64,000 nt of DNA from contig NZ_WTYS01000001.1 in NCBI RefSeq assembly GCF_009827545.1, positions 955,772-1,019,771 of the forward strand. The letters run 5' to 3'. Shown here piece by piece: positions 1-64,000 of the stretch (position 1 is its first letter; every line of letters begins with the position of its first letter). The notes beneath the pieces are model-generated. The model was given only the letters and a program-made list of their open reading frames with translations, ran no database searches and had not been told where the DNA came from. The position numbers and the translations under genes are program-made. The DNA is from Pontixanthobacter gangjinensis (GTDB lineage Bacteria; Pseudomonadota; Alphaproteobacteria; Sphingomonadales; Sphingomonadaceae).

Positions 1-3
1 AAC

Positions 4-2214
4 ATGTCATTCAAACGATTGATCCTCGAATGGGCAATTCTGCTCGCTTGTGCTTGCGGATTGGCTGTGCTGGCTCTCTCCGCGCAGGTGACCAACCGGA
101 TGGACGGGCGGCTGCTCGATTTTTCGACTTGGCTGGCGAATGGACCGGTCAGCGATGACATCGTCATTGTCGCGATCGATGATTACAGCTTAAACCGGAT
201 TGGCGCATGGCCTTGGTCGCGCCAAACGCATGCCCAGCTCGTAAGAGAGCTTGATGAAGCGGGCGCACAGTCAATTCTATTCGATGTGCTATTTTTGGAG
301 CCGACGGAAGCCAAAGCCGATACCGCCTTGGCAAATGCGATCAGGGATTCTGGCAAGGTCATTCTACCGCACACTTTTGCCGCACAGGAAAATTCCGAAA
401 ACAACGTTGCGGTCGCCTATCCCTTGGAAATTCTGCGCGCACCTGCGCTGGCGGTTGGGCATGTCTATACTGAACCCGATCAGGATGGGATATTGCGGCG
501 GTTCGACCTCGCTTTGCAATCAGGCGATGATGTTTTTCTGCAATTCGCAATGGCTGCTTTGCAAGCTGGCAGTGCCGATGAAGATGATCCACCTGGCAAA
601 AGCGCAGGCGCAAATGTGCCGAAGCGCAAAGCCATAGTGCCGTTCAATCCGGCGGGAAGTTATGCAGTTATTCCCGCTGCCAACATATTGGATTCCGATA
701 TTCCGCGCGGCTTTCTCGAAGGCAAGACTATCATAATCGGGGCAATTGCGCCGGGCTTGAGCGACCGATATTTTGTTCCGTCGGGGCGTGTTGAAATTAT
801 GTCTGGTGTGGAAACGCAGGCAAATTTGCTGGCGGCGATCAAGCAAGGCAATCTGATTTACGAAGCAGATAGCAGGTGGCCATTAGCGCTCAGTTTGTTG
901 GCGATCCTCGCGCAGTTCTTGGCATTTTGGCGCTTGAATCCGCGCCGTGGCCTCTACGCAACAGTGGCATTGATCATTGCCATGCTGACGCTTTCGGTCG
1001 GCCTCGTGGTCGCCGCAGGCGTCTGGATTCCGGTCGCGACCGCCGCGGTGGTTATGTTGCTTGCCTACCCTTTATGGAGTTGGCGCCGCTTGACCACTGT
1101 CAGCGAGTATCTTGACCGAGAGGCAGGCCGATTGCCGCATCAACTGCCAGAGAACACCGAGGCTGGAGGGTTTGATATTATTGCCCAACAAGTGGACCGG
1201 ATGCGTAAATTGATCAGCAGCGTATCTGATTCTTTCACCTTCTTGCAGCAAGTTATCGAACTGGCACCTGATGCGATTATCGTACTGGACCGCGATGGTG
1301 TTGTTCAAATGATGAATCAAAAAGCAGACTTATTGTTCACCGAATGGGATTTGGCGGACAGGCCCGCATTTGGCGAAGTTGTCCTGCTGGCCAATGCCAT
1401 CATTGACAATGAAAAAGGCGAACTGACTAGCAAGGATGGCGATGTATTCTTGATGGCATCAGCCGATTTCGTCGCGAGTGATTCAGCGAAATCAGGACAG
1501 ATTGTCGCGCTAAGAGACATCTCGCAGATTCGCCGCCGCGAGACCGAGCGTGCCGAAATGCTCGAATTTCTTTCGCACGATATGCGCACCCCGCAGGTCG
1601 CAATCATCGGCTTGACCAAAGGCGCGGCCAGCGATGCAGTGGGCAATGACAGGTTGAGGAGAATTCGCACGCAGGCAGAACGGACGTTGAAGCTGGCCGA
1701 TGATTTCGTGCAATTGGCGCGGCTTGAGGAGGCTGCACTGTATTTTGAGGATACCGACCTGTCAGCTTTGGCAGAGGAGGCATGTGACCGGGCTTATTCG
1801 CTCGCGAAGAAGAAGGGCATCACGGTAACGCAAGAGCTTTCCGAGATGCCGGTTTTTGCATGGGTCGAAGCATCGTTAATTGCCCGTTTGCTCGACAATC
1901 TGCTGGGTAACGCGATCAAATATTCACCGGGTAAGTCGGTGGTTATGCTATCTGTTCGTGAAATGGATGACGAGAATGTCGTCTTGGCTGTCAGCGATGA
2001 AGGCCCCGGCTTGCCAACGGAGCGTTTGGCAGATCCGTTTGCCCGGTTCGGTGCGCATGAAACCAAAGCCGGCCCAAGCGCCGGTCTGGGACTGACCTTT
2101 GTTCAGCGCACTGTGCAGAAGCATCATGGCACCATTGAAGTCGTAAGCCATTCTACCACCGGCACCAAATTCTCGATCGAATTGCCTAAAAATGCGCCGG
2201 GCGAGCTCGGTTAG
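4..2214 (+). CDS. CHASE2-domain sensor histidine kinase
   Basis: A 736-residue membrane sensor kinase. An N-terminal membrane anchor (about residues 9-27) is followed by a periplasmic CHASE2 sensor (about 30-285), two or three membrane helices (about 290-360), a PAS-like segment (about 410-500), a HisKA domain with the phospho-acceptor in LSHDMRTP (His525), and a HATPase domain with N box (DNLLGNAIKYSP), G1 box (DEGPGLP) and G2 box (GLGLTF). CHASE2 binds an unidentified extracytoplasmic signal. The ATG lies three bases from the window edge, so its ribosome site and any upstream operon partner are not visible. An OmpR-type regulator at 2806-3504 lies nearby in convergent orientation and is a plausible but unproven partner. 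Family call is firm; the stimulus is unknown. Confidence 0.93.
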   Translation: MSFKRLILEWAILLACACGLAVLALSAQVTNRMDGRLLDFSTWLANGPVSDDIVIVAIDDYSLNRIGAWPWSRQTHAQLVRELDEAGAQSILFDVLFLEPTEAKADTALANAIRDSGKVILPHTFAAQENSENNVAVAYPLEILRAPALAVGHVYTEPDQDGILRRFDLALQSGDDVFLQFAMAALQAGSADEDDPPGKSAGANVPKRKAIVPFNPAGSYAVIPAANILDSDIPRGFLEGKTIIIGAIAPGLSDRYFVPSGRVEIMSGVETQANLLAAIKQGNLIYEADSRWPLALSLLAILAQFLAFWRLNPRRGLYATVALIIAMLTLSVGLVVAAGVWIPVATAAVVMLLAYPLWSWRRLTTVSEYLDREAGRLPHQLPENTEAGGFDIIAQQVDRMRKLISSVSDSFTFLQQVIELAPDAIIVLDRDGVVQMMNQKADLLFTEWDLADRPAFGEVVLLANAIIDNEKGELTSKDGDVFLMASADFVASDSAKSGQIVALRDISQIRRRETERAEMLEFLSHDMRTPQVAIIGLTKGAASDAVGNDRLRRIRTQAERTLKLADDFVQLARLEEAALYFEDTDLSALAEEACDRAYSLAKKKGITVTQELSEMPVFAWVEASLIARLLDNLLGNAIKYSPGKSVVMLSVREMDDENVVLAVSDEGPGLPTERLADPFARFGAHETKAGPSAGLGLTFVQRTVQKHHGTIEVVSHSTTGTKFSIELPKNAPGELG

Positions 2215-2768
2215 CCTTGGGATTTTGCCATTGCGTCGCTAACAAGCTTGTCCGCCAATTCATTGGCCGCTTCTTCGGTTACGTCGCAACCAATGCTTTC
2301 AGCTGAGCCGCGATACGACAATTTGCCATTACTAATACGAAACATGGCCAATGTGGCGCGTAGCCGAACAGGCTTGCATTCATCAAATCTGCGAGCTTTG
2401 CGCGGTGCGGAGACCCAGATTGTCTCGTTAGACGCGTTGGTAACAGCATCGGCATCGACCATGCCCAAATCTGCCCGCCTAACCGAAAATGCATAATCGG
2501 CGATAATGCCTGCTGTATCTTCGATAGGGACTGCGTGTTCCTGGAACGATTGGCGCAATGCGGCTTCAAACATGGTGTGCTGCGGCCCCTCATCGCCAGA
2601 GAAATGCAGCCGAATTGCTGCTTTCTGAACTGGATCTAAAGTCGAGGATACAATCGCTGCTGGGGATGCCACAGCGCACGCTTGAATTGCCGGCAATGCA
2701 AGCAACAGGGTTGCCGCCCCATATAATCTGTTCGCCAGTTCGCGACCCGCGGGATAATCCTTGGCCAT
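2211..2768 (-). CDS. Exported protein of unknown function
   Basis: A 185-residue protein that I do not recognise. After a short basic start it has a hydrophobic stretch (about residues 16-34, ending AIQACAVASPA) that looks like a Sec signal peptide. It could be a lipoprotein at Cys31, but the glutamine before Ala-Cys fits a lipobox poorly. The mature part is mixed alpha/beta with no catalytic motif I can name; Cys128 and Cys160 (approximate) could form a disulfide. It starts 37 bases after the response regulator gene on the same strand, so the two are probably co-transcribed. Its stop overlaps the convergent kinase stop by four bases. A GAGG element lies about 10 bases before the ATG. Confidence 0.75.
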   Translation of the reverse strand: MAKDYPAGRELANRLYGAATLLLALPAIQACAVASPAAIVSSTLDPVQKAAIRLHFSGDEGPQHTMFEAALRQSFQEHAVPIEDTAGIIADYAFSVRRADLGMVDADAVTNASNETIWVSAPRKARRFDECKPVRLRATLAMFRISNGKLSYRGSAESIGCDVTEEAANELADKLVSDAMAKSQG

Positions 2769-2805
2769 TCGACATGGTCCTCATTGCGCTAAGACTTTGC
2801 CAGTC

Positions 2806-3504
2806 TCAGTCCTCGTCGAATTCTGAGTATTTGTCCATCCTGTAGCCGAAACCGAACACGGTTTGGATCGCATAGCCATTTTGCGGGCGCAGGCCCAATT
2901 TTGAACGCACGCGGGAGACATGCATATCGAGCGTGCGAGTTTCAACGTCGATCGAACCGCCCCAGATTTGCGAGAATATATAGCTACGCGATAGAGGGCG
3001 ATTGAGATTTTCAAAGAACAGCAGCGCCAAGCTGAATTCTTTGCTGGTCAATTTGACAGGTTCGCCATCATGTTCGATGATTTGTTTGAGCCGGTCGATC
3101 TTGAAATCCGCAAATTCCGCAAACCGATCAGGCTTTTCGCGAACTATTTTCCGTCCGGCGGCTTCAATTCGCGCCAAAATGACTTCGCTGCTTTCGGGCT
3201 TGATGATGTAGTCGGTCGCGCCAAGTTCCAGACCTTTAACCACGTCGCTTTTCCCGGCCCGGCTCGTAATCAGAATAAAAGCCGGCGGATGTTCAATCGC
3301 ATCTTTCGCCCATTTCAGCACATCCACACCTGTCGAACCGGGCATGTTCCAATCGGCAACCACTACGTCAAATGTCTCGCGCTTGAGCGCGACGATTAAA
3401 TCGTTCCCGTTACGATATTTATCGAACTGATGGCCCGTTCCCTCCAATACGGAGGCGAGCTGTTCCAGAATCTCCAGATCATCGTCTGCAATTGCTATGC
3501 GCAT
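2806..3504 (-). CDS. OmpR-family two-component response regulator
   Basis: A 232-residue DNA-binding response regulator. The receiver domain (about 1-120) has the acidic pair at residues 7-9, phospho-acceptor Asp51 in VVADWNMPG, and the conserved threonine/serine and lysine in ILITSRAG and DYIIKP. The C-terminal winged helix (about 135-228) is of the OmpR/PhoB class, with TSKEFSLALLF and RTLDMHVSRVRSKLG. The gene is divergent from the secreted protease at 3729 and precedes the small exported protein at 2211. Four TTTTACA-like repeats in its 5' region (3539-3621) could be binding sites for it. Likely partner kinase: the CHASE2 protein at 4-2214. Confidence 0.93.
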   Translation of the reverse strand: MRIAIADDDLEILEQLASVLEGTGHQFDKYRNGNDLIVALKRETFDVVVADWNMPGSTGVDVLKWAKDAIEHPPAFILITSRAGKSDVVKGLELGATDYIIKPESSEVILARIEAAGRKIVREKPDRFAEFADFKIDRLKQIIEHDGEPVKLTSKEFSLALLFFENLNRPLSRSYIFSQIWGGSIDVETRTLDMHVSRVRSKLGLRPQNGYAIQTVFGFGYRMDKYSEFDED

Positions 3505-3538
3505 TGTTTGTCCCCTCGAACGATAGTCATACTTTATT

Positions 3539-3621
3539 TTTTACAACCATATTTTACATTCTCTTTGCCGTAATGAAGCTGAATCGCCAGCCATCTTTTC
3601 CGAATTTTACAAGTGTTTACT
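3539..3621. promoter_or_regulatory. TTTTACA repeats between divergent regulator and protease genes
   Basis: The AT-rich 224-base intergenic region holds TTTTACA at 3539-3545, 3552-3558 and 3605-3611 and GTTTACT at 3615-3621. The pairs are about 13 and 11 bases apart, close to the direct-repeat spacing used by OmpR/PhoB-type regulators. Autoregulation by the adjacent regulator and control of the protease gene are inferences; no -35/-10 pair is clear. Confidence 0.35.
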
Positions 3622-3728
3622 GAAAGGGTTTTGGTCTGGTTGCTGGTCAGATTGCGTTGAACAAAATCAATTGCAAATCAGCTGCGCAGAACACCTTGAT
3701 TGTGTAATGCAGGGTGGGGGAGAAAAAG

Positions 3729-5636
3729 ATGAGGTTTTTGTTATCGATAGGAGTGGCGGCTTGTGCGATGGCCGCTTCGTCCATTCCCGGGCGAGCTCAA
3801 GATGATGTTGCCGCTCAGGACCTTGTTGTGCCAGTGCCGAAGACGGGAATCGTCAGAGTGCGCCTGGCTAGTGATATTGGCAATGAAACTGCTGCGATAA
3901 GAACCGCTCTGGCACGCCATGACGGATGGGAAATTGCTGAACCAGCGGACTATGAAATCATCCGTGATCCCGAATTCTATCCCGATATTGTACTGGTCCC
4001 TATAAAGCGCGAAGGCCGCGGGATCGCCCCGGCGTATGACGAGCGCTTTCACCGTGCGGGCACGATGGAGGTCACTGAAGTTTTGGGATATTTTGCTGAT
4101 CTGGTTAATCAGCAATATGGGTGGGCTTCGAACGTCCCCGAGCCAATCTATCTGGGGAGTCCTGACGAGCCAGATTTTGACGAAAGATTTGACAGTTTTG
4201 CTGGACCGATAGCGTCCAGAGCAAGCCTATTGGATCTTGAAAGCAAGTCCGATAATCAATCAACAACGGTCTGCGTCAGCCTGGAAGCGCCACCCGCCGG
4301 ATATTGTTCGTTCCCTTCGGCGCGTGGATTGATGGAGGTACCAAGGGGTGCGAATATCACCGTAACGGTCAAACAGAGTTGGGCCTTGGACCGCAATGTT
4401 CACACGCTTGCTCTTGCGCCGGATAACAGCGTTAGTCTGCTTTTCTCTAGCGAGGCTCTACAGCCTTCGTTAGCAATTAGCGAAGATTTCAGCTCAGAAG
4501 CGATCATCGATAATGGTTCGGCCCCGGTGATCTTCAATCAACTGGGCTTGTACAGAATCATCACCATCGCCAGTGAACATCCGCTTAACCCATTGATTTT
4601 CAGTCATGATACTCGGGTCGCAATTCCGCCCAGTCTTTGTCAAAATTCTCTGGAGCGGCTGCTGTGCAAAAGCCTGTTTGGCAACGCAATCGAGCAGTCT
4701 GAACAGGCATATCTGGGGGCAACCGATGTTGCGGTGACCGATGTCTATTCTACCGAACCGATCAGACCTACTGCTTATATTATAAACGGATTTCCTGTGA
4801 GCCGCCGTGACGGCTTGTGGCAAGTGCAATTGTTCCGTCCGGTCAGAGGCACTCCGATGGGGCGATCAGGCAAGCGCCAAGGCAATGCCCACCGAATGAA
4901 TTTTGAAAAGGCGCATCATTGCGGTGGTTCGTATATCGGTGATGGCTTCATCGTCACTGCGGCGCATTGTGTAAGAAATGAACCGCTTGGCAATGCCAAA
5001 CCGGACATGTTTGTGCGGATGGGCACGCTCGATATCGCAAGCGGCGGTGTTACCTTCGGCATTGATTCGATTGTCGTGCATTCCGGGTATCGAAAGACGC
5101 CGGATTATGACGATATCGCTTTGGTGCGGATAAACCCGGATCAAATGGGCGCTGTTGAAAGTCTGGTCAGCCAGGGCAAGCTCGCCCCGATCGACTACCG
5201 TGCAGCAAGCGTGAGCAGAGGTTCCAAATTACTGGTGACGGGATGGGGCTTCACGGGTCGGACTCGGGACAATGATATTCTCGATATCAATGATAACACC
5301 CAGCGTAGCCCGCGTTATCTTGAAGGTGCAGAACTCACTTCTCAAAGCAATTCTCGATGCTCTCAAGTGACCACCTATTCCGGGTACAGCCTCACGAATA
5401 TTGTCTGCGCCTCTAGTCCGGGCGCATTCAAGGACGCTTGTTACAAGGATAGCGGAGGGCCGCTAACGCGCCGGAGAGGTGATGGACGTGTTCTGGTCGG
5501 TATAGTATCGGCAGGAAATGGCTGCGCCATTACGCGCGGTGCGCCGGGGATCTATACGGCAGTCTTGCCCTACCAATCGTGGATCGATCGAGCAAAAGCG
5601 GGGACGCGCAGGAACAGCCGCGTATTCGTTCGTTAA
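3729..5636 (+). CDS. Secreted trypsin-like (S1) serine protease with long N-terminal region
   Basis: About 635 residues. I place the start at the ATG at 3729, preceded by a GGGGGAG site, rather than at the GTG at 3714. It opens with a signal peptide (MRFLLSIGVAACAMAASS...). Residues about 25-330 match no family I recognise. The C-terminal third is a chymotrypsin-fold protease with the full triad: His413 in VTAAHC, Asp462 in DDIALV and Ser575 in KDSGGPL; the residue before Asp574 is Lys where most relatives have Gly. Paired cysteines flank the His and Ser loops as in trypsin. The protein is probably periplasmic or secreted. The N-terminal part may be a binding or pro-domain. A GC-rich hairpin follows the stop. 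Confidence 0.88.
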   Translation: MRFLLSIGVAACAMAASSIPGRAQDDVAAQDLVVPVPKTGIVRVRLASDIGNETAAIRTALARHDGWEIAEPADYEIIRDPEFYPDIVLVPIKREGRGIAPAYDERFHRAGTMEVTEVLGYFADLVNQQYGWASNVPEPIYLGSPDEPDFDERFDSFAGPIASRASLLDLESKSDNQSTTVCVSLEAPPAGYCSFPSARGLMEVPRGANITVTVKQSWALDRNVHTLALAPDNSVSLLFSSEALQPSLAISEDFSSEAIIDNGSAPVIFNQLGLYRIITIASEHPLNPLIFSHDTRVAIPPSLCQNSLERLLCKSLFGNAIEQSEQAYLGATDVAVTDVYSTEPIRPTAYIINGFPVSRRDGLWQVQLFRPVRGTPMGRSGKRQGNAHRMNFEKAHHCGGSYIGDGFIVTAAHCVRNEPLGNAKPDMFVRMGTLDIASGGVTFGIDSIVVHSGYRKTPDYDDIALVRINPDQMGAVESLVSQGKLAPIDYRAASVSRGSKLLVTGWGFTGRTRDNDILDINDNTQRSPRYLEGAELTSQSNSRCSQVTTYSGYSLTNIVCASSPGAFKDACYKDSGGPLTRRRGDGRVLVGIVSAGNGCAITRGAPGIYTAVLPYQSWIDRAKAGTRRNSRVFVR

Positions 5637-5640
5637 ATCA

Positions 5641-5660
5641 CCGCCGGAACACTCCGGCGG
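5641..5660. terminator. GC-rich hairpin between convergent genes
   Basis: A perfect 7-bp stem (CCGCCGG / CCGGCGG) with a 6-base loop lies five bases after the protease stop and before the 3' end of the minus-strand lipoprotein gene. It lacks a long U tract on either side, so it is a weak or bidirectional terminator candidate. Confidence 0.45.
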
Positions 5661-5685
5661 CAATCTAAACAGGTTCTATAGCGGT

Positions 5686-5928
5686 CTAGTCGCCAATTCG
5701 GTCATCGGGACCGGTGCGTTCGCCTTCATCAACTTCCTCTTCCGAGGTCATTTCTTCTTCCCCGGCAGGCTCGGCAGGCTCGGCAGTTGCGGCATCAGGG
5801 GCATCTTCTTCCGCAGGCATTTCTGCCTCGGTCGTTTCTGCTTCCGCTGCTTCCTCTTGTTCGGGGGTGCAGCCAGCCATCATCAGGGCAGCGCCCGCCG
5901 CAATTCCCGCCATTCCAAATTTACGCAT
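5686..5928 (-). CDS. Small acidic lipoprotein
   Basis: About 80 residues. An AGGAGA site six bases before the ATG at 5928 supports that start over the ATG at 5943. A basic start and hydrophobic segment end in a lipobox (LMMAGC), after which almost the whole mature chain is Glu, Ala, Asp and Pro in a low-complexity pattern. It is probably lipid-anchored in the periplasm and intrinsically disordered. No function can be assigned. It begins 26 bases after the TIR-TPR gene on the same strand, so co-transcription is likely. Confidence 0.72.
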   Translation of the reverse strand: MRKFGMAGIAAGAALMMAGCTPEQEEAAEAETTEAEMPAEEDAPDAATAEPAEPAGEEEMTSEEEVDEGERTGPDDRIGD

Positions 5929-5954
5929 ATCCATTCTCCTCATTGTTGAACGCG

Positions 5955-7892
5955 TTATTTTGTGAAACCCATTTTTCTGATTACGTTGTTATAGGCCGTT
6001 GTATCCCTGATCGGTTCGATTAGGGGGTCCCGGTATAGCTGGACCAGTCCGCTATCGCGCAGCCTCCATGCTTCCGCCAAAGCGGCCAATGCATCTTCTT
6101 TTCGGCCCCATTGACTGTATATCTGGGCATATTGATAGTTGCTCTTATCGCCAAATTCCGCCCTGAGTGTATCAAATTTGCGTTGCGCTTCCGCTTCGTC
6201 ACCGAGCCGGAAATCTGCGATTGCGGTACCAGTAAGGCGCCAGACGGACCGGCTTTCTCGTTCGAATGATGCCTTGGCTTCTGCCACTTTTCCCTGGGCC
6301 AGCTTCACCAGTCCGACCGAATAATGATAGCTTGAAAGCCCTTCCTGAATATCTTTTGCCTTCTCAAAGGCGATCAGTGCGTCATCATGCCGTGCTCCAT
6401 TATAGGCGATGTCGCCAATGGTTCGAAACGTGCGCGCATTGAGGGGGTCGAGCGATGCAGACAAATTGATCGCTTTGTTCGCACCGCCGTAATCCCCGAT
6501 GCGGGACCGGAAGATAGCATATCGGCTCAAGATATCGGCATCACCTGATCCCAATTCATAAGATGTTTGATAGGGGCCTCGTGCCTTCCCCATGTCCAAT
6601 TCACCCACTGCCAGCGCATATCCCAGCACCATATGACCATCGGGGAATTTGGGTGCAATCTCAACTGCTTTACGCCCTGCCAAGATGGCTTGATCGTAAA
6701 GCAAATCCCGCTGTTTTGGGGGCGCATAAAGATTGCCGATGATCCCCAATGCGCGGCTGCGTCCTGCATGTGCGGCAGCATAATTTGCATCAATGGCAAT
6801 CGCTTCGTCAAACTTGGCAAGCGCTTGCCGATCGCTGTTTTCGTCTATTCCAGCATCGTATAATTCGCGTCCCTGCAGGAATGCTTCATAGGCAGCGATG
6901 TTTTCGGTGCCGCCGACTTCCGTGCCCGAGGACGCGCCATCCATTTGCGTAGTCAGTGCTTGGGTTACTGCTGCTGCAATTGCGCGCTGGATCTCGAAAA
7001 TATCATCGAGAGCGCCGTCATAAGCAAGCGGCTCGATGCTAAATCCGGTGGCTCCATCTATCAATTCCGCCACGACGCGCACTTGATTGCCTGCACGCCT
7101 GACGGTCCCTTCGAGCAAATAGGCAACACCCAATTTTCTGCTTATGTCTTTGGCACCGCCGCCGTCCTTGTCTGCTGCGTCTGATGATGTCTGGGCGGAT
7201 ACTTTAAGCAACGGGTTTTGCGCCAATCGGCTCCGGACCTCCGCTGACAGACCTTGCGCGAAGTAGGTTTGTTCAGTGCCATCGCCTAATGAGGTGAATG
7301 GTAGGACCGCGATGCTGTTCTCATTTGGCTGGCTGCCGATGCCGCCATTCATCCAATATGCAAGTCCCGCTGCGCCAAGGATTGCGGTTCCGCCACCAAT
7401 TATTGCGTTCCGACGGGTAAGCGCCTTTTCCGGGCGATGTTCCATTCTAGGCGGGCGCTGTGAAAGCGCCGGACTGCCCCCTTGTACAGTGATGATCGAA
7501 TTAACCAGCCGGTCAAATTGAGGATCACCGGCCTTGGGCGATTTCTGCGATAGGTCGATGCATTGGAATTGGCCAAATCCGAGTGGTGGGTCTGTCTTGT
7601 CGATGGTAACCGGAACCAACCTGCCGCGGTCACGGCCATGCGTTGCTTCATCACGCACCCAGTGCGATTGAATCGAGGTTTTGGACCATATCACGACGAC
7701 TGCACTGGCTGTTTCAAGCGCTTCTTCGGTTACCAATCCGTACTTGGCGCCGCCTTCAATCAGGCCATCCCACCAAACTTCAATTCCGGAATCTTGCAGG
7801 GCTTTTATAATCGGCAGCGCAGCAGGTTGATCTTCGCGTGAATAACTTAGGAAAATATGATTGGCAGATGCCGGATGGTCGCTATTTTGCAT
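5955..7892 (-). CDS. TIR domain - TolB-like - TPR membrane protein
   Basis: A 645-residue multidomain protein. Residues about 11-130 form a TIR domain (HIFLSYSRED start). Glu82, in SIQSHWVRDE, sits where enzymatic TIR domains carry their catalytic glutamate. A single membrane helix follows (about 160-182). Residues about 190-315 resemble the TolB-like/FlgO-type domain common in TPR-linked signalling proteins (IAVLPFTSLG...FAQGLSAEV). TPR-type repeats fill about 325-620. This architecture would put TIR in the cytoplasm and the TPR part in the periplasm. TIR domains may be NAD-cleaving enzymes or adaptors; which applies here is not shown. It neighbours an ion channel and a SLOG-SLATT-like protein. 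Confidence 0.88.
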   Translation of the reverse strand: MQNSDHPASANHIFLSYSREDQPAALPIIKALQDSGIEVWWDGLIEGGAKYGLVTEEALETASAVVVIWSKTSIQSHWVRDEATHGRDRGRLVPVTIDKTDPPLGFGQFQCIDLSQKSPKAGDPQFDRLVNSIITVQGGSPALSQRPPRMEHRPEKALTRRNAIIGGGTAILGAAGLAYWMNGGIGSQPNENSIAVLPFTSLGDGTEQTYFAQGLSAEVRSRLAQNPLLKVSAQTSSDAADKDGGGAKDISRKLGVAYLLEGTVRRAGNQVRVVAELIDGATGFSIEPLAYDGALDDIFEIQRAIAAAVTQALTTQMDGASSGTEVGGTENIAAYEAFLQGRELYDAGIDENSDRQALAKFDEAIAIDANYAAAHAGRSRALGIIGNLYAPPKQRDLLYDQAILAGRKAVEIAPKFPDGHMVLGYALAVGELDMGKARGPYQTSYELGSGDADILSRYAIFRSRIGDYGGANKAINLSASLDPLNARTFRTIGDIAYNGARHDDALIAFEKAKDIQEGLSSYHYSVGLVKLAQGKVAEAKASFERESRSVWRLTGTAIADFRLGDEAEAQRKFDTLRAEFGDKSNYQYAQIYSQWGRKEDALAALAEAWRLRDSGLVQLYRDPLIEPIRDTTAYNNVIRKMGFTK

Positions 7893-8001
7893 TACAAGCG
7901 CTACCTCCCGCCATCGGTAAGAATTTCAAAGGAGCGACCCTTCGTTAGAGTTAACACCGTCACTTGCCGATTGAAACCCGGTTAATTGATTTCCTCCTAG
8001 C

Positions 8002-8445
8002 TTATTCGTCACCGTCTATTCTCCAAAGCCTCTCCATCATCAGATAGGTGAAGGATGCGCTCCACGCGATGAGAACCAGGCCGTTAAGCGCCTCAAATCC
8101 GGCAACAAGCCGGATTGACCCGAGCGGCACGATATCGCCAATTCCCAGTGTGGTGTAGCTTGCAATCGAGAAGTAGAAATGGTCCGCCAATGTCGCGTGA
8201 GAAGAGTGGACGGCACCTTGCAATCCACCGATTCCGGCCATGTCGATTGCAAGAAATGCCAAAGCATAGAGCAAGACTTCGAGCAGATGGGCGACGAACA
8301 GGCTGAAGGTGACAGTCAGCAGCGGCCATTTTAGTCTGCTTCCCTCATTCCTGATTTCTCGCGCCAAAAATTTGAGGATCGCGAAATGCATCACGAATGT
8401 CAGCGCGACCAAAGTCATCGCAATTAGAAAAGTGACTAGCAGCAT
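8002..8445 (-). CDS. Two-helix potassium-channel-type membrane protein
   Basis: About 147 residues from the ATG at 8445; a longer version begins at 8505, but its extra residues are polar and unconvincing. Three to four hydrophobic segments surround a pore loop with TTLGIGDIVPLG, a variant of the TVGYGD potassium selectivity filter in which Leu-Gly-Ile-Gly-Asp replaces Val-Gly-Tyr-Gly-Asp. This fits the Ion_trans_2 two-helix channel family. There is no regulatory RCK domain. The gene is divergent from the SLOG-SLATT-like gene at 8591 and may share its promoter region. Ion selectivity cannot be inferred with certainty because the filter is altered. Confidence 0.8.
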   Translation of the reverse strand: MLLVTFLIAMTLVALTFVMHFAILKFLAREIRNEGSRLKWPLLTVTFSLFVAHLLEVLLYALAFLAIDMAGIGGLQGAVHSSHATLADHFYFSIASYTTLGIGDIVPLGSIRLVAGFEALNGLVLIAWSASFTYLMMERLWRIDGDE

Positions 8446-8590
8446 ATTGGTTCGCCCCCGCTGTATCGATACGCCCGTAGAGTCTTTTTCCCGATGTAGC
8501 GTCATTTGTCACCTGACATCTGATTGCTCCACCAGCTATCCATGCTACAGTTTGGCAATGATGGGGCAGGGTGCATCGCGGGGGAATGGA

Positions 8591-10525
8591 ATGATGAAGA
8601 GCCGCGAATTGCATGTGGGGATCACTGGCCACCGCGAAGGTAACCGTGCCTTTGACGCCAATAAGGTTGAAGTGAAGAGCGTACTGACCAAGGTGCTCGA
8701 AGCCTTGGCCGATCAAATTGGCGAAACGCAGCATGTGGTCCGACTTGTGACATGCTTGGCCCACGGCGCGGACATGTTGGCGGCAGCCATCGCCAAGGAC
8801 CGCGGCTGGCAGGTCGATGCACCGCTTCCTTTCGGCCGCGCCCTTAACCAAGTGATCAACACCGCCGAATTGAGCGCAGACGAATTTCGAGATGCTTTGA
8901 AAGGCATCTCGCCCCGATCCGGGGCTGCCAAGCGCAATTGGCAAATGCTCGCCGAATTGACCGACTATGCAAATTGTTTTGAACTTGCCGAGCAAGATGA
9001 TCTTGTCCGGGAGGCATTGGCAAACGAGGCATCGCCAATCTCTAACGCTGTTAGCAGCAAGGAGGCATCGCACCTCTTGTCCGATAGGTCCATCGCCGCA
9101 AGCATGGTAATGATCGAGCAATCCGATGTCTTGGTCGCGATTTGGGATGGCTCATCTCACAATGCGCCGGGCGGAACGCGCGACACGATAAGCAAGGCTC
9201 TGCACCTTGATTTGCCGGTGATTTGGATCAATCCCGCCGACAAGTGTTCTGTGCGCTTGCTGGCCGATGCGGCCGATTTGGTGGCCCAGAAATTCGGCCA
9301 GGACCAGAGTGAATTGGACCAGATAATTCGAACGGTCAAAACGGCAGCCCAGCTCAGGTGGCAGGCACAGGATCAGGCTGACAGCCAATTCGGGGCCGAC
9401 CAATGGCGTGCCAGATCGACGCGCAAGTTCCACACCTATCGCCGGATAGAGGCGATGTTCGGCGCAAGCGGCAAGCCATTCGGGTCAATTGTCCAGAAAT
9501 ACGAACATCCTGACAACATAGCTGAAGGAAGCGGAAAGGCACTGTTGGATGATTTGAACGGCCTGCCTGGTATTGACCCCTCGCTTGCCGGCAAAATCGG
9601 TGAAAAAATACTGCCGCGGTTTGCCTTTGCAGACGGGCTGTCGACCTATTTGTCCGATGCCTATCGCGGCGGAATGGCAGCCAGCTTCTTGTTATCGGCT
9701 GCGGCAATCGTGGCGGGTATTGCGTATCTGCCCGTCGTCAGTCCAGAGTCAAAATGGCCATTCGCTTTGCTGGAATTCATCCTCCTGCTGGCAATCATTG
9801 CCATCACGATTGCGGGTACCAGGGGCAATTGGCACAGGCGGTGGTTCCGCACGCGCAGGGTCGCGGAATATTTGCGCCATGCCCCAATCCTGATTTCGCT
9901 CGGTTGCGCGAGAGCGCTTGGCCGCTGGCCAGCATCGCGAGATGAAATCTGGCCGGAACAAGCATCGCGGCTGCGAATTTTGTCGATAGGCCTACCGCAA
10001 ATGGCGGTAACGCAAGCCTATTTGCGCGGACATTTGGAGGCTATCATTGGCCCATTTCTCTCCGATCAAGCAGCCTATCATCGCTACAAATCGGCAAAGC
10101 TGGAGAAGGTGCACCATAATCTGGACCGTATGTCCGAAGTGCTGTTCATTCTGGCTGTACTGTCGGTTGGCTCTTATTTGGTGCTCAAGGCGTTGTCATT
10201 CGCGGGTCTGATCGACCCGTCAGTTCCTCTTAGCTTGGGCAAGGCATTCACCTTCATGGGCGTTGCCTTTCCAACCTTCGGCGCGGCCTTGGCGGGAATT
10301 CGTTATTTCGGTGATTTCGAGAGATTTGCCGCCATATCCGATGTGACCGCAACCAAGTTGGAGCGCCTCAAAACCCGCGCCGACAATCTGGCAGCAGGTG
10401 GCGATGGCGGAATTAGCTACCGCGATTATGCGAGCCTAGCCCATGCGATGAACGACGTTGTGATTGAAGAGATTGAGAGCTGGCAATCCATCTTCGGTAC
10501 GAAGAAAATGGCCATTCCAGTTTAG
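8591..10525 (+). CDS. SLOG-like nucleotide-binding protein with SLATT-like membrane C-terminus
   Basis: About 644 residues. The frame is open from 8309, but that stretch lies antisense to the channel gene; the ATG at 8591 after GGGGGAATGGA is the likely start. The N-terminal half starts HVGITGHREG and has CLAHGADMLAAAIA and VLVAIWDG followed by PGGTRDTI, a Rossmann-like pattern typical of SLOG-type nucleotide or ligand sensors. The C-terminal half has a membrane hairpin (about residues 360-415), then the W..R....AEYLRHAP region characteristic of SLATT effectors, and a second membrane hairpin near the end. SLOG-SLATT proteins are proposed membrane effectors answering a nucleotide signal. The domain assignment is from motifs alone and is moderately sure. 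Confidence 0.68.
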   Translation: MMKSRELHVGITGHREGNRAFDANKVEVKSVLTKVLEALADQIGETQHVVRLVTCLAHGADMLAAAIAKDRGWQVDAPLPFGRALNQVINTAELSADEFRDALKGISPRSGAAKRNWQMLAELTDYANCFELAEQDDLVREALANEASPISNAVSSKEASHLLSDRSIAASMVMIEQSDVLVAIWDGSSHNAPGGTRDTISKALHLDLPVIWINPADKCSVRLLADAADLVAQKFGQDQSELDQIIRTVKTAAQLRWQAQDQADSQFGADQWRARSTRKFHTYRRIEAMFGASGKPFGSIVQKYEHPDNIAEGSGKALLDDLNGLPGIDPSLAGKIGEKILPRFAFADGLSTYLSDAYRGGMAASFLLSAAAIVAGIAYLPVVSPESKWPFALLEFILLLAIIAITIAGTRGNWHRRWFRTRRVAEYLRHAPILISLGCARALGRWPASRDEIWPEQASRLRILSIGLPQMAVTQAYLRGHLEAIIGPFLSDQAAYHRYKSAKLEKVHHNLDRMSEVLFILAVLSVGSYLVLKALSFAGLIDPSVPLSLGKAFTFMGVAFPTFGAALAGIRYFGDFERFAAISDVTATKLERLKTRADNLAAGGDGGISYRDYASLAHAMNDVVIEEIESWQSIFGTKKMAIPV

Positions 10526-10562
10526 CTGAGCGACCGTTTGATCGCCACGTAGGTAAAGTATG

Positions 10563-10603
10563 AAAAAGGGGGGGGCGTGCTTGCGGCACGCCCCCCCCCT
10601 TTC
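10563..10603. terminator. Strong bidirectional intrinsic terminator
   Basis: Between the convergent SLATT-like and sugar-transporter genes lies a 13-bp GC stem (GGGGGGGGCGTGC and its complement) with a five-base loop, flanked by an A run on the left and a T run on the right. It can serve both strands. Confidence 0.9.
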
Positions 10604-10620
10604 TATTGGCGTTTAATAGG

Positions 10621-11910
10621 TTAGGCAGGCTTGCGAGCGAATAATCCGAAGGTCAGGATCACCGCATAGCAGATTGCTGGAATGATTAATGCAGTCGTTA
10701 GCGTGGTTGCATCAGCAACCACACCGAACAACAGTGGCACAACCGCGCCGCCACAAATTGCCACATTGATAATACCTGAGCCGTCTGCCGCCCTTGAGCC
10801 CAGCTTTTCGCAAGCCAGAGAGAAGATCGTCGGGAACATGATCGAATTCATGAGGCCGATTGCGAGAAGTGAATATCCCGAGAGCATGCCGGTCGTATTT
10901 GCCGAAATAAGCAATAACGCGATTGCGCCGGTTGCTACTGTGCTCAGCAGAAGGCCAGGGCTGACCATCCGAAGCAGGCCGGAGCCGATGAACCGCCCGA
11001 CCATTGCGCCGCCCCAGTAAAGAGCAATCAACTTACCAGCAGCTTGCTCGCCAATGCCCATGACGCTGTCTTGCTGCAGATAATCGACAATGATTGAACC
11101 GATTGCGACTTCGCCGCCAACGTAAAGGAAAATGCACAGTGCGCCGAAGCCGAAGCGCGACCGCTTTAGCAGATCGAGGCCAGCGAAGCCTGAACTTGCT
11201 TCATGCTTCTCACCCTTCAAGCGATTGCGGAACATCCAAACCACGAGCGCGACAACCGCCAGAGCGATGGCAATGCCGAGATAGCCGTTCACAATCGCTT
11301 GGCTCTCGGCCGTGCGATAAGCCTCAAGTTCTATGCCGGACAGCTGGTCTGCGGTGACGGTCGCGAGACTGCCCAAGATAAGGATCGCTCCGAAGTAAGG
11401 AAAGATCGTGGTTCCGAGCGAGTTAAATGCTTGCGCAAATGTAAGGCGGCTATGCGTAGTTTTCGCAGGCCCCAAGAGGCTGATCAGCGGGTTCGCAACA
11501 ACTTGAACGATAACCACACCGCTTGCGAGGATGAAGAAGGCGAACAGGAACAGCGCATATGTTGCTGTTTGTGATGCTGGGATAAACAGCAAGCAACCTG
11601 TCATCATTACAAGCAAACCGGCAACTGCACCGCGCATATAACCGATCCGCTTGACCAATTTTGCAGCGGGGATGCCGACAGCAAAATAAGCAAAGAAGAA
11701 ACAGAATTGAACCAGCATAGCTTCGGTCCAGCTGAGCGTGAACAGCTCCTTAAGTTTCGGAATGATGACATCATTCAGCGATGTGATGCCGCCGAAGATG
11801 AAGAACAGGCCGAACACAAATCCCTGCAAACCGGGTGCGTCGATATGGTTACCAGCGTCGTCCGCCACATTGGGATCGGTGCTAGTTGATAGATCAGGCG
11901 CTAATGCCAT
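10621..11910 (-). CDS. Sugar MFS transporter, FucP/glucose-galactose type
   Basis: A 429-residue inner-membrane permease with twelve hydrophobic segments. The first helix region (GFVFGLFFIFGGITSLNDVIIPKL) and the AKLVKRIGYMRGAVAGLL loop match the FucP-like sugar:proton symporter branch. It is last in a beta-glucan locus, after the GH3 gene (98 bases upstream on the same strand), so import of glucose or a short glucan released by the GH3 enzyme is a reasonable inference. A GAGGGAGGG ribosome site precedes the ATG. I see no copy of the TGAACGTTC operator directly before it. Confidence 0.88.
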   Translation of the reverse strand: MALAPDLSTSTDPNVADDAGNHIDAPGLQGFVFGLFFIFGGITSLNDVIIPKLKELFTLSWTEAMLVQFCFFFAYFAVGIPAAKLVKRIGYMRGAVAGLLVMMTGCLLFIPASQTATYALFLFAFFILASGVVIVQVVANPLISLLGPAKTTHSRLTFAQAFNSLGTTIFPYFGAILILGSLATVTADQLSGIELEAYRTAESQAIVNGYLGIAIALAVVALVVWMFRNRLKGEKHEASSGFAGLDLLKRSRFGFGALCIFLYVGGEVAIGSIIVDYLQQDSVMGIGEQAAGKLIALYWGGAMVGRFIGSGLLRMVSPGLLLSTVATGAIALLLISANTTGMLSGYSLLAIGLMNSIMFPTIFSLACEKLGSRAADGSGIINVAICGGAVVPLLFGVVADATTLTTALIIPAICYAVILTFGLFARKPA

Positions 11911-12008
11911 TATTAATCCCTCCCTCGTCCGGCCTTCGATTGGTCCGGTACAATTCTGTAAATTGTCAGCGGCATTTGGCCGCCTAAATCAAAAACGCGC
12001 AATAGGTT

Positions 12009-14414
12009 TTAGAACGAGCACTGCGCTCCTTCTGGCATGTCTTGTCTTGCTATTCTCGCGATAGTGATCGTCATCGGCGCGTCGCTAGTTATTGAAATTG
12101 AATTTCCCAGCTGCGGCGCGCAGTCTTCGGTAACGATCATTTCCCGCCAGCCTTTTCCGGCGCTCAGCCGCAATTGCGGGGTTATATCAATCGGAGTGTT
12201 GCCAACTGTCAAAGTTACCTTTCCAGCAGGTTGTGCCCCCAAATTATAGAGAATGCGGTAATCCCCCTCGCCTTCGCCTTGTTGGGCGAAAGAGAGCGTT
12301 GCGCCGGGGCCAAAGGTGACTTCGCGGGCATCTTCTTGCCGCTGATAGTCAAAGCCGCGAGCAACAATGCCGCCACCTTCGCCACGTAGATTGACCAGAT
12401 TGATGCCATTTGCGCTTGCAGCAATGCCCGTCGACAAACGGCCCAGATCATACCAGACGGCAGATTTTGCTTCGGTCAGATAGCCGCAGGTTTCATCGAG
12501 TTTTGCAAGCGGAGCGGTATCGCCCAGCGACCGGCCCGAGCCGACTGTGAATAGAGCGCCTTCGGAGCCGTTCAGGGGCGCCCCACCGCAAGTTGCTGGC
12601 CAGCTGAACGACAAGCGGCCTGTGGCTTCGCGCTTTCCATAGAGGATGTCCGCGATGCCCGCCCCTTCGCTGCCAGGTAGCCATGAAGCAACAAACGCAT
12701 CGGCAGCATTAATCTCACGGTTCATCCAAAGTGGACGACCGGAGAGGAATATTGCGACTGCCGGAATTCCTTCGGCTTCGAATTTCTTCAGAAGCTCAAG
12801 CCCCTCCTCATCGGCAAACACCAAGGTCTTTTTATCGCCAACGAATTCCGCATAGGGCTCTTCACCGAACACCACGATAGCGACATCAGGTTTGGCGGTG
12901 TAGCTACCGTCTTCAGACAGTACGGCAGAACCGCCAGCTTCCTTTGCGGCGTCTTCCAGACCTGCCCATATCGAAGTCGCACCGGGGAAGTAATCATTGG
13001 TGAGCTCAAGCCCGCCTTGCCAAGTCAGTGTCCACCCTCCCGCAGATTGTGCAACGCTGTCCGCATTGGCACCCGCGACAAGGATTGAAGCGCCCGGCTT
13101 AACCGGGAGCACGCCATTATTTTTCAAAATAACCTGCGATTTTGCGACTGCTTCGCGCGCGATTGCGCGATGAGAGGCTGAGCCGAGCATGTCATATTTG
13201 CCCGCATTGGGCCGTGCGGATGGTTTGGCAGCGTCGGGTCCGAGCAGTCCGGCATGGTATTTGACGCGCAAAACCCTGGTGACAGCTTCGTCGATACGCG
13301 ACATCGGGATTGTCCCGTTCTGTACCTGACTTACCAGATTGGCATGAAGCGCCTTCCAATCATCAGGCACCATATAGATATCGAGACCCGCAAGCAGCGC
13401 TTGTGCGCAATCTGACACGGTGCAACCTTCAATCTGGCCATGCGCGTTCCAATCGCCGACGACCAAACCTTCGAATCCTAGATCCCCGCGCAGCACGTCC
13501 GTCAGCAATTCCTTATTGCCGTGCATTTTAATGCCGTTGATCGAGTTGAAACTCGCCATGATCGTTTCGACACCAGCCGAGATTGCAGCAGGGTAGGGAA
13601 CAACGTGAATACTCTTGAGCGCATCAATATCGCCGTTCACATCACCTTGATCGACACCTTGATCGGTGCCGCCATCGGCAAAAAAGTGCTTCGCTGTTGC
13701 AATGACACGGCCTTTGCCGAGATAGTCATCTTCGCCCGGCGTCCCTTGCAATCCTTCAACCAGAGCCGCGCCCATTTCGGCAACCAATTTCGGTTGCTCC
13801 GAATAGCTTTCATAGGTCCGGCCCCAGCGATCATCGCGAGCAATGGCGACTGTCGGAGAAAAGTTCCAATCAATCCCGGTTACTTCAATTTCGGTCGCAG
13901 TGGCTGCACCAATCCGCCGCACCAGATCGGCATCGCGTGTTGCTCCCAGCGCAATATTATGCGGAAAAATTGTAGCCTGTTTGACGTTGGTATGGCCGTG
14001 AACTGCATCGGTACCCCATATGGTCGGGATGGCAGGCTCGCCAGCGGGTAGCGGCGCAGTCGAGGCTTCCCACATTTCGTCTGCCAGTTTGAGCCATTCG
14101 GATGCAGGCGCGAATTCGTCGCCGTAGGGGCCGCCATTTCCGCCATTGAGATAGCTGCCAAAGCGGTAGCGGCGCATATCATCAGCGGTGAAGGAATTGA
14201 TCTGTGGCTGAATCAGCTGAGCAATCTTACGCTCAAGCGACATTTGCGCGAGGATCTGCTCAACAGCCCGATCGCCAACCGTATCATCCGATGACGCCGC
14301 AGGTACTACGCTGCTGTCATCGGCTACAGCCGGAATCTGAGTTTGGAGTTCGGGGTTATAGCTGCACGCTGCCAACGCAAATGTGCATGCCAAAGTTGTA
14401 AGTTTGACTCTCAT
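12009..14414 (-). CDS. Glycoside hydrolase family 3 beta-glucosidase (lipoprotein)
   Basis: An 801-residue exo-acting beta-glucosidase. The N-terminus is a lipoprotein signal with lipobox LAAC (Cys17), placing the enzyme in the periplasm or outer membrane. The GH3 N domain contains the KHFFADGGT substrate loop and the nucleophile aspartate in GLVVGDWN; the C-terminal alpha/beta sandwich and a further C-terminal domain (about 660-801) follow, as in ExoP-like exo-1,3/1,4-beta-glucanases. It would release glucose from beta-glucan oligosaccharides made by the GH16 enzyme at 16747. A LacI-type operator (14438-14451) lies just before the gene, so it is probably induced by the sugar sensed by the nearby LacI regulator. 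Confidence 0.92.
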   Translation of the reverse strand: MRVKLTTLACTFALAACSYNPELQTQIPAVADDSSVVPAASSDDTVGDRAVEQILAQMSLERKIAQLIQPQINSFTADDMRRYRFGSYLNGGNGGPYGDEFAPASEWLKLADEMWEASTAPLPAGEPAIPTIWGTDAVHGHTNVKQATIFPHNIALGATRDADLVRRIGAATATEIEVTGIDWNFSPTVAIARDDRWGRTYESYSEQPKLVAEMGAALVEGLQGTPGEDDYLGKGRVIATAKHFFADGGTDQGVDQGDVNGDIDALKSIHVVPYPAAISAGVETIMASFNSINGIKMHGNKELLTDVLRGDLGFEGLVVGDWNAHGQIEGCTVSDCAQALLAGLDIYMVPDDWKALHANLVSQVQNGTIPMSRIDEAVTRVLRVKYHAGLLGPDAAKPSARPNAGKYDMLGSASHRAIAREAVAKSQVILKNNGVLPVKPGASILVAGANADSVAQSAGGWTLTWQGGLELTNDYFPGATSIWAGLEDAAKEAGGSAVLSEDGSYTAKPDVAIVVFGEEPYAEFVGDKKTLVFADEEGLELLKKFEAEGIPAVAIFLSGRPLWMNREINAADAFVASWLPGSEGAGIADILYGKREATGRLSFSWPATCGGAPLNGSEGALFTVGSGRSLGDTAPLAKLDETCGYLTEAKSAVWYDLGRLSTGIAASANGINLVNLRGEGGGIVARGFDYQRQEDAREVTFGPGATLSFAQQGEGEGDYRILYNLGAQPAGKVTLTVGNTPIDITPQLRLSAGKGWREMIVTEDCAPQLGNSISITSDAPMTITIARIARQDMPEGAQCSF

Positions 14415-14437
14415 TCCATCCTCTTCAAGCCGCTCTG

Positions 14438-14451
14438 TGTGAACGTTCTCA
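14438..14451. promoter_or_regulatory. LacI-type operator before the GH3 gene
   Basis: TGTGAACGTTCTCA is a near-palindrome whose core matches the two sites upstream of the TonB receptor (21205-21238). It lies 24 bases before the GH3 start codon, so a bound repressor would block transcription. The regulator at 15680-16741 is the likely ligand. Confidence 0.65.
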
Positions 14452-14488
14452 AAATCGTTCTACACCGAGGTCAAGCAAAAGCAAGCGC

Positions 14489-15676
14489 CTAGCTAATCTT
14501 GGGCAGGCGTATCAGCAACAAGGAGGCTAGAAAGGCGAGTCCGGCCAGGAGGAAAAACAGGGATGAGAAGCCGAATAGCGGAACAAGCGCGAGCGTGAGC
14601 CAAGGGACGACCAGTGAGGGACCAGTGTTGGTCAGATTGAAAATGCCAAGATCCCGGCCGCGTCTTTCAGGCTTGGGTAAAACGCGCAGCGTCTGGCTAG
14701 TATGAAGCGCGAGGAACACCGCGCTTGTCAGGCCGAACAGCACATAGCCACCTATTGCGGTTTCCAGCGAATTTGAAAGTGCCATTGCGAGTAGGCCGAT
14801 GCCAGCCAAAGCGGCGTTGACAGGCAAAGGAACGATTGGCCGGTTGGTCCGGTCAGCCCAGCGCCCGACAATGAGGGCCAGTGGAATGGAGCCAACCAAA
14901 ATCACACTAAAAATTCGCGCAACATTGCTGTCGGTCATGCTTCCGTCAATCGAGCGGAACCAGAAATAGAGATAAGCAAACAGGGCGGCTTCTGAAATCT
15001 GGATCAGTAACCGAGCGACCCACATCCGCAATATTGTGCTCCGCGCGATTGAGGAAACAGGTTCTGATGGGGCGGTATTCTGAGGCGAGCTTTCGAGTTC
15101 CGGAAATTTCTTCGGGGCACCGAATAAGATTGCTGGCAAAACGCAGATGGTAACCATGCTTGCCACAATAAGCAGCCGCGTATCCTGTGATGCCAAGCCC
15201 GGATAGGTAATTAATGCCGCCGCCATGGCACCCATCGCTGGAGAGAAGGACAGCAATCCTCCGAGCATGCCCTTCTGGCTGTCGGGCACACAATCTCCTG
15301 CCCATGCTGCAAGCGGGGATAGCATCATATTGAGCGCGAATTGCCAAACGACCACCAGCACGATCATCATCTCGATGCTTTTGACTTGTGACATTGCGGT
15401 GAGCAGCAGCGATGAACCAATCAACCCGCCAATGACCCAATATTTGCGGTTTCGGGTCAAGTCGCTGAGCCATCCAAACAGGATATTGGCCAAGCTTGCA
15501 GTAACGGCCCCAGCGAAAGTTACATAGGCCAACCACTCAACATCATTGCTTCCGCCGATGTCGGTAATGCGCATTGGCAGCAAAATGGTTAGGAACGGAA
15601 CATACGCGATTGCGCCGCCCGCCGCCGCAAGCGCGTAAAGGAGAAGAAATCGGTAGGTCTGCCGATTTCGTTCCAC
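14489..15676 (-). CDS. MFS transporter in glucan operon
   Basis: A 395-residue inner-membrane transporter with twelve hydrophobic segments. Typical MFS signatures are visible: GWLSDLTRNRKYWVIGG between helices 2 and 3, and GRWADRTNRPI between helices 8 and 9. It belongs to the glycoside-type MFS relatives often found with glucan genes. It begins three bases after the LacI gene stop and forms an operon GH16-LacI-MFS. The probable substrate is an oligo-beta-glucoside; the exact sugar cannot be read from sequence. Confidence 0.87.
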   Translation of the reverse strand: MERNRQTYRFLLLYALAAAGGAIAYVPFLTILLPMRITDIGGSNDVEWLAYVTFAGAVTASLANILFGWLSDLTRNRKYWVIGGLIGSSLLLTAMSQVKSIEMMIVLVVVWQFALNMMLSPLAAWAGDCVPDSQKGMLGGLLSFSPAMGAMAAALITYPGLASQDTRLLIVASMVTICVLPAILFGAPKKFPELESSPQNTAPSEPVSSIARSTILRMWVARLLIQISEAALFAYLYFWFRSIDGSMTDSNVARIFSVILVGSIPLALIVGRWADRTNRPIVPLPVNAALAGIGLLAMALSNSLETAIGGYVLFGLTSAVFLALHTSQTLRVLPKPERRGRDLGIFNLTNTGPSLVVPWLTLALVPLFGFSSLFFLLAGLAFLASLLLIRLPKIS

Positions 15677-15679
15677 TCG

Positions 15680-16741
15680 TCAGGCGCTGACTTTTGCTGG
15701 TCGTGCTGTAGAGCCGCGCTCGATCAGCTGGGCAGGAACTATGGTGGGCCCGTCAGGTAGCTGTTCACCTCTCTTCGACGCGATAATCAACTCAACTGCA
15801 CGCGAAGTGGTCGCAGCAACGGGCTGATCAATTGCGGTCATCGGCGGTTGAGCATGCAGGACAGCCGGAGTGTTGTCGAAGCTTATGATCGACAGGTCTT
15901 CCGGTACTCTCAATCCGCGTTGCCGGGCAAGTTCCAGAGTCGCCAATGCCATCTGATCATTGCTGGCCAAGATGGCGGTAACGCATGGGTTGCGGTCCAA
16001 CAAATGCTCCGCTGCCGCCGTGCCTGACTGGTAAGTAAAATCACCTTGCTCAGACAGCCCATCTACCGGAAGTCCCGCAGCGTCCATCGCCGCTTGCCAA
16101 CCGGCTGTTCGCCAATCGCTGAGTAGATATTCCGACGAGCCGGTGATGAAGCCAATCCTGCTATGACCAAGGTCAATCAGGTGCTGGGTAGCGAGCCGCG
16201 CAGCGTCGTGGTCGCCCATGATGAGCGGGATCCCGCCGCCGGCACCCTCCGACCCGATTTGGGCGAACGGGATATTATGGGCGCTTAACAGGCTAGTGAT
16301 CAGCCGATTGTCAGAGTGGGGCGGTGTCAGAATCACACCGTCTGGTTGCAGTGCAGCAATCGCGGCCTTCAATTCGCGTTCGACATGGTCATTATGGGTA
16401 TCGACCAGTTCGAAAATCAGCCGGTAGCCGTATTCAGCGCACTTGAGCATTCCGCCGAGCAACATTTGGTCGACCCAGTCAGAACCTTGGCGGGCACGCC
16501 AGTCCTCGATTGTCCGCTCACGGTCGTTCAGAGCCAGTATGAGATAGGATCGCGATCCGCTCATACGTTGCGCGGCAATAGACGGGATGTAGCCCAGTCG
16601 GTCGATGGATTGCTGGACCCGCTCCCTCATCTGAGGGCGGACATTGGCTTCATTGTTAATGACACGGCTAACCGTTTGCAGGGAGACGCCTGCATCGGCT
16701 GCGACATGCTTGATCGTGACGGCTTTGCGCCGACGTGCCAT
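15680..16741 (-). CDS. LacI-family transcriptional repressor
   Basis: A 353-residue regulator. The N-terminal helix-turn-helix (VTIKHVAADAGVSLQTVSRVIN) is followed by the hinge helix region and a periplasmic-binding-protein-like sugar domain (about 65-345). It lies inside the GH16-LacI-MFS operon with gaps of five and three bases, so it likely senses a beta-glucan breakdown product and represses the locus. TGAACGTTC-centred palindromes before the GH3 and TonB receptor genes are its probable operators. Confidence 0.93.
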   Translation of the reverse strand: MARRRKAVTIKHVAADAGVSLQTVSRVINNEANVRPQMRERVQQSIDRLGYIPSIAAQRMSGSRSYLILALNDRERTIEDWRARQGSDWVDQMLLGGMLKCAEYGYRLIFELVDTHNDHVERELKAAIAALQPDGVILTPPHSDNRLITSLLSAHNIPFAQIGSEGAGGGIPLIMGDHDAARLATQHLIDLGHSRIGFITGSSEYLLSDWRTAGWQAAMDAAGLPVDGLSEQGDFTYQSGTAAAEHLLDRNPCVTAILASNDQMALATLELARQRGLRVPEDLSIISFDNTPAVLHAQPPMTAIDQPVAATTSRAVELIIASKRGEQLPDGPTIVPAQLIERGSTARPAKVSA

Positions 16742-16746
16742 TGTTT

Positions 16747-17760
16747 TCAGCCCCCCTCAGTCGGACAAGCGCCATCGCTAGCGACTTCTGTATCGCATTG
16801 CCAGACGCGCACGTAGTCGATCTCAAACTCCTTGGGGAAACCTTCCTCGGACACGCCTTTGAGGCCCCTTTCCTCTGGCAAGCCGCCGCCAATCGCAAGA
16901 TTGAGGATTAGATGAAAAGCTTGGTCGAAAGGTGCATTCGGTTCATCCGTTGCTGCCGTCGACCAATCACCAGCTTCCTTAACCGCAAATATTGTGCCGT
17001 CGACAAGCCAGGTCATTTTTCCTTCGCTCCAGATCAGACTGTATGTGTGGAAATCATCCAGCGAACCGGGCTGTGCAACTTCGGTGCTGTTGAGCGAGTT
17101 ATTTGGCCAAAGATCACCAAAATGCAGCGTCCCCAGAATGGTGTTTTCCTTACCGCCTGGGCATTCTGCGCATTCTGTCCCCAGATTAACCGCTTCCATT
17201 ATATCGATCTCGCCAGACCGTGCCCATGTTCCATAAGCGTTAGTTTCGGGCAGCATCCAGATAGCTGGCCAAGTGCCTTGCCCTTGCGGCAGTTTCGCCC
17301 GAACTTCGATCCAGCCATATTTCCACGCCGCTTTACCGCGCGTTACCAAACGAGCGGAAGTGAAAGGTTTGGTCTGCGTGGCATCAGGGTCTTCGGCGGC
17401 TGCGCGCATATGGGCTGGCAGTGCAGGGCCGGTCATTTCTTGTTTGCGCGCCGTGATGACCAGCTTTCCGTCAACTATCGATGCGTTTTCGGTGCTATCA
17501 GTATAGCATTGACGCTCTTGATTGCCGCCACCCCAGCAATCGACATCGAGGCCCCATTTATCGCCATCAATCGCTTCACCAGAAAATTCATCAGACCATG
17601 CCAGTGTCCATCCATTCTCAGAGAGCGGGGCATAGCCGGTGCCAGTCTCGTTCAGCGTCACTGTCTCGATAATCTTCACCGGCCCGGGCTCTTCAGGGGA
17701 GCAGGCGGCTAAGGCTCCGATAGCGGGGGCGAGGGTAAGTGAGAGAAGTCTGGATTTCAT
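16747..17760 (-). CDS. Glycoside hydrolase family 16 beta-glucanase (lipoprotein)
   Basis: A 337-residue endo-acting beta-glucanase. A signal peptide ends in lipobox LAAC, so it should be lipid-anchored. The GH16 active site is intact: GEIDIMEA supplies the nucleophile glutamate, the assisting aspartate and the acid/base glutamate, and WPAIWMLP precedes it. Other family features are GWTLAWSDEF at the N-terminus and FHTYSLIWSEGKMTWLVDG near residue 245. The lack of the methionine-deleted lichenase pattern (EIDIE) favours a laminarinase-type 1,3-beta-glucanase. It is first in an operon with a LacI regulator and an MFS transporter. Confidence 0.92.
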   Translation of the reverse strand: MKSRLLSLTLAPAIGALAACSPEEPGPVKIIETVTLNETGTGYAPLSENGWTLAWSDEFSGEAIDGDKWGLDVDCWGGGNQERQCYTDSTENASIVDGKLVITARKQEMTGPALPAHMRAAAEDPDATQTKPFTSARLVTRGKAAWKYGWIEVRAKLPQGQGTWPAIWMLPETNAYGTWARSGEIDIMEAVNLGTECAECPGGKENTILGTLHFGDLWPNNSLNSTEVAQPGSLDDFHTYSLIWSEGKMTWLVDGTIFAVKEAGDWSTAATDEPNAPFDQAFHLILNLAIGGGLPEERGLKGVSEEGFPKEFEIDYVRVWQCDTEVASDGACPTEGG

Positions 17761-17843
17761 GGTGAATTATCCGATCTAGCTAGCAATAATGGAATTCGCC
17801 CCAGAATTTTGGATCGTTTCATGGCCGTGGCTGGGCTCAAACC

Positions 17844-17876
17844 AAAAGCGGGCCCTTGTTCAAAACAAGAGCCCGC
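17844..17876 (-). terminator. Intrinsic terminator after the TonB receptor gene
   Basis: On the minus strand a 12-13 bp stem (GCGGGCTCTTGTT and complement GGGCCCGC side) with a short TTGA loop is followed by TTTT. It sits about 28 bases after the receptor stop and separates the receptor gene from the GH16 operon. Confidence 0.85.
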
Positions 17877-17903
17877 ATGGTTTTTGAGGCAGTATCTTGC
17901 GCG

Positions 17904-20900
17904 TTAGAAGTCGAAACGCGCCAAGAAAGTGAAGCGTCGGTCGTTCCGGAAGGCTGAGCGGGTGAGGCGTGTGCCATCAAAATCCACAACCTGCGTAGTG
18001 CGTGTCACTTCATCAAGCAGGTTAACGCCTTGTACGCCCAGTTTGATGCTGTCGGTCACAGCGTAGAAAATGGATGCATCCAACTGCCCGGTGCTTTCCT
18101 GCCAGATTGGCGAGAACGGGAAGATATCGTCGCGCGGCGTTATCAGGAAGTCCGAGCGCCAATTGTACGCGGCACGCATTGCCAAAGGACCCTTTTCGTA
18201 GAACACCGTCGCATTGACCGTGTGCTTCGAAACGCCCTGTAGCGGTTGCTGTGAAGCGAAGGTGCCTCGGTTGCCGATCAGGTCAGCGTTGCTGAAATCA
18301 CCAGCGTCCACATAAGTGTAGGTGAATTGCGAACCGAGTCCGCTGAGCAGACCTGGTAAGAAGTCGTAAGTCTGCTGGTAGGCGATTTCGACACCTTTCA
18401 GCGTTCCGCCGAGTTCATTGCTTGGGCCGTTGACTTCAACCTCAACATCACCATTCGAAGATGGATAATCTACTGAGTTGATACCGCTACTGACGATCCC
18501 TTTAATATCCTTCAGGAAGGCGGATACGGTGATCGATCCAACCGTATCGAAGTACCATTCCGCTGAAAGATCGTAATTCCACGCAGTGGTTGCCTGAACA
18601 TTCCGGTTGCCGGTGAACAGTTGGAACAACGGCCCGGTTTCTAGCGTACCATCAGCCAGTAGGTCGCCGGTATTGTCGCCAACTACGCCGCCAGCACGGA
18701 ACAGCGCCAGATCTGGGCGAGAAATGCCCTTTGAGGCTGCAACGCGGAACAGCAACCCACCGCCCACGTCAAGTTTAGCGTTAAAGCTTGGAAGCCAGTG
18801 ATCGAAGGTGATGTCCCGATCATCGATGATCACCTCGCCAGTGAAGGCAGAGGCAAATTCCGCAAGCCGTGCACTCGAAAGTCCACAATAGCCAATTTGC
18901 GAGGTCGGGTTTGGATTATTATCGCAAGTGAACTGAAGCTCGGAGGCCTGGACAATTCCATCTCCATTGCCGCCAGCATTCCGAGTCGGATCGTCGAATT
19001 GCGCGGGATCAGGCAGTGCAATTACCCCGCCGCTTTTCACCGTAGTGTGGACATAGCGCACGCCAAAATTGCCGCTTAGGTCCATGCCGTTGTCAAATGT
19101 GCTGCCGAAATCGACGCGAGCGTAGGCGGCCTTTGTCAATTCTTCGACGGCTGAGGTTTGGCCATCAGTAAATTCGGCCGGTAGAGGCGTCCATTGTTCA
19201 CCCAAGAAGTTGGGGAAGCTGAATGCAGTTATCGCTTGGCCCTGAGCAGTGGTTGTTCCGTCCAGATACTCACCAAGGAAGTCATCGCCGCCAAAGAAAT
19301 AGCCGCCGCCATTTTCGATCGGAAGCGGCGCATTGCCGCGTTGGAAATTGTCACCGAAAGGAGTGCGGAACGCCGAAGCATCGGGGAAGTCGATTGGGTA
19401 AGCCCCGCCAGCGCCGCAACAATTGCCGTACGGACGGGCACCAGCAAGCGGCTCGTTCGGGCCGCTATTGCCCCATGCGCCGTCGCGGCCGGTCCAAGGC
19501 GCACCAAGCGTTCCCCAGTTCTGGAAATTTGTATCGCGGGTGGTGCGATCGCGCTCCGCCCAGCGGGTCCCGAATTTCGCACTCTTGAAGAAGCCATCAT
19601 CGCTAATGTCGTATTCGGCATCGAAGCGAACGCTATCGAGCTCACCTTCATTGCGGGCCCGGCTATCCAGCAGGAACCAGTAATACGTGTATTCTGGGCT
19701 GCCATAGATGCCTTCAGGCGCACCTGCGGGCAGGATGAACTCGACCGCCGGCGTCTTACCGGTGTTGTCGATGCGCAGATCTGAGAATGTGTTCATGGCA
19801 CCAATGATCGAATCCTGGCGCAAGGTCGAGCCAATATGTTGGATCTCGAAGTCGAAACGCAAACGGTCCGTTGGCGCGAACTTAGCGTCGAAAGAGAAAT
19901 CTTCGGTCGTCGCCTCGGTTCCCCGCTGGAATCGGACCAGTTCCGTGGGCAAGCCACCCCATGGGGAGAAGAAGGAGTCACCACTGGTTTGGGTTAAGAC
20001 ACCTGTCTGGAAGATGCCGCTTTCATCGAACGTCCATGTGCTGCCATTGGCTTGGACAGGGAAGCCGGCATCGTTATTGACCAGCGCCTGCATGAAATAT
20101 TCATCAGTGAAAAACTGCGTTTCCGAACGCAAATATTCGAAAGTGGCAACAAGCCGTCCATCACCGCTTTCAAACTGACCGATTGCCGAGAATGCTTCAC
20201 GGTCACGTTCGAGGCCGGTTGTCCGGACACCTGCGCCCTTCGGTACGATAACGGTCCCGGCAGGCGGAAAGTTTGTCTCGTCAAAGTTGGAGCCACCAAA
20301 GCCGCCAGAGCCGACATCACGCGCCCGGAGGCAGCTGCCGTCAAGGGTGTCAGCACGGTAGCAAGGATCTTGCAGCTGCGATGCATCGGTGCGGCTGACA
20401 AGCTCAGACTTGGCATAACCAAGCTGGAGGCCAAACTGGCTACCGCCGCTAGTTTCCCAAGTATTCGAAATGATGCCGGAAAATCCGGGCGACCATTCCT
20501 CAGCCAAATCGCCGTAGTTTGCTTCAATAGATCCAGCAATCTTTAGGCCAGGATTGTCGAGCGGCTTCCGAGTGACGAGATTGACCGTACCGGCGATGCC
20601 GCCGTCAATCATATCCGCAGTGACGTTTTTGTAAACTTCGACGCGGCCCAGCAGTTCTGGGGAAACGTCATTGAAGGATAGTACGGTGCCTCCCGTTGCC
20701 GAGAAGATGTCACGGCCATTCAGTTCCGAACGGACAAATGGCAAGCCGCGGATGATGACCCCGGTTCCCTCTACGGAAAAGCGATCTGGATCAGTGGTTT
20801 TCTCAAAGCGACCGATATTAACGCCTGGGACGCGCTGCAAAGCTTCTGCAACGGAACGGTCGGGGAGGGCGCCAATGTCTTCCGATGTAATGGCATCGAC

Positions 20901-21137
20901 GAAGGTGTCGGCATTGCGCTTAATATTCTGCGCGTTTTCAAGCGAAGCGCGGAACCCGCTGACGACGATAATGTTTTCGTCTTCGACGACAGTCTCGTCG
21001 GCAGGCTCTTCTGCATTGGCTGTTTGTGCGAGGGCATTGCCCCCCATTGCCATGGTCATTGCAATCGATGATGCAGTACCAAGCGCGATTTTCCGCATGG
21101 TTTGACGGCATGTAGTATTATAGAGTTTGCGTGACAA
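17904..21137 (-). CDS. TonB-dependent outer-membrane receptor
   Basis: About 1,077 residues. The frame is open from 21191; a GGGAGGG site five bases before a TTG at 21137 favours that start, while the ATG at 21098 (MRKIALGTASS...) is the main alternative and leaves a standard signal peptide ending NALAQ. The plug has VVSGFRASLENAQNIKR, DIGALPDRSVAEALQRVPGV and VIIRGLPFVRSELNGRD; the rest is a large beta-barrel ending in FTFLARFDF with a terminal Phe. This CarO/Fe-unrelated subclass is typical of carbohydrate-importing receptors in sphingomonads and Caulobacter. Context (GH16, GH3, LacI) points to glucan oligosaccharides. Two operators precede it. Confidence 0.92.
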   Translation of the reverse strand: MSRKLYNTTCRQTMRKIALGTASSIAMTMAMGGNALAQTANAEEPADETVVEDENIIVVSGFRASLENAQNIKRNADTFVDAITSEDIGALPDRSVAEALQRVPGVNIGRFEKTTDPDRFSVEGTGVIIRGLPFVRSELNGRDIFSATGGTVLSFNDVSPELLGRVEVYKNVTADMIDGGIAGTVNLVTRKPLDNPGLKIAGSIEANYGDLAEEWSPGFSGIISNTWETSGGSQFGLQLGYAKSELVSRTDASQLQDPCYRADTLDGSCLRARDVGSGGFGGSNFDETNFPPAGTVIVPKGAGVRTTGLERDREAFSAIGQFESGDGRLVATFEYLRSETQFFTDEYFMQALVNNDAGFPVQANGSTWTFDESGIFQTGVLTQTSGDSFFSPWGGLPTELVRFQRGTEATTEDFSFDAKFAPTDRLRFDFEIQHIGSTLRQDSIIGAMNTFSDLRIDNTGKTPAVEFILPAGAPEGIYGSPEYTYYWFLLDSRARNEGELDSVRFDAEYDISDDGFFKSAKFGTRWAERDRTTRDTNFQNWGTLGAPWTGRDGAWGNSGPNEPLAGARPYGNCCGAGGAYPIDFPDASAFRTPFGDNFQRGNAPLPIENGGGYFFGGDDFLGEYLDGTTTAQGQAITAFSFPNFLGEQWTPLPAEFTDGQTSAVEELTKAAYARVDFGSTFDNGMDLSGNFGVRYVHTTVKSGGVIALPDPAQFDDPTRNAGGNGDGIVQASELQFTCDNNPNPTSQIGYCGLSSARLAEFASAFTGEVIIDDRDITFDHWLPSFNAKLDVGGGLLFRVAASKGISRPDLALFRAGGVVGDNTGDLLADGTLETGPLFQLFTGNRNVQATTAWNYDLSAEWYFDTVGSITVSAFLKDIKGIVSSGINSVDYPSSNGDVEVEVNGPSNELGGTLKGVEIAYQQTYDFLPGLLSGLGSQFTYTYVDAGDFSNADLIGNRGTFASQQPLQGVSKHTVNATVFYEKGPLAMRAAYNWRSDFLITPRDDIFPFSPIWQESTGQLDASIFYAVTDSIKLGVQGVNLLDEVTRTTQVVDFDGTRLTRSAFRNDRRFTFLARFDF

Positions 21138-21204
21138 AGGACCCTCCCAGGTTGATATCGACTCATATCTAAAACGTATGTGTTCCATCATTGGTTACGC
21201 AAAA

Positions 21205-21238
21205 TTGTGAGCGTTCACAAGATTAAAATGAACGTTCA
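21205..21238. promoter_or_regulatory. Two phased LacI-type operators before the TonB receptor
   Basis: TTGTGAGCGTTCACAA (21205-21220) and TGAACGTTCA (21229-21238, followed by CAATT) are palindromes whose centres are 21 bp apart, two helical turns, so repressor dimers would bind the same face. They match the GH3 operator at 14438. They lie in the receptor's upstream region. Confidence 0.7.
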
Positions 21239-21459
21239 CAATTTGCCGAGGAGGTGGTAATTGAAAGGCTTGTTTCTTACCGCTTCGGATGAAAGCATTT
21301 AGGTTGCAGAGAGATTGAAATTGTTGGAATTTGGGGGTTTTTGGGTGCTCTGCAGACGAGGGAATATCGGCCTCTTGCCCGAGACTTTGTCTGAGAAAAG
21401 TTCATTTGCAGGCCGAGTCTGACGGATGAAGAGCGCCAGAAATCAGCTTTCAGTTGTAG

Positions 21460-21472
21460 AATTGTCACAATT
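21460..21472. promoter_or_regulatory. 13-bp palindrome upstream of the halogenase
   Basis: AATTGTCACAATT is a perfect inverted repeat around a central C, 96 bases before the halogenase start. It may be an operator for a regulator other than the TGAACGTTC-binding one. The LacI protein encoded at 23143 is one candidate. Confidence 0.3.
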
Positions 21473-21567
21473 GGATAATTCAGCATATCGCCGCGACATC
21501 GCCAATCGAATCGCTCGCCATTTAGGCCGCCACACTGCAGCCAGATTGAGTAGAAGAGGACTTCATT

Positions 21568-23076
21568 ATGCCCATTAAGAATATCGTTATCGTTGGTGGG
21601 GGTACTGCGGGCTGGATGGCGGCATCTGCTTTGTCACGCCTTAAGGCAGGCAATGATGTGAATATCACTCTGGTGGAATCCGAACAGATAGGAACAGTCG
21701 GCGTTGGCGAGGCGACGATCCCTCCTTTCATCGAATTCAACAATCTACTCGAAATCGACGAAGCAGAGATGATGGCTGCGTGTCAGGCCACCTTCAAGCT
21801 GGGGATCCAGTTTTCGAATTGGGGTAAGCAAGGTGACAGCTATATCCACCCATTCGGTGGCTATGGGTATGGTATGGGTGGGATTTCCTTCCACCAAGTA
21901 TGGCACCGTTTTCAGGCCGGCGGGGATAAAAGGCCGATTCAGGTCTTCAACCTAGAAACTATGGCCGCCTATTTTGGCAAATTTGCCCGAACTAAAGACT
22001 ATCAGCGCGATGATTTGCCGCCGATAAACTATGCCTATCATCTCGACGCGACCCGCTACGCACAATTCCTTCGCGCTTATGCCGAACAGCGGGGGGTCGT
22101 TCGGCGAGAGGGGCGCGTTGCCGATGTGACCCTGAATAATGAAAGCGGTTTTGTTGATTCGGTTACCATGGACGATGGAACAGTGATATCCGGTGATCTG
22201 TTCGTCGATTGCTCCGGTTTTCGCGGCTTATTGATCGAGCAGGCACTGGGTACCGGATACGAGGATTGGTCACATTATCTGCCGTGCAATCGCGCTGTCG
22301 CTTTGCCGTGTAATCGCGACGATGGCAGCCCTCCGTCTCCATTTACCAAGGCAACGGCCCATTCTGCCGGTTGGCAATGGCAGGTGCCGCTTCAGCATCG
22401 GAACGGAAACGGCCATGTCTATTGCAGCGAGTTTATGGATGATGATGAAGCGCATGATATTCTTGTCGGCAATCTGGCTGGTAAGCCAACCGCAGAGCCC
22501 AATTTTCTCCGGTTTGTAACGGGCAGGCGGAAAAAATTCTGGAATAAGAACGTCGTTGCGCTGGGGCTGGCGGCGGGTTTTATGGAGCCGCTTGAATCGA
22601 CGTCAATTCATCTGATTAACACTGGTATCAATAAACTGATCGCGGTTGCTTCGTTAGACGGCATCACCCAAACGCAAGAGGACGCATTCAACCGTTTCAC
22701 GGGCAAGGAATACGAGCGGATCCGCGATTTTCTGATTTTGCATTACAATTCCACCACCCGAGACGACTCCGAGTTTTGGAATTATTGCCGGACAATGTCT
22801 GTGCCTGACAGTCTGACCGAAAAGGTCGAACTGTTTAAGGCCAATGGTCAAATCTTCCGCGAGGATGACGAACTGTTTACTGAATCCAGCTGGACCGCAG
22901 TGATGATGGGGCAAGGTATTGCAATGAATGGACACAGCCCAGTTGCGGATACCCTGGAAATGCCCAAGTTGAGAACTGAATTTGATGAGATTGAGAAGTC
23001 GATCAAATTCGTCGTCCATCATATGCCTTCTCATCAGGAATATCTCGCGAAATACTGTCCAGCGCCGCCAATGTAG
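21568..23076 (+). CDS. Flavin-dependent tryptophan-halogenase-family protein
   Basis: A 502-residue FAD protein. The dinucleotide-binding motif IVGGGTAGWMAA opens the protein; the conserved region VGVGEATIPPFIEFN and TFKLGIQF, with the catalytic-lysine position, follow. The family WxWxIP motif appears as GWQWQVPL (about residue 270), a Val for Ile change. It needs reduced flavin from a partner reductase. Such proteins are frequent next to TonB receptors in sugar-utilisation loci, where their substrate is unknown; halogenation of free tryptophan should not be assumed. The gene is divergent from the receptor and is followed 66 bases later by a LacI regulator. Confidence 0.88.
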   Translation: MPIKNIVIVGGGTAGWMAASALSRLKAGNDVNITLVESEQIGTVGVGEATIPPFIEFNNLLEIDEAEMMAACQATFKLGIQFSNWGKQGDSYIHPFGGYGYGMGGISFHQVWHRFQAGGDKRPIQVFNLETMAAYFGKFARTKDYQRDDLPPINYAYHLDATRYAQFLRAYAEQRGVVRREGRVADVTLNNESGFVDSVTMDDGTVISGDLFVDCSGFRGLLIEQALGTGYEDWSHYLPCNRAVALPCNRDDGSPPSPFTKATAHSAGWQWQVPLQHRNGNGHVYCSEFMDDDEAHDILVGNLAGKPTAEPNFLRFVTGRRKKFWNKNVVALGLAAGFMEPLESTSIHLINTGINKLIAVASLDGITQTQEDAFNRFTGKEYERIRDFLILHYNSTTRDDSEFWNYCRTMSVPDSLTEKVELFKANGQIFREDDELFTESSWTAVMMGQGIAMNGHSPVADTLEMPKLRTEFDEIEKSIKFVVHHMPSHQEYLAKYCPAPPM

Positions 23077-23142
23077 TGGCTTCGGGGTTGCCCGATGCCT
23101 CATGATTGGTGATATGCACTCTTTAAAGAAGGGGAGAGGCAT

Positions 23143-24168
23143 ATGACGGATCGCAAAGCGCGCTACCGTGTGACGTCATTTGATGTTGCTGAACGCGCTG
23201 GCGTTAGCCAGTCAACCGTGTCGCGTGCCCTTGCTGGATCAAGCGCGATAACGGAGGCTACTCGGGCCAAAGTTATGAAGGCGGCGGAAGAGCTTGGCTA
23301 TGTCGTGGATGAACGCGCAGCCCGTTTGCGACGCGGCAAAACGGGCACATTGGCCGTGGTTGTGATTGGGCGACCGGAAGAAGCTGCCAGCGACGTCAAC
23401 CCATTCTATTTTTCGTTGCTTGGTAGCGTATGTGCGGCAGCGGCTGCGCAAGGTCTCGAGACTTTGGTGTCGTTCCAATCCGAGGCAGACCAATTCTTCG
23501 GCAAATATGAAGAACGTGGCCAAGCAGACGGCCTGATCGTTATCGGGACCACAGTGAACGAACCCGCGTGGGAGTATTTCCGTGAGCTGGCCAGCGACGG
23601 GCGAGCCGTTGCCTTTTGGGGTTCGCCATTTGGCGATCTGGAGTGGGTCAGATCGGATAATTATGAAGGCGGGATTATTGCGGCGAAGGAACTGATGGCT
23701 GCGGGATGCAGCAATATCGTTCATATCGGCACAATCGACTCACCCCAACAGCAATTTCGCGAACGGTATGAAGGCTATGAGGCGGCGCTGCAAAAACAGG
23801 GTCTAATACCGCATATACAACCAGTGGATGATGCGCTTGATAGGGAGCAGCAAGGGCGTGATGCGATCGCGCAGTTGGTTGAAAATGGTACCAAATTTGA
23901 CGGATTGTTTGTCGCCTGCGATTCCATGGCTCTGGGCGCGCTCGAAGAACTGCACGCACGCGGCATAGAAGTGCCAAAATCATGTTCGATTGTCGGTTTT
24001 GACGGTATCCGCGCGGGCCAGCACAGCAATCCGCCTTTGACCTCGATCGAGCCGGATTTCGATGTCGCTGGCGCGATGTTGGTGCGCACAGTTTTGGGCG
24101 AAGACGAAGCCGCCGAGCGCCGCGTGCCCGTTCGCCTGCTGCATCGCGGCAGCGTGCGCCGGGGTTGA
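23143..24168 (+). CDS. LacI-family transcriptional regulator (second in locus)
   Basis: A 341-residue regulator with N-terminal helix-turn-helix TSFDVAERAGVSQSTVSRAL and a LacI-type sugar-binding domain; DGLIVIGTT, NYEGGIIAAKELMAAG and SIVGFDGIRAGQHSNPPLTSIE are typical family segments. A GGGGAGAGG ribosome site precedes the ATG. It follows the halogenase on the same strand and converges on the aldo/keto reductase gene, with only two bases between stops. Its effector and operators are not evident; the AATTGTCACAATT palindrome is a possible target. Confidence 0.9.
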   Translation: MTDRKARYRVTSFDVAERAGVSQSTVSRALAGSSAITEATRAKVMKAAEELGYVVDERAARLRRGKTGTLAVVVIGRPEEAASDVNPFYFSLLGSVCAAAAAQGLETLVSFQSEADQFFGKYEERGQADGLIVIGTTVNEPAWEYFRELASDGRAVAFWGSPFGDLEWVRSDNYEGGIIAAKELMAAGCSNIVHIGTIDSPQQQFRERYEGYEAALQKQGLIPHIQPVDDALDREQQGRDAIAQLVENGTKFDGLFVACDSMALGALEELHARGIEVPKSCSIVGFDGIRAGQHSNPPLTSIEPDFDVAGAMLVRTVLGEDEAAERRVPVRLLHRGSVRRG

Positions 24169-24170
24169 AT

Positions 24171-25190
24171 TCAGCCGTTCACGGTCACCTTGAGATCCGC
24201 AGCCGGCATTGCGAAAAGCCCCATAATCGGATGCGGAGCGTAGGGCGCTTCGAGGCGTTTGATCTCTTGTTCAGAAAGCGTCACTTCCAGCGCTGCGACT
24301 GCATCTTCTATATGTTTGGGCTTGGTTGCACCAATAATCGGGCTGGTGACTTCGGGCTTATGCAAAAGCCAAGCCAGGGCAATCTGCGCCATTGGAAGGC
24401 CGCGTTCTTTGGCAAGCGCGTATACGGTTTCAACCACCTGCTGGTCATTTTCCTGTGTCCGGGCATAGAGTGCCTTCCCGACCAGATCGCTTTCCGATCG
24501 TTCGGTTGTGCTTTCCCATGGCCGGGTCAATTTCCCCCGTGCCATCGGGCTCCAAGGCATGACCGCAATGCCTTGGTCGGCGCAAAGTGGCAGCATTTCC
24601 CGCTCTTCCTCGCGGTAGAGAAGATTTACGTAATTCTGCATTGAGATGAACCGCTTGAGGCCCGCCTGCTGCGCGATGTGCAGCATTTTCTGAAATTGCC
24701 ACGCATACATTGATGAAGCGCCAATATAGCGGACTTTGCCCGACCTAACGATGGCATCCAGTGTTTCGACAATTTCTTCCATCGGGGTTTGCGGATCGAG
24801 CCGGTGGATCTGGTAGAGGTCAATGTAATCGGTTCTAAGGCGGCGCAGGCTGTCATCAACCGCGTGCATCAACGCCTTGGCCGACAGACCGCCAGTATTG
24901 GGGGCCTGCCGCCAGCGGAAGAAGGCTTTTGTAGCGATCACAATCTCGTCGCGTTTGGCCATTTCCCTTAGCAGCGTGCCGACATATTCTTCGGATGTTC
25001 CTCCCGAATATGCATTGGCCGTATCAAAGAAATTGATGCCCGCTTCCAGCGCTTGCCGGATCATTGGGCGTGAACTGTCCAAATCCATCGCCCAATCGTG
25101 CCCTTCGGCAGCCGCATCACCAAAACTCATGCAGCCAAGGCAAAGCTTCGATACAGTCAGGCCGGTGCCGCCGAATTGAACATATTTCAT
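24171..25190 (-). CDS. Aldo/keto reductase
   Basis: A 339-residue NADPH-dependent oxidoreductase of the AKR superfamily (YajO/Tas-like branch). The catalytic set is visible: Asp and Tyr in FFDTANAYSGG, Lys in VIATKAFF, and His in LYQIHRLDP. The C-terminal cofactor loop PIIGATKPKHIEDAV is also typical. It reduces carbonyls of unknown identity. It is divergent from the ArsR-methyltransferase gene at 25290 with 99 bases between, and convergent with the LacI gene. Confidence 0.92.
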   Translation of the reverse strand: MKYVQFGGTGLTVSKLCLGCMSFGDAAAEGHDWAMDLDSSRPMIRQALEAGINFFDTANAYSGGTSEEYVGTLLREMAKRDEIVIATKAFFRWRQAPNTGGLSAKALMHAVDDSLRRLRTDYIDLYQIHRLDPQTPMEEIVETLDAIVRSGKVRYIGASSMYAWQFQKMLHIAQQAGLKRFISMQNYVNLLYREEEREMLPLCADQGIAVMPWSPMARGKLTRPWESTTERSESDLVGKALYARTQENDQQVVETVYALAKERGLPMAQIALAWLLHKPEVTSPIIGATKPKHIEDAVAALEVTLSEQEIKRLEAPYAPHPIMGLFAMPAADLKVTVNG

Positions 25191-25289
25191 AGAAGTGCTT
25201 TCTTTTGCTTCTTTGATGCGTGGCTAGCACACCATGCGAAATATCCAAACAAATGCGGAACGCCCTTGCGGATATAACAATATCTTTAT

Positions 25290-26288
25290 ATGCCATTCAG
25301 CATGATGATCGAAATGACCATGCGGGCACTGGCTGACCCGACCAGATTGCGCATTATGCGGCTACTTTCGGCAATGGAGCTGGCGGTGGGTGAATTGGCG
25401 CAGGTCTTAGGGCAAAGCCAGCCCCGAGTTTCACGGCATGTAGCAATCCTATGCGACGCGGGCTTGGCCGAGCGCCATCGTGAAGGAAGCTGGGTTTTCC
25501 TGCGATCATGCGCAGGCAGCGAGCGCGGAACCGCGATTGGAGAAGCGGTGGCCCGATTGCTTGCCATCGCAGAACGTGAAGATACCGAATTTGCGACGAT
25601 GTGCGCCGATGATCGCCGCCAACTTGCCAATATCCGTGGTGCGCGTGAACACAGCGCGGCTGAGTATTTCGCTGTCCATGCCGAAGAATGGGACGAATTG
25701 CGCAAACTTCACAGTGCTGACCAAATTGTTGAAGATCGTCTGTTGGAAGCACTGGGCGAGCAACACCTCGGGCAAATGCTGGACATTGGCACCGGCAGCG
25801 GCAGAATGGCCGAATTGTTCGCGCCCATGGCGGATCGTGTGATCGCGCTCGACAAAAGCCTCGATATGTTGCGGGTGGCTCGGGCGAAATTACAGAACCT
25901 TCCCGCTGACTCGGTCGAATTGGTGCAGGGTGATTTTCTGACCTTGCCGTTTCAGGCGCACCGGTTTGATACAGTCCTGCTCCATCAAGTGCTGCATTTC
26001 GCGCAAGATCCAGCAGCGGCGCTGGCCGAGGCAGCGCGTGTCACCCGTCCCGAAGGCCGAATTGCGATTGTCGATTTTGCCGCGCATCAGCGCGAAGATC
26101 TGCGCGACAAACACGCGCATGTCCGGCTGGGTTTTTCCGATAAGGCGATCAAAGAATTGTTGCGCGAAGCGGGATATCAGCCAGAAAAACCGATTGCGCT
26201 CGATGAAGGCGAATTGACTGTCAAAATCTGGCTCGGCACCCGTCTGGGTCTTCCAGTAGCGACGGACACAAGGAAAGTCGCATCATGA
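25290..26288 (+). CDS. ArsR-type regulator fused to SAM-dependent methyltransferase
   Basis: A 332-residue fusion. Residues about 1-95 form an ArsR winged helix (RALADPTRLRIMRLLSAMEL, then GQSQPRVSRHVAILCDAGL). Residues about 140-310 are a class I methyltransferase with motif I LDIGTGSGRMAELF and acidic ADRVIALDKS. No ArsR metal-binding cysteine pair is evident. The gene overlaps metF by four bases (ATGA), so it is first in the methionine operon; sensing SAM or its by-product to control one-carbon genes is an inference. No ribosome site precedes the ATG, while TATAAC lies about 13 bases upstream, so the mRNA may be leaderless. Confidence 0.88.
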   Translation: MPFSMMIEMTMRALADPTRLRIMRLLSAMELAVGELAQVLGQSQPRVSRHVAILCDAGLAERHREGSWVFLRSCAGSERGTAIGEAVARLLAIAEREDTEFATMCADDRRQLANIRGAREHSAAEYFAVHAEEWDELRKLHSADQIVEDRLLEALGEQHLGQMLDIGTGSGRMAELFAPMADRVIALDKSLDMLRVARAKLQNLPADSVELVQGDFLTLPFQAHRFDTVLLHQVLHFAQDPAAALAEAARVTRPEGRIAIVDFAAHQREDLRDKHAHVRLGFSDKAIKELLREAGYQPEKPIALDEGELTVKIWLGTRLGLPVATDTRKVAS

Positions 26289-27226
26289 GTACCCCTTCGA
26301 TTATGCCGTTGGATCAAATGCGTGAAGCAGTGACTGCGCTTGACACTCCGCTGTTCTCCGGGCTCCCGGGTGATATCAACGCGTCATTCGAGTTTTTTCC
26401 GCCGAAAACGGAAAAGATGGAGGAGAAGTTATGGGCGGCGGTGCAAGAACTCGCCCCGCTTCACCCCAGTTTTGTATCGGTGACCTATGGAGCGGGCGGC
26501 TCTACCCGTGAACGCACTCACAACACCGTCGCGCGGATTATTGGCGAGGCAGGGCTTCCCGCCGCCGCGCATCTGACCTGCGTCGATGCGAGCAAGGCCG
26601 AAATTCGCGAAGTGGCGGAGCAATATTGGGAGGCTGGCGTACGCCATATTGTCGCTTTGCGCGGCGATGCGGGTGAACCAGGCGCCCCCTTCGTGCCGCA
26701 CCCTGACGGCTATAAGAGTGCTGCTGATTTGGTTTCAGGTCTGAGAGAAATCGCGGATTTTGAAATTTCGGTCGCGGCCTATCCCGAAACACATCCTGAC
26801 GCTGATTGCCCGCAAAGCGATCTCGACAATTTGAAACGCAAGTTGGATGCAGGCGCGACCCGAGCGATCAGCCAGTTCTTCTTCTCTGCCGATACATTTT
26901 TTCGGTTTCGCGATGCTGTGGCGGCCAAAGGCATTAACGCGCCGATATTGCCGGGCATTCTGCCGGTTACCAATGTTGCGCAGGCTCGCAAATTCGCTGG
27001 GGCGTGCGGCGCGAAGATCCCGCCATGGATGGATGGTCTGTTTGACGGTCTGGATGAACGCCCTGCTGCTCGCCAATTGGTCGCAGCGACCGTCGCCGCT
27101 GAACTCTGCCGCCGCCTCTATGCTGGCGGTGTACGGGATTTCCATTTCTACACATTGAACCGAGCCGATCTCGCCTATGCGATCTGTCACATGCTGGGCA
27201 TGCGCCCGAAGAAAGGCCCCCAATGA
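26285..27226 (+). CDS. metF: 5,10-methylenetetrahydrofolate reductase
   Basis: A 313-residue FAD-dependent TIM-barrel enzyme that reduces methylenetetrahydrofolate to 5-methyltetrahydrofolate, the methyl donor for methionine synthase. Seen: SFEFFPPKTEKMEEKLW near the start with the catalytic glutamate, VSVTYGAGGSTRERT, RHIVALRGDAGEPG, and SQFFFSADTFFRFRD. It overlaps the ArsR-methyltransferase gene upstream and the homocysteine methyltransferase gene downstream by four bases each, indicating translational coupling. Confidence 0.96.
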   Translation: MSTPSIMPLDQMREAVTALDTPLFSGLPGDINASFEFFPPKTEKMEEKLWAAVQELAPLHPSFVSVTYGAGGSTRERTHNTVARIIGEAGLPAAAHLTCVDASKAEIREVAEQYWEAGVRHIVALRGDAGEPGAPFVPHPDGYKSAADLVSGLREIADFEISVAAYPETHPDADCPQSDLDNLKRKLDAGATRAISQFFFSADTFFRFRDAVAAKGINAPILPGILPVTNVAQARKFAGACGAKIPPWMDGLFDGLDERPAARQLVAATVAAELCRRLYAGGVRDFHFYTLNRADLAYAICHMLGMRPKKGPQ

Positions 27227-28281
27227 CCGCCCTCCCAACAGCGCGCGAGAGTTTGAACGCTGAAGCCGCCAAACGCGTGCTAATTTTCGACGGAGCGTTC
27301 GGCACGCAAATTCAGGACCGGAAATTGTCCGAAGCAGATTATGCAGGTGATCTGGGTCTGGAGGCCGACCAGAAGGGTAATAATGATATTTTGGCGCTGA
27401 CCTGTCCCGAAGTGATCGAGGATATTACCCGCGCCTATCTCGACGCCGGATCGGATGTAATTTCGACCAACACCTTCTCCGCCAATGTGATTAGCCAGGC
27501 GGATTATGCGGCCGAAAGTCTGGTGAAGGAAATTAACTTTGCATCTGCCCAGATTGCTCGGCGTCTTGCCGATACATTCGAAGGGAATGATGGCCGTCCA
27601 CGCTTTGTTGCAGGCGCAATCGGCCCGACCAACAAGACGCTTTCGCTCAGCCCCGATGTCGAAGACCCCGGTTTTCGCGAAATTGATTTTGATTATCTGA
27701 CCTCCGTTTATCACGAGCAGGCCGCAGCGTTGGTTGAAGGCGGTGCGGATTTCATTCTGATCGAAACAATTTTTGATACGTTGAATGCCAAAGCCGGCAT
27801 CATGGCGGTCAAACAATTGGAACGCGAGCTGGGCCGCGATGTGCCGATCATGCTTTCGATGACGCTGACCGATCTATCTGGGCGCAACCTTTCGGGCCAT
27901 ACTGTAGAGGCGTTTTGGTATGCCGTGCGCCACGCCAATCCGGTAACTATCGGCCTCAATTGCAGTTTCGGCGCAGAGCAGCTTCGCCCGCATGTGCAAT
28001 TGCTCAGTAAAATTGCCGACACGCTGCTGCTGGCCTACCCGAATGCAGGCCTGCCCAATGAGCTTGGCGAATATGACGAGGCCCCCGCTACCACCGCATC
28101 GCTGGTCCGCGAATGGGCCGAAAAAGAACAGGTCAACGTCCTTGGCGGCTGCTGCGGGTCAACGCCCGACCACATTGCCGCCATTGCCAAAGCCGTCGAG
28201 GGGCTATCGCCCCGAAAAATGCCCGGGCGCGATACCAAGATGCGCCTTGCGGGCCTCGAACCGTTTACGATTGCTGCATAA
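27223..28281 (+). CDS. Homocysteine methyltransferase module of split methionine synthase
   Basis: A 352-residue protein equal to the N-terminal domain of MetH. It has the zinc-binding cysteines in [12 protein letters not shown] and [14 protein letters not shown] and the start motif [13 protein letters not shown]. It binds homocysteine and, with the cobalamin protein encoded next, should form methionine. It is split from the rest of MetH at the natural domain border: its TAA overlaps the next ATG by one base. This two-gene arrangement is known in sphingomonads and some other alphaproteobacteria and is not a frameshift. Confidence 0.94.
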
Positions 28282-30920
28282 TGACCCAGCCTAGCACCGC
28301 GCAATTCGTTAATATTGGCGAACGCACCAATGTAACCGGCTCTGCCCGGTTTAAAAAACTGATCATGGCTGATGATTATGCATCCGCTGTCGAAGTCGCG
28401 CGGGAGCAAGTTGAAAACGGCGCTCAGGTAATCGACGTCAATATGGACGAGGGGCTGCTAGATGCGGTTCACGCCATGACGACATTCTTGAAACTGATTG
28501 CTGCCGAACCCGATATTGCCCGCGTTCCTTTGATGATCGACAGTTCCAAATGGGATGTTATCGAGGCTGGGCTGAAATGCGTTTCGGGAAAGCCGATCGT
28601 CAATTCAATTTCGATGAAAGAAGGCGAGGAGCAATTTCTCGACCAAGCGCGCAAATGCATGGATTACGGCGCGGCGGTGGTGGTGATGGCGTTCGATGAA
28701 ACCGGACAGGCCGACACCAAGCAGCGCAAGGTCGAAATTTGCAGCCGCGCTTATAAATTGCTGACTGGCATCGGCTTTCCGCCCGAGGATATTATCTTCG
28801 ACCCCAATATTTTCGCGGTTGCCACCGGCATAGAGGAGCATGATCGATACGGGCTCGACTTCATCGAAGCTGTCCGCGAGATCAAAGCCAATTGCCCTCT
28901 TGCCAAGACATCGGGCGGGCTGTCCAATCTTTCTTTCAGCTTTCGCGGCAACGAAACCGTGCGCCGCGCAATGCACTCGGTGTTTCTCTATCACGCGATC
29001 CCGGCGGGTCTTGATATGGCGATCGTCAATGCGGGGCAGCTTGATGTCTATGACCAGATTGATCCGGTTCTGCGCGAGGCGTGCGAGGATGTGATCCTGA
29101 TGCGCCCGGTTGAAGGTGAGGAGAGCGCGACCGAACGGCTGATCAATCTTGCTGAAAGTTACAAAGGCCGCGATCCGGTCGCAGAGAAACAAGCCGCTGA
29201 ATGGCGCGGTTGGGCGGTGGAAAAGCGGCTCGAACATGCGCTGGTCAAGGGGATCGATGCCGACATCGTTTCTGACACTGAGGAAATGCGCAGCGCCATC
29301 GAAGCCGCTGGTGGCCGGCCGATCCAGGTAATTGAAGGCCCGCTGATGGACGGGATGAATGTCGTAGGCGATCTGTTCGGCAGCGGCAAAATGTTCCTGC
29401 CGCAAGTGGTCAAATCAGCGCGCGTGATGAAGAAGGCGGTCGCTCATCTGATCCCCTTTATCGAGGCTGAGAAGGATCTGCTGGCGGAGGAAGACCGCAA
29501 GGCCAAGGGCAAGATCATCATGGCTACCGTCAAGGGTGATGTTCATGATATTGGCAAAAATATCGTTGGCGTTGTACTGCAATGTAACGGGTATGAGGTA
29601 GTGGATCTGGGTGTGATGGTGCCGTGGACCAAAATCCTTGAAACGGCGATAACCGAGAAGGCCGATATAATCGGTCTTTCGGGCCTGATTACGCCCTCGC
29701 TCGATGAAATGGTCACCGTTGCAGAAGAAATGCAACGCGCCGGAATGACCATGCCGCTGCTGATCGGCGGTGCGACCACCAGCAAGGTTCACACAGCACT
29801 GCGGATTGACGGGTCCTATGACGGGCCGGTGATCCATGTGCTCGATGCCAGCCGTGCGGTCGGTGTGGCAAGCAAGCTGCTGTCCGATACCCTGCGCGAT
29901 GATTTCGTCACCGGAACTGCCGCCGAATATCAGCATGTCCGCGATGTTCGTGCAGGCAAGGGGCAGAGCGAGTTGCTCAGCCTCGAAGATGCACGAGCCA
30001 ATTATTATGACGCGTATCTAAGTGACAAGGCCGCGCCGCCGCTAGAGCCAGGCGTGCATGCGTTTGAAGATTGGTCGCTCGCCGATTTGCGCGAAGTGAT
30101 CGACTGGACGCCCTTCTTCCGCGCTTGGGAATTGCACGGCAATTATCCGGCGATACTGCGGGATGAAGTCGTGGGTGAAACCGCCCGCAGCCTATTTGCC
30201 GATGCGCAGGAAATGCTCGATAAAATCGTCAAGGAGAAATGGCTGACTGCCAAGGGCGTATGTGGCTTCTGGCCCTGCGCGCGCGATGGCGACGATGTGA
30301 CCATCCACCGCGTGAACCGCGAGGAGCATGTCTTGCTTCCGTTCCTGCGCCAACAGGTCAAGAAATCGCGCGACCGCGCCAATATGTGCCTAGCGGATTT
30401 CATCGACCCGGCAGGCGATTGGATCGGCGGGTTTGCGGTCGGTATCCACGGAATCGACGAACATATTGCCCGTTTCAAAGCTGATAATGATGATTATTCG
30501 GATATTCTGCTCAAAGCGTTAGCTGACCGGTTTGCCGAAGCCTTTGCCGAACGCCTGCACCAGCACGTCCGCACCGATCTGTGGGGTTATGCGCCGGGTG
30601 AGCAGCTGACCAATGAAGCGCTGATTAAGGAACAGTATCGCGGCATACGGCCCGCACCGGGCTATCCCGCTTGCCCCGATCATAGTCTAAAACCGATATT
30701 GTTCGATCTGCTCGATGCAGAGGCGAATACGGGCATTTCGTTGACGGAGAATTTTGCGATGTGGCCGACTTCGGCAGTTAGCGGTTTCTATTTCGGCCAT
30801 CCTGAAGCTGCGTATTTCGGCGTGGCACGGATCGGACGCGACCAGCTGGAAGACTACGCCCAGCGGCGCAATATCGACCTTTCCACGGCAGAACGGTATC
30901 TGCGGCCCAATCTCGATTGA
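28281..30920 (+). CDS. metH: Cobalamin-dependent methionine synthase, large part
   Basis: An 879-residue protein lacking only the homocysteine domain. The start is the ATG at 28281; an open frame from 28113 lies in the previous gene. Order: pterin-binding barrel ([27 protein letters not shown]), cobalamin cap helices, B12 domain with axial histidine in DVHDIGKNI and the [11 protein letters not shown] loop, and a C-terminal reactivation domain (about 560-875; [11 protein letters not shown]). It transfers methyl from methyltetrahydrofolate through cob(I)alamin to homocysteine held by the preceding protein. It is last in the operon. Confidence 0.96.
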
Positions 30921-30980
30921 CCGGGCGCAGCTAATCGCGCAGTGAAATATCCGTCGCCAAGGAAGTGATTCTTTGGCCGA

Positions 30981-31203
30981 TGCGCGGGAGAGACCATGGG
31001 CACCAGTCAATTTTTGGCAGGTGACCTGCGGCACCGAAGGAGCAACCGCCCCGGAAACTCTCAGGTATCAGGGACCGCGCAACGGCAGACACTCTGGAAA
31101 GCGCTTCTCGAAAGAGCGGCCACCGAAGGGGTAAGCTTGCCACGTTCCTTTCAAGGAGGGACTGGCAGGTAAAAACTCTCAGGTCTTCCCGACAGAGGGG
31201 GTG
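30981..31203 (+). ncRNA. Tandem glycine riboswitch
   Basis: Two glycine aptamers lie in series before gcvT. Aptamer 1 (about 30984-31096) has CACCGAAGGAGCAA and AAACTCTCAGGTA; aptamer 2 (about 31097-31203) has CACCGAAGGGGTAAG, AAAACTCTCAGGT and GACAGAGGGGG. These repeat the family consensus. Glycine binding normally switches on the glycine cleavage genes. It fills most of the 330-base gap after metH. Confidence 0.93.
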
Positions 31204-31253
31204 TGCAAGCGGGCGCTTTGCCTGTTTGTATCCTATTCTGATCGGGGACTGTG

Positions 31254-32408
31254 ATGAGCGACGAGATTCTGGATATCGAAGACACCCACCCGGACGATAT
31301 GCCGGAGGAGCAAGTGCTGCCGCTTGACGCGTGGCACCGCGCGCAAGGCGCTCGGATGGTTGAGTTCGCCGGCTACCAAATGCCGATCCAATACGCTGGT
31401 CCATACGGGGGCATCGTGGCCGAGCATGAATGGACACGAAACTCCGCCAGTCTTTTTGATGTTAGCCATATGGGCCAGCTATCACTAGAGGGTGAGGGCG
31501 CCGCAGAAGCGCTCGAAGCTTTGCTGCCGGGCGATATTTCCGCGCTCAAGCCGGGCAAAATGCGCTATTCTCTGCTGCTTGATGAAAACGGCGGTATCCT
31601 TGATGATCTGATTGTGACCAACACAGGCCATGGTTTGGGCATTGTCGTCAATGGCGCGGTGAAATGGGATGACATCGCTCATCTTCACGAGCATCTGCCC
31701 GATAATATCACGCTGACGCATCATGCCGACCAAGCATTGGTTGCTCTGCAAGGTCCGAAGGCTGGCGAAGTGCTCGAGGCGATTATTCCTGGCACTGGCG
31801 CGCTGACATTCATGACTGCAGGAGCGTTTGAGTGGAAGGGCGCGTTCGTCTGGGTCAGCCGCGCTGGCTATACCGGCGAAGACGGTTTCGAGGTATCTAT
31901 CGGCGCGGAACAGGTAGAAGCATTCGCCGACGCGCTGGTTGCTGATGATCGGGTGCAGCCTGCTGGACTTGGCGCCCGCGACAGTTTGCGGTTGGAAGCA
32001 GGCTTGCCGCTTTACGGGCATGATCTGGATGTGAACACTGACCCGGTGTCTGCGGGACTTCTGTTCGCTTTGACCAAAAGCCGCCGTGAAACAGGCGGCT
32101 GGATGGGGCATGAAACATGTGCCCGAATGCTGGCTGACGGCGCACCGACCAAACGGGTTGGATTGAAAGTCGAAGGACGTATGCCAGCACGCGAGGGCGC
32201 GCTGGTTTTCAGCGGCGACACCGAAATTGGCCGCGTCACCAGCGGCGGTTTTTCGCCCACGCTCGGTTACCCGATTGCGATGGCCTATGTCATGGCAGAT
32301 TACGCCAAACCCGGCACCGCTTTACAGATTGAAGTACGGAACAAACGGCTCGATGCAGCGGTCGTGCCAATGCCTTTCGTGCCCCAGAATTACTACCGAG
32401 GAGAATGA
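31254..32408 (+). CDS. gcvT: Glycine cleavage system T protein (aminomethyltransferase)
   Basis: About 384 residues. I use the ATG at 31254, directly after a GTG in the same frame. It transfers the aminomethyl carbon from lipoyl-GcvH to tetrahydrofolate, releasing ammonia. Family marks: [40 protein letters not shown] and [20 protein letters not shown] short acidic N-terminal extension (about 25 residues) precedes the domain and is not standard. First gene of gcvT-gcvH-gcvPA-gcvPB under a glycine riboswitch; it shares the one-carbon theme with the met operon just upstream. Confidence 0.95.
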
Positions 32409-32412
32409 CCTG

Positions 32413-32784
32413 ATGGCCCGCTATTTTACCGATGAGCATGAGTGGATCGACGTTGAAGGCGACACCGCCACAGTCGGCATTACCGATTACGCGCAGGAAC
32501 AATTGGGCGATATTGTCTTCGTCGAACTGCCTGATGTTGGGGCGATGATTGACAAGGGCGGCGATGCTGCAGTCGTTGAATCGGTCAAAGCGGCGAGCGA
32601 CGTCTATGCGCCAATCACCGGCGAAGTGATGGAAGGTAATCCCGCGCTCGAGGAAGATCCTGCGTTGGTCAACACCTCACCTGAGGAAGATGGCTGGTTC
32701 TTCAAGATGACCATTGGCGACAAGTCAGAGCTGGAAGGCCTGATGGATGCCAAGGCTTACGAGGCGTTTGTCGCTGAATTGTAA
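32413..32784 (+). CDS. gcvH: Glycine cleavage system H protein
   Basis: A 123-residue lipoyl carrier. The open frame extends upstream inside gcvT, but the ATG at 32413, four bases after the gcvT stop, gives the standard protein ([12 protein letters not shown]). The lipoylated lysine is in [14 protein letters not shown]. It shuttles the aminomethyl group between the P and T proteins and is reoxidised by dihydrolipoamide dehydrogenase, which is not in this window. Confidence 0.96.
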
Positions 32785-32791
32785 TCGACGC

Positions 32792-32873
32792 CGTTATCCC
32801 GGCAAGGGCTGGGATCGGTTTCGTGTGATATCCGGCTAAGAAAAGAGCGATCCCAGCATTCGCTGGGATGACG
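32792..32873. repeat. 82-bp composite inverted repeat, copy 1
   Basis: Two hairpin-forming arms (32792-32817 and 32847-32873) flank an unrelated middle. The right arm GCGATCCCAGC...GCTGGGATGACG is itself an inverted repeat, and the outer ends (CGTTAT / ATGACG) are near inverse. A second copy of the same total length is at 60735. The right arm supplies the ATG of an alternative upstream start for the next gene. Confidence 0.75.
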
Positions 32874-32885
32874 AAAGTTGAGAAA

Positions 32886-34247
32886 ATGCGTTACTTACCC
32901 CTGACTGATAGCGATCGTTCAGCAATGCTTGATGTTATCGGCGCGCCGAATGTTGATGCGTTATTCTCCGATGTGCCAGAGATTGCGCGGCTCGATGGGC
33001 CGATCCGTGATCTGCCGATGCATGCGAGCGAAATGGCAGTCGAGAAGCATATGCGCGGGCTGTCCAAGAAGAACCTTGCCGCGGCGGATGCTGCGTTTTT
33101 CCTCGGCGCTGGGGCCTATCGCCACCATGTTCCGGCCAGCGTTGATACGATCATCCAGCGCGGCGAGTTTCTAACGGCCTACACTCCGTATCAGCCGGAA
33201 ATCGCGCAGGGTACGTTGCAGATGCTGTTCGAATTTCAAAGTCAGGTCGCACGGCTCTATGGTTGCGTGGTTGCCAATGCTTCGATGTATGATGGCTCGA
33301 CCGCGTGCTGGGAAGCGGTGGCGATGGCCGGACGCGTGACCAAGCGGAGCAAGGCTGTGCTGTCAGGCGCGCTGCATCCGCATTATACCGAAGTCGTAAA
33401 AACGATGGCCAAATTCACCGGCGACACAATCGCTGCTGCCCAGCCGTCTATTCAGGCCGATCCTGACAATGCCGGGCTAATCTCGCGGATTGATGCAGAC
33501 ACGTCCTGCGTAGTGGTACAATATCCCGATATTCTGGGCCGCTTGCCCGACCTGGAAGAAATCGCTGCTGCGGCGCATGCTGTGGGTGCGCTACTGATTG
33601 CGGTCAATACCGAGCCAGTTGCGCTCGGCGCGATCAAATCGCCGGGAGAGCTGGGCGCAGATATCGTTGTTGGCGAAGGTCAGGCGCTGGGTGTCGGATT
33701 GCAATTTGGCGGACCTTATCTCGGGCTGTTTGCGGTTCGCGACAAGAAGCACGTTCGGCAGATGCCGGGCCGCCTGTGCGGAGAAACTGTCGATGCTGAT
33801 GGCAGACGTGGTTTCGTACTGACGCTTTCCACTCGCGAACAACATATCCGGCGGGAAAAAGCGACCAGCAACATATGCACCAATTCCGGTCTGTGCGCTC
33901 TCGCCTTCACGGTTCACATGACTTTGCTTGGCGAAAAAGGCCTGCGGCAACTGGCCGCGGAAAATCACCGGCTGGCATGTATCGCGGCAGAGAAGCTTGC
34001 TGCGGTTCCCGGTGTGACTGTGCTCAATCACAGCTTTTTCAACGAATTCACCATTTTGGTCGATGGCGATGCGCGGCAGATTGTCCGCGATCTGGCCGAG
34101 GACAATATCCTCGCGGGCGTCTCACTCGCCCGGCTCTATCCCGATGTTGAGGAATTTACGCGTGGCTTGCTGGTCGCGGTGACCGAAACGACGAGCGAGG
34201 AGGACATCGAAACCCTTTGTGCTGCTCTCAAGGAGAAATTGTCATGA
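32886..34247 (+). CDS. gcvPA: Glycine dehydrogenase (decarboxylating) subunit 1
   Basis: About 453 residues. An ATG six codons earlier (32868) lies within the dispersed repeat; [11 protein letters not shown] at 32886 looks like the natural start. It is the alpha half of the two-subunit P protein, which with PLP decarboxylates glycine. Seen: [28 protein letters not shown] and [14 protein letters not shown]. Its TGA overlaps the gcvPB ATG by ATGA. Confidence 0.95.
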
Positions 34248-35812
34248 ACGCTCCGAACAAAAGCGGTTGGAAGCCGACAGCTCCTGCTGGCAGCGAAGGC
34301 AAATTTGGCGGACCGCCAACCACCACCGGTAACAAAGCGCTGATGCTCGAAGAAAAGTTGATCTTCGAGATTGGCACGCCCGACACAACCGGCGTCGATC
34401 TGCCTGAAGTGGATGACTCTGCGCCTAATAAGCTTGGCGGCATGAGGCGCGATGCTGAGATCGGCCTGCCCGGTTTGTCGGAACCTGAAACTGTGCGCCA
34501 TTACACGCGGCTGAGCCGCCAGAATTACGGTATTGATCTCGGCTTCTTCCCGCTCGGTTCGTGCACCATGAAGCACAATCCACGCCTTAATGAAAAAGTT
34601 GCGCGGATGCCCGGCTTTGCAGACGTCCATCCGCTTCAACCGGTTGATACTGTGCAAGGCGCATTGGGCGTTATCAATGAGCTTGCCCATTGGCTGATTA
34701 CACTGACCGGAATGCACGGCGTTGCGATGAGCCCGAAGGCGGGCGCGCACGGCGAATTGTGCGGCATTTTGTGTATTCGAGCTGCATTGGAAGCGCGCGG
34801 CGATGCGCGCAAAGTCGTGCTTGTTCCCGAGAGCGCGCATGGCACCAATCCTGCAACGGCTGCCTTCGCCGGTTATGCGGTGGAAGACATTCCTGCCAAT
34901 TCGGACGGGCGGGTTGATCTGGAAGCGCTCAAGGCGCGGCTTGGCCCCGATGTGGCAGCGGTGATGATTACAAATCCAAACACTTGCGGATTGTTCGAGC
35001 CTGATCTTCGTGAAATCTCCGATGCGGTCCATGCCGCTGGCGGGTTTGTTTATTGCGACGGGGCCAATTTCAATGCGATTGTCGGGCGCGTTCGACCCGG
35101 CGATCTCGGCGTTGATGCTATGCACATCAATTTGCACAAAACCTTTTCCACCCCGCATGGCGGCGGCGGACCGGGCAGCGGTCCTGTGGTTCTGTCAGAG
35201 GCGCTTAGCCCCTTCGGGCCGCTGCCGTTCACCGCACGCACCGACGATGGCGTCATTCATCTGGTCGAAGAAGAAACCGCGTCAGAATTCGGTCACACCA
35301 AAGCGTTCGGGCGGATGACTGCTTTCCACGGCCAGATGGGCATGTATACCCGCGCTTTGACATATATGCTTAGCCACGGTGCCGACGGGCTGAAGCAAGT
35401 TTCCGAGGACGCAGTGCTGAATGCCAATTACATCCTCCGTTCGATGGAAGATGTGCTGCACGCACCCTATGCTCACAGCGGACCGTGTATGCATGAGGCT
35501 TTGTTCGGCGATAAGGGCTTTGCCGAGGGACTTTCCACGATTGATCTTGCCAAGGGACTAATTGACGAGGGCTATCATCCGATGACGATGTATTTCCCGC
35601 TGGTGGTCCACGGCGCGATGCTGGTCGAACCAACCGAGACAGAAAGCAAGGCGACCATCGATCAGTTCATCACAGCCTTCCGTAGCGTGGCAGAGCGGGC
35701 GAAAGCAGGTGATGAATTGCTCAAGACCGCCCCGCATTATGCACCGCGCAGTAGGCTTGATGAAACGCTGGCCGCGCGCAAACCGGTACTCGCCTATGTC
35801 GATCCCGAATAG
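34244..35812 (+). CDS. gcvPB: Glycine dehydrogenase (decarboxylating) subunit 2
   Basis: A 522-residue PLP-binding beta half of the P protein. The PLP lysine is in [35 protein letters not shown] and [10 protein letters not shown] are family landmarks. The ATG at 34244 overlaps the gcvPA stop; the nine extra codons of the open frame lie inside gcvPA. Last gene of the glycine cleavage operon, 71 bases before the cyclase gene. Confidence 0.96.
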
Positions 35813-35883
35813 GCGCAAAATCCGGTAAGCCTCTTGACCGGGGTGGCCCTTTGCGTCTTTCCTTTGTGAAGGGGGAATATGCG

Positions 35884-37953
35884 ATGGCCGCTGCGGCATC
35901 ACTCAACTTTATCCGGCGCGGCTGGCGCAATGTCCGTGAGGCTGGGCCGCAACGTCTGGCGATAACCGGCTTGTTGCTATTATTGGCCGTTTTGCTGGCA
36001 AGGTTTAGCTGGGGGCTCCCGTTTGTCGGCAATGCCGAGGCTGGATTGTATGATTTCCGCGCTTTCGCTGTCGCTAACGAGTTGCGGGTCGAGCAAGACG
36101 ACCGGATCGCGTTGGTCGTCTATGACGAGCAAACACTGATTGAGGCAAGAAAACGTTCTCCGCTTGATCGTGGGGTGTTGCTGCGGGCTTTGCGTAACCT
36201 TGACGGCATGGGGGCAAAAGCGATCGGGATCGATATCCTGTTCGATCAGCCGCAGGATGAAGACGAAGAATTGCTGGAAACCCTGCGCGCGATGAAGACA
36301 CCGGTTTCGGTCGCTTATGTGGATATGGAGATCAATGAGGATGATCTTGTTTATGACCAGCAGCTCTATCTAGATACGTTTCAGAGACAGTTGGCCGGAA
36401 GCAACGCGCGCGCCGCAAGTATCCAGCTGAACAATGACCGTTCGGTAACACGAATTTTCCCTGCGATTGATGAGCGGCTGCCAGACACGCTGACCCGGTC
36501 GATGATTGAAGCTGCTGGAAAAGGCGACCCGTCACTCCCCGGATACACGGGCTCCATCCGGTACCGTCTGGGTTTGTACAGCGGCGATGGCGGCGCAGAG
36601 GCGAAAAAGGTTGCCGAGCCGCTCTTTGCCAAGATCCCCATCGGGACTTTCGCGAACGACGAATTGCTAGCTATACCGGGGGTTGCCGACGAATTGGCCG
36701 CAGGTGTAGCTGGAAAATATATTTTGATCGGTGCCGATCTGGTCGATTTTGACCGCGTACCGACCTCGCTCACGCAATGGACAGCAGAAGAACCGCCGGG
36801 GTTGCAAGTCCATGCAGAGATGATGGCGCAAATGCTTGACGGGGAGGCGATGCCGAAGCCGTTGCCGATAACGCTGTGGGCGCTTGCCCTGCTGGTGATT
36901 GTATCGGCCGCATTGACTGGACTGCTCGAATGGAAGAGCTGGCGGGTCTATCCATTGATGCTGGCCCAATTCGCGATTTTCCTTGGCGTGCCACTGCTGA
37001 TGCATTTTCGCGGAATTGATACTTATGAATTGCCAGCGTTTGGATGGATTCTTGCCTGGATTGTGGCCTTCACTGCAATCACATCGGCGGCGCGCGCCTC
37101 GACCGCACAACAGCGCCAATTCGCGCAAGGTGCATTGGGGAAGTATCTGCCGCGCGAAATGGCCCAGGAGATTATCGACAATCCCAATCTGCTTGCATTG
37201 CATGGCGAGAAAAAATCGATCTTTGTGCTGTTCAGTGATTTGGAGGGGTTCACCAAGATGAGCCACGCGGTTTCGCCGGAAATGGTTGCGAAATTGCTCA
37301 ATCGGTATTTGGAAATGCTCAGCCAGGTGGTCCTTGATCATGGCGGCGTTATTGACAAATTTGTTGGCGACGCAGTGGTGGCGTTTTGGGGCGCACCGAT
37401 TGCGAAGCCTGGCGATGCAGAGCGTGCGGCAAGGGCAGGATATGCCATCTGGCAGGCAGGTGAGGCATTTCGCGAAGAAGTCGCCAAAATGGATTCGGCA
37501 CTGCCCAAGATAGGCAAAACTCGCGTAGGCTTGCATTACGGAGAAGCGGTGGTGGGCAATTTTGGCGGCGAGACGCGGATCCAATATACTGCGCTTGGTG
37601 ATAGTATGAACACTGCGGCACGGTTGGAAGCGGCGAACAAAGCGCTCGAATCCAGCGTAATGGCGAGCCGCGAATTCGCGGAGAAATCCGGACTTAACTG
37701 GTGGCGCCCGATGGGCCGTGTGGTTCTACGCGGAAGAGCCAAGCCGGTTGATATCCTGGAGCCAGCGCCGGATTTTCCTGAGGAGGACCGAAAGAAATTG
37801 CATCAGGCGATGATATTGTCGCAATCGAACAATACTGAGGCGCTTGAAGTGGTAGAACAAATTGTCCGTAGCCATCCAGATGACACAGCGCTGGTTAATC
37901 TGCTACACCGTATGAAGAATTTGAATGAGGAGAGAGCCTATGTTCTCGGGTAA
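35884..37953 (+). CDS. CHASE2 class III adenylate/guanylate cyclase
   Basis: About 689 residues from the ATG at 35884 (GAAGGGGGAA site); a TTG at 35851 is less likely. One N-terminal membrane helix, a periplasmic CHASE2 domain (about 45-320), three helices (about 327-410) and a cytoplasmic cyclase domain (about 440-620). The metal-binding aspartates are in FSDLEGFT and FVGDAVVAFWG, and the transition-state Asn and Arg are in SMNTAARLE; the Lys of IDKFVGD is the position associated with adenine recognition, so cAMP is the likely product. A short helical C-tail may be TPR-like. It overlaps the next gene and lies upstream of proteins carrying cyclic-nucleotide-binding domains. Confidence 0.92.
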   Translation: MAAAASLNFIRRGWRNVREAGPQRLAITGLLLLLAVLLARFSWGLPFVGNAEAGLYDFRAFAVANELRVEQDDRIALVVYDEQTLIEARKRSPLDRGVLLRALRNLDGMGAKAIGIDILFDQPQDEDEELLETLRAMKTPVSVAYVDMEINEDDLVYDQQLYLDTFQRQLAGSNARAASIQLNNDRSVTRIFPAIDERLPDTLTRSMIEAAGKGDPSLPGYTGSIRYRLGLYSGDGGAEAKKVAEPLFAKIPIGTFANDELLAIPGVADELAAGVAGKYILIGADLVDFDRVPTSLTQWTAEEPPGLQVHAEMMAQMLDGEAMPKPLPITLWALALLVIVSAALTGLLEWKSWRVYPLMLAQFAIFLGVPLLMHFRGIDTYELPAFGWILAWIVAFTAITSAARASTAQQRQFAQGALGKYLPREMAQEIIDNPNLLALHGEKKSIFVLFSDLEGFTKMSHAVSPEMVAKLLNRYLEMLSQVVLDHGGVIDKFVGDAVVAFWGAPIAKPGDAERAARAGYAIWQAGEAFREEVAKMDSALPKIGKTRVGLHYGEAVVGNFGGETRIQYTALGDSMNTAARLEAANKALESSVMASREFAEKSGLNWWRPMGRVVLRGRAKPVDILEPAPDFPEEDRKKLHQAMILSQSNNTEALEVVEQIVRSHPDDTALVNLLHRMKNLNEERAYVLG

Positions 37954-38683
37954 ATCAATTATGCCAATAAAGTCTGCCATGAAGTCGGGCGCTCTGGCAT
38001 GCGCCGCGATCGCTATGGCGGCATCGGCTGCTGCGAATGCGGGTGTGGTGATAAAATCAAGCGGGCCTTCCGCGTCGCAATACCCGGTCGGGAAAAAGAT
38101 CGACGATAGTGGCCGGATTACCCTGAAAGCAGGCGATTCCGTCACGATCATGGCGAATGGCGGAACGCGGGAAATTAGAGGCGCAGGCACCCATCGGGTT
38201 GCGGAACGCGGAGTAAGCAAGCGCTCGACATTCGCGGCCTTGACCAAGCAACGTTCAAATTCGCGCGTTCGAACAGGGGCGGCCCGCACAGGAACAGGTC
38301 CGCTTTCTTCGGTTCGCTCAAACCTTTGGTATGTTGATGTTACGGAATCGGGCCCAGTGTGCGTGGCTGATTTCTCGGCAGTTCGGATGTGGCGTCCGGA
38401 ACGGGAACTGGAGGCGACCTACGTTGTGGCTAACAGCAATTCGGCCGAGCATTTACATGTCACCTTCGCTGAAAAGACAATGATTGCTGATTGGGATGCG
38501 GCGCGCATGCCTTTGTCAGAGAATTCGCCCTATACGATTTCTGGCCCTGGCAACGTTGAGCCAGTGACCATTACATTTGCCGCGCTGGATGCAGTTCCCG
38601 ATAACCCTGAAGACCTTGCTACGGCGCTGATCGAAAAAGGGTGCACAAGTCAGTTGGAATTGCTTGCCACCAAGATGATGTGA
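37940..38683 (+). CDS. Exported protein coupled to the CHASE2 cyclase
   Basis: About 247 residues. The likely start is the ATG at 37940 after GAGGAGAG, overlapping the cyclase by 14 bases. A signal peptide (ALACAAIAMAASAAANAG) precedes a beta-rich region: GRITLKAGDSVTIMANGGTREIRGAGTHRV resembles the surface-exposed beta repeats of FecR-like proteins, in pieces. Three cysteines remain in the mature part. It probably works in the periplasm beside the CHASE2 sensor; the function is unknown. Confidence 0.72.
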   Translation: MFSGKSIMPIKSAMKSGALACAAIAMAASAAANAGVVIKSSGPSASQYPVGKKIDDSGRITLKAGDSVTIMANGGTREIRGAGTHRVAERGVSKRSTFAALTKQRSNSRVRTGAARTGTGPLSSVRSNLWYVDVTESGPVCVADFSAVRMWRPERELEATYVVANSNSAEHLHVTFAEKTMIADWDAARMPLSENSPYTISGPGNVEPVTITFAALDAVPDNPEDLATALIEKGCTSQLELLATKMM

Positions 38684-38985
38684 CGCAAAACTGACTTACG
38701 GCAATTTGCCAAACCGGGTCGCATGATCGCTTAAGCGCCAAAAAGGCGTAGCGTTCACGAGGTTTGATCGCCCTTCGGGGCATCCTTGCTGTCTTCGTTT
38801 GATGGAGGCGCGAGTTGGGGAGGCAATCGCAAAATGCGTCAGCTTGGCTGTCGGATCCATCACTTTCGGGGTCTGAAAAGGGCAATATCTATGCCGTTTG
38901 GCACCGATTGTGCGGAATTGTCATGCATTGCCCCCTTGCAGGATGGGCCGGAAGCCGTAGGTTGCTTTTTTGAGGGGGGTGGTTC
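38684..38985. other. Intergenic region before the cytochrome operon
   Basis: These 302 bases hold no convincing gene. A frame at 38786-38989 has no ribosome site and no protein-like character. A small hairpin with UUCG loop (GCCCTTCGGGGC, 38769-38780) is present. The promoter of the cytochrome operon must lie here, but no clear -35/-10 is seen. GAGGGGGGT before 38986 is a strong ribosome site. Confidence 0.5.
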
Positions 38986-40365
38986 GTGATACGAATCCGG
39001 GCGAAGGCACTATTGCTGCTTGCCGCGCCATTATTGGCGGCGGCGGCATTTCTTACGGGCAGTTTTCATGCAAGTGACGCGCAGGCGCAAGCTGGCGGTG
39101 CCACTTATGAAGGCGTTGCGACCTGTGCAGGCTCAACCTGCCATGGCCGGGCCGAGGGTAATGGAGAAGTTGTCCGCCAAGATGAAATTGCCAGCTGGCA
39201 GGAACCGTCATCATCAACAGGTGCGCATAGCAGAGCCTTTGCCGCGCTCGCGTCCCCGCGTGGACGCCAAATTGCTGCGAGCCTTGGCCTTGGTTCCGCG
39301 ACATCGGCGCAGGCCTGCCTCGGGTGCCACGCGACTTATGTTCCCAAATCACGGCAAGGGGCACGTTTCCTGACCGCTGACGGTGTTGGCTGCGAAAGCT
39401 GCCACGGGCCGTCCTCGCGCTGGCTGTCATCGCATTACGGCGTGCCGGGCACACATGCATCGAATGTGTCGCTCGGCCTGACACCGCTCGAAAACCCGCA
39501 GGTTCGGGCTAAGGTCTGCCTCGATTGCCATTATGGCAGCGCCGATGGAAACCAGTTCGTTACGCATTCGATGATGGCTGCCGGTCACCCTCGTGTTGCT
39601 TTCGAACTCGACCTGTTTTCTGCCTTGCAGCAGCATCATGACGAAGATGGCGATTATGCCGCGCGTAAGGGGAGGACTGACAGCGTCCGCCTGTGGGCGG
39701 TTGGTCAGGCAGAGGCGGTTGCACGGTCGACTGACCTGTTCTCACGACCGGGATTTGGCACGATGGGCGTGTTTCCCGAATATTACTTTTATGATTGTCA
39801 CAGCTGTCATCGCCAAATCAAGGATGGGCCGCAGCGCCAATTGACTTTCGAAACCAATCCGGGGCGCCCCATTCCATTCGGCATGGCACCCTATAATGAC
39901 GAAAATATCATCATGCTTTCGGCTGTGGCGAGGACTTTTGCGCCGGGCCGGGCTGCGGCATTCGACAGCGCTAGCAAGAATTTCCACCGCGCAATGGGCG
40001 AAGGGCGCAGTCAGGCAACGGCTGCTGCGCAGAAGCTCCGTGGCGAAGCCTCGGCACTTTCGGCGGCGCTGGCGGGCAGGGCCTATTCAGGAAATGATGC
40101 ATTCTCGGTCGTTCAGATGATTTCAGACACAGCAACCAACCCGCGCTTCACCGATTATGCTGGCTCTGCGCAAGCAGTGATGGCGGTTGACACGCTGCTC
40201 AATGCGATGGTTCGCGAAGGCCGCATTACAGTCGGCGCGGCAGCGGGGATCCGGGCCAACATCAACCGCGCTTATTCTGCTGTGCGCAGCCCTGAGGTTT
40301 ACCAGCCTGCCGCGTTCCGCGCGGCGCTCGGCCAAGCGACCCGCGCAATCGGGGTATTGCGGTGA
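38986..40365 (+). CDS. Periplasmic five-heme c-type cytochrome
   Basis: 459 residues from a GTG with a strong ribosome site. A signal peptide (AKALLLLAAPLLAAAAFL...) is followed by five heme-binding motifs: an unusual CAGSTCH (CX4CH, residues 47-53), then CLGCH (111), CESCH (136), CLDCH (178) and CHSCH (271). Several free histidines (HSRAF, HPRVAF, HASN) could serve as distal ligands. The heme half resembles the cytochrome c554-type multiheme family; the C-terminal 180 residues are helical and lack heme sites. It opens an operon with a GlcG-like lipoprotein, a beta-barrel and a decaheme protein. Likely a periplasmic electron carrier; partners inferred from context. Confidence 0.88.
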   Translation: MIRIRAKALLLLAAPLLAAAAFLTGSFHASDAQAQAGGATYEGVATCAGSTCHGRAEGNGEVVRQDEIASWQEPSSSTGAHSRAFAALASPRGRQIAASLGLGSATSAQACLGCHATYVPKSRQGARFLTADGVGCESCHGPSSRWLSSHYGVPGTHASNVSLGLTPLENPQVRAKVCLDCHYGSADGNQFVTHSMMAAGHPRVAFELDLFSALQQHHDEDGDYAARKGRTDSVRLWAVGQAEAVARSTDLFSRPGFGTMGVFPEYYFYDCHSCHRQIKDGPQRQLTFETNPGRPIPFGMAPYNDENIIMLSAVARTFAPGRAAAFDSASKNFHRAMGEGRSQATAAAQKLRGEASALSAALAGRAYSGNDAFSVVQMISDTATNPRFTDYAGSAQAVMAVDTLLNAMVREGRITVGAAAGIRANINRAYSAVRSPEVYQPAAFRAALGQATRAIGVLR

Positions 40366-42344
40366 TGGCGCGTCGGATTGGAAATGCTCTTTGTATGGCC
40401 GCAGCATTGTCGCTTGCGGCGTGTGGCGGGGGTGACAGTTCTGCCCCGCCACCAACCGGCGGTGGCCCGCTGCCTACGCCAACTCCGCCACCTGCGGGAC
40501 GCCTGTTTGCCGATCCGGTTATGGCATCGCTGTCAGTCGCAGATGTGCAATTGGTGCTGGCGCAAGCAGTTGGTGAAGCGCAAGCGAGGGGCCTTGCATC
40601 GACTATTGCTGTAACCGACCGTGTGGGCAATGTGCTCGCCGTGTTTGAAATGAACGGCGCGCCCAAGACGACTTTCGTCAGCCGTAAGACCATCGGCGGC
40701 GAAGCGGCGGTAGGCCAGGAAATCGGGTTGCAGGGACGAGAGATTCCCTCAACGACAGTGGCCATCGCTAAAGCCATTACCGGAGCCTATTTGTCGAGCG
40801 GCGGCAACGCTTTCTCAACCCGTACCGCCAGCCAGATCGTCCAGGAACATTTTCCGCCTGCACCCACCACGAAGGGTCTCGAAAGCGGGCCGTTGTTCGG
40901 TGTGCAATTCAGCCAGCTGCCTTGTTCGGATCTCAACGCACGCTTCACGGGCGGAGCGGGTTCCAACGCTTTGATTGGGCCGAAGCGCTCGCCAATCGGC
41001 CTCGCAGCCGATCCGGGTGGATTTCCGCTGTATAAGAACGGCGTGGTGGTTGGCGGAATCGGCATCGCTGGTGACCGCGATTATGGTGCCGACAATAATA
41101 TTCTCGACATAGATCTCGATGATGAAGAGGCGATTGCGCTCGCCGGAATTCAGGGCTTTGCGCCGCCAATAGAGATTACTGCCGACCGTATTCCCGTCGA
41201 TGGCACTACGCTGCGTTTTAGCGACATGACCATTGGCGACCTGTCGCCGATCCAGACTAGCTTTGGCGCGGTCAACGGGCCTGCCGGAATGCTGATTGGG
41301 GTGACCGGATATAATGCCGCTGTGATCCAGCCTGGTGCAGCTTACGGCACAGAGCAATCGGGCATCCGCCGCAGCACAACCGCCGAATTTTCCAATGCGG
41401 ACGCCTATGTGCTGACCGATGGTGCTGGCAATAGCCGATTCCCAATCCGAGCAGGCACCGATGCGGCGAGTGTCGGCCAGCCGCTGACGGCCGACGAAGT
41501 TCGGGCGATTTTGGAAGAGGCATTTGCTGTTCTCTCCCGTTCACGTGCGCAAATCCGCCGTCCGGTAGATAGCCGGATGCAAGCTTCCGTCAGCCTGGTC
41601 GATACACATGGGCAGGTGCTGGGGCTTGTGCGCTCGCCTGACGGCCCGATTTTCGGAACCGATGTTTCGCTGCAAAAGGCGCGGACGGCGGCCCTGTTTT
41701 CCAATCCTGTCGCGAGCCAGCAATTGCTCGCGACACCAGCGGCGGCACCTTATGTTTCGCGCGTTCGGACTTTTCTGAATGACCCCGATGCGCTTACGGG
41801 TAATTTCGCCTTTGCCGATAGGTCGGGCGGAAACCTGTCGCGCCCCTATTTCCCTGATGGTCAGCTAAATACGCCGCCAGGTCCATTATCCGTGCAGCAA
41901 TCTTCCCAATTCAGCCCGTTCGCAGTCGGTTTGCAGACCGATTTGATCGCGGGAGACATCGTAAATCACCTACGCTTTGTGCTTGGAATGAATGCCGACC
42001 CCGCTCCTGGATGCACGAACATCCCGGCGTCACCTAGCGGGAATAAGCGGATCGCCAATGGCATCCAGATTTTTCCCGGCTCTGTACCGATCTACCGCGG
42101 CAACCAGCTGATCGGCGGCATTGGCGTGTCGGGTGACGGGATTGATCAGGATGACATGGTCAGTTTCCTCGGCTTGCACAATGCGGGCATCCGGCTTGGC
42201 AGTCTGGGTAATGCACCGAAGGACATCAGGGCGGACCGGATCGAGGTGGCAGTGGGCAATCGCACGGTCCGCTTGCGTTACGTCAGTTGCCCCTTCGCAC
42301 CATTCCTTGACACGGCTGAACAGAATGTTTGCGAGGGCCTTTAG
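40365..42344 (+). CDS. Lipoprotein with two GlcG/HbpS-like domains
   Basis: 659 residues; the ATG at 40365 overlaps the cytochrome stop (TGATG). Lipobox LAAC is followed by a Pro-rich linker. Two related domains follow: copy 1 (about 55-260) with TIAVTDRVGNVLAVF and FPLYKNGVVVGGIGIAGD, copy 2 (about 375-640) with SVSLVDTHGQVLGLV and VPIYRGNQLIGGIGVSGDG. These are the signature segments of the GlcG/HbpS family, some of whose members bind heme. The family is usually a single domain of about 140 residues, so this is a large, expanded and duplicated form. In this operon it could bind or deliver heme or scaffold cytochromes; this is inference. Confidence 0.82.
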   Translation: MARRIGNALCMAAALSLAACGGGDSSAPPPTGGGPLPTPTPPPAGRLFADPVMASLSVADVQLVLAQAVGEAQARGLASTIAVTDRVGNVLAVFEMNGAPKTTFVSRKTIGGEAAVGQEIGLQGREIPSTTVAIAKAITGAYLSSGGNAFSTRTASQIVQEHFPPAPTTKGLESGPLFGVQFSQLPCSDLNARFTGGAGSNALIGPKRSPIGLAADPGGFPLYKNGVVVGGIGIAGDRDYGADNNILDIDLDDEEAIALAGIQGFAPPIEITADRIPVDGTTLRFSDMTIGDLSPIQTSFGAVNGPAGMLIGVTGYNAAVIQPGAAYGTEQSGIRRSTTAEFSNADAYVLTDGAGNSRFPIRAGTDAASVGQPLTADEVRAILEEAFAVLSRSRAQIRRPVDSRMQASVSLVDTHGQVLGLVRSPDGPIFGTDVSLQKARTAALFSNPVASQQLLATPAAAPYVSRVRTFLNDPDALTGNFAFADRSGGNLSRPYFPDGQLNTPPGPLSVQQSSQFSPFAVGLQTDLIAGDIVNHLRFVLGMNADPAPGCTNIPASPSGNKRIANGIQIFPGSVPIYRGNQLIGGIGVSGDGIDQDDMVSFLGLHNAGIRLGSLGNAPKDIRADRIEVAVGNRTVRLRYVSCPFAPFLDTAEQNVCEGL

Positions 42345-44302
42345 TGAGCGTTGCATTCATCCTTCCTTTGATTTTACAAGCGGGCGAGCCGCCTAAACAG
42401 GTAAACGCTGGCGATAGTTTTGCCCGCTCATTCGATGCTGCAATCTTGCAAGTCCAGCCGTCGGAAAAGCGGCAGCGTCCCGGCGAAACTCCGCCAACTG
42501 AAGTGGAATCTCCACCGGAACCGACCCAATCGCCTGATGCAATCGAGGCCGAGCCGGGTGAACCGCCTGCGGTTGACAATGAGTCAATTGACGGACGCCG
42601 CAGACCAGGGATTACGGGGGAATTACCGGACCGTATCACTCAGGAAAATGAAGGCGCTTTCCGTGCCCCGCCGCCGGAGGCTTTCCCGACAGACCAATTG
42701 CCTATTCCAGATCGGTGGAGGTTAATTCAGTCACTCGGGCTGGTGAAGGAGAACTGGCGCGACCCGTATAATCAGAACACCTATAAGGGTGACCGGCCGA
42801 TTAACCGCGCCAAAGTTCCGTGGCTGCCGATAAAGGGCAATGACTGGTTTTTCGTTGGCAATGTTATCAGTGATACGGTGATCGAACCGCGCACCTTCCC
42901 GATTCCGGTGGGGGTGCAAACCACACAGGATCCTGACCGGCTCGACGTTTTCGGAAATGAATCCAGTCTGGTGCTGTCGCAGACATTCATCGCAGGGGCA
43001 GCGCTACTGAAGGGTAACACGGCATTTGTCCCTCCGACCATCGAATATCGTGTCACGCTCGCGCTCAATGTAAACTATGTCGATGTGCCCGAACGCCGGG
43101 TGCTGTTTGTCGAACCAACCAAACCGACGCACCGGCTCGACCATTTCCTTGGGCTTCAAGAGGCGTTTGTTGATTATCATTTCAGCGAATATGATACAGA
43201 CCGGTTCGATTTCATCTCGATCCGTGCCGGGATTCAGCCGTTTCAGGCCGATTTCCGCGGGTTTCTGTTCAACGATAACCAGCTGGGCGTGCGTCTGTTC
43301 GGCAACCGCGATAACAACCGCGTACAGTTCAATCTCGCGGCATTCTGGCGGCTGGAGAAAGACACCAACAGCGGGCTGAATGCGATCACGCAGTCACCGC
43401 GTGACGATTTCTTTCTGATCGCCAATGCATACCGCCAGGATTTCCTTATCCCTGCGCTGACCAGCCAGATTACCTTTGCTTATAACCGCAATCGCGAGGG
43501 CAATGATACAAAGGTCGACGATAATGGTTTTCCGGTTCGCCCGGCCTTGCTCGGCACACTACGCGGGCGTGATTATGACGTATTCTATCTCGGCTATAAT
43601 GCGGACGGACGGGTTGGCCGGATCAATATCACCGCCAGCGCCTATGGCGCGTTCGGCGAAGACCGGAACAGCTTCTTCACTGACCGGCCAGCGGACATTC
43701 GCGCCTTCTTTGCGGCAACCGAATTAAGTTATGACCGGGACTGGATGCGCTTCCGCCTGTCAGGCGCCTATGCCAGCGGTGATGGCGACCCCTATGATGA
43801 TGTCGAAACAGGCTATGACGCGGTGTTTGAAAACCCGATATTTGCAGGGGCAGATACGTCTTACTGGATACGCCAGACGATTCCGTTTGCCGGGGGAGGG
43901 CGGAATGTTTCGGTCAACAATCGCAACGGCCTGCTCAATTCTCTGCGTCCCTCAAAAGAGCAGGGTCAGTCCAATTTCAATAATCCCGGCCTGATGCTGC
44001 TTGGCGCCGGTGCCGATTTCGACCTGACGCCCGAATTCCGGCTGTCCACCAACGCCAACCATTTGTGGTTTGAAAATACCGCAACTTTGGGGGCTCTTAG
44101 AAACGAGGGCAGCATACCTAAGGAAATCGGCTGGGACCTGTCTGCGGCAGCCATTTGGCGGCCCAAGGCGACGCAAAACATTGTCTTCCGCCTTTCGGGA
44201 GCAGCCCTGCTTTCGGGAAAAGGCTTTGACGATTTGTTCGACAATCTGGGCAATACCGGGACATATTACTCCGTGCTCGCAAATCTGATTTTGACCTACT
44301 GA
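42344..44302 (+). CDS. Outer-membrane beta-barrel in cytochrome operon
   Basis: About 652 residues from a GTG that overlaps the previous stop (TAGTG) and has GAGGG eight bases upstream. A TTG at 42329 would give a better signal peptide, with an arginine (MRGPLVSVAFILPLIL), so the start is uncertain. After a disordered Pro/Glu-rich stretch (to about residue 110) the protein is made of alternating amphipathic strands rich in aromatic ends and Asn/Asp turns, ending in NLILTY; a terminal aromatic residue is typical of outer-membrane barrels. Size is close to MtrB/PioB-type porins, but no CxxC is present at its N-terminus, so homology is not claimed. It lies between cytochrome genes and may hold a multiheme protein in the membrane. 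Confidence 0.8.
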   Translation: MSVAFILPLILQAGEPPKQVNAGDSFARSFDAAILQVQPSEKRQRPGETPPTEVESPPEPTQSPDAIEAEPGEPPAVDNESIDGRRRPGITGELPDRITQENEGAFRAPPPEAFPTDQLPIPDRWRLIQSLGLVKENWRDPYNQNTYKGDRPINRAKVPWLPIKGNDWFFVGNVISDTVIEPRTFPIPVGVQTTQDPDRLDVFGNESSLVLSQTFIAGAALLKGNTAFVPPTIEYRVTLALNVNYVDVPERRVLFVEPTKPTHRLDHFLGLQEAFVDYHFSEYDTDRFDFISIRAGIQPFQADFRGFLFNDNQLGVRLFGNRDNNRVQFNLAAFWRLEKDTNSGLNAITQSPRDDFFLIANAYRQDFLIPALTSQITFAYNRNREGNDTKVDDNGFPVRPALLGTLRGRDYDVFYLGYNADGRVGRINITASAYGAFGEDRNSFFTDRPADIRAFFAATELSYDRDWMRFRLSGAYASGDGDPYDDVETGYDAVFENPIFAGADTSYWIRQTIPFAGGGRNVSVNNRNGLLNSLRPSKEQGQSNFNNPGLMLLGAGADFDLTPEFRLSTNANHLWFENTATLGALRNEGSIPKEIGWDLSAAAIWRPKATQNIVFRLSGAALLSGKGFDDLFDNLGNTGTYYSVLANLILTY

Positions 44303-47300
44303 TGCGTATTTCTCGCCCTACGCTCGATCTAAAAACACTCGCCTTTGTCGTGGCGCTGCTATGCGCGGCAGTCGCCATGGTTCTAGGCGGACAGACCAAC
44401 GCCGCATCAGGCGAGAAACCGGTAAAGCGCGATTATTCGCAAATTTGGAAAGAACCTGCACCGGCACGCCAACCTGGCATTACGATCGAAGAGCGTTTGG
44501 CAGCGGTCGCCGCGAAGTCTGACGGCTGTTACAGCTGCCACGTTAAAACCGACGCGCCAAGCATGCACGCTACGCCTGCGGTAGAGCTTGGCTGCGTTGA
44601 TTGCCACGGTGGCAATGCGGCCATCATGGGCAACAGCAAGCTGGAGCATGATGATCCGCTTTATGTGAAAGCGCGCGAGCTTGCCCATGTGCTGCCTAAA
44701 TATCCCGAAAGCTGGCATTATCCTTCTTCGGCAAATCCGAAGCGTACCTATGGCTTGCTGAACAAGGAATCGCCCGAATTCGTCCGTTTTGTGAACCCGA
44801 GCGATTACCGCGTCGCGCGCGAAAGTTGCGGCGCGTGTCATATGCCGGTGATCGAGGCAGGCGAGCGTTCGCTGATGGCGACCGGCGCAATGCTGTGGGG
44901 CGGGGCGGCCTATAATAACGGTATTTTACCGTATAAGAATTACGCGCTGGGAGAAGCCTTCACCCGCGACGGATTGCCCGCAAAACTGCTTAGTCCGGGA
45001 TCGCCTCCGGGCACCGTAACTGAAAGACAGAAAGCGCGTGGGGCCTTGGCGGCGCTCTATCCGCTACCGTCTTGGCAGGTTATCCCGCCGGGCGATGTGT
45101 TCCGCGTGTTTGAACGCGGCGGACGGACGATTAACACCCAATTCCCTGAAATCGGATTGCCAAGCCCGACCGGCTCGATCCAGCGTTTGGAGGAACCGGG
45201 CCGCCCCGATATCAAGCAATCGAATCGCGGACCGGCGACCGGTCTTCGTGTCGCTATTCCCGCGCTCAACATTCACAAAACCCGTCTCAATGATCCGTTT
45301 ATGTGGTTCATGGGAACCAATGACCAGCCGGGCGATTACCGCCATTCGGGCTGCGCCGCCTGCCATGTGGTCTATGCCAATGACCGCGAGCCGCGCCATA
45401 GTCTCATCTATGCGAAATTTGGCCGAGATGGTCAGACGCAAACGATCGACCCGACCATCGCGAACAAGCTCGAACCCAAGTATGGCGGTGGCCACGGTAA
45501 TGGGCACAATGATGATGATGAGCAGGCTAATCATGGCGAGAAAACAAGCGGACATGGTGGCCTGAAACAGCCGGGGGATCATGCTGAAGATGGGCACGAC
45601 AAAGACGCACCGATGAAAGAAAAGGGGCATCCGCTCAAACACGTCTTCACGCGGTCAATCCCGACATCGCAATGCATGAATTGCCATATGCATCAGCCCA
45701 ATATCTTCCTGAATTCCTATCTCGGCTACACGATGTGGGATTATGAATCGGACGCGCCGCTAATGTGGCCGGGGCCGGACAACAAGACGCCGCGCCCGCC
45801 GGGCATGAGTGATCAGGAATATGAAGATACCTATCTGAAGCAGCGCTATCCCAATGCTTCCGAAGTTCTGGAAGTGCTTGCGCGCAATCCAGAAGGCGCT
45901 TCACCTAAGGGCCTGTGGGGCGATCTTGATTTCCTGCGCAATGTTTATGATCTGAACTCAGAGGCGACCGATACGCAATTCGCCGATTATCACGGCCACG
46001 GGTGGAATTTCCGCGCGATTTTCAAGCGCGACCGTGAAGGCAATCTGCTCGATAAAGACGGCAATATTGTCGATAATGACGATCCCGAAAAATTCCGTAA
46101 GGAAGGCGAAGGCAAATTTGTCGAGCCGGGCACCAATCCGGGCAAAGCGGTCCATATGATGGACATCCACGCCGAAGTTGGAATGCAATGCGCTGATTGC
46201 CACTTTGCGCAAGACAGCCACGGCAACGGGCTGATTTACGGTGAGGTCGCCAATGCAATCGAGATCGGCTGCAAGGACTGTCACGGCACTGCCGACGCCT
46301 ATCCCACACTGTTTACCAGTGGCCCTGCCGCGCCGCCCAAGGGCAACAATCTGTCGCTGCTTCGCAACCCGGATGGCCAGCGCCGCTTCGAGTGGAGCTA
46401 TGACAATATGGGCCGCAAGACTCTTGTTCAAAGGTCGATTGTCGATCCCGAACTGGAATGGAAAGTCAGCCTGACCAAAGATAGCGTCGACAAAAACTCA
46501 CCCCATTTCAACGCCAAATCTGCCCGCGCAAAATTGATGGCGCGGGGAGGTGCGGAAAGCGGCCGGTTCGAATTCGGCACTGGTATTGCTCAGGGCGACC
46601 GTGCGCATGAAGATGGCGAGATGGCCTGTTTCACTTGCCACCTCAGTTGGACAACATCATGCGGCGGGTGCCATTTGCCAATCGAGGCAAACTGGAAAAC
46701 CGCTGATCACCATTATGAAAACAAGGAATCGCGCAACTTCGCGACTTACAATCCGCAGGTTGCGCGCGATCAGATGTTCCAATTGGGCAAGCACCAGACG
46801 ACCAAGGGAAATCAGGTTGCTCCGGTTCGTTCAACTTCGGCGCTGGTCCTGTCATCGACTAACATCAACCGCGAACGGATTTATGCGCAGCAACCACCGG
46901 TCAGCGCAATTGGCTTCAGCAGTCAGGCCTTTGCACCGCATTTTCCGCATACGGTGCGCCTGACGGAAACCAAGACCTGTTCCGACTGCCACCTGTCTGA
47001 GGCTGACGACAATAACGCGATTATGTCCCAGTTGCTGTTGCTCGGGACCAATTATGTAAACTTTGTCGGGATCAATGCTTGGACCGGACTAGAAGGCGGG
47101 TTCGAGGCGGTGCGTGTGACCGAGTGGGACGAGCCGCAAACTGTGCTCGGTTCCTATCTGCACAAATACGCCTATCCCGATTATTACAAACAATTCGTCG
47201 AGGAAAATGACCGAGAATTGAAGGATTGGATTCGCGGCGACGCGTTTGACGAGAACCTGTCGGGAGAGACCAAACCGTTTGAAGAATTCGCCAATGTTCA

Positions 47301-48498
47301 TGAGGGGACAAGCGACCGTGTCGGTTGCCTTCAGCTTCGCGGCGAGTACATGTTTGTCGCGGCCGGCAAGGGCGGCTTCCGCGTTTATGATGTCGCTTCG
47401 ATTGCCAATAAGGGCATTTCGGAACGGATTATCACTGCGCCGTTTAGCCCACTCGGCCAAGATACGATTGTGGGTTCGAAGAATGCGACCTGTATGGCGC
47501 TGGCGACCAATCAGCCGATCAATCCGCTGCGTAACACCGAACAGATGCGCAAGGACAATCAGGAGCAACCATTCCTGCCGATCTATCAATATGCTGTGGT
47601 GACCGATAGCGAGGAGGGGATGATCCTCGTCAACGTCAATACCATGGCTGACGGCGAGTTTCGCAATAACAAGCTGAGCCGTGCGAAATTCTCAAACGGA
47701 AGCACGGCCTGGAACGAGGGCGGGGTGCTTAACGGTGCGCGCCACGTCCATCTGGCTGGCGAAATTGCCTTCATTACGGCCGATCGCGGTCTTGTTGTGA
47801 TGGACCTTGCCGATCCAATGAACCCGCAAGTTGTTGCGGTGCGCGAGTTAACCGATGCGAGAGCCTCGGCGATCCAGTTCCGCTACTTGTGGGTTACTGA
47901 TGCTGATGGCGTGAAGCTGTTCGATGTCACCAATATGCGCAATCCGGTGCCGATGCCGCAAGGCACGATCCCGCTCGCCAATGCGCAACGGCTCTATCTT
48001 GCACGGACATACGCCTATGTTGCGGCCAAGCAGGATGGTTTGGTAATTGTCGACATTACCCGTCCGCTCGCGCCCAAGATTTACAAAAAAGAGACGCTGG
48101 GCGGCACTCTGAATGATGCTGAGGATGTGATTGTGGCTTCAACCAACGCATCGTTGTTCGCCTATGTCGCGGACGGGGTGAACGGTATGAAAGTGCTGCA
48201 ACTGACCAGCCCGTCCAGCCAGCCCAATTTCTACGGCTTCAGCCCCGCGCCCAAGCCGGAAATGGTCGCTTGGGCCAAGACCAAGAGCCCGGCAATATCG
48301 CTATCCAAAGGCCTCGACCGCGACCGTGCAGTTGATGAAACCGGAGGCCAGATGGCGGTGTTCGGCAGGCTCGGATCGCGCCCCTTCACCCGCGAGGAAA
48401 TGGAGAAATTGTTCCTGACGGGCGGAGGCGTGCCGTGGAAAGTCAGCGACGAGCCTGACATGAGCGCATGGGTAGGTGGAAGTTTGCGGCCAAATTGA
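44302..48498 (+). CDS. Decaheme c-type cytochrome with C-terminal beta-propeller
   Basis: 1,398 residues; the ATG overlaps the barrel stop (TGATG). An N-terminal signal or anchor helix (about 10-30) is followed by ten CxxCH motifs: residues about 76, 98, 176, 351, 458, 630, 657, 776, 787 and 893. A His/Asp/Gly-rich insert (about 395-444) separates hemes 4 and 5 and could bind metal. From about 1,010 to 1,330 there are repeated blades with the LVIVD pattern (GLVVMDLADPMNPQVVAV, GLVIVDITRPLAPKIY, GFRVYDVAS). Such fused heme-propeller proteins are generally exported. I infer it works in the periplasm or at the cell surface with the adjacent barrel. Its redox partner and substrate are unknown. 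Confidence 0.9.
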   Translation: MRISRPTLDLKTLAFVVALLCAAVAMVLGGQTNAASGEKPVKRDYSQIWKEPAPARQPGITIEERLAAVAAKSDGCYSCHVKTDAPSMHATPAVELGCVDCHGGNAAIMGNSKLEHDDPLYVKARELAHVLPKYPESWHYPSSANPKRTYGLLNKESPEFVRFVNPSDYRVARESCGACHMPVIEAGERSLMATGAMLWGGAAYNNGILPYKNYALGEAFTRDGLPAKLLSPGSPPGTVTERQKARGALAALYPLPSWQVIPPGDVFRVFERGGRTINTQFPEIGLPSPTGSIQRLEEPGRPDIKQSNRGPATGLRVAIPALNIHKTRLNDPFMWFMGTNDQPGDYRHSGCAACHVVYANDREPRHSLIYAKFGRDGQTQTIDPTIANKLEPKYGGGHGNGHNDDDEQANHGEKTSGHGGLKQPGDHAEDGHDKDAPMKEKGHPLKHVFTRSIPTSQCMNCHMHQPNIFLNSYLGYTMWDYESDAPLMWPGPDNKTPRPPGMSDQEYEDTYLKQRYPNASEVLEVLARNPEGASPKGLWGDLDFLRNVYDLNSEATDTQFADYHGHGWNFRAIFKRDREGNLLDKDGNIVDNDDPEKFRKEGEGKFVEPGTNPGKAVHMMDIHAEVGMQCADCHFAQDSHGNGLIYGEVANAIEIGCKDCHGTADAYPTLFTSGPAAPPKGNNLSLLRNPDGQRRFEWSYDNMGRKTLVQRSIVDPELEWKVSLTKDSVDKNSPHFNAKSARAKLMARGGAESGRFEFGTGIAQGDRAHEDGEMACFTCHLSWTTSCGGCHLPIEANWKTADHHYENKESRNFATYNPQVARDQMFQLGKHQTTKGNQVAPVRSTSALVLSSTNINRERIYAQQPPVSAIGFSSQAFAPHFPHTVRLTETKTCSDCHLSEADDNNAIMSQLLLLGTNYVNFVGINAWTGLEGGFEAVRVTEWDEPQTVLGSYLHKYAYPDYYKQFVEENDRELKDWIRGDAFDENLSGETKPFEEFANVHEGTSDRVGCLQLRGEYMFVAAGKGGFRVYDVASIANKGISERIITAPFSPLGQDTIVGSKNATCMALATNQPINPLRNTEQMRKDNQEQPFLPIYQYAVVTDSEEGMILVNVNTMADGEFRNNKLSRAKFSNGSTAWNEGGVLNGARHVHLAGEIAFITADRGLVVMDLADPMNPQVVAVRELTDARASAIQFRYLWVTDADGVKLFDVTNMRNPVPMPQGTIPLANAQRLYLARTYAYVAAKQDGLVIVDITRPLAPKIYKKETLGGTLNDAEDVIVASTNASLFAYVADGVNGMKVLQLTSPSSQPNFYGFSPAPKPEMVAWAKTKSPAISLSKGLDRDRAVDETGGQMAVFGRLGSRPFTREEMEKLFLTGGGVPWKVSDEPDMSAWVGGSLRPN

Positions 48499-48535
48499 TG
48501 GGATGAATGGGAAAGATACTTTGGAGGAGGGGTAA

Positions 48536-49021
48536 ATGCTTCGGATTATTAAGTCATTGCTAGTGCTTTTCATCGGGCTTCACGCCCTGTTTTACGCGCT
48601 GCAGAATCTCGCGAATTTATCTGCTGCGCATCAGGCACTTGGATATGTGCTGTCTGGCGCTGATCACGAAGTTTATCCCAATACATTGTTCTTCAAGCTC
48701 GACAGTCCAATGCTGAGCGGCTTGGCTCTTATGCTCGTTTTGATAGGCGAATTTGCAGTAGCGTTCTTTGGTATAAAGGGCGGCTGGGATCTTTTGAAAG
48801 CGCGCGGCGGAACCAAAGAAGAATTTCACGCTGCCAAGCACGCAGGCCTTGTCGCCGCCGGATTGGCGCTGCTGGTGTGGTTCGGTTTCTTCATGACATT
48901 CGGTGCGGCTTTCTTCCAAATGTGGCAAACCCAAGTCGGAACAGGCTCGATGAACGGTGCCTTCATGTATGCAATGGCATCGGCGATCACTATGTTGTTC
49001 GTTTGTCTGACCGATGACTGA
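48536..49021 (+). CDS. DUF2165 small integral membrane protein
   Basis: 161 residues with four hydrophobic helices. The pattern LHALFYALQNLANL, GADHEVYPNT and the last helix region match DUF2165 membrane proteins of unknown function. It begins 37 bases after the decaheme gene with a GGAGGAGGGG ribosome site, so it is likely the last gene of the cytochrome operon. A role in anchoring or membrane delivery would be guesswork. Confidence 0.85.
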   Translation: MLRIIKSLLVLFIGLHALFYALQNLANLSAAHQALGYVLSGADHEVYPNTLFFKLDSPMLSGLALMLVLIGEFAVAFFGIKGGWDLLKARGGTKEEFHAAKHAGLVAAGLALLVWFGFFMTFGAAFFQMWQTQVGTGSMNGAFMYAMASAITMLFVCLTDD

Positions 49022-49076
49022 GATCGCTGCTTGGCAAGCCCGCTGAATTGGTGAGCTGGGCACCAATGCCGTGAAC

Positions 49077-49925
49077 TCATTCCCGCTCGGCAAACATCCC
49101 TTGGATCATGCCCTGCAGGCCCGCATCATACCGTGCCAGCACCACCCAGTCGCTGACTTTTTCGAAATGCGTCAGCAATTGGTCATCCGCCCAGCGGTGG
49201 ATGGCATAGGTTGGCGGTTCGGTAGTGATCAGGTCGCGGTGGTCGGGTGTTTCTGGATCAATCGGGCGTAAATCCATCGCCACCAGCGGCGCTACGGATG
49301 GAGTTACGCTCACCAGAATGCCGCGGAATGTGGTGGTGATCGGGCGATGCAAATGGCCGCAATGGATCGCCCTGATCTGACTGTGTCCCTCGATCGCGTC
49401 ACCGAAACGGACCATCCAGGGTTCGTCCTTGCCCGGGTCCATCCAGCCAATGCCGGACACAACCGGTGGATGATGCATGAATATCAGAGTGGGCGTCTCT
49501 GGATGCGCTGCCAGTTCAGCCTTCAGCCAGGCGGAACGGACCTCACAAAAGGCGCCGCCGTGGCGGCCGACCTCCAGCGTATCGAGGAATAATATGCGCA
49601 GGCCATCTTGCTCGACCGCATATTGGATGAAGCCGTCCTGTGTCGGTGTGTCGGGGAAAGCGTGGAGGAGACCCTCTCGTGTATCGTGATTGCCCGGTAT
49701 CGAGTAAATCGGCACTTCGCATTTCTTGAGCAGGCCAGCAGTTTTCTCGAAGCTTTCCTTATCGCCATGGTCGGTCAAATCGCCGGTCAACACCAGCATA
49801 TCGATGGGGTTGGGGCCGCCAAGCAGCCGGTCCAGAGTGGCGCGGAACCGGATACGGTTAAGCTCCTCCGGCTTGGCATCGGGATCGAAGCCGATATGGA
49901 TATCGGTCATCTGCGCTATCAGCAT
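49077..49925 (-). CDS. Class III cyclic-nucleotide phosphodiesterase-like metallophosphoesterase
   Basis: 282 residues of the calcineurin-like CpdA/Icc family. The di-metal site is complete: TDIHIG, VLTGDLTDHG, PGNHD, MHHPPV and CGHLHRP. Family members hydrolyse cAMP, other cyclic nucleotides or glycerophosphodiesters. It is the last gene of the minus-strand operon, 63 bases after the FHA-decaheme gene. With a cyclase at 35884 and cyclic-nucleotide-binding domains in the first gene of this operon, cAMP removal is the most economical role, though substrate is not proven by sequence. Confidence 0.88.
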   Translation of the reverse strand: MLIAQMTDIHIGFDPDAKPEELNRIRFRATLDRLLGGPNPIDMLVLTGDLTDHGDKESFEKTAGLLKKCEVPIYSIPGNHDTREGLLHAFPDTPTQDGFIQYAVEQDGLRILFLDTLEVGRHGGAFCEVRSAWLKAELAAHPETPTLIFMHHPPVVSGIGWMDPGKDEPWMVRFGDAIEGHSQIRAIHCGHLHRPITTTFRGILVSVTPSVAPLVAMDLRPIDPETPDHRDLITTEPPTYAIHRWADDQLLTHFEKVSDWVVLARYDAGLQGMIQGMFAERE

Positions 49926-49988
49926 GCGGCCCTGCTTCCCCCTTACTTGCCCAGATGCGCCATTTTTGTGTCAGTCATTTCGGGCCAA

Positions 49989-51776
49989 TCATTTTGGCTT
50001 CCGGTTGATCATGGCGACTTTGTCCGGTGTGCCCGTCTTCTTCTCTCCGGGCAAGTCCTTGGGTTTGGTGGCGACAGTCGCCGGGTGATAGGAATGGCAC
50101 ATCGCGCAACTAGATGGCACCTCTGCTTGTTTCGCATCCTCGCCCAAATGGCAATCGCGGCAGATGGCGATTGGCGGTAGCAACAAATCTTCCGAAGTGC
50201 TGGAGGTACCAGCCTTGTGGCAAGTGCTGCATTCTTCCTGCTCGTGCGATTTATGGTCGAACCAGCCGTGCATCAAATAATTATCACGAAGGTGGACAGG
50301 CATCACGTCTGGCTTGCCGTTTTTAGTCGTCGGGACGTGACATTCACCGCAGACGCCATCGCTGGAAAGCGCACGGTTGATCGCAATGTAAGACCGCGCA
50401 GGGCGTCCGAAGTTCTGGTAATAGAGACCGCCACGAGCAAATTCACCCGGGCGTTTTCTGCCGGTAACGATCGCGCGGCGCGGGGCGCGGTCCATGGCGC
50501 GCAGATCGGCTTGCATCTCCTCGACTTTCCCGTGCCGTAGCGAGCGGAAAGTGGAGCCGACTTTGTCATAGACTAGGCTGTGACAGCTCTCACAATTCTC
50601 TTCCATATTAACGGGAAGGAAGCTGTTCCTGTCCGCTGTCGGGGTGTGGCAATCCGAACAGACCAGCTTGCTGCCATAACCATTCTTGGCCCCGATATTC
50701 CCGGCCATTTTCGCGACACCTCCGCCTGATTCAAGGTGCAGATCATGCGGGAATTTCAGACCGTGCTGTTCACGTGGATTGTCAGCAAGCGACAAGCGTT
50801 GTGTTTTATCGCTGCCCAGTTCCGGGTGGAAGACTGCTTTGAACTGAGGATGGGCGGTGCCAAAATCGGCGGCATTTTCCAGCTTGGTATCAGTCAGCCG
50901 CGCGTCCATACCGTTGTGACAATCGGAACAGAATTGTTGCGCCGTTGGCTCCATCCGGCCAGCACCTTCATGTTCGCTATGGCAAGTGGTGCACGAACCG
51001 GGGCCTTCTTTGCCGAACTTCTCAGCAACAGCCCACAGGAATTCGTCGCCTTTCGACATCGGGCCGCGGCTGGTATTCTGGCGAGGGATAGCAGCGTGGT
51101 CACCAATGCTTTCATGGCAGGTCAGGCAGGTTGCATCCTGTACCGACTGGAACGGTTCGACATGGCATGCCTCGCAATTATCCTCGAGGCCGTGGTGCGC
51201 CTGACTTAGCGATCCGGTGCTCCAACTGGCGTCCATCATTGTCTCGCCTGGACCGGCATAGCCGGAATTGCCCCCATCATTATTGCTGCTGCGGTTCAGG
51301 TGGGTGTAAATCGGGATGGCCAGAAACGCGATCAGGATTGCAGCAAGCCCGATCCACGCCATAATCCGCTTGCTCGGTAAAGCAGATGCCAGTGCAAAGC
51401 CTTTGACCTCGGCTGTGTCCTCAGTGTGATCTGCGGTTTTGCTGATGGTGATCGAAATCGGTTCGTCACCGTCTTGCGAAAATTCCAAACGGAAGCTGCC
51501 AAAGCTAAGCTCACCGCCCTCGTTTGGACGGAAACTGGCGGATTTTGTTGTGCGGCCATCATGGGTGAAGCCAAGCGAACCTGCCGCCTCAACCGATATT
51601 TTACCGCCGGTTTTGATAGTGACGACGGCGTGATTTTGCTCGACCGCCAGATCTGCCAGATGAACATCATTTTCAGATGCGCGGCCAATCGTCAGCGTGT
51701 CTTTATCGATTTGCCGATCACGGACAATTTCGCGGCCGGTGGAGGTGAAGTCGATTGTGCGGATCAGGAAGGTCAT
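49989..51776 (-). CDS. FHA domain - transmembrane - decaheme cytochrome fusion
   Basis: 595 residues. An N-terminal FHA domain (about 1-105) has LTIGRASENDVHL and NHAVV; the serine normally before the His-Ala is Glu46, so phosphothreonine binding may be changed. A single helix (about 137-158) crosses the membrane, placing FHA in the cytoplasm. The C-terminal region holds ten CxxCH motifs (residues 201, 217, 262, 283, 373, 395, 476, 516, 539, 557). It starts 10 bases after the di-heme b gene and should receive electrons from it or from quinol. I know of no standard family with this architecture. Calls for heme count and topology are firm; regulation through FHA is inference. Confidence 0.9.
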   Translation of the reverse strand: MTFLIRTIDFTSTGREIVRDRQIDKDTLTIGRASENDVHLADLAVEQNHAVVTIKTGGKISVEAAGSLGFTHDGRTTKSASFRPNEGGELSFGSFRLEFSQDGDEPISITISKTADHTEDTAEVKGFALASALPSKRIMAWIGLAAILIAFLAIPIYTHLNRSSNNDGGNSGYAGPGETMMDASWSTGSLSQAHHGLEDNCEACHVEPFQSVQDATCLTCHESIGDHAAIPRQNTSRGPMSKGDEFLWAVAEKFGKEGPGSCTTCHSEHEGAGRMEPTAQQFCSDCHNGMDARLTDTKLENAADFGTAHPQFKAVFHPELGSDKTQRLSLADNPREQHGLKFPHDLHLESGGGVAKMAGNIGAKNGYGSKLVCSDCHTPTADRNSFLPVNMEENCESCHSLVYDKVGSTFRSLRHGKVEEMQADLRAMDRAPRRAIVTGRKRPGEFARGGLYYQNFGRPARSYIAINRALSSDGVCGECHVPTTKNGKPDVMPVHLRDNYLMHGWFDHKSHEQEECSTCHKAGTSSTSEDLLLPPIAICRDCHLGEDAKQAEVPSSCAMCHSYHPATVATKPKDLPGEKKTGTPDKVAMINRKPK

Positions 51777-51786
51777 TATCCGCGCC

Positions 51787-52665
51787 TCACCAGTAATAGA
51801 ACACGCTGATGATATGCGCGGCGAGGGCCGCGATCAGCGCTATTGTTGCGGGAATATGGATGAACAGCCAAATTTCGAGCAGCGCCTTGTAGCGCATATG
51901 CCGGCGGATTTGGCTTAGTTGTGACTTGCGACGGCCAAGCAAGGCCAGCACGCGATCAATATCTTCGTCACCAGAGTTTTCGGGCAGGCTGTTCAGCGCG
52001 CGATTGGTGGCGCAGCGGGGATAATTGCCGCTCATGCGGGCAAGAGTGCCTGCCTTGAACACGTCTTGGCCTAGCGCCTTGATCACCAAATCGGACGCCT
52101 CCCGGTCCAGAGGCTGCGCGGCGCTGTCCAATTGCCGGTCAATTGCCGCCAGCGCTTCGATCATTTGGCCGCGTGTCATTTCGCGCGCATTGGTGCTGAG
52201 CGAACGCGGCAAAGCGGCATAGACCGAAATTCCGTAAATTCCCGACACGATGACCAGCATCATCAATGCCCAAGCCAGCGTGTGAACATTCCAGCCCAGT
52301 TGGAAGCCGGTGTGCATGGTGCCGATAACAACCAACGCAAGTCCAAGATACACATGCGCGCTAGTCCACGCTTTCAGGCTCCACCGGCCTGCCGTCATAT
52401 TACGTTTGCGGATGCCGAGCAGCGACAGCCACAAGATCAGCAATACCCCGATTGTGCCAAGCGTATATCCATACCAGGTGCCGCCATTATGGCGCGGTTC
52501 GACATCGACCAGAAAATAGGAAACGATTACGATCAGGCACAAGGTGGCGGAGACTTTGAGCCAGCGCATGCGCTTGTGCGACAGGAAGCTTTCATGATCG
52601 GTATCGCGGCGCTTTTCAGCGAGCGCAAAATTAGAACCGTCATCATTCTTGGCTGAAGATGCCAT
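51787..52665 (-). CDS. Di-heme cytochrome b-like membrane protein
   Basis: 292 residues with about five membrane helices in two blocks separated by a soluble loop (about 155-258). Two histidines 14 residues apart lie on one helix (His104, His118) and two with the same 14-residue spacing on another (His270, His284); this is the pattern of two stacked bis-His b hemes, as in membrane electron-transfer cytochromes. His128 is extra. The start overlaps the upstream oxidoreductase stop (TGATG) and its stop is 10 bases before the FHA-decaheme gene. It would pass electrons across the inner membrane between the Fe-S module and the periplasmic decaheme. The family itself I do not recognise. Confidence 0.8.
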   Translation of the reverse strand: MASSAKNDDGSNFALAEKRRDTDHESFLSHKRMRWLKVSATLCLIVIVSYFLVDVEPRHNGGTWYGYTLGTIGVLLILWLSLLGIRKRNMTAGRWSLKAWTSAHVYLGLALVVIGTMHTGFQLGWNVHTLAWALMMLVIVSGIYGISVYAALPRSLSTNAREMTRGQMIEALAAIDRQLDSAAQPLDREASDLVIKALGQDVFKAGTLARMSGNYPRCATNRALNSLPENSGDEDIDRVLALLGRRKSQLSQIRRHMRYKALLEIWLFIHIPATIALIAALAAHIISVFYYW

Positions 52666-55118
52666 CAGTCAACGTCCTCCACCAATTTGGTGAAGGTCAG
52701 AAATTTCTCCGGCGCGACACGAATTGCAGCGCCAGTAGGACAGGCGCGCACGCAAGCGGGGCCGCCTTCAATTCCGGCGCACATATCGCATTTGATCGCG
52801 AGCTTCGCCTGCTCAAGGTTCTTCTTCTCGGCGGTTTTCTTGCGCCAGCTGTAGCTTGCTTCGCCAGGTCCGGGACCAGCACCGAATAGCAGCCATGACA
52901 GCAGCGAAGGCTTCTTCGGCGGCTTGGGGTCCATCCGGATTACGCCATAGGGGCAGTTGCGTTGGCAATTGCCGCAACCGATGCAAGTGTCATCGATAAA
53001 CACTTCTCCATCCGCGCCGCGTTTGATTGCGTTGGGCGGGCAATCGGCCATGCAATGCGGGTGTTCGCAGTGGCGGCAGGATGTCGGCACGTGCAAATGT
53101 GCATAGGTCCGCCCGGCCTCCCGGTCGAGGCGGCTGAGCCCTTCATGACTATCCGCGCAGGCTTTCTCGCAATTGTCGCAGCCGACGCATAGAGTCTCGT
53201 CAATCAACAGCACGTCGGTCGCTTCACCAAGGCCATTATCGATCAGGAATTTTGCAGTTTCGGAATACATATCGACCGCACTGCCGAAACTTTCCTTACG
53301 CTCCTCAACGAAGGCGTTAATCTTGCGGCGTTCGGCCATGTCATTCAGTGCGCGCTCGCGCAGCGCTGGGTTGCGCTCCATCAGACGCAGGAATGCGTCA
53401 CCAGGGAAGCGCACAACTTCAGATTTAATCGCGGCTTTCACGGTTGCCGTCCGCTTACTGCCGTCGATAACTGCCATTTCGCCGAAATAGGAACCTGCGG
53501 GAAGATACGACAAAAAGATCGGTTTGCCGCCAAGGCTCTTTTCGACAATCATCGAGCCTTGCTGAATGACGAAAATGTCCTTGTCGTCTCCGCCTTCTTC
53601 GACGACATTCTGGCCGGCGCGAATTTTTACCAGTTCGGCAGCCTCGACCAGTTCGGCTACATCCTCCTTGGTCAGGCCTGAGCCGAACATTTGCAGTAAT
53701 TGCCGCTCGATAGTGATGCGGTTTACCGCCCGTGCCGCCGATGGCGCGGTGGCGAGCAGCTTCAGCGCCGCATTGCGCGATAATTCCAGCGTAACGGTCG
53801 GTTCTGCTGCGCGCACGGTCGAACCCCGGCGACGACCGGAAATCAGGCCAACCTCGCCAAAGATCGACCCTTGCTCGATTGGCACTGTAATCGAACTGTC
53901 TTCAGGGTTCACTTCAACCAGCACGGATCCCTCAGCGATGGCAAACATGGAAGATCCGGGGTCCTTGCGGACAAAGATTACATCATCGGTTCCAAAAGCG
54001 TCCACATCGCTGTCGAGCATGAGCTCGCGCATTTGTAGCGGCGATAATTCGCGCAGGATGACGATGTTATTGCGGAACACTTCAAGCCATTCATCAACCG
54101 AACGATTGCCCGGCAATCTTGCGAATTTTTCTGCTAGAATCGGCTCGTCGGCGGGTTTGAGTTCGTGATTTCCCATCAGGAACTCGATCACATCGTAGCC
54201 TTGATTCATACAATGCTTGATCAGCGGGTAACCCGCCAAGGCACCGATGACATGGATGCCGTTCTTGGTAGTTTCAAAGCTGGGCGACAGTTTGGGGAAG
54301 GCGCCGCGTTCCTCACTGGTAAAATCGATCCCGCAGCCTTCGACGAACCCGCGTGGCGGCTGTGAGCCGGTCCTCGCGATAATCCGGTCGCAAGGGATGG
54401 TCTCGGCACCGTCGCGGGTTTCAAGCACCAGCTCATTTTCGCGCACTTCCGTCGGAGTGGTTTCGCGCCGGACTGAAATGCGCCCGTCGCGCTCGGCTTC
54501 CTCTAGCAAGGCGACATTCGCCGGTTTCGCACGCGCAAAGTCGGCGCTGCGGTTCAGAATCGAGACTATGTTCCGCTGCGCCGGATCTGCTGCTAGCCCT
54601 AGCGCGTTTTCAATGCCTGCGTCACCAGAGCCGACGACTGTAATATGTTCGTCAAAATATTCACCGGGATCGTCGAGCTGATACTGGATCAGCGGCAAAT
54701 CGGCGCCCGGACAGCGCAATTTGTTGGGATTGCCTTGGGTGCCGATGGCCATCACCACCGCTTCGGCTTGAATCGTATCCCCGCCCTTTAATTCGATTGT
54801 GAAATCGCCGGTTTGTCCGGTGATCGCCGTCACTTCAGAATTTAGCCGCACATTGACTTTGTACTCGGCCATCTGGGTGTCCCAAGTGTCCAGAATATGC
54901 TCGCGCTTACCCGCTTCGAAATCGATGTCGCTGCGCAGCACCAGATTGCTGGGCGTAGCCATCACGTGCTTGCCCTTCTGGTATTTGAAAATCGTGTCGG
55001 ACAGGTGGTCAGTCTTCTCGATCAGGATGTGGCTGATCCCCTGCGCGGCAGCGTGCGCAGCAGCGGAAAGGCCGGCTGGCCCTGATCCTACGATAGCTAC
55101 TCGGTATTGATCCGGCAT
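52665..55118 (-). CDS. FAD/NAD(P) oxidoreductase fused to two cNMP-binding domains and a four-cluster [4Fe-4S] module
   Basis: 817 residues. Residues 1-330: a flavin disulfide-reductase fold with FAD motif VAIVGSGPAGLS and NAD(P) motif ITVVGSGDAGIE, but no CxxC, so it is not a thioredoxin reductase. Residues about 345-470 and 480-600: two cyclic-nucleotide-binding domains; phosphate cassettes IFGEVGLISGRRRGSTV and YFGEMAVIDGSKRTATV keep the Gly-Glu and Arg. Residues 640-800: sixteen cysteines in four groups (644-654, 681-693, 712-722, 777-793), a DmsB/NrfC-like ferredoxin. The likely path is NAD(P)H-FAD-Fe-S-cytochrome b, or reverse. GGGGGGATGA is the ribosome site. First gene of a four-gene operon. 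Confidence 0.92.
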   Translation of the reverse strand: MPDQYRVAIVGSGPAGLSAAAHAAAQGISHILIEKTDHLSDTIFKYQKGKHVMATPSNLVLRSDIDFEAGKREHILDTWDTQMAEYKVNVRLNSEVTAITGQTGDFTIELKGGDTIQAEAVVMAIGTQGNPNKLRCPGADLPLIQYQLDDPGEYFDEHITVVGSGDAGIENALGLAADPAQRNIVSILNRSADFARAKPANVALLEEAERDGRISVRRETTPTEVRENELVLETRDGAETIPCDRIIARTGSQPPRGFVEGCGIDFTSEERGAFPKLSPSFETTKNGIHVIGALAGYPLIKHCMNQGYDVIEFLMGNHELKPADEPILAEKFARLPGNRSVDEWLEVFRNNIVILRELSPLQMRELMLDSDVDAFGTDDVIFVRKDPGSSMFAIAEGSVLVEVNPEDSSITVPIEQGSIFGEVGLISGRRRGSTVRAAEPTVTLELSRNAALKLLATAPSAARAVNRITIERQLLQMFGSGLTKEDVAELVEAAELVKIRAGQNVVEEGGDDKDIFVIQQGSMIVEKSLGGKPIFLSYLPAGSYFGEMAVIDGSKRTATVKAAIKSEVVRFPGDAFLRLMERNPALRERALNDMAERRKINAFVEERKESFGSAVDMYSETAKFLIDNGLGEATDVLLIDETLCVGCDNCEKACADSHEGLSRLDREAGRTYAHLHVPTSCRHCEHPHCMADCPPNAIKRGADGEVFIDDTCIGCGNCQRNCPYGVIRMDPKPPKKPSLLSWLLFGAGPGPGEASYSWRKKTAEKKNLEQAKLAIKCDMCAGIEGGPACVRACPTGAAIRVAPEKFLTFTKLVEDVD

Positions 55119-55233
55119 TCATCCCCCCGATGATTGCGCGACATGAATTATGTTCTGGCGCCACAATAGGGAAATCGCGACAAACTACTAGACCCAATTG
55201 CCGGACAATTCGCATACTGATAGCGTGCGCCGC

Positions 55234-56163
55234 ATGAACGATCAAAGCGAAGAGCAAGAAACCACTGACGGAGTATCACGAGCGGGGCTGGCTGTGCTGC
55301 TGGGCGCAGTGCTGATCGCAGGCGGCGCTATCGGTTACAATGTGCTATCAACTAGCAAGGCTAGCGGACCTGAAATCGCGCAACCAGCGGGGCCGCCGAC
55401 CATAGATTCGTTGAAGGCGGCGGCGGAAGCAGACCCGCTGAATTCGGGCGCGTGGCAGGAGCTTGGCTTCGCCTATTATGAAACAGAGCAATATGACGAG
55501 GCGGCGAAGGCCTATCGCCAAGCTATTGAAGGCGACAGGGATAACGCAGTTCTGTGGTCCTCAATGGGTGAGGCACGGCTGTTGGCGAGCGATGCGGTGC
55601 AGATGCCAGGCGATGCGGTCAGCGCTTTTGAAAAGGCGCTGGAGCTTGATCCGACCGATGCTAGGGCGCGCTATTTTATGGCTGTGCGGAAGGATTTAGC
55701 CGACGATCATGAGGGCGCGATTGATGATTGGCTGGCATTGCTGAAGGATACGCCCGCAGGTGCCCCGTGGGAAGGGAATTTGATCCAGACAATCGAACAG
55801 GTCGGCAAGGTTCACAATATCTCGGTCGAGGCCAAACTAGCTGCAGTGGCCAAAGATCGCCCGAAGGCGACCGAGATAACCGCAGGCAATGCGATTCCTG
55901 GCCCGTCGAAAGAACAGATCGCCGCTGCTAGCGCGATCGCGCCGGGTGAACAGCGCGATATGGCGGTGGGAATGGTTGAGAGCCTCGAAGGTAAATTGAA
56001 GGCAAATCCCAAGAACCCTGATGGTTGGGTTATGCTGATGCGCAGCCGGATGACTTTGGGAGAGCCGGACAAAGCCAGTAAAGCGCTGAAGGACTCGGTT
56101 GCGGCTAACCCCGATCAGGCTGACCGGCTACGCAAGGAAGCAGCAGCCTTGGGCATTTCTTAA
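55234..56163 (+). CDS. CcmI-like TPR membrane protein
   Basis: About 309 residues from the ATG at 55234; a TTG at 55198 is a less likely start. One membrane helix near the N-terminus (GLAVLLGAVLIAGGAIGYNVL) leads into TPR-type repeats (about 60-170) and a C-terminal pair of helical repeats. The layout resembles the periplasmic half of CcmI/NrfG, which holds apocytochrome c during heme attachment. Its position next to genes with at least 25 CxxCH/CX4CH sites supports this, but the other ccm genes are not in this window. It is divergent from the oxidoreductase operon. Confidence 0.72.
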   Translation: MNDQSEEQETTDGVSRAGLAVLLGAVLIAGGAIGYNVLSTSKASGPEIAQPAGPPTIDSLKAAAEADPLNSGAWQELGFAYYETEQYDEAAKAYRQAIEGDRDNAVLWSSMGEARLLASDAVQMPGDAVSAFEKALELDPTDARARYFMAVRKDLADDHEGAIDDWLALLKDTPAGAPWEGNLIQTIEQVGKVHNISVEAKLAAVAKDRPKATEITAGNAIPGPSKEQIAAASAIAPGEQRDMAVGMVESLEGKLKANPKNPDGWVMLMRSRMTLGEPDKASKALKDSVAANPDQADRLRKEAAALGIS

Positions 56164-56165
56164 GG

Positions 56166-57449
56166 TCAAGTTGAAGGCGGTTTTGGCGCCTTTGGATTGT
56201 CCGACGTTTCAATAGTTATCCTGATCTGTTGAAGCGACAAGATCGCAATCCAGAAGCCGATCACAGACAGCGCGCTAGACCCCATGACTGCAAAGGCTGC
56301 GCCCTTCAGGCCATTCCATTCCATCGCGGTGCTTAGTAACAGGAAAGCTAATAATGTCGGGATTGCCCGAACAATAAAGGCTGTTCCTGCGCGGCCTGCC
56401 GACACGAGCAGCGATTCCAGACTTGCGCCGACCATCTCTATCGCGCCCGAAATCGCCAGAATTACCATGGCCCAATAGACAACACCGAAATCCGCGCCTG
56501 CGATGGTTTCGAGACCCCATCGCCCGAATAACAGCGCGAAACCGACCGCAAGGATGCCGCCAACCAGCGCGATGTTGGCTATTCTGCGCGCAATATCATG
56601 CGCTTCATCCTTCGCATGGACCAGCTCTGGATAGATAGCTTTGGAAACGGTTTGCGCGAGCTGGACTAGGGCTTGCCCCAATTGCGATGCTACTCGGAAA
56701 CCGCCGGCAAAAGTCTCGCCGCCAATTGCACCAACCAGCAGAATCATCATCTGTTTGCCTGCCACCAGCAAGCTCCCCGACAAATTGGTTGCAACCACAA
56801 ATTGCCACGCATCAGGATGATCACGAGGGATGTTGCGCAAGCTGATCTTGGAAAGATCAATCTTCTCCTGGCGCGAAGCGACTACCCAATAGGCAGCCGC
56901 TATGGCAATTTCGGATGCCGCCCATGCGAGGATAAATCCGGTAACGCTGGGCATGAACCAGAATGCCAGAAAAGCGCCGATTGCTCGGATAATCGGCTGC
57001 ACCGCATCAGCGGCGGTTGCGAGTGCGTATTTAAAGCGAAGCCGAAGCAAACCGGTTGGTGTCGAGCGCAGCGAGAGAAGCGACACCATGCAATAGCCGA
57101 ACGCGACCCACATCAATTCATTTGGCAGAGGGAGCCAGAATTGGGCCGACCATACCAAGACTGCGGCAAACACAGTGCCCAGCACAACCGAAATCATATC
57201 GAGCGCGATGGCAAATCCGGTTGCCTCCCCAGGCCCTTCCGGTGCGGAACCCCAACGTACTACAAACTGCCATGTCTGGAAATTGGCGATGCCGGTAACC
57301 GTTTGCCCCAAAGCAACAATAATCGCGAAATGCCCGAAGCCGTCGAGACCCAGAGTCCGCGTCGCCAGCGCCAGATAGACCAGGCTTAATACCGCATTGA
57401 GGCCGCGCCCCGTCAGGAGCCAGCCGATATTCTTGATCAAACGCTGCAT
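56166..57449 (-). CDS. Polysaccharide flippase (Wzx/MATE-like)
   Basis: 427 residues with about twelve membrane helices; the start IGWLLTGRGLNAVLSLVYLALATRTLG in parts and the overall hydrophobic pattern match the oligosaccharide flippase (PST) family. It would move lipid-linked sugar repeats across the inner membrane for capsule, exopolysaccharide or LPS. It lies 22 bases after the nucleotidyltransferase gene on the same strand and is probably co-transcribed. Its stop is two bases from the TPR gene stop on the other strand. Confidence 0.86.
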   Translation of the reverse strand: MQRLIKNIGWLLTGRGLNAVLSLVYLALATRTLGLDGFGHFAIIVALGQTVTGIANFQTWQFVVRWGSAPEGPGEATGFAIALDMISVVLGTVFAAVLVWSAQFWLPLPNELMWVAFGYCMVSLLSLRSTPTGLLRLRFKYALATAADAVQPIIRAIGAFLAFWFMPSVTGFILAWAASEIAIAAAYWVVASRQEKIDLSKISLRNIPRDHPDAWQFVVATNLSGSLLVAGKQMMILLVGAIGGETFAGGFRVASQLGQALVQLAQTVSKAIYPELVHAKDEAHDIARRIANIALVGGILAVGFALLFGRWGLETIAGADFGVVYWAMVILAISGAIEMVGASLESLLVSAGRAGTAFIVRAIPTLLAFLLLSTAMEWNGLKGAAFAVMGSSALSVIGFWIAILSLQQIRITIETSDNPKAPKPPST

Positions 57450-57471
57450 GGTCCCGGACGCTTTGGGCGGA

Positions 57472-58266
57472 TTAGCCCGAAGCCGCCTCTTGTTTGGCTA
57501 AAATTCGTTCGGTCACGTCGAAAGTGCGCTGATTGTCGACATCAATCGCATATTGGCCATTCGACATAACAATCGGGCACATCTTGTATCCGAAACGTTT
57601 GGACACCTGTTCGAAAATCTTTTCCTTGGTTCCCCAGCCAAAATAGAACCGGATAAGGTTAATCAGCCCGAATGCCTGCGCAATCCTCTTCGGAAATTTC
57701 ACGAATTGCCCGCCATTGCGCATAATCTCAGCCGCTGACAGCGCCCCTTCGGAACCCATCCAATAGGTGTTGCAGTTGGAATAACCGCCGTCCTTGAACT
57801 CATAAAATTTCTTTTGGCCATCCGGATCGGCGGCGCGCACATCTTCTTTGCGCGCCAACCCAGCGGCGGCGTCCGCACCGGCGGCGAGCGCCTTGTCGAT
57901 AAATTCGGCATAGCCTTCGCTGGTAACAAGGCAATTGTCTGCCGTAGTTATCAAAACCGGAAATTCCGCGCCCTCTGCGCCTGCAAATACGCTGTCGACC
58001 AGATTGAACGCTCCGGGCCGCATCACCAAGCGGCCTTCGGCGATTAGCTTGGCGACAGTCGGCAATTGCTCGATCTCATCGGGCTCATGCGCGATGATGC
58101 GGATTTCCCCGATCCGGTCGCAACCGGCCACTTCCTTCACCACACGTTCGACCATCGGCACGCCGAGCACCGGAACAACGCATTTTTGCGCAACGCCAGC
58201 CGTCGCTGCCAGCGGATCGAGAACGCCGGACCTTTTACCGGCCATGATTAATGCGGTTACTGTCAT
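57472..58266 (-). CDS. MobA-like nucleotidyltransferase
   Basis: 264 residues with the NTP-transferase fold: TALIMAGKRSG (glycine-rich NTP loop), KCVVPVLGVPMVERV, and TTADNCLVT for the metal-binding aspartate. Such enzymes couple NTP to a sugar phosphate or cofactor precursor. Next to a flippase, a role in cell-envelope sugar or lipid head-group activation is likely. Start: ATG at 58266, divergent from the Nmad3-like gene at 58351. Confidence 0.85.
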   Translation of the reverse strand: MTVTALIMAGKRSGVLDPLAATAGVAQKCVVPVLGVPMVERVVKEVAGCDRIGEIRIIAHEPDEIEQLPTVAKLIAEGRLVMRPGAFNLVDSVFAGAEGAEFPVLITTADNCLVTSEGYAEFIDKALAAGADAAAGLARKEDVRAADPDGQKKFYEFKDGGYSNCNTYWMGSEGALSAAEIMRNGGQFVKFPKRIAQAFGLINLIRFYFGWGTKEKIFEQVSKRFGYKMCPIVMSNGQYAIDVDNQRTFDVTERILAKQEAASG

Positions 58267-58350
58267 GACTTCGTCCTAGCTCGCGGTGCATTTTGTGCAA
58301 GCCTTGCCAATAATATCAGCTGCAGGCAGTGGGCCCAATATGGTGGCCGC

Positions 58351-59085
58351 ATGAAGATTATTTTCAGCCGGAAGGGTTTTGACAGCGCGGCGGGCGGCGG
58401 GGCATCGCCAATCGTGGATGGCTGCCCGATTAGCCTGCCGATCCCCAGTGGCGGTCATTCAGCAACAACTTATGGCGACTTGGGTCTGGCGGAACTGGCA
58501 AGTCAAGCAAGCCGGGGCAAAATCGGGGTAGATGATTTTTGTCACCATGACCCGATGTTTACTGCCGCGGGTCAGTGCCTGTTCGGGCAATGCAGCGCCG
58601 CGCAAACTCACCTGGTCAACCAAGGCGTGGGGATTGGCGACATATTCCTGTTCTTTGGGCTGTATCGCGAAGAAGCAACGGGAGCGCCGCATCACCGTAT
58701 TTTCGGATATCAACGGATTGAAGAGATCGTCGATCTAGCCAGTTGCACCAACGAGCGACGGACCGAATTTAAGCGGCTTGGTCACCCTCACGCGATTGGG
58801 ATGCACGCGAAGAATGACGTCATTTATGTCGGGGCCGGGCGAACTGCGAATTTTGCGAGCGAGTCACTGCGCCTGACTGTGCCGGAAGGGCCGCCAAGCC
58901 TGTGGCAAAGACCGGCTTGGCTGAAGCGAGGCGGTTTATCTTATCATGACCGCGAAGATCGCTGGTTGCGCGGTGGCCGGCTCCGCAGCGTGGCGCGCGG
59001 GCAGGAATTCGTTGCCGATATTGGTAAGCGTTCCGCACCGCGGGACTGGCTGGCTGGTGTAATTGCCGAGATCAATAGGTCTTGA
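58351..59085 (+). CDS. Nucleotide modification associated domain 3 (Nmad3)-like protein
   Basis: 244 residues. The N-terminus (MKIIFSRKGFDSAAGGGASPI, a Ser-Arg-Lys-Gly-Phe-Asp motif) and DDFCHHDPMF and VGIGDIFLFFGLYR segments match the Nmad3 family as I recall it, predicted from gene neighbourhoods to act with DNA base-modification systems. No modification genes are seen in this window, so it may be a domesticated single-gene copy. Conserved Asp, Arg and His residues suggest an enzyme or nucleotide-binding fold. The stop overlaps the MmsB gene on the other strand by 14 bases. Confidence 0.7.
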   Translation: MKIIFSRKGFDSAAGGGASPIVDGCPISLPIPSGGHSATTYGDLGLAELASQASRGKIGVDDFCHHDPMFTAAGQCLFGQCSAAQTHLVNQGVGIGDIFLFFGLYREEATGAPHHRIFGYQRIEEIVDLASCTNERRTEFKRLGHPHAIGMHAKNDVIYVGAGRTANFASESLRLTVPEGPPSLWQRPAWLKRGGLSYHDREDRWLRGGRLRSVARGQEFVADIGKRSAPRDWLAGVIAEINRS

Positions 59086-59941
59086 TGATGGCCGAGAAAT
59101 CGAGCGCGCCATAACCCGCACCGCAGAAATCCTCGTAGAGCGCTGCTGCTCTTGAGCTGAGCGGAACCGCGCTGTCCGATCCTTCGGCCGCTTCCATCGC
59201 CAGCCGCAAATCCTTCAGCATCAACGCTGTCGCAAATCCGCCCTGGTAATCATTATCCGCGGGGCTCGCTACGCCTACGCCGGGCATCGGTGTGTACGCG
59301 TTAAGCGACCAATTATAGCCCGAGCTTTGCGAACTGATGTCGAAGAATGTCTGCGGATCGAGGCCGAGCTTTTCCGCCATCTTCATCGCTTCGCAAGTGC
59401 CGATCATATGCACGGCGAGCAGCATATTGTTGCAAATCTTTGCCGTCTGTCCGGCACCGGCGTCGCCTGCGTGAATTACCGCTTTGCCCATAGCTTGGAG
59501 GATCGGCTCCGCGCGTTTAAAGGCGCTTTTTGTGCCGCCAACCATGAAGGTCAGCGTTCCGCCATTGGCCGCCGCAATTCCGCCAGACACAGGCGCATCG
59601 ACCATTTCATAACCCGCAGCGGTTGCAGCTGCGTTGACAGATTTGGCTGTCGCCACGTCAATTGTTGAACAATCGAGGAAAACCGCACCATCAGGAGCGT
59701 GGCCGATCACATCATCGTCATAAACGGAATTTACAATCGCGCCATTTGGCAGCATCGAAACCACCGCATCCACGCCCTTAACCGCGTCTTTCGCAGCCAT
59801 AAAGGTCTTGCATCCATTATCCTTGGCTTGATCGAGCGCATCACTGCTCAGATCAAAAGCACGGACTTCATGCCCCGCCTTGACCAGATTCGCAGCCATT
59901 CCGCCGCCCATATTGCCAAGTCCGATAAATGCGATTTTCAT
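59072..59941 (-). CDS. mmsB: 3-hydroxyisobutyrate dehydrogenase
   Basis: 289 residues; oxidises 3-hydroxyisobutyrate to methylmalonate semialdehyde with NAD in valine breakdown. NAD motif IGLGNMGGGMA, substrate loop DAPVSGG, and catalytic lysine in GAGQTAKICNN are present. One base separates it from the upstream enoyl-CoA hydratase gene. It completes a valine set with the hydrolase and acyl-CoA dehydrogenase upstream. Confidence 0.95.
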   Translation of the reverse strand: MKIAFIGLGNMGGGMAANLVKAGHEVRAFDLSSDALDQAKDNGCKTFMAAKDAVKGVDAVVSMLPNGAIVNSVYDDDVIGHAPDGAVFLDCSTIDVATAKSVNAAATAAGYEMVDAPVSGGIAAANGGTLTFMVGGTKSAFKRAEPILQAMGKAVIHAGDAGAGQTAKICNNMLLAVHMIGTCEAMKMAEKLGLDPQTFFDISSQSSGYNWSLNAYTPMPGVGVASPADNDYQGGFATALMLKDLRLAMEAAEGSDSAVPLSSRAAALYEDFCGAGYGALDFSAIIKTY

Positions 59942-59942
59942 A

Positions 59943-60725
59943 TTACCGCCCTTTCCACTTGCCTTCGCGCTTCTCGATAAACGCGGCCATGCCTTCGACC
60001 TTGTCTTCGCTTGCAGTCAAAATCTGGAACAGGCGGCGCTCGAAGATGATGCCCTGGTCGAGGCCGGTTTCGAACGCGGCGTTGACCATTTCCTTATTTG
60101 CGACCGCAGCCATTGGCGGCATTGCGGCGATCAAAGCGGCGCTTTTCATCGCTTCGTCCAGCAACTCATCATGCGGCACGACACGGGCAACCAGATTGGC
60201 GCGTTCGGCTTCTTCGGCGCCCATCATCCGGCCGGTCAGGCACATTTCCATCGCTTTGGCTTTGCCAACTGCGCGAGTGAGGCGCTGTGATCCGCCCATC
60301 CCGGGCGCAACGCCCAGTTTGATCTCTGGCTGGCCGAATTTAGCATTGTCTGAAGCGAGAATGAAATCAGCCATCATTGCCAATTCGCAGCCGCCGCCTA
60401 GCGCGAAGCCATTAACCGCTGCGATCCACGGTTTTCGGACGGCTTTCACCAGATGGCTGGTCCATTTGGCGAAGAAATCGTCGAGATAGAAATCGGCGGC
60501 TGGCTTGTCGGACATTTCCTTGATGTCGGCACCGGCTGCAAAGGCTTTGTCACCCGATCCAGTCAGGATTGCGCAGCGCTGGCTATCATCCGCTTCATAA
60601 TGGCCGAAGGCGTCGATCAGATCGTCGAGCACCTGGCTGTTAAGCGCATTCAGTGCTTTGGGGCGGTTGAGCGTGATCAGAGTTACTGCGTCATGCTGTT
60701 CAACTGTGATTGTTTCGTAAGACAT
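59943..60725 (-). CDS. Enoyl-CoA hydratase
   Basis: 260 residues of the crotonase family. Oxyanion-hole segments [10 protein letters not shown] and [13 protein letters not shown], and both catalytic glutamates, in CELAMM and in the FGQPEIKLG loop, are present, so hydratase activity is expected. In this cluster methacrylyl-CoA (valine) is the likely substrate. The gene lies after a dispersed 82-bp repeat, which may form a terminator or mRNA-processing hairpin. Confidence 0.93.
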
Positions 60726-60734
60726 TCTCTACTC

Positions 60735-60816
60735 CGTCATTCCGGCGAAACCCGGAATCGTTGTCATTTAAGTCTGACCTAGCGGGCAGCGATCCCAGCC
60801 TTCGCCGGGATGACGC
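60735..60816. repeat. 82-bp composite inverted repeat, copy 2
   Basis: Arms at 60735-60760 (CGTCATTCCGGCGAAACCCGG...) and 60789-60816 (GCGATCCCAGCCTTCGCCGG...) match those at 32792, with identical overall length but unrelated middle bases. It sits in the 92-base gap between the HIBYL-CoA hydrolase and enoyl-CoA hydratase genes. Confidence 0.75.
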
Positions 60817-60817
60817 A

Positions 60818-61867
60818 CTAAGCCAAGGGCACCCATTCCTCGCCTTCGGGCAAGGGAGCAAAGATGCTGTCGATCAGTTCCTCGCTCACCCCTTCGGGCG
60901 TTGCCGGGTCCCATTCGGGATCGTGAGTTTTGTCGACGATAATTGCGCGGACACCTTCGGCAAAGTCGGGACGAAGCAGCACGCGCGATCCGATCCGGTA
61001 TTCCATCGCCATGTTATCCGCAAAATCGATCAACTTCGCGCTTTCGGCCAGCTGGCGCAGCGCGACCTTGCAGGTCTGGGGGCTCTTGGTGCCGAGAGTA
61101 TCGCGCTCCTTATGCGCCCAATCGCTGTCTTCCGCTTCGAGTGAGGCCAGAATATCTTCATATCGATCCGAGGCAAAGTGCTTGGCGATCTTCTCCGCAT
61201 TGGCTTCGATTCGAGCCTTGGGAGGGCTACCGACCATTTCGGAAAGAACCCCGCCGATGCGGTCCGGCTTTTCGATTATGCGTGCCTTGGCGTCCGCCAG
61301 CATTTCGCTTGGCAAATAATGGGTTGCGAGACCTGCCCAAAGGCATTCCGCGCCATCCAGCCGCGCTCCGGTCAACGCCAAAAACTGGCCGAGCCGTCCG
61401 CTTAGGCGTGATAAGTGCCAGCCGCCGCCCACATCTGGAAACAGGCCAATGCCAGTTTCGGGCATAGCAAAACGGGTGTTTTCGGTTGCGACACGGAACT
61501 TGGCGGGCAGGGCAATGCCAACTCCGCCGCCCATCGTTATTCCGTCCATGAAAGCCACAATAGGCTTTGCATAAGTCATCATCTGATGGTTTAATTGATA
61601 CTCGTCATGGAAGAATTCGCGGCCCGAAACGCCTCCATCCTCCAGCGCAGATTTTCGCAGAAGATTGATATCGCCGCCCGCACAAAAACCGCGCCCTTCG
61701 GCATGGTCGAGGATGACAGCCTCAATGGCATCATCTTCAGCCCATTTGGCCAGCGCAGCACTCATTGCGCGGCACATATCCAGCGTCAGCGCGTGGAGCG
61801 CCTTGGGCCGGTTAAGCGAGATATGGCCTACGCGGCCATGGCTATGGATCAGGATATTGTCGGTCAT
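60818..61867 (-). CDS. 3-hydroxyisobutyryl-CoA hydrolase
   Basis: About 349 residues. The ATG at 61867 after AAGGGGCC gives the standard N-terminus; an ATG at 61903 is less likely. Crotonase-fold thioesterase that frees 3-hydroxyisobutyrate from CoA in valine catabolism. Marks: GRGFCAGGDINLL, DGITMGGGVGIALPAKFR, and MPETGIGLFPDVGGGWHL, with Glu and Asp at the hydrolase positions. Longer than simple hydratases, as is usual for this hydrolase. Confidence 0.93.
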   Translation of the reverse strand: MTDNILIHSHGRVGHISLNRPKALHALTLDMCRAMSAALAKWAEDDAIEAVILDHAEGRGFCAGGDINLLRKSALEDGGVSGREFFHDEYQLNHQMMTYAKPIVAFMDGITMGGGVGIALPAKFRVATENTRFAMPETGIGLFPDVGGGWHLSRLSGRLGQFLALTGARLDGAECLWAGLATHYLPSEMLADAKARIIEKPDRIGGVLSEMVGSPPKARIEANAEKIAKHFASDRYEDILASLEAEDSDWAHKERDTLGTKSPQTCKVALRQLAESAKLIDFADNMAMEYRIGSRVLLRPDFAEGVRAIIVDKTHDPEWDPATPEGVSEELIDSIFAPLPEGEEWVPLA

Positions 61868-61877
61868 GTAAGGCCCC

Positions 61878-63023
61878 TTACTGGCGCAGCAGGTCGCGGC
61901 CAACGATCATCCGCATCACTTGGTTCGTGCCTTCCAAAATCGAATGGACGCGCAGATCACGCCAGAACCGTTCGATCGGATAGTCTTTCAGATAACCATA
62001 GCCGCCAAACAATTGCAGCGCATCATTGACGATCTTGCTGCCATTATCGGTCGCAAGCCGCTTTGCCATGGCGGAAAAGCGCGACTTGTCAGGAGCGTTC
62101 TCAGTCACTTTCGCGGCCGCGATATAGAGCAATGCCCGGGACGCTTCCAGATCGGTGGCCATGTCGGCGAGCATGAATTGGGTGTTTTGAAAATCGGCAA
62201 TAGGAGTGTCGAATTGCTTGCGGTCTTTGGTGTAGGAAATCGCCTCGTCCAGACAGCGCTGCGCCCCGCCGAGCGAGCAGGCACCAATGTTCAGCCTACC
62301 GCCATCAAGGCCCATCATTGCAAACCGGAAGCCTTCGCCCTCGTCACCCACTCGGTTGCTGACGGGAATGCGCGCATCTTCAAAAATCATCTGTGCTGTG
62401 GGGGAGGCGTTCCAGCCGAGTTTCTTTTCTGGCGCGCCAAAGCTGACACCTGGCGTGTCCTTATCAACCACAAGGCAAGTGATGCCCTTGGTCTTATGCT
62501 CGCCTGTTCGGAGCATACAGACATAGATATCATTGAATCCCGCACCCGAAATGAACTGCTTGGTACCATTTACAACATAGTGGTCGCCATCCAATTTGGC
62601 AGTGGTTTTGAGGCCTGCCGCGTCGGAACCGCTGCCCGGTTCGGTAAGCGCGTAGGATGCGATTTTGTCCATGGTGACGAGGTCGGGAAGGTATTTCGCC
62701 TTAATTTCGGCCCCGCCAAATTCGTCGATCATCCATGCAGCCATATTGTGGATCGAAATGAATGCGCTGGTCGCCGGACAGCCATAGGCCATCGCCTCCA
62801 TAATCAGCGCGGCTTCCAACCGGCCAAGCCCGATTCCGCCCGATTCCTCGGATACATAGATCGCGCCAAAGCCAAGCTCTGCTGTGCGTTTAATTACGTC
62901 ACGCGGGAAGTGGTGCTGCTCGTCCCACTCGGCGGCGTGCGGAGTGATGTTGTCGGCGGTGAACCTCTGCGCCATTTCCTGGATCGCAAGCTGGTCTTCG
63001 TTGAGTTGAAATTGGTTTGTCAT
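61878..63023 (-). CDS. Acyl-CoA dehydrogenase, isobutyryl-CoA type
   Basis: 381 residues, FAD enzyme. Seen: SYALTEPGSGSDAAGL, QFISGAGFNDIYV, and the C-terminal region LFGGYGYLKDYPIERFWRD with EGTNQVMR. Context favours isobutyryl-CoA to methacrylyl-CoA oxidation. Ten bases before the hydrolase gene and two after the RidA gene. Confidence 0.93.
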   Translation of the reverse strand: MTNQFQLNEDQLAIQEMAQRFTADNITPHAAEWDEQHHFPRDVIKRTAELGFGAIYVSEESGGIGLGRLEAALIMEAMAYGCPATSAFISIHNMAAWMIDEFGGAEIKAKYLPDLVTMDKIASYALTEPGSGSDAAGLKTTAKLDGDHYVVNGTKQFISGAGFNDIYVCMLRTGEHKTKGITCLVVDKDTPGVSFGAPEKKLGWNASPTAQMIFEDARIPVSNRVGDEGEGFRFAMMGLDGGRLNIGACSLGGAQRCLDEAISYTKDRKQFDTPIADFQNTQFMLADMATDLEASRALLYIAAAKVTENAPDKSRFSAMAKRLATDNGSKIVNDALQLFGGYGYLKDYPIERFWRDLRVHSILEGTNQVMRMIVGRDLLRQ

Positions 63024-63025
63024 AA

Positions 63026-63412
63026 TCAGGCCCTTACTACGGCTTCGGCCTCAATTTCCACCACCCATTCTGGCCTGCATAGATTCGCCACCCCAACCAT
63101 GGTTGCTGCAGGCCGCGCTTCGGCGAAAAACTTGGCATGGACTGCGCCGATGGCTTCTTGCTGGCCAATATCTGTCAGGAACATGCGTGTGCGGACCACA
63201 TCGGTGGCGGTTCCGCCCAGTTCCTTGATGGCTTTGACGATCAGGGCGAAGCATCGTTCCGCCTGCGCAGCTCCATCGCCCGGCGTGGTGGAGCCGTCAT
63301 CCTCTATCGGACCCGTGCCAGCGACGATGATCCGGTTGCCCTCGCGCACGGCACGCGAAAATCCGAATTGTGCCTCGAACGGTGAGCCGGAGTTTGCGTA
63401 TAATCGTGTCAT
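63026..63412 (-). CDS. RidA/YjgF-family deaminase
   Basis: 128 residues; RidA-like proteins hydrolyse reactive enamine/imine intermediates from PLP enzymes. The key arginine lies in VVRTRMFLTDI. Its start overlaps the DUF819 gene stop by four bases. Probably part of the amino-acid catabolic transcription unit. It could instead be a paralogue with altered substrate. Confidence 0.88.
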   Translation of the reverse strand: MTRLYANSGSPFEAQFGFSRAVREGNRIIVAGTGPIEDDGSTTPGDGAAQAERCFALIVKAIKELGGTATDVVRTRMFLTDIGQQEAIGAVHAKFFAEARPAATMVGVANLCRPEWVVEIEAEAVVRA

Positions 63413-64000
63413 CCAATCAGCCCCATCATTTCAGCGCAGAGTATCGCGCCATAGGTCCCGACAGCATAACCCAGCACCGCCAGCAACACGCCAACCGGGG
63501 CCAGCGCTGGATGGAACGCCGCCGCCAGAACGGGTGCCGATGCCGCGCCGCCGACATTGGCCTTGCTGCCAACCGCGACAAAGAAAAACGGTGCACGGAT
63601 GATACGCGCTACGACCAGCAACAATATCGTGTGGATCAACATCCAGATGATTCCGATCGCCATGAAGGAGGGCGCATCGGCAATTTTAAGTATATTCATT
63701 TTGGTGCCGATCACCGCGACCAGCAGGAAAATAAACACTGTTCCGAATTTGGATGCGCCGATGCCTTCAAGGCTGCGCGCTCTGGTAAAGCTGGCGGCCA
63801 TTCCAAGCGTGGTCGATATGATCACCACCCAGAAGAAGCTGCTGGCGAGTGTGTGATCATCGCCCCATAGCCCTGCGAAATATCCGCCAAGGTATGTGCC
63901 GCCTAGATGGCACAGGCCGACCACAGCGAAGGTCGCGCCGAACAACAGGACGTAATCGTTGGAACTTGCGACGCGCTCGGTTGAGGCAGTGTATTGCGCC
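63409..64000 (-). CDS. DUF819 membrane protein (5' end beyond window)
   Basis: C-terminal 197 residues of a multi-helix membrane protein; the frame stays open to the window edge (residues reading ASTERVASSNDYVLLFG precede the visible portion), so the start is missing. GTKMNILKIADAPSF and ANVGGAASAPVLAAAFHP match the DUF819/YjcL family, a putative transporter of unknown substrate. Translationally coupled to RidA. Confidence 0.85.
   Translation of the reverse strand, partial: AQYTASTERVASSNDYVLLFGATFAVVGLCHLGGTYLGGYFAGLWGDDHTLASSFFWVVIISTTLGMAASFTRARSLEGIGASKFGTVFIFLLVAVIGTKMNILKIADAPSFMAIGIIWMLIHTILLLVVARIIRAPFFFVAVGSKANVGGAASAPVLAAAFHPALAPVGVLLAVLGYAVGTYGAILCAEMMGLIG

Follow-up and report, generated by a model that had tools for sequence, protein, structure and literature searches.

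A candidate cyclic-nucleotide-linked electron-transfer system of two co-inherited modules in Sphingomonadales

Two convergent operons and the inner module

Does Pontixanthobacter gangjinensis encode a route by which electrons could pass from cytosolic NAD(P)H to the outer membrane, and could a cyclic nucleotide control it? The question is raised by positions 38986-55118 of the window, i.e., the whole 64,000-nucleotide stretch analysed here (contig NZ_WTYS01000001.1, 955,772 to 1,019,771, forward strand). Coordinates and gene calls agree on two convergent operons encoding 25 predicted c-type hemes (5+10+10), in line with the original prediction of a possible cAMP-gated conduit with at least 25 such hemes. 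In the whole genome, the CXXCH pattern occurs at 146 forward and 147 reverse sites, whereas its reversal is found at only 54 and 37, respectively. PF09699, a model of only 41 positions, has no match in the genome at E 0.001, although the locus holds such motifs.

The minus-strand operon contains red, cytb, fha and pde. red (52665..55118) encodes an FAD/NAD(P) oxidoreductase (PF13738, 1.6e-32) with two cNMP-binding domains (PF00027, 2.4e-30, two stretches) and Fer4 domains, in which 16 conserved Cys at residues 644-793 are sufficient for the four [4Fe-4S] clusters that had been predicted. The cNMP-binding domains retain E422/R431 and E547/R556 in 60/60 alignment rows, and we take these Glu and Arg residues to be the phosphate-binding cassette motif. 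cytb (51787..52665), overlapped by red by one base, likewise corresponds to the di-heme b membrane protein proposed earlier: its four conserved His (104, 118, 270 and 284) lie in two WX3HX13H motifs at 100 and 266, with SGXXG at 141. Hydropathy analysis gives four segments over the threshold; a further helix, at approximately 100-122, does not reach this value and is placed there on account of its motif. cytb has no Pfam match and hence no PF01794.

The product of the third gene, fha (49989..51776), carries an FHA domain at its N terminus, a single membrane helix (about 135-161) and a ten-heme domain (PF14522, 6.1e-12; ten CXXCH). Ten hemes are present in all 61 complete orthologues (loci L061-L160), whereas among seven FHA cytochromes from farther relatives two have nine. 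The FHA domain matches PF16697 (6.4e-5) and PF00498 (6.7e-4), both below their cut-offs. Gly-Arg, Ser and His presumably form the phosphothreonine-binding site of FHA domains; Gly-Arg and His are kept here, with R32 and H49 in 62/62 rows, while position 46 is occupied by Glu (34), Asn (13), Asp (5), Thr (4), Ala (3) or Met (3) and never by Ser. Judged by its sequence, the domain thus lacks the phosphothreonine-binding Ser and is not a typical phosphothreonine-binding FHA domain.

pde (49077..49925; PF00149, 2.6e-17) encodes a SpdA/CpdA-like metallophosphoesterase, which adjoins fha in 43/43 named and 18/20 split loci (61/63 operons) and is absent from the other two split loci. It scores 142 bits against NF050112 (SpdA; cut-off 400), and SpdA relatives may, as the model name has it, act on 2',3'-cNMP and not on cAMP. 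The neighbour of red, divergent from it, encodes a TPR protein resembling the cytochrome c maturation factor CcmI/CycH (55198..56163, plus strand; PF23914, 5.2e-15). Its homologues are found in 48/80 named and 15/20 split loci, and near the system in distant genomes, too, CcmI or CcmH genes occur. The DUF2165 gene between both operons (48536-49021) has homologues in 0/80 named loci.

A tie to cyclic nucleotides, as originally proposed, is supported by the two cNMP-binding domains with their invariant Glu and Arg, by the phosphodiesterase gene in the same operon and by adenylate cyclases nearby in some lineages, with cAMP as a putative gating ligand. Upstream of the outer operon, outside the core, lie genes for a CHASE2 protein with a class III adenylate/guanylate cyclase domain (35851..37953, plus strand; PF05226, 4.4e-24; PF00211, 2.7e-14) and for a 252 aa exported protein without a Pfam match (37925..38683, plus strand). 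Cyclase homologues with 57-72% identity occur upstream of the outer operon in 16/80 named loci, always together with a homologue of the exported protein, and two more show 29-31% identity. The remote systems L199 and L200 likewise have CHASE2-cyclases in their vicinity. The presence of a nearby cyclase homologue in only 18/80 named loci counts against the reading proposed below. In the window, neither CRP-like sites (15 versus 20.7 expected) nor FNR-like sites (37 versus 30.3) are in excess; one perfect CRP-like site at 50579, within fha, offers nothing usable, and the same is true for promoter-like (16 versus 9.8 expected) and terminator-like sites (12 versus 17.7). The original prediction did not list the phosphodiesterase (49077-49925), the CHASE2-cyclase (35851-37953) or an HbpS-like lipoprotein (40362-42344) encoded in the outer operon.

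The outer module and its barrel

The plus-strand operon, c5-hbp-barrel-prop, starts with c5 (38986..40365), which encodes an exported five-heme c554-type cytochrome (PF13435, 1.1e-9; one CX4CH and four CXXCH), with five heme motifs in 69/69 complete orthologues (loci L061-L160). The lipoprotein-like product of hbp (40362..42344) contains HbpS-like domains (PF03928, 4.2e-21, three matched stretches) and the lipobox LSLAAC, and its gene separates c5 from barrel in 69/70 named loci that extend far enough to include c5. prop (44302..48498) encodes an exported decaheme cytochrome with a signal-like N terminus, ten CXXCH and a C-terminal LVIVD propeller (PF08309, 2.3e-11); all 75 complete orthologues (loci L061-L160) have ten hemes. 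Among the NCBIfam models, prop scores best against ExtM, but weakly (NF040943; 60.7 bits, cut-off 800), with the best stretch of approximately 50 residues around two heme motifs. The AlphaFold2 model of residues 1-1166 was set aside because of its pLDDT of 36.6.

barrel (42329..44302) precedes prop in 77/80 named loci, the remaining three being cut by contig ends, and has no Pfam match at E 0.01. In a sequence search of the PDB, prop had no match (E 0.01) and barrel only a chance match (E 0.95). The AlphaFold2 model of barrel, of modest confidence (pLDDT 62, pTM 0.63), contains 18 strands, and its top Foldseek match is AlgE (3rbh_C, E 8.8e-16, TMt 0.68), while no MtrB-type structure is among the best 50 of 839 matches. 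With modest confidence, the modelled protein resembles AlgE/OprD-type 18-stranded channels. MtrB has 26 strands and is wider than an 18-stranded barrel. The model of the predicted outer-membrane barrel is AlgE/OprD-like and not of MtrB type, which makes a cytochrome-in-porin wire doubtful and the outer-membrane step the weakest part of the reading proposed below.

Co-inheritance of the two modules

Conserved co-occurrence of the core genes, suggested as a check when the conduit was proposed, was found: of 296 Sphingomonadales genomes, 75 contain c5, fha and prop, and none contains only one or two of the three, counted without regard to kinship and after leaving out a weak prop match (G086) and weak fha matches in G145, G224 and G032. 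The two operons are not always neighbours: prop and fha do not lie within 15 kb of each other in 34/75 carriers, being either on the same contig at a distance of 16 kb to 2.2 Mb (15 genomes) or on different contigs (19 genomes). A Sphingopyxis plasmid record contains prop without a full-length red.

Among 398 genomes of the phylum, strong matches to red and cytb are found in the same 15, with three weak cytb matches set aside. Two of the latter, in G467 and G317, were dropped, as the stretches around them contain no multiheme ORF; the third, G574, was retained as a distant relative, in which a separate FAD/NAD/2Fe-2S reductase adjoins a cNMP/Fe-S protein, a protein resembling cytb and a decaheme cytochrome (locus L190). 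Outside the order, the two modules can form a single row, either red-cytb-fha-c5-hbp-barrel-prop with one inserted metabolic gene (G653) or red-cytb-fha-hbp-barrel-prop-c5 (G645), and in G328 and G444 red and cytb are fused into one polypeptide. prop is absent from four of the seven genomes outside the order that contain the inner module, one of these four being 76% complete. Because of the identical set of carriers, the gene rows and fusions outside the order and the constant heme counts in complete Sphingomonadales orthologues, the two gene clusters are, on this genomic evidence, one co-inherited system.

Known systems and the likely function

The idea of a periplasmic cytochrome, a barrel and an outer cytochrome is common to this locus and MtrCAB, MtoAB and PioAB. 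MtrCAB-type input is quinol-linked and CymA-type, whereas an FAD/NAD(P)/Fe-S protein takes its place here, and the large MtrB/PioB-type barrel is replaced by one without a Pfam match and with an 18-stranded AlgE/OprD-like model. Scores against TIGR03508, the model for MtrA-type periplasmic decahemes (DmsE/MtrA family), are 21.9 (c5), 15.6 (prop) and 14.7 bits (fha), versus a cut-off of 192.2. The Ext operon of Geobacter (ExtM, ExtN) also encodes multiheme cytochromes, and prop matches ExtM, ExtN and ExtO weakly, far below their cut-offs.

The claim that the locus differs from known conduits stands for MtrCAB and PioAB; it did not take into account the predicted porin-cytochrome systems PCC3 and PCC4, presented as putative by He et al. 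(2017; PMC5566968). In the pertinent passages of that paper, the PCC4 inner-membrane protein has five helices, with WX3HX13H on helices 3 and 5 and SGXXG on helix 4, and cytb carries exactly this signature; a system of this general kind has therefore been proposed before. According to the same passages, the membrane-protein gene of subgroup II is preceded by a pfam13247 Fe-S gene, both being annotated as one gene in one strain, and red matches PF13247 (1.2e-10). They also list a porin gene, whose place may here be taken by barrel, and cytochromes with 4, 5 and 10 hemes, while 5, 10 and 10 are found here and the 4-heme cytochrome is lacking. PCC4 is described there without an extracellular multiheme cytochrome. 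The present locus adds a decaheme-propeller protein, an HbpS-like lipoprotein, a phosphodiesterase, an FHA domain and membrane helix on a decaheme, and the fusion of the Fe-S protein to an FAD/NAD(P) oxidoreductase with two cNMP-binding domains. PCC3 shares the porin, multiheme cytochromes and a five-helix di-heme b protein with identical motifs, but the median heme number of its cytochromes is 34 and 21, its porins have up to 42 transmembrane regions, and the PCC3 passages describe no FAD/cNMP/Fe-S protein (PMC5566968). The terms 'cyclic', 'FHA', 'FAD' and 'sphingo' are absent from the main text of that paper, whose domain architectures lie in its supplements. Literature searches returned no description of the FAD/cNMP fusion, the FHA anchor, the propeller-decaheme or the HbpS lipoprotein.

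The predicted domains delineate a plausible redox path, as originally proposed, that starts at a cytosolic FAD/Fe-S protein, crosses a di-heme b protein and ends in extracytosolic multiheme cytochromes. Red would exchange electrons with NAD(P)H and pass them through its four [4Fe-4S] clusters to cytb, whose two b hemes would take them across the inner membrane to the decaheme of fha, while the N-terminal FHA domain would reside in the cytosol and probably dock red. The outer module, with c5, hbp, the 18-stranded channel and prop, would then deliver them to an acceptor located in the outer membrane or outside it. A cyclic nucleotide, cAMP or another, could switch this flow by binding to the two domains of red, with pde encoded in the same operon. 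The system would likely serve in disposing of excess reductant or in reducing an extracellular oxidant, such as a metal, metalloid or quinone, by an aerobe. We consider a cNMP-controlled, NAD(P)H-linked trans-envelope electron-transfer machine of two modules somewhat better than an even prospect. Besides the barrel model and the scarcity of nearby cyclases, the points that weigh against it are the poor model of prop, the absent Ser of the FHA domain, the possible 2',3'-cNMP substrate of SpdA relatives, the split loci without pde, the lack of an excess of CRP- or FNR-like sites, the genomes outside the order that have the inner module but no prop, and the plasmid record.

Several other functions have to be weighed against this proposal. 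The AlgE/OprD-like barrel model would also suit a substrate channel, instead of a wire, serving a reductase in the periplasm or outer membrane that acts on a single soluble compound, e.g., selenite or tellurite. ExtM belongs to a selenite/tellurite operon, and Sphingomonas ursincola KR-99, which carries the outer module (locus L137), reduces tellurite with an NADH-dependent membrane enzyme of 62 and 55 kDa (PMC5488091). However, the similarity to ExtM is low-scoring and best over the short stretch described above, and the KR-99 enzyme is reported in the pertinent passage without an assigned gene, the nearest mass-spectrometry match being GroEL (PMC5488091), which leaves this function rather unlikely. 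Electrons could also flow inward, with the surface side oxidising, e.g., Fe(II) or Mn(II) from outside the cell, red producing NAD(P)H or feeding the cell, and the cyclic nucleotide gating uptake. The published PCC3/PCC4 models do run from an extracellular donor to the quinone pool, as far as the relevant passages describe them (PMC5566968), and the two COX1 genes of the host could drive such a flow. It is nevertheless unlikely, as the locus shows no coupling site for the uphill reduction of NAD(P) by Fe(II) or Mn(II), and the hosts are known mostly as heterotrophs.

A di-heme b arrangement and HX13H pairs, with electrons moving from NAD(P)H via FAD to two b hemes across the membrane, are shared with ferric reductases and NOX, an analogy drawn for PCC3/PCC4 in PMC5566968, and an HbpS-like lipoprotein is conserved; the system could, like eukaryotic FRE enzymes, use NAD(P)H to reduce ferric iron or heme outside the cell for assimilation, with hbp handling heme or iron. 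In contrast to NOX/FRE, four [4Fe-4S] clusters are interposed here, the partner is a decaheme, and cytb lacks PF01794. We know of no assimilatory reductase with a heme number anywhere near 25 c-type hemes, and the ORF clusters other than CcmI and the core, a partly annotated set, are each common to 7/20 split loci at most, which makes this assignment very unlikely. Finally, two envelope systems could be kept together by the common lifestyle of the clade without sharing a function. Carriers are richer in photosynthetic reaction centres (29/75 versus 22/221 other genomes, kinship ignored), which suggests that lifestyle matters; photosynthesis as the explanation was rejected, because the host and 46/75 carriers have no reaction centre. 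This correlation is loose, whereas c5, prop and fha co-occur without exception, and single gene rows and red-cytb fusions occur outside the order, so that mere co-occurrence is highly improbable.

Among these readings, the two-module machine is preferred. Its more specific form, a previously undescribed NAD(P)H-driven extracellular electron transfer switched by a cyclic nucleotide on its first redox protein in 75 of the 296 sampled genomes of the order, is more tentative and falls clearly short of an even chance. For this order of mostly aerobic heterotrophs, our literature searches yielded no account of electron export of this kind, and most work on extracellular electron transfer concerns metal reducers and iron oxidisers. 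Many Sphingomonadales, and certain other Proteobacteria, have conserved the individual parts of a 25-heme system whose predicted input is an FAD/NAD(P)/Fe-S protein. This system provides PCC3/PCC4-type membrane proteins with a defined cytosolic partner, which is part of the same polypeptide in two genomes. If the proposal is correct, a second messenger would directly control electron export via a cyclic nucleotide on the first redox protein, and culturable sphingomonads such as Sphingobium, Novosphingobium and Sphingopyxis could be used as test hosts.

Two convergent operons in the window

The host genome, window included, is assembled as one contig of 2,888,119 bases. As the original prediction stated, the locus consists of two converging operons. 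Module A, on the + strand, encodes the five-heme cytochrome c5 (38986-40365), the HbpS-like lipoprotein hbp (40362-42344), the outer-membrane β-barrel protein barrel (42329-44302) and prop (44302-48498), a decaheme protein with an LVIVD propeller; adjacent genes share between 1 and 16 bases. The − strand carries module B, made up of red (55118-52665), which combines an FAD/NAD(P) part, two cNMP domains and 4x[4Fe-4S], followed by the di-heme b protein cytb (52665-51787), the FHA-decaheme protein fha (51776-49989) and the phosphodiesterase pde (49925-49077). A DUF2165 gene, for which no homologue was found in 80 named loci of relatives, sits between the modules. The region upstream of module A encodes a CHASE2-cyclase as well as an exported protein of 252 aa, and a CcmI-like gene is divergent from red. 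The fha coding region contains a perfect TGTGA-N6-TCACA palindrome (50579-50594), and sites of this type are not in excess across the window. Elsewhere, positions 5955-7892 encode a TIR domain (PF13676, 1.7e-21) with weak TPR matches after it, possibly a candidate signalling or defence protein, and positions 58351-59085 a member of the Nmad3 family (PF18754, 1.8e-70), named for its association with nucleotide modification.

The c-heme numbers do not vary among the complete orthologues taken from loci L061-L160, with five hemes in 69/69 c5, ten in 75/75 prop and ten in 61/61 fha sequences. The distant copies counted contain five hemes in c5 (3/3), ten in prop (2/2) and either ten (5/7) or nine (2/7) in fha. 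In the heme parts of fha and prop, nine and seventeen non-motif histidines, respectively, are kept at ≥97%, consistent with bis-His ligation of these hemes. Histidines H104/H118 and H270/H284 of cytb and 16 cysteines at positions 644-793 of red are also conserved.

Conservation within the Sphingomonadales

In a search of 296 genomes of the order for prop, fha and c5, 76 matches (one weak), 78 matches (three weak) and 75 matches were found, respectively. The strong sets are identical, comprising the same 75 of 296 genomes, counted per genome and ignoring kinship; the co-occurrence proposed as a check is found for these three genes. All 75 carriers belong to the host's family, the Sphingomonadaceae, and span 24 genera. 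Because carriers and non-carriers coexist in at least seven of these among the matches listed (g1, g2, g3, g4, g6, g7 and g16), c5, prop and fha were probably gained and lost together several times. The distance between prop and fha is ≤15 kb in 41 of the 75 carriers. In 15 they share a contig at 16 kb to 2.2 Mb, with more than 390 kb between them in 11 of these, and in 19 they are on different contigs, at least one of which (G159) resembles a contig break, as fha starts at base 96 of its contig. Linkage therefore does not explain the identical genome sets, given this frequent wide separation. One prop match (G119:C1:1397696-1402009) contains an in-frame TAG. Photosynthetic reaction-centre genes are present in 29/75 carriers vs 22/221 non-carriers, kinship ignored.

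The conservation of hbp, barrel, cytb and red is judged from the named and split loci and from loci outside the order. The named loci are the best 80 of 256 relatives, all Sphingomonadales wherever the title gives that level, and their closest prop is from Pontixanthobacter. The order c5-hbp-barrel-prop is found in 69 of the 70 named loci whose sequence ahead of prop is long enough to include c5; in the remaining one, a metagenome bin (L101), barrel and prop have no adjoining c5 and hbp despite upstream room. Fha is present in 43 named loci and is accompanied by pde in 43/43, cytb in 41/43 and red in 40/43, the three exceptions being short loci. Of 34 genomes in which prop and fha are not neighbours, 20 were picked, and these contain red-cytb-fha in 20/20 and pde in 18/20. 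Twelve Sphingobium plasmid records carry prop and the same twelve carry full-length red, while one Sphingopyxis plasmid with prop is absent among the records with full-length red. Sphingomonas ursincola KR-99 (L137) carries module A; according to PMC5488091, this strain has an NADH-dependent membrane tellurite reductase. The presence in one strain of module A and of this reductase, to which that text assigns no gene, is a lead.

Distant copies and related porin-cytochrome systems

Among 398 genomes of the phylum, a cytb search (alignment A4) returned 18 matches, 15 of them strong, and a red search (alignment A3, E ≤ 1e-60) identified the same 15 genomes, 8 in the host family and 7 elsewhere. 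Of these seven, prop was found in G544, G653 and G645 and not found in G445, G296, G328 and G444. Both modules run in one direction in G653 (red-cytb-fha-c5-glutamate dehydrogenase-hbp-barrel-prop) and in G645 (red-cytb-fha-hbp-barrel-prop-c5, with a FecR protein, a metallo-beta-lactamase and a CHASE2-cyclase beyond c5). They are convergent in G544, with a phosphodiesterase and a CHASE2-cyclase in between. G445 contains red-cytb-fha-hbp close to a contig end and G296 red-cytb-fha at a contig end; G296 also has two full-length red copies on two contigs. In G328 and G444, red and cytb are fused into a protein of about 1,120 aa, and fha has nine hemes. In a far relative, L190 (G574:C126), two cNMP stretches and Fe-S clusters are combined in a protein of 553 aa that lacks the FAD part, and a separate FAD/NAD/2Fe-2S reductase is encoded next to it. 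This locus also holds a cytb-like protein, a ten-heme protein and a c554-like four-heme protein, and no porin was recognised within its 19 kb.

Two porin-cytochrome systems, PCC3 and PCC4, were predicted by He et al. 2017 (PMC5566968), whose text gives WX3HX13H twice plus SGXXG as the signature of their inner-membrane protein and lists a Mn(II)-oxidising Erythrobacter for PCC3. Cytb has this signature, and an upstream pfam13247 Fe-S gene is shared with PCC4 subgroup II. However, as far as PCC4 is described there, its heme numbers are 4/5/10 vs 5/10/10 here, and the FAD/NAD(P)-cNMP fusion, FHA anchor, propeller, HbpS lipoprotein and phosphodiesterase are features of the present system. Because of these differences, it is filed here as a variant close to PCC4 and not as PCC4 itself. 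Besides He et al. 2017, a literature search on PCC4 turned up one metagenome study from 2026. Within the literature searched, no functional test of a PCC3/PCC4-type system was found; the general kind was predicted earlier, and the composition and host range appear to be new.

A putative electron pathway

The attachment of c-type heme takes place on the non-cytosolic side, and fha has a single membrane helix after its FHA domain; this places the FHA domain in the cytosol and the decaheme in the periplasm. No hydrophobic segment was found in red. With red in the cytosol and cytb in the membrane, the order red-cytb-fha would cross the inner membrane, and the red-cytb fusion supports a direct contact between these two proteins. 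The Rossmann motif of red is GSGPAG in 60/60 rows. YpdA relatives have a redox cysteine where this motif has alanine, and electrons therefore more likely exit via the Fe-S part. From fha, electrons may pass to c5/prop, as suggested by co-occurrence and single-row gene arrangements. The barrel step is the least secure of the predicted pathway: the modelled barrel has 18 strands and is AlgE/OprD-like, and it could let a substrate through, serve to export a partner protein or accommodate a thin cytochrome.

Outward electron flow is favoured, because a flavoprotein of the NAD(P)H type is predicted at the cytosolic end. The host contains two COX1 genes and therefore probably respires oxygen. In CAP-like proteins, Glu and Arg residues hold the cyclic nucleotide, and both are kept in both cNMP domains of red in 60/60 rows. 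Cyclic-nucleotide control of the pathway is likely, given these two intact-looking sites, the presence of pde in 61/63 operons and the cyclases found close to some copies. Judged from sequence, modules A and B are real and conserved and constitute one machine, with a putative function in electron transfer.
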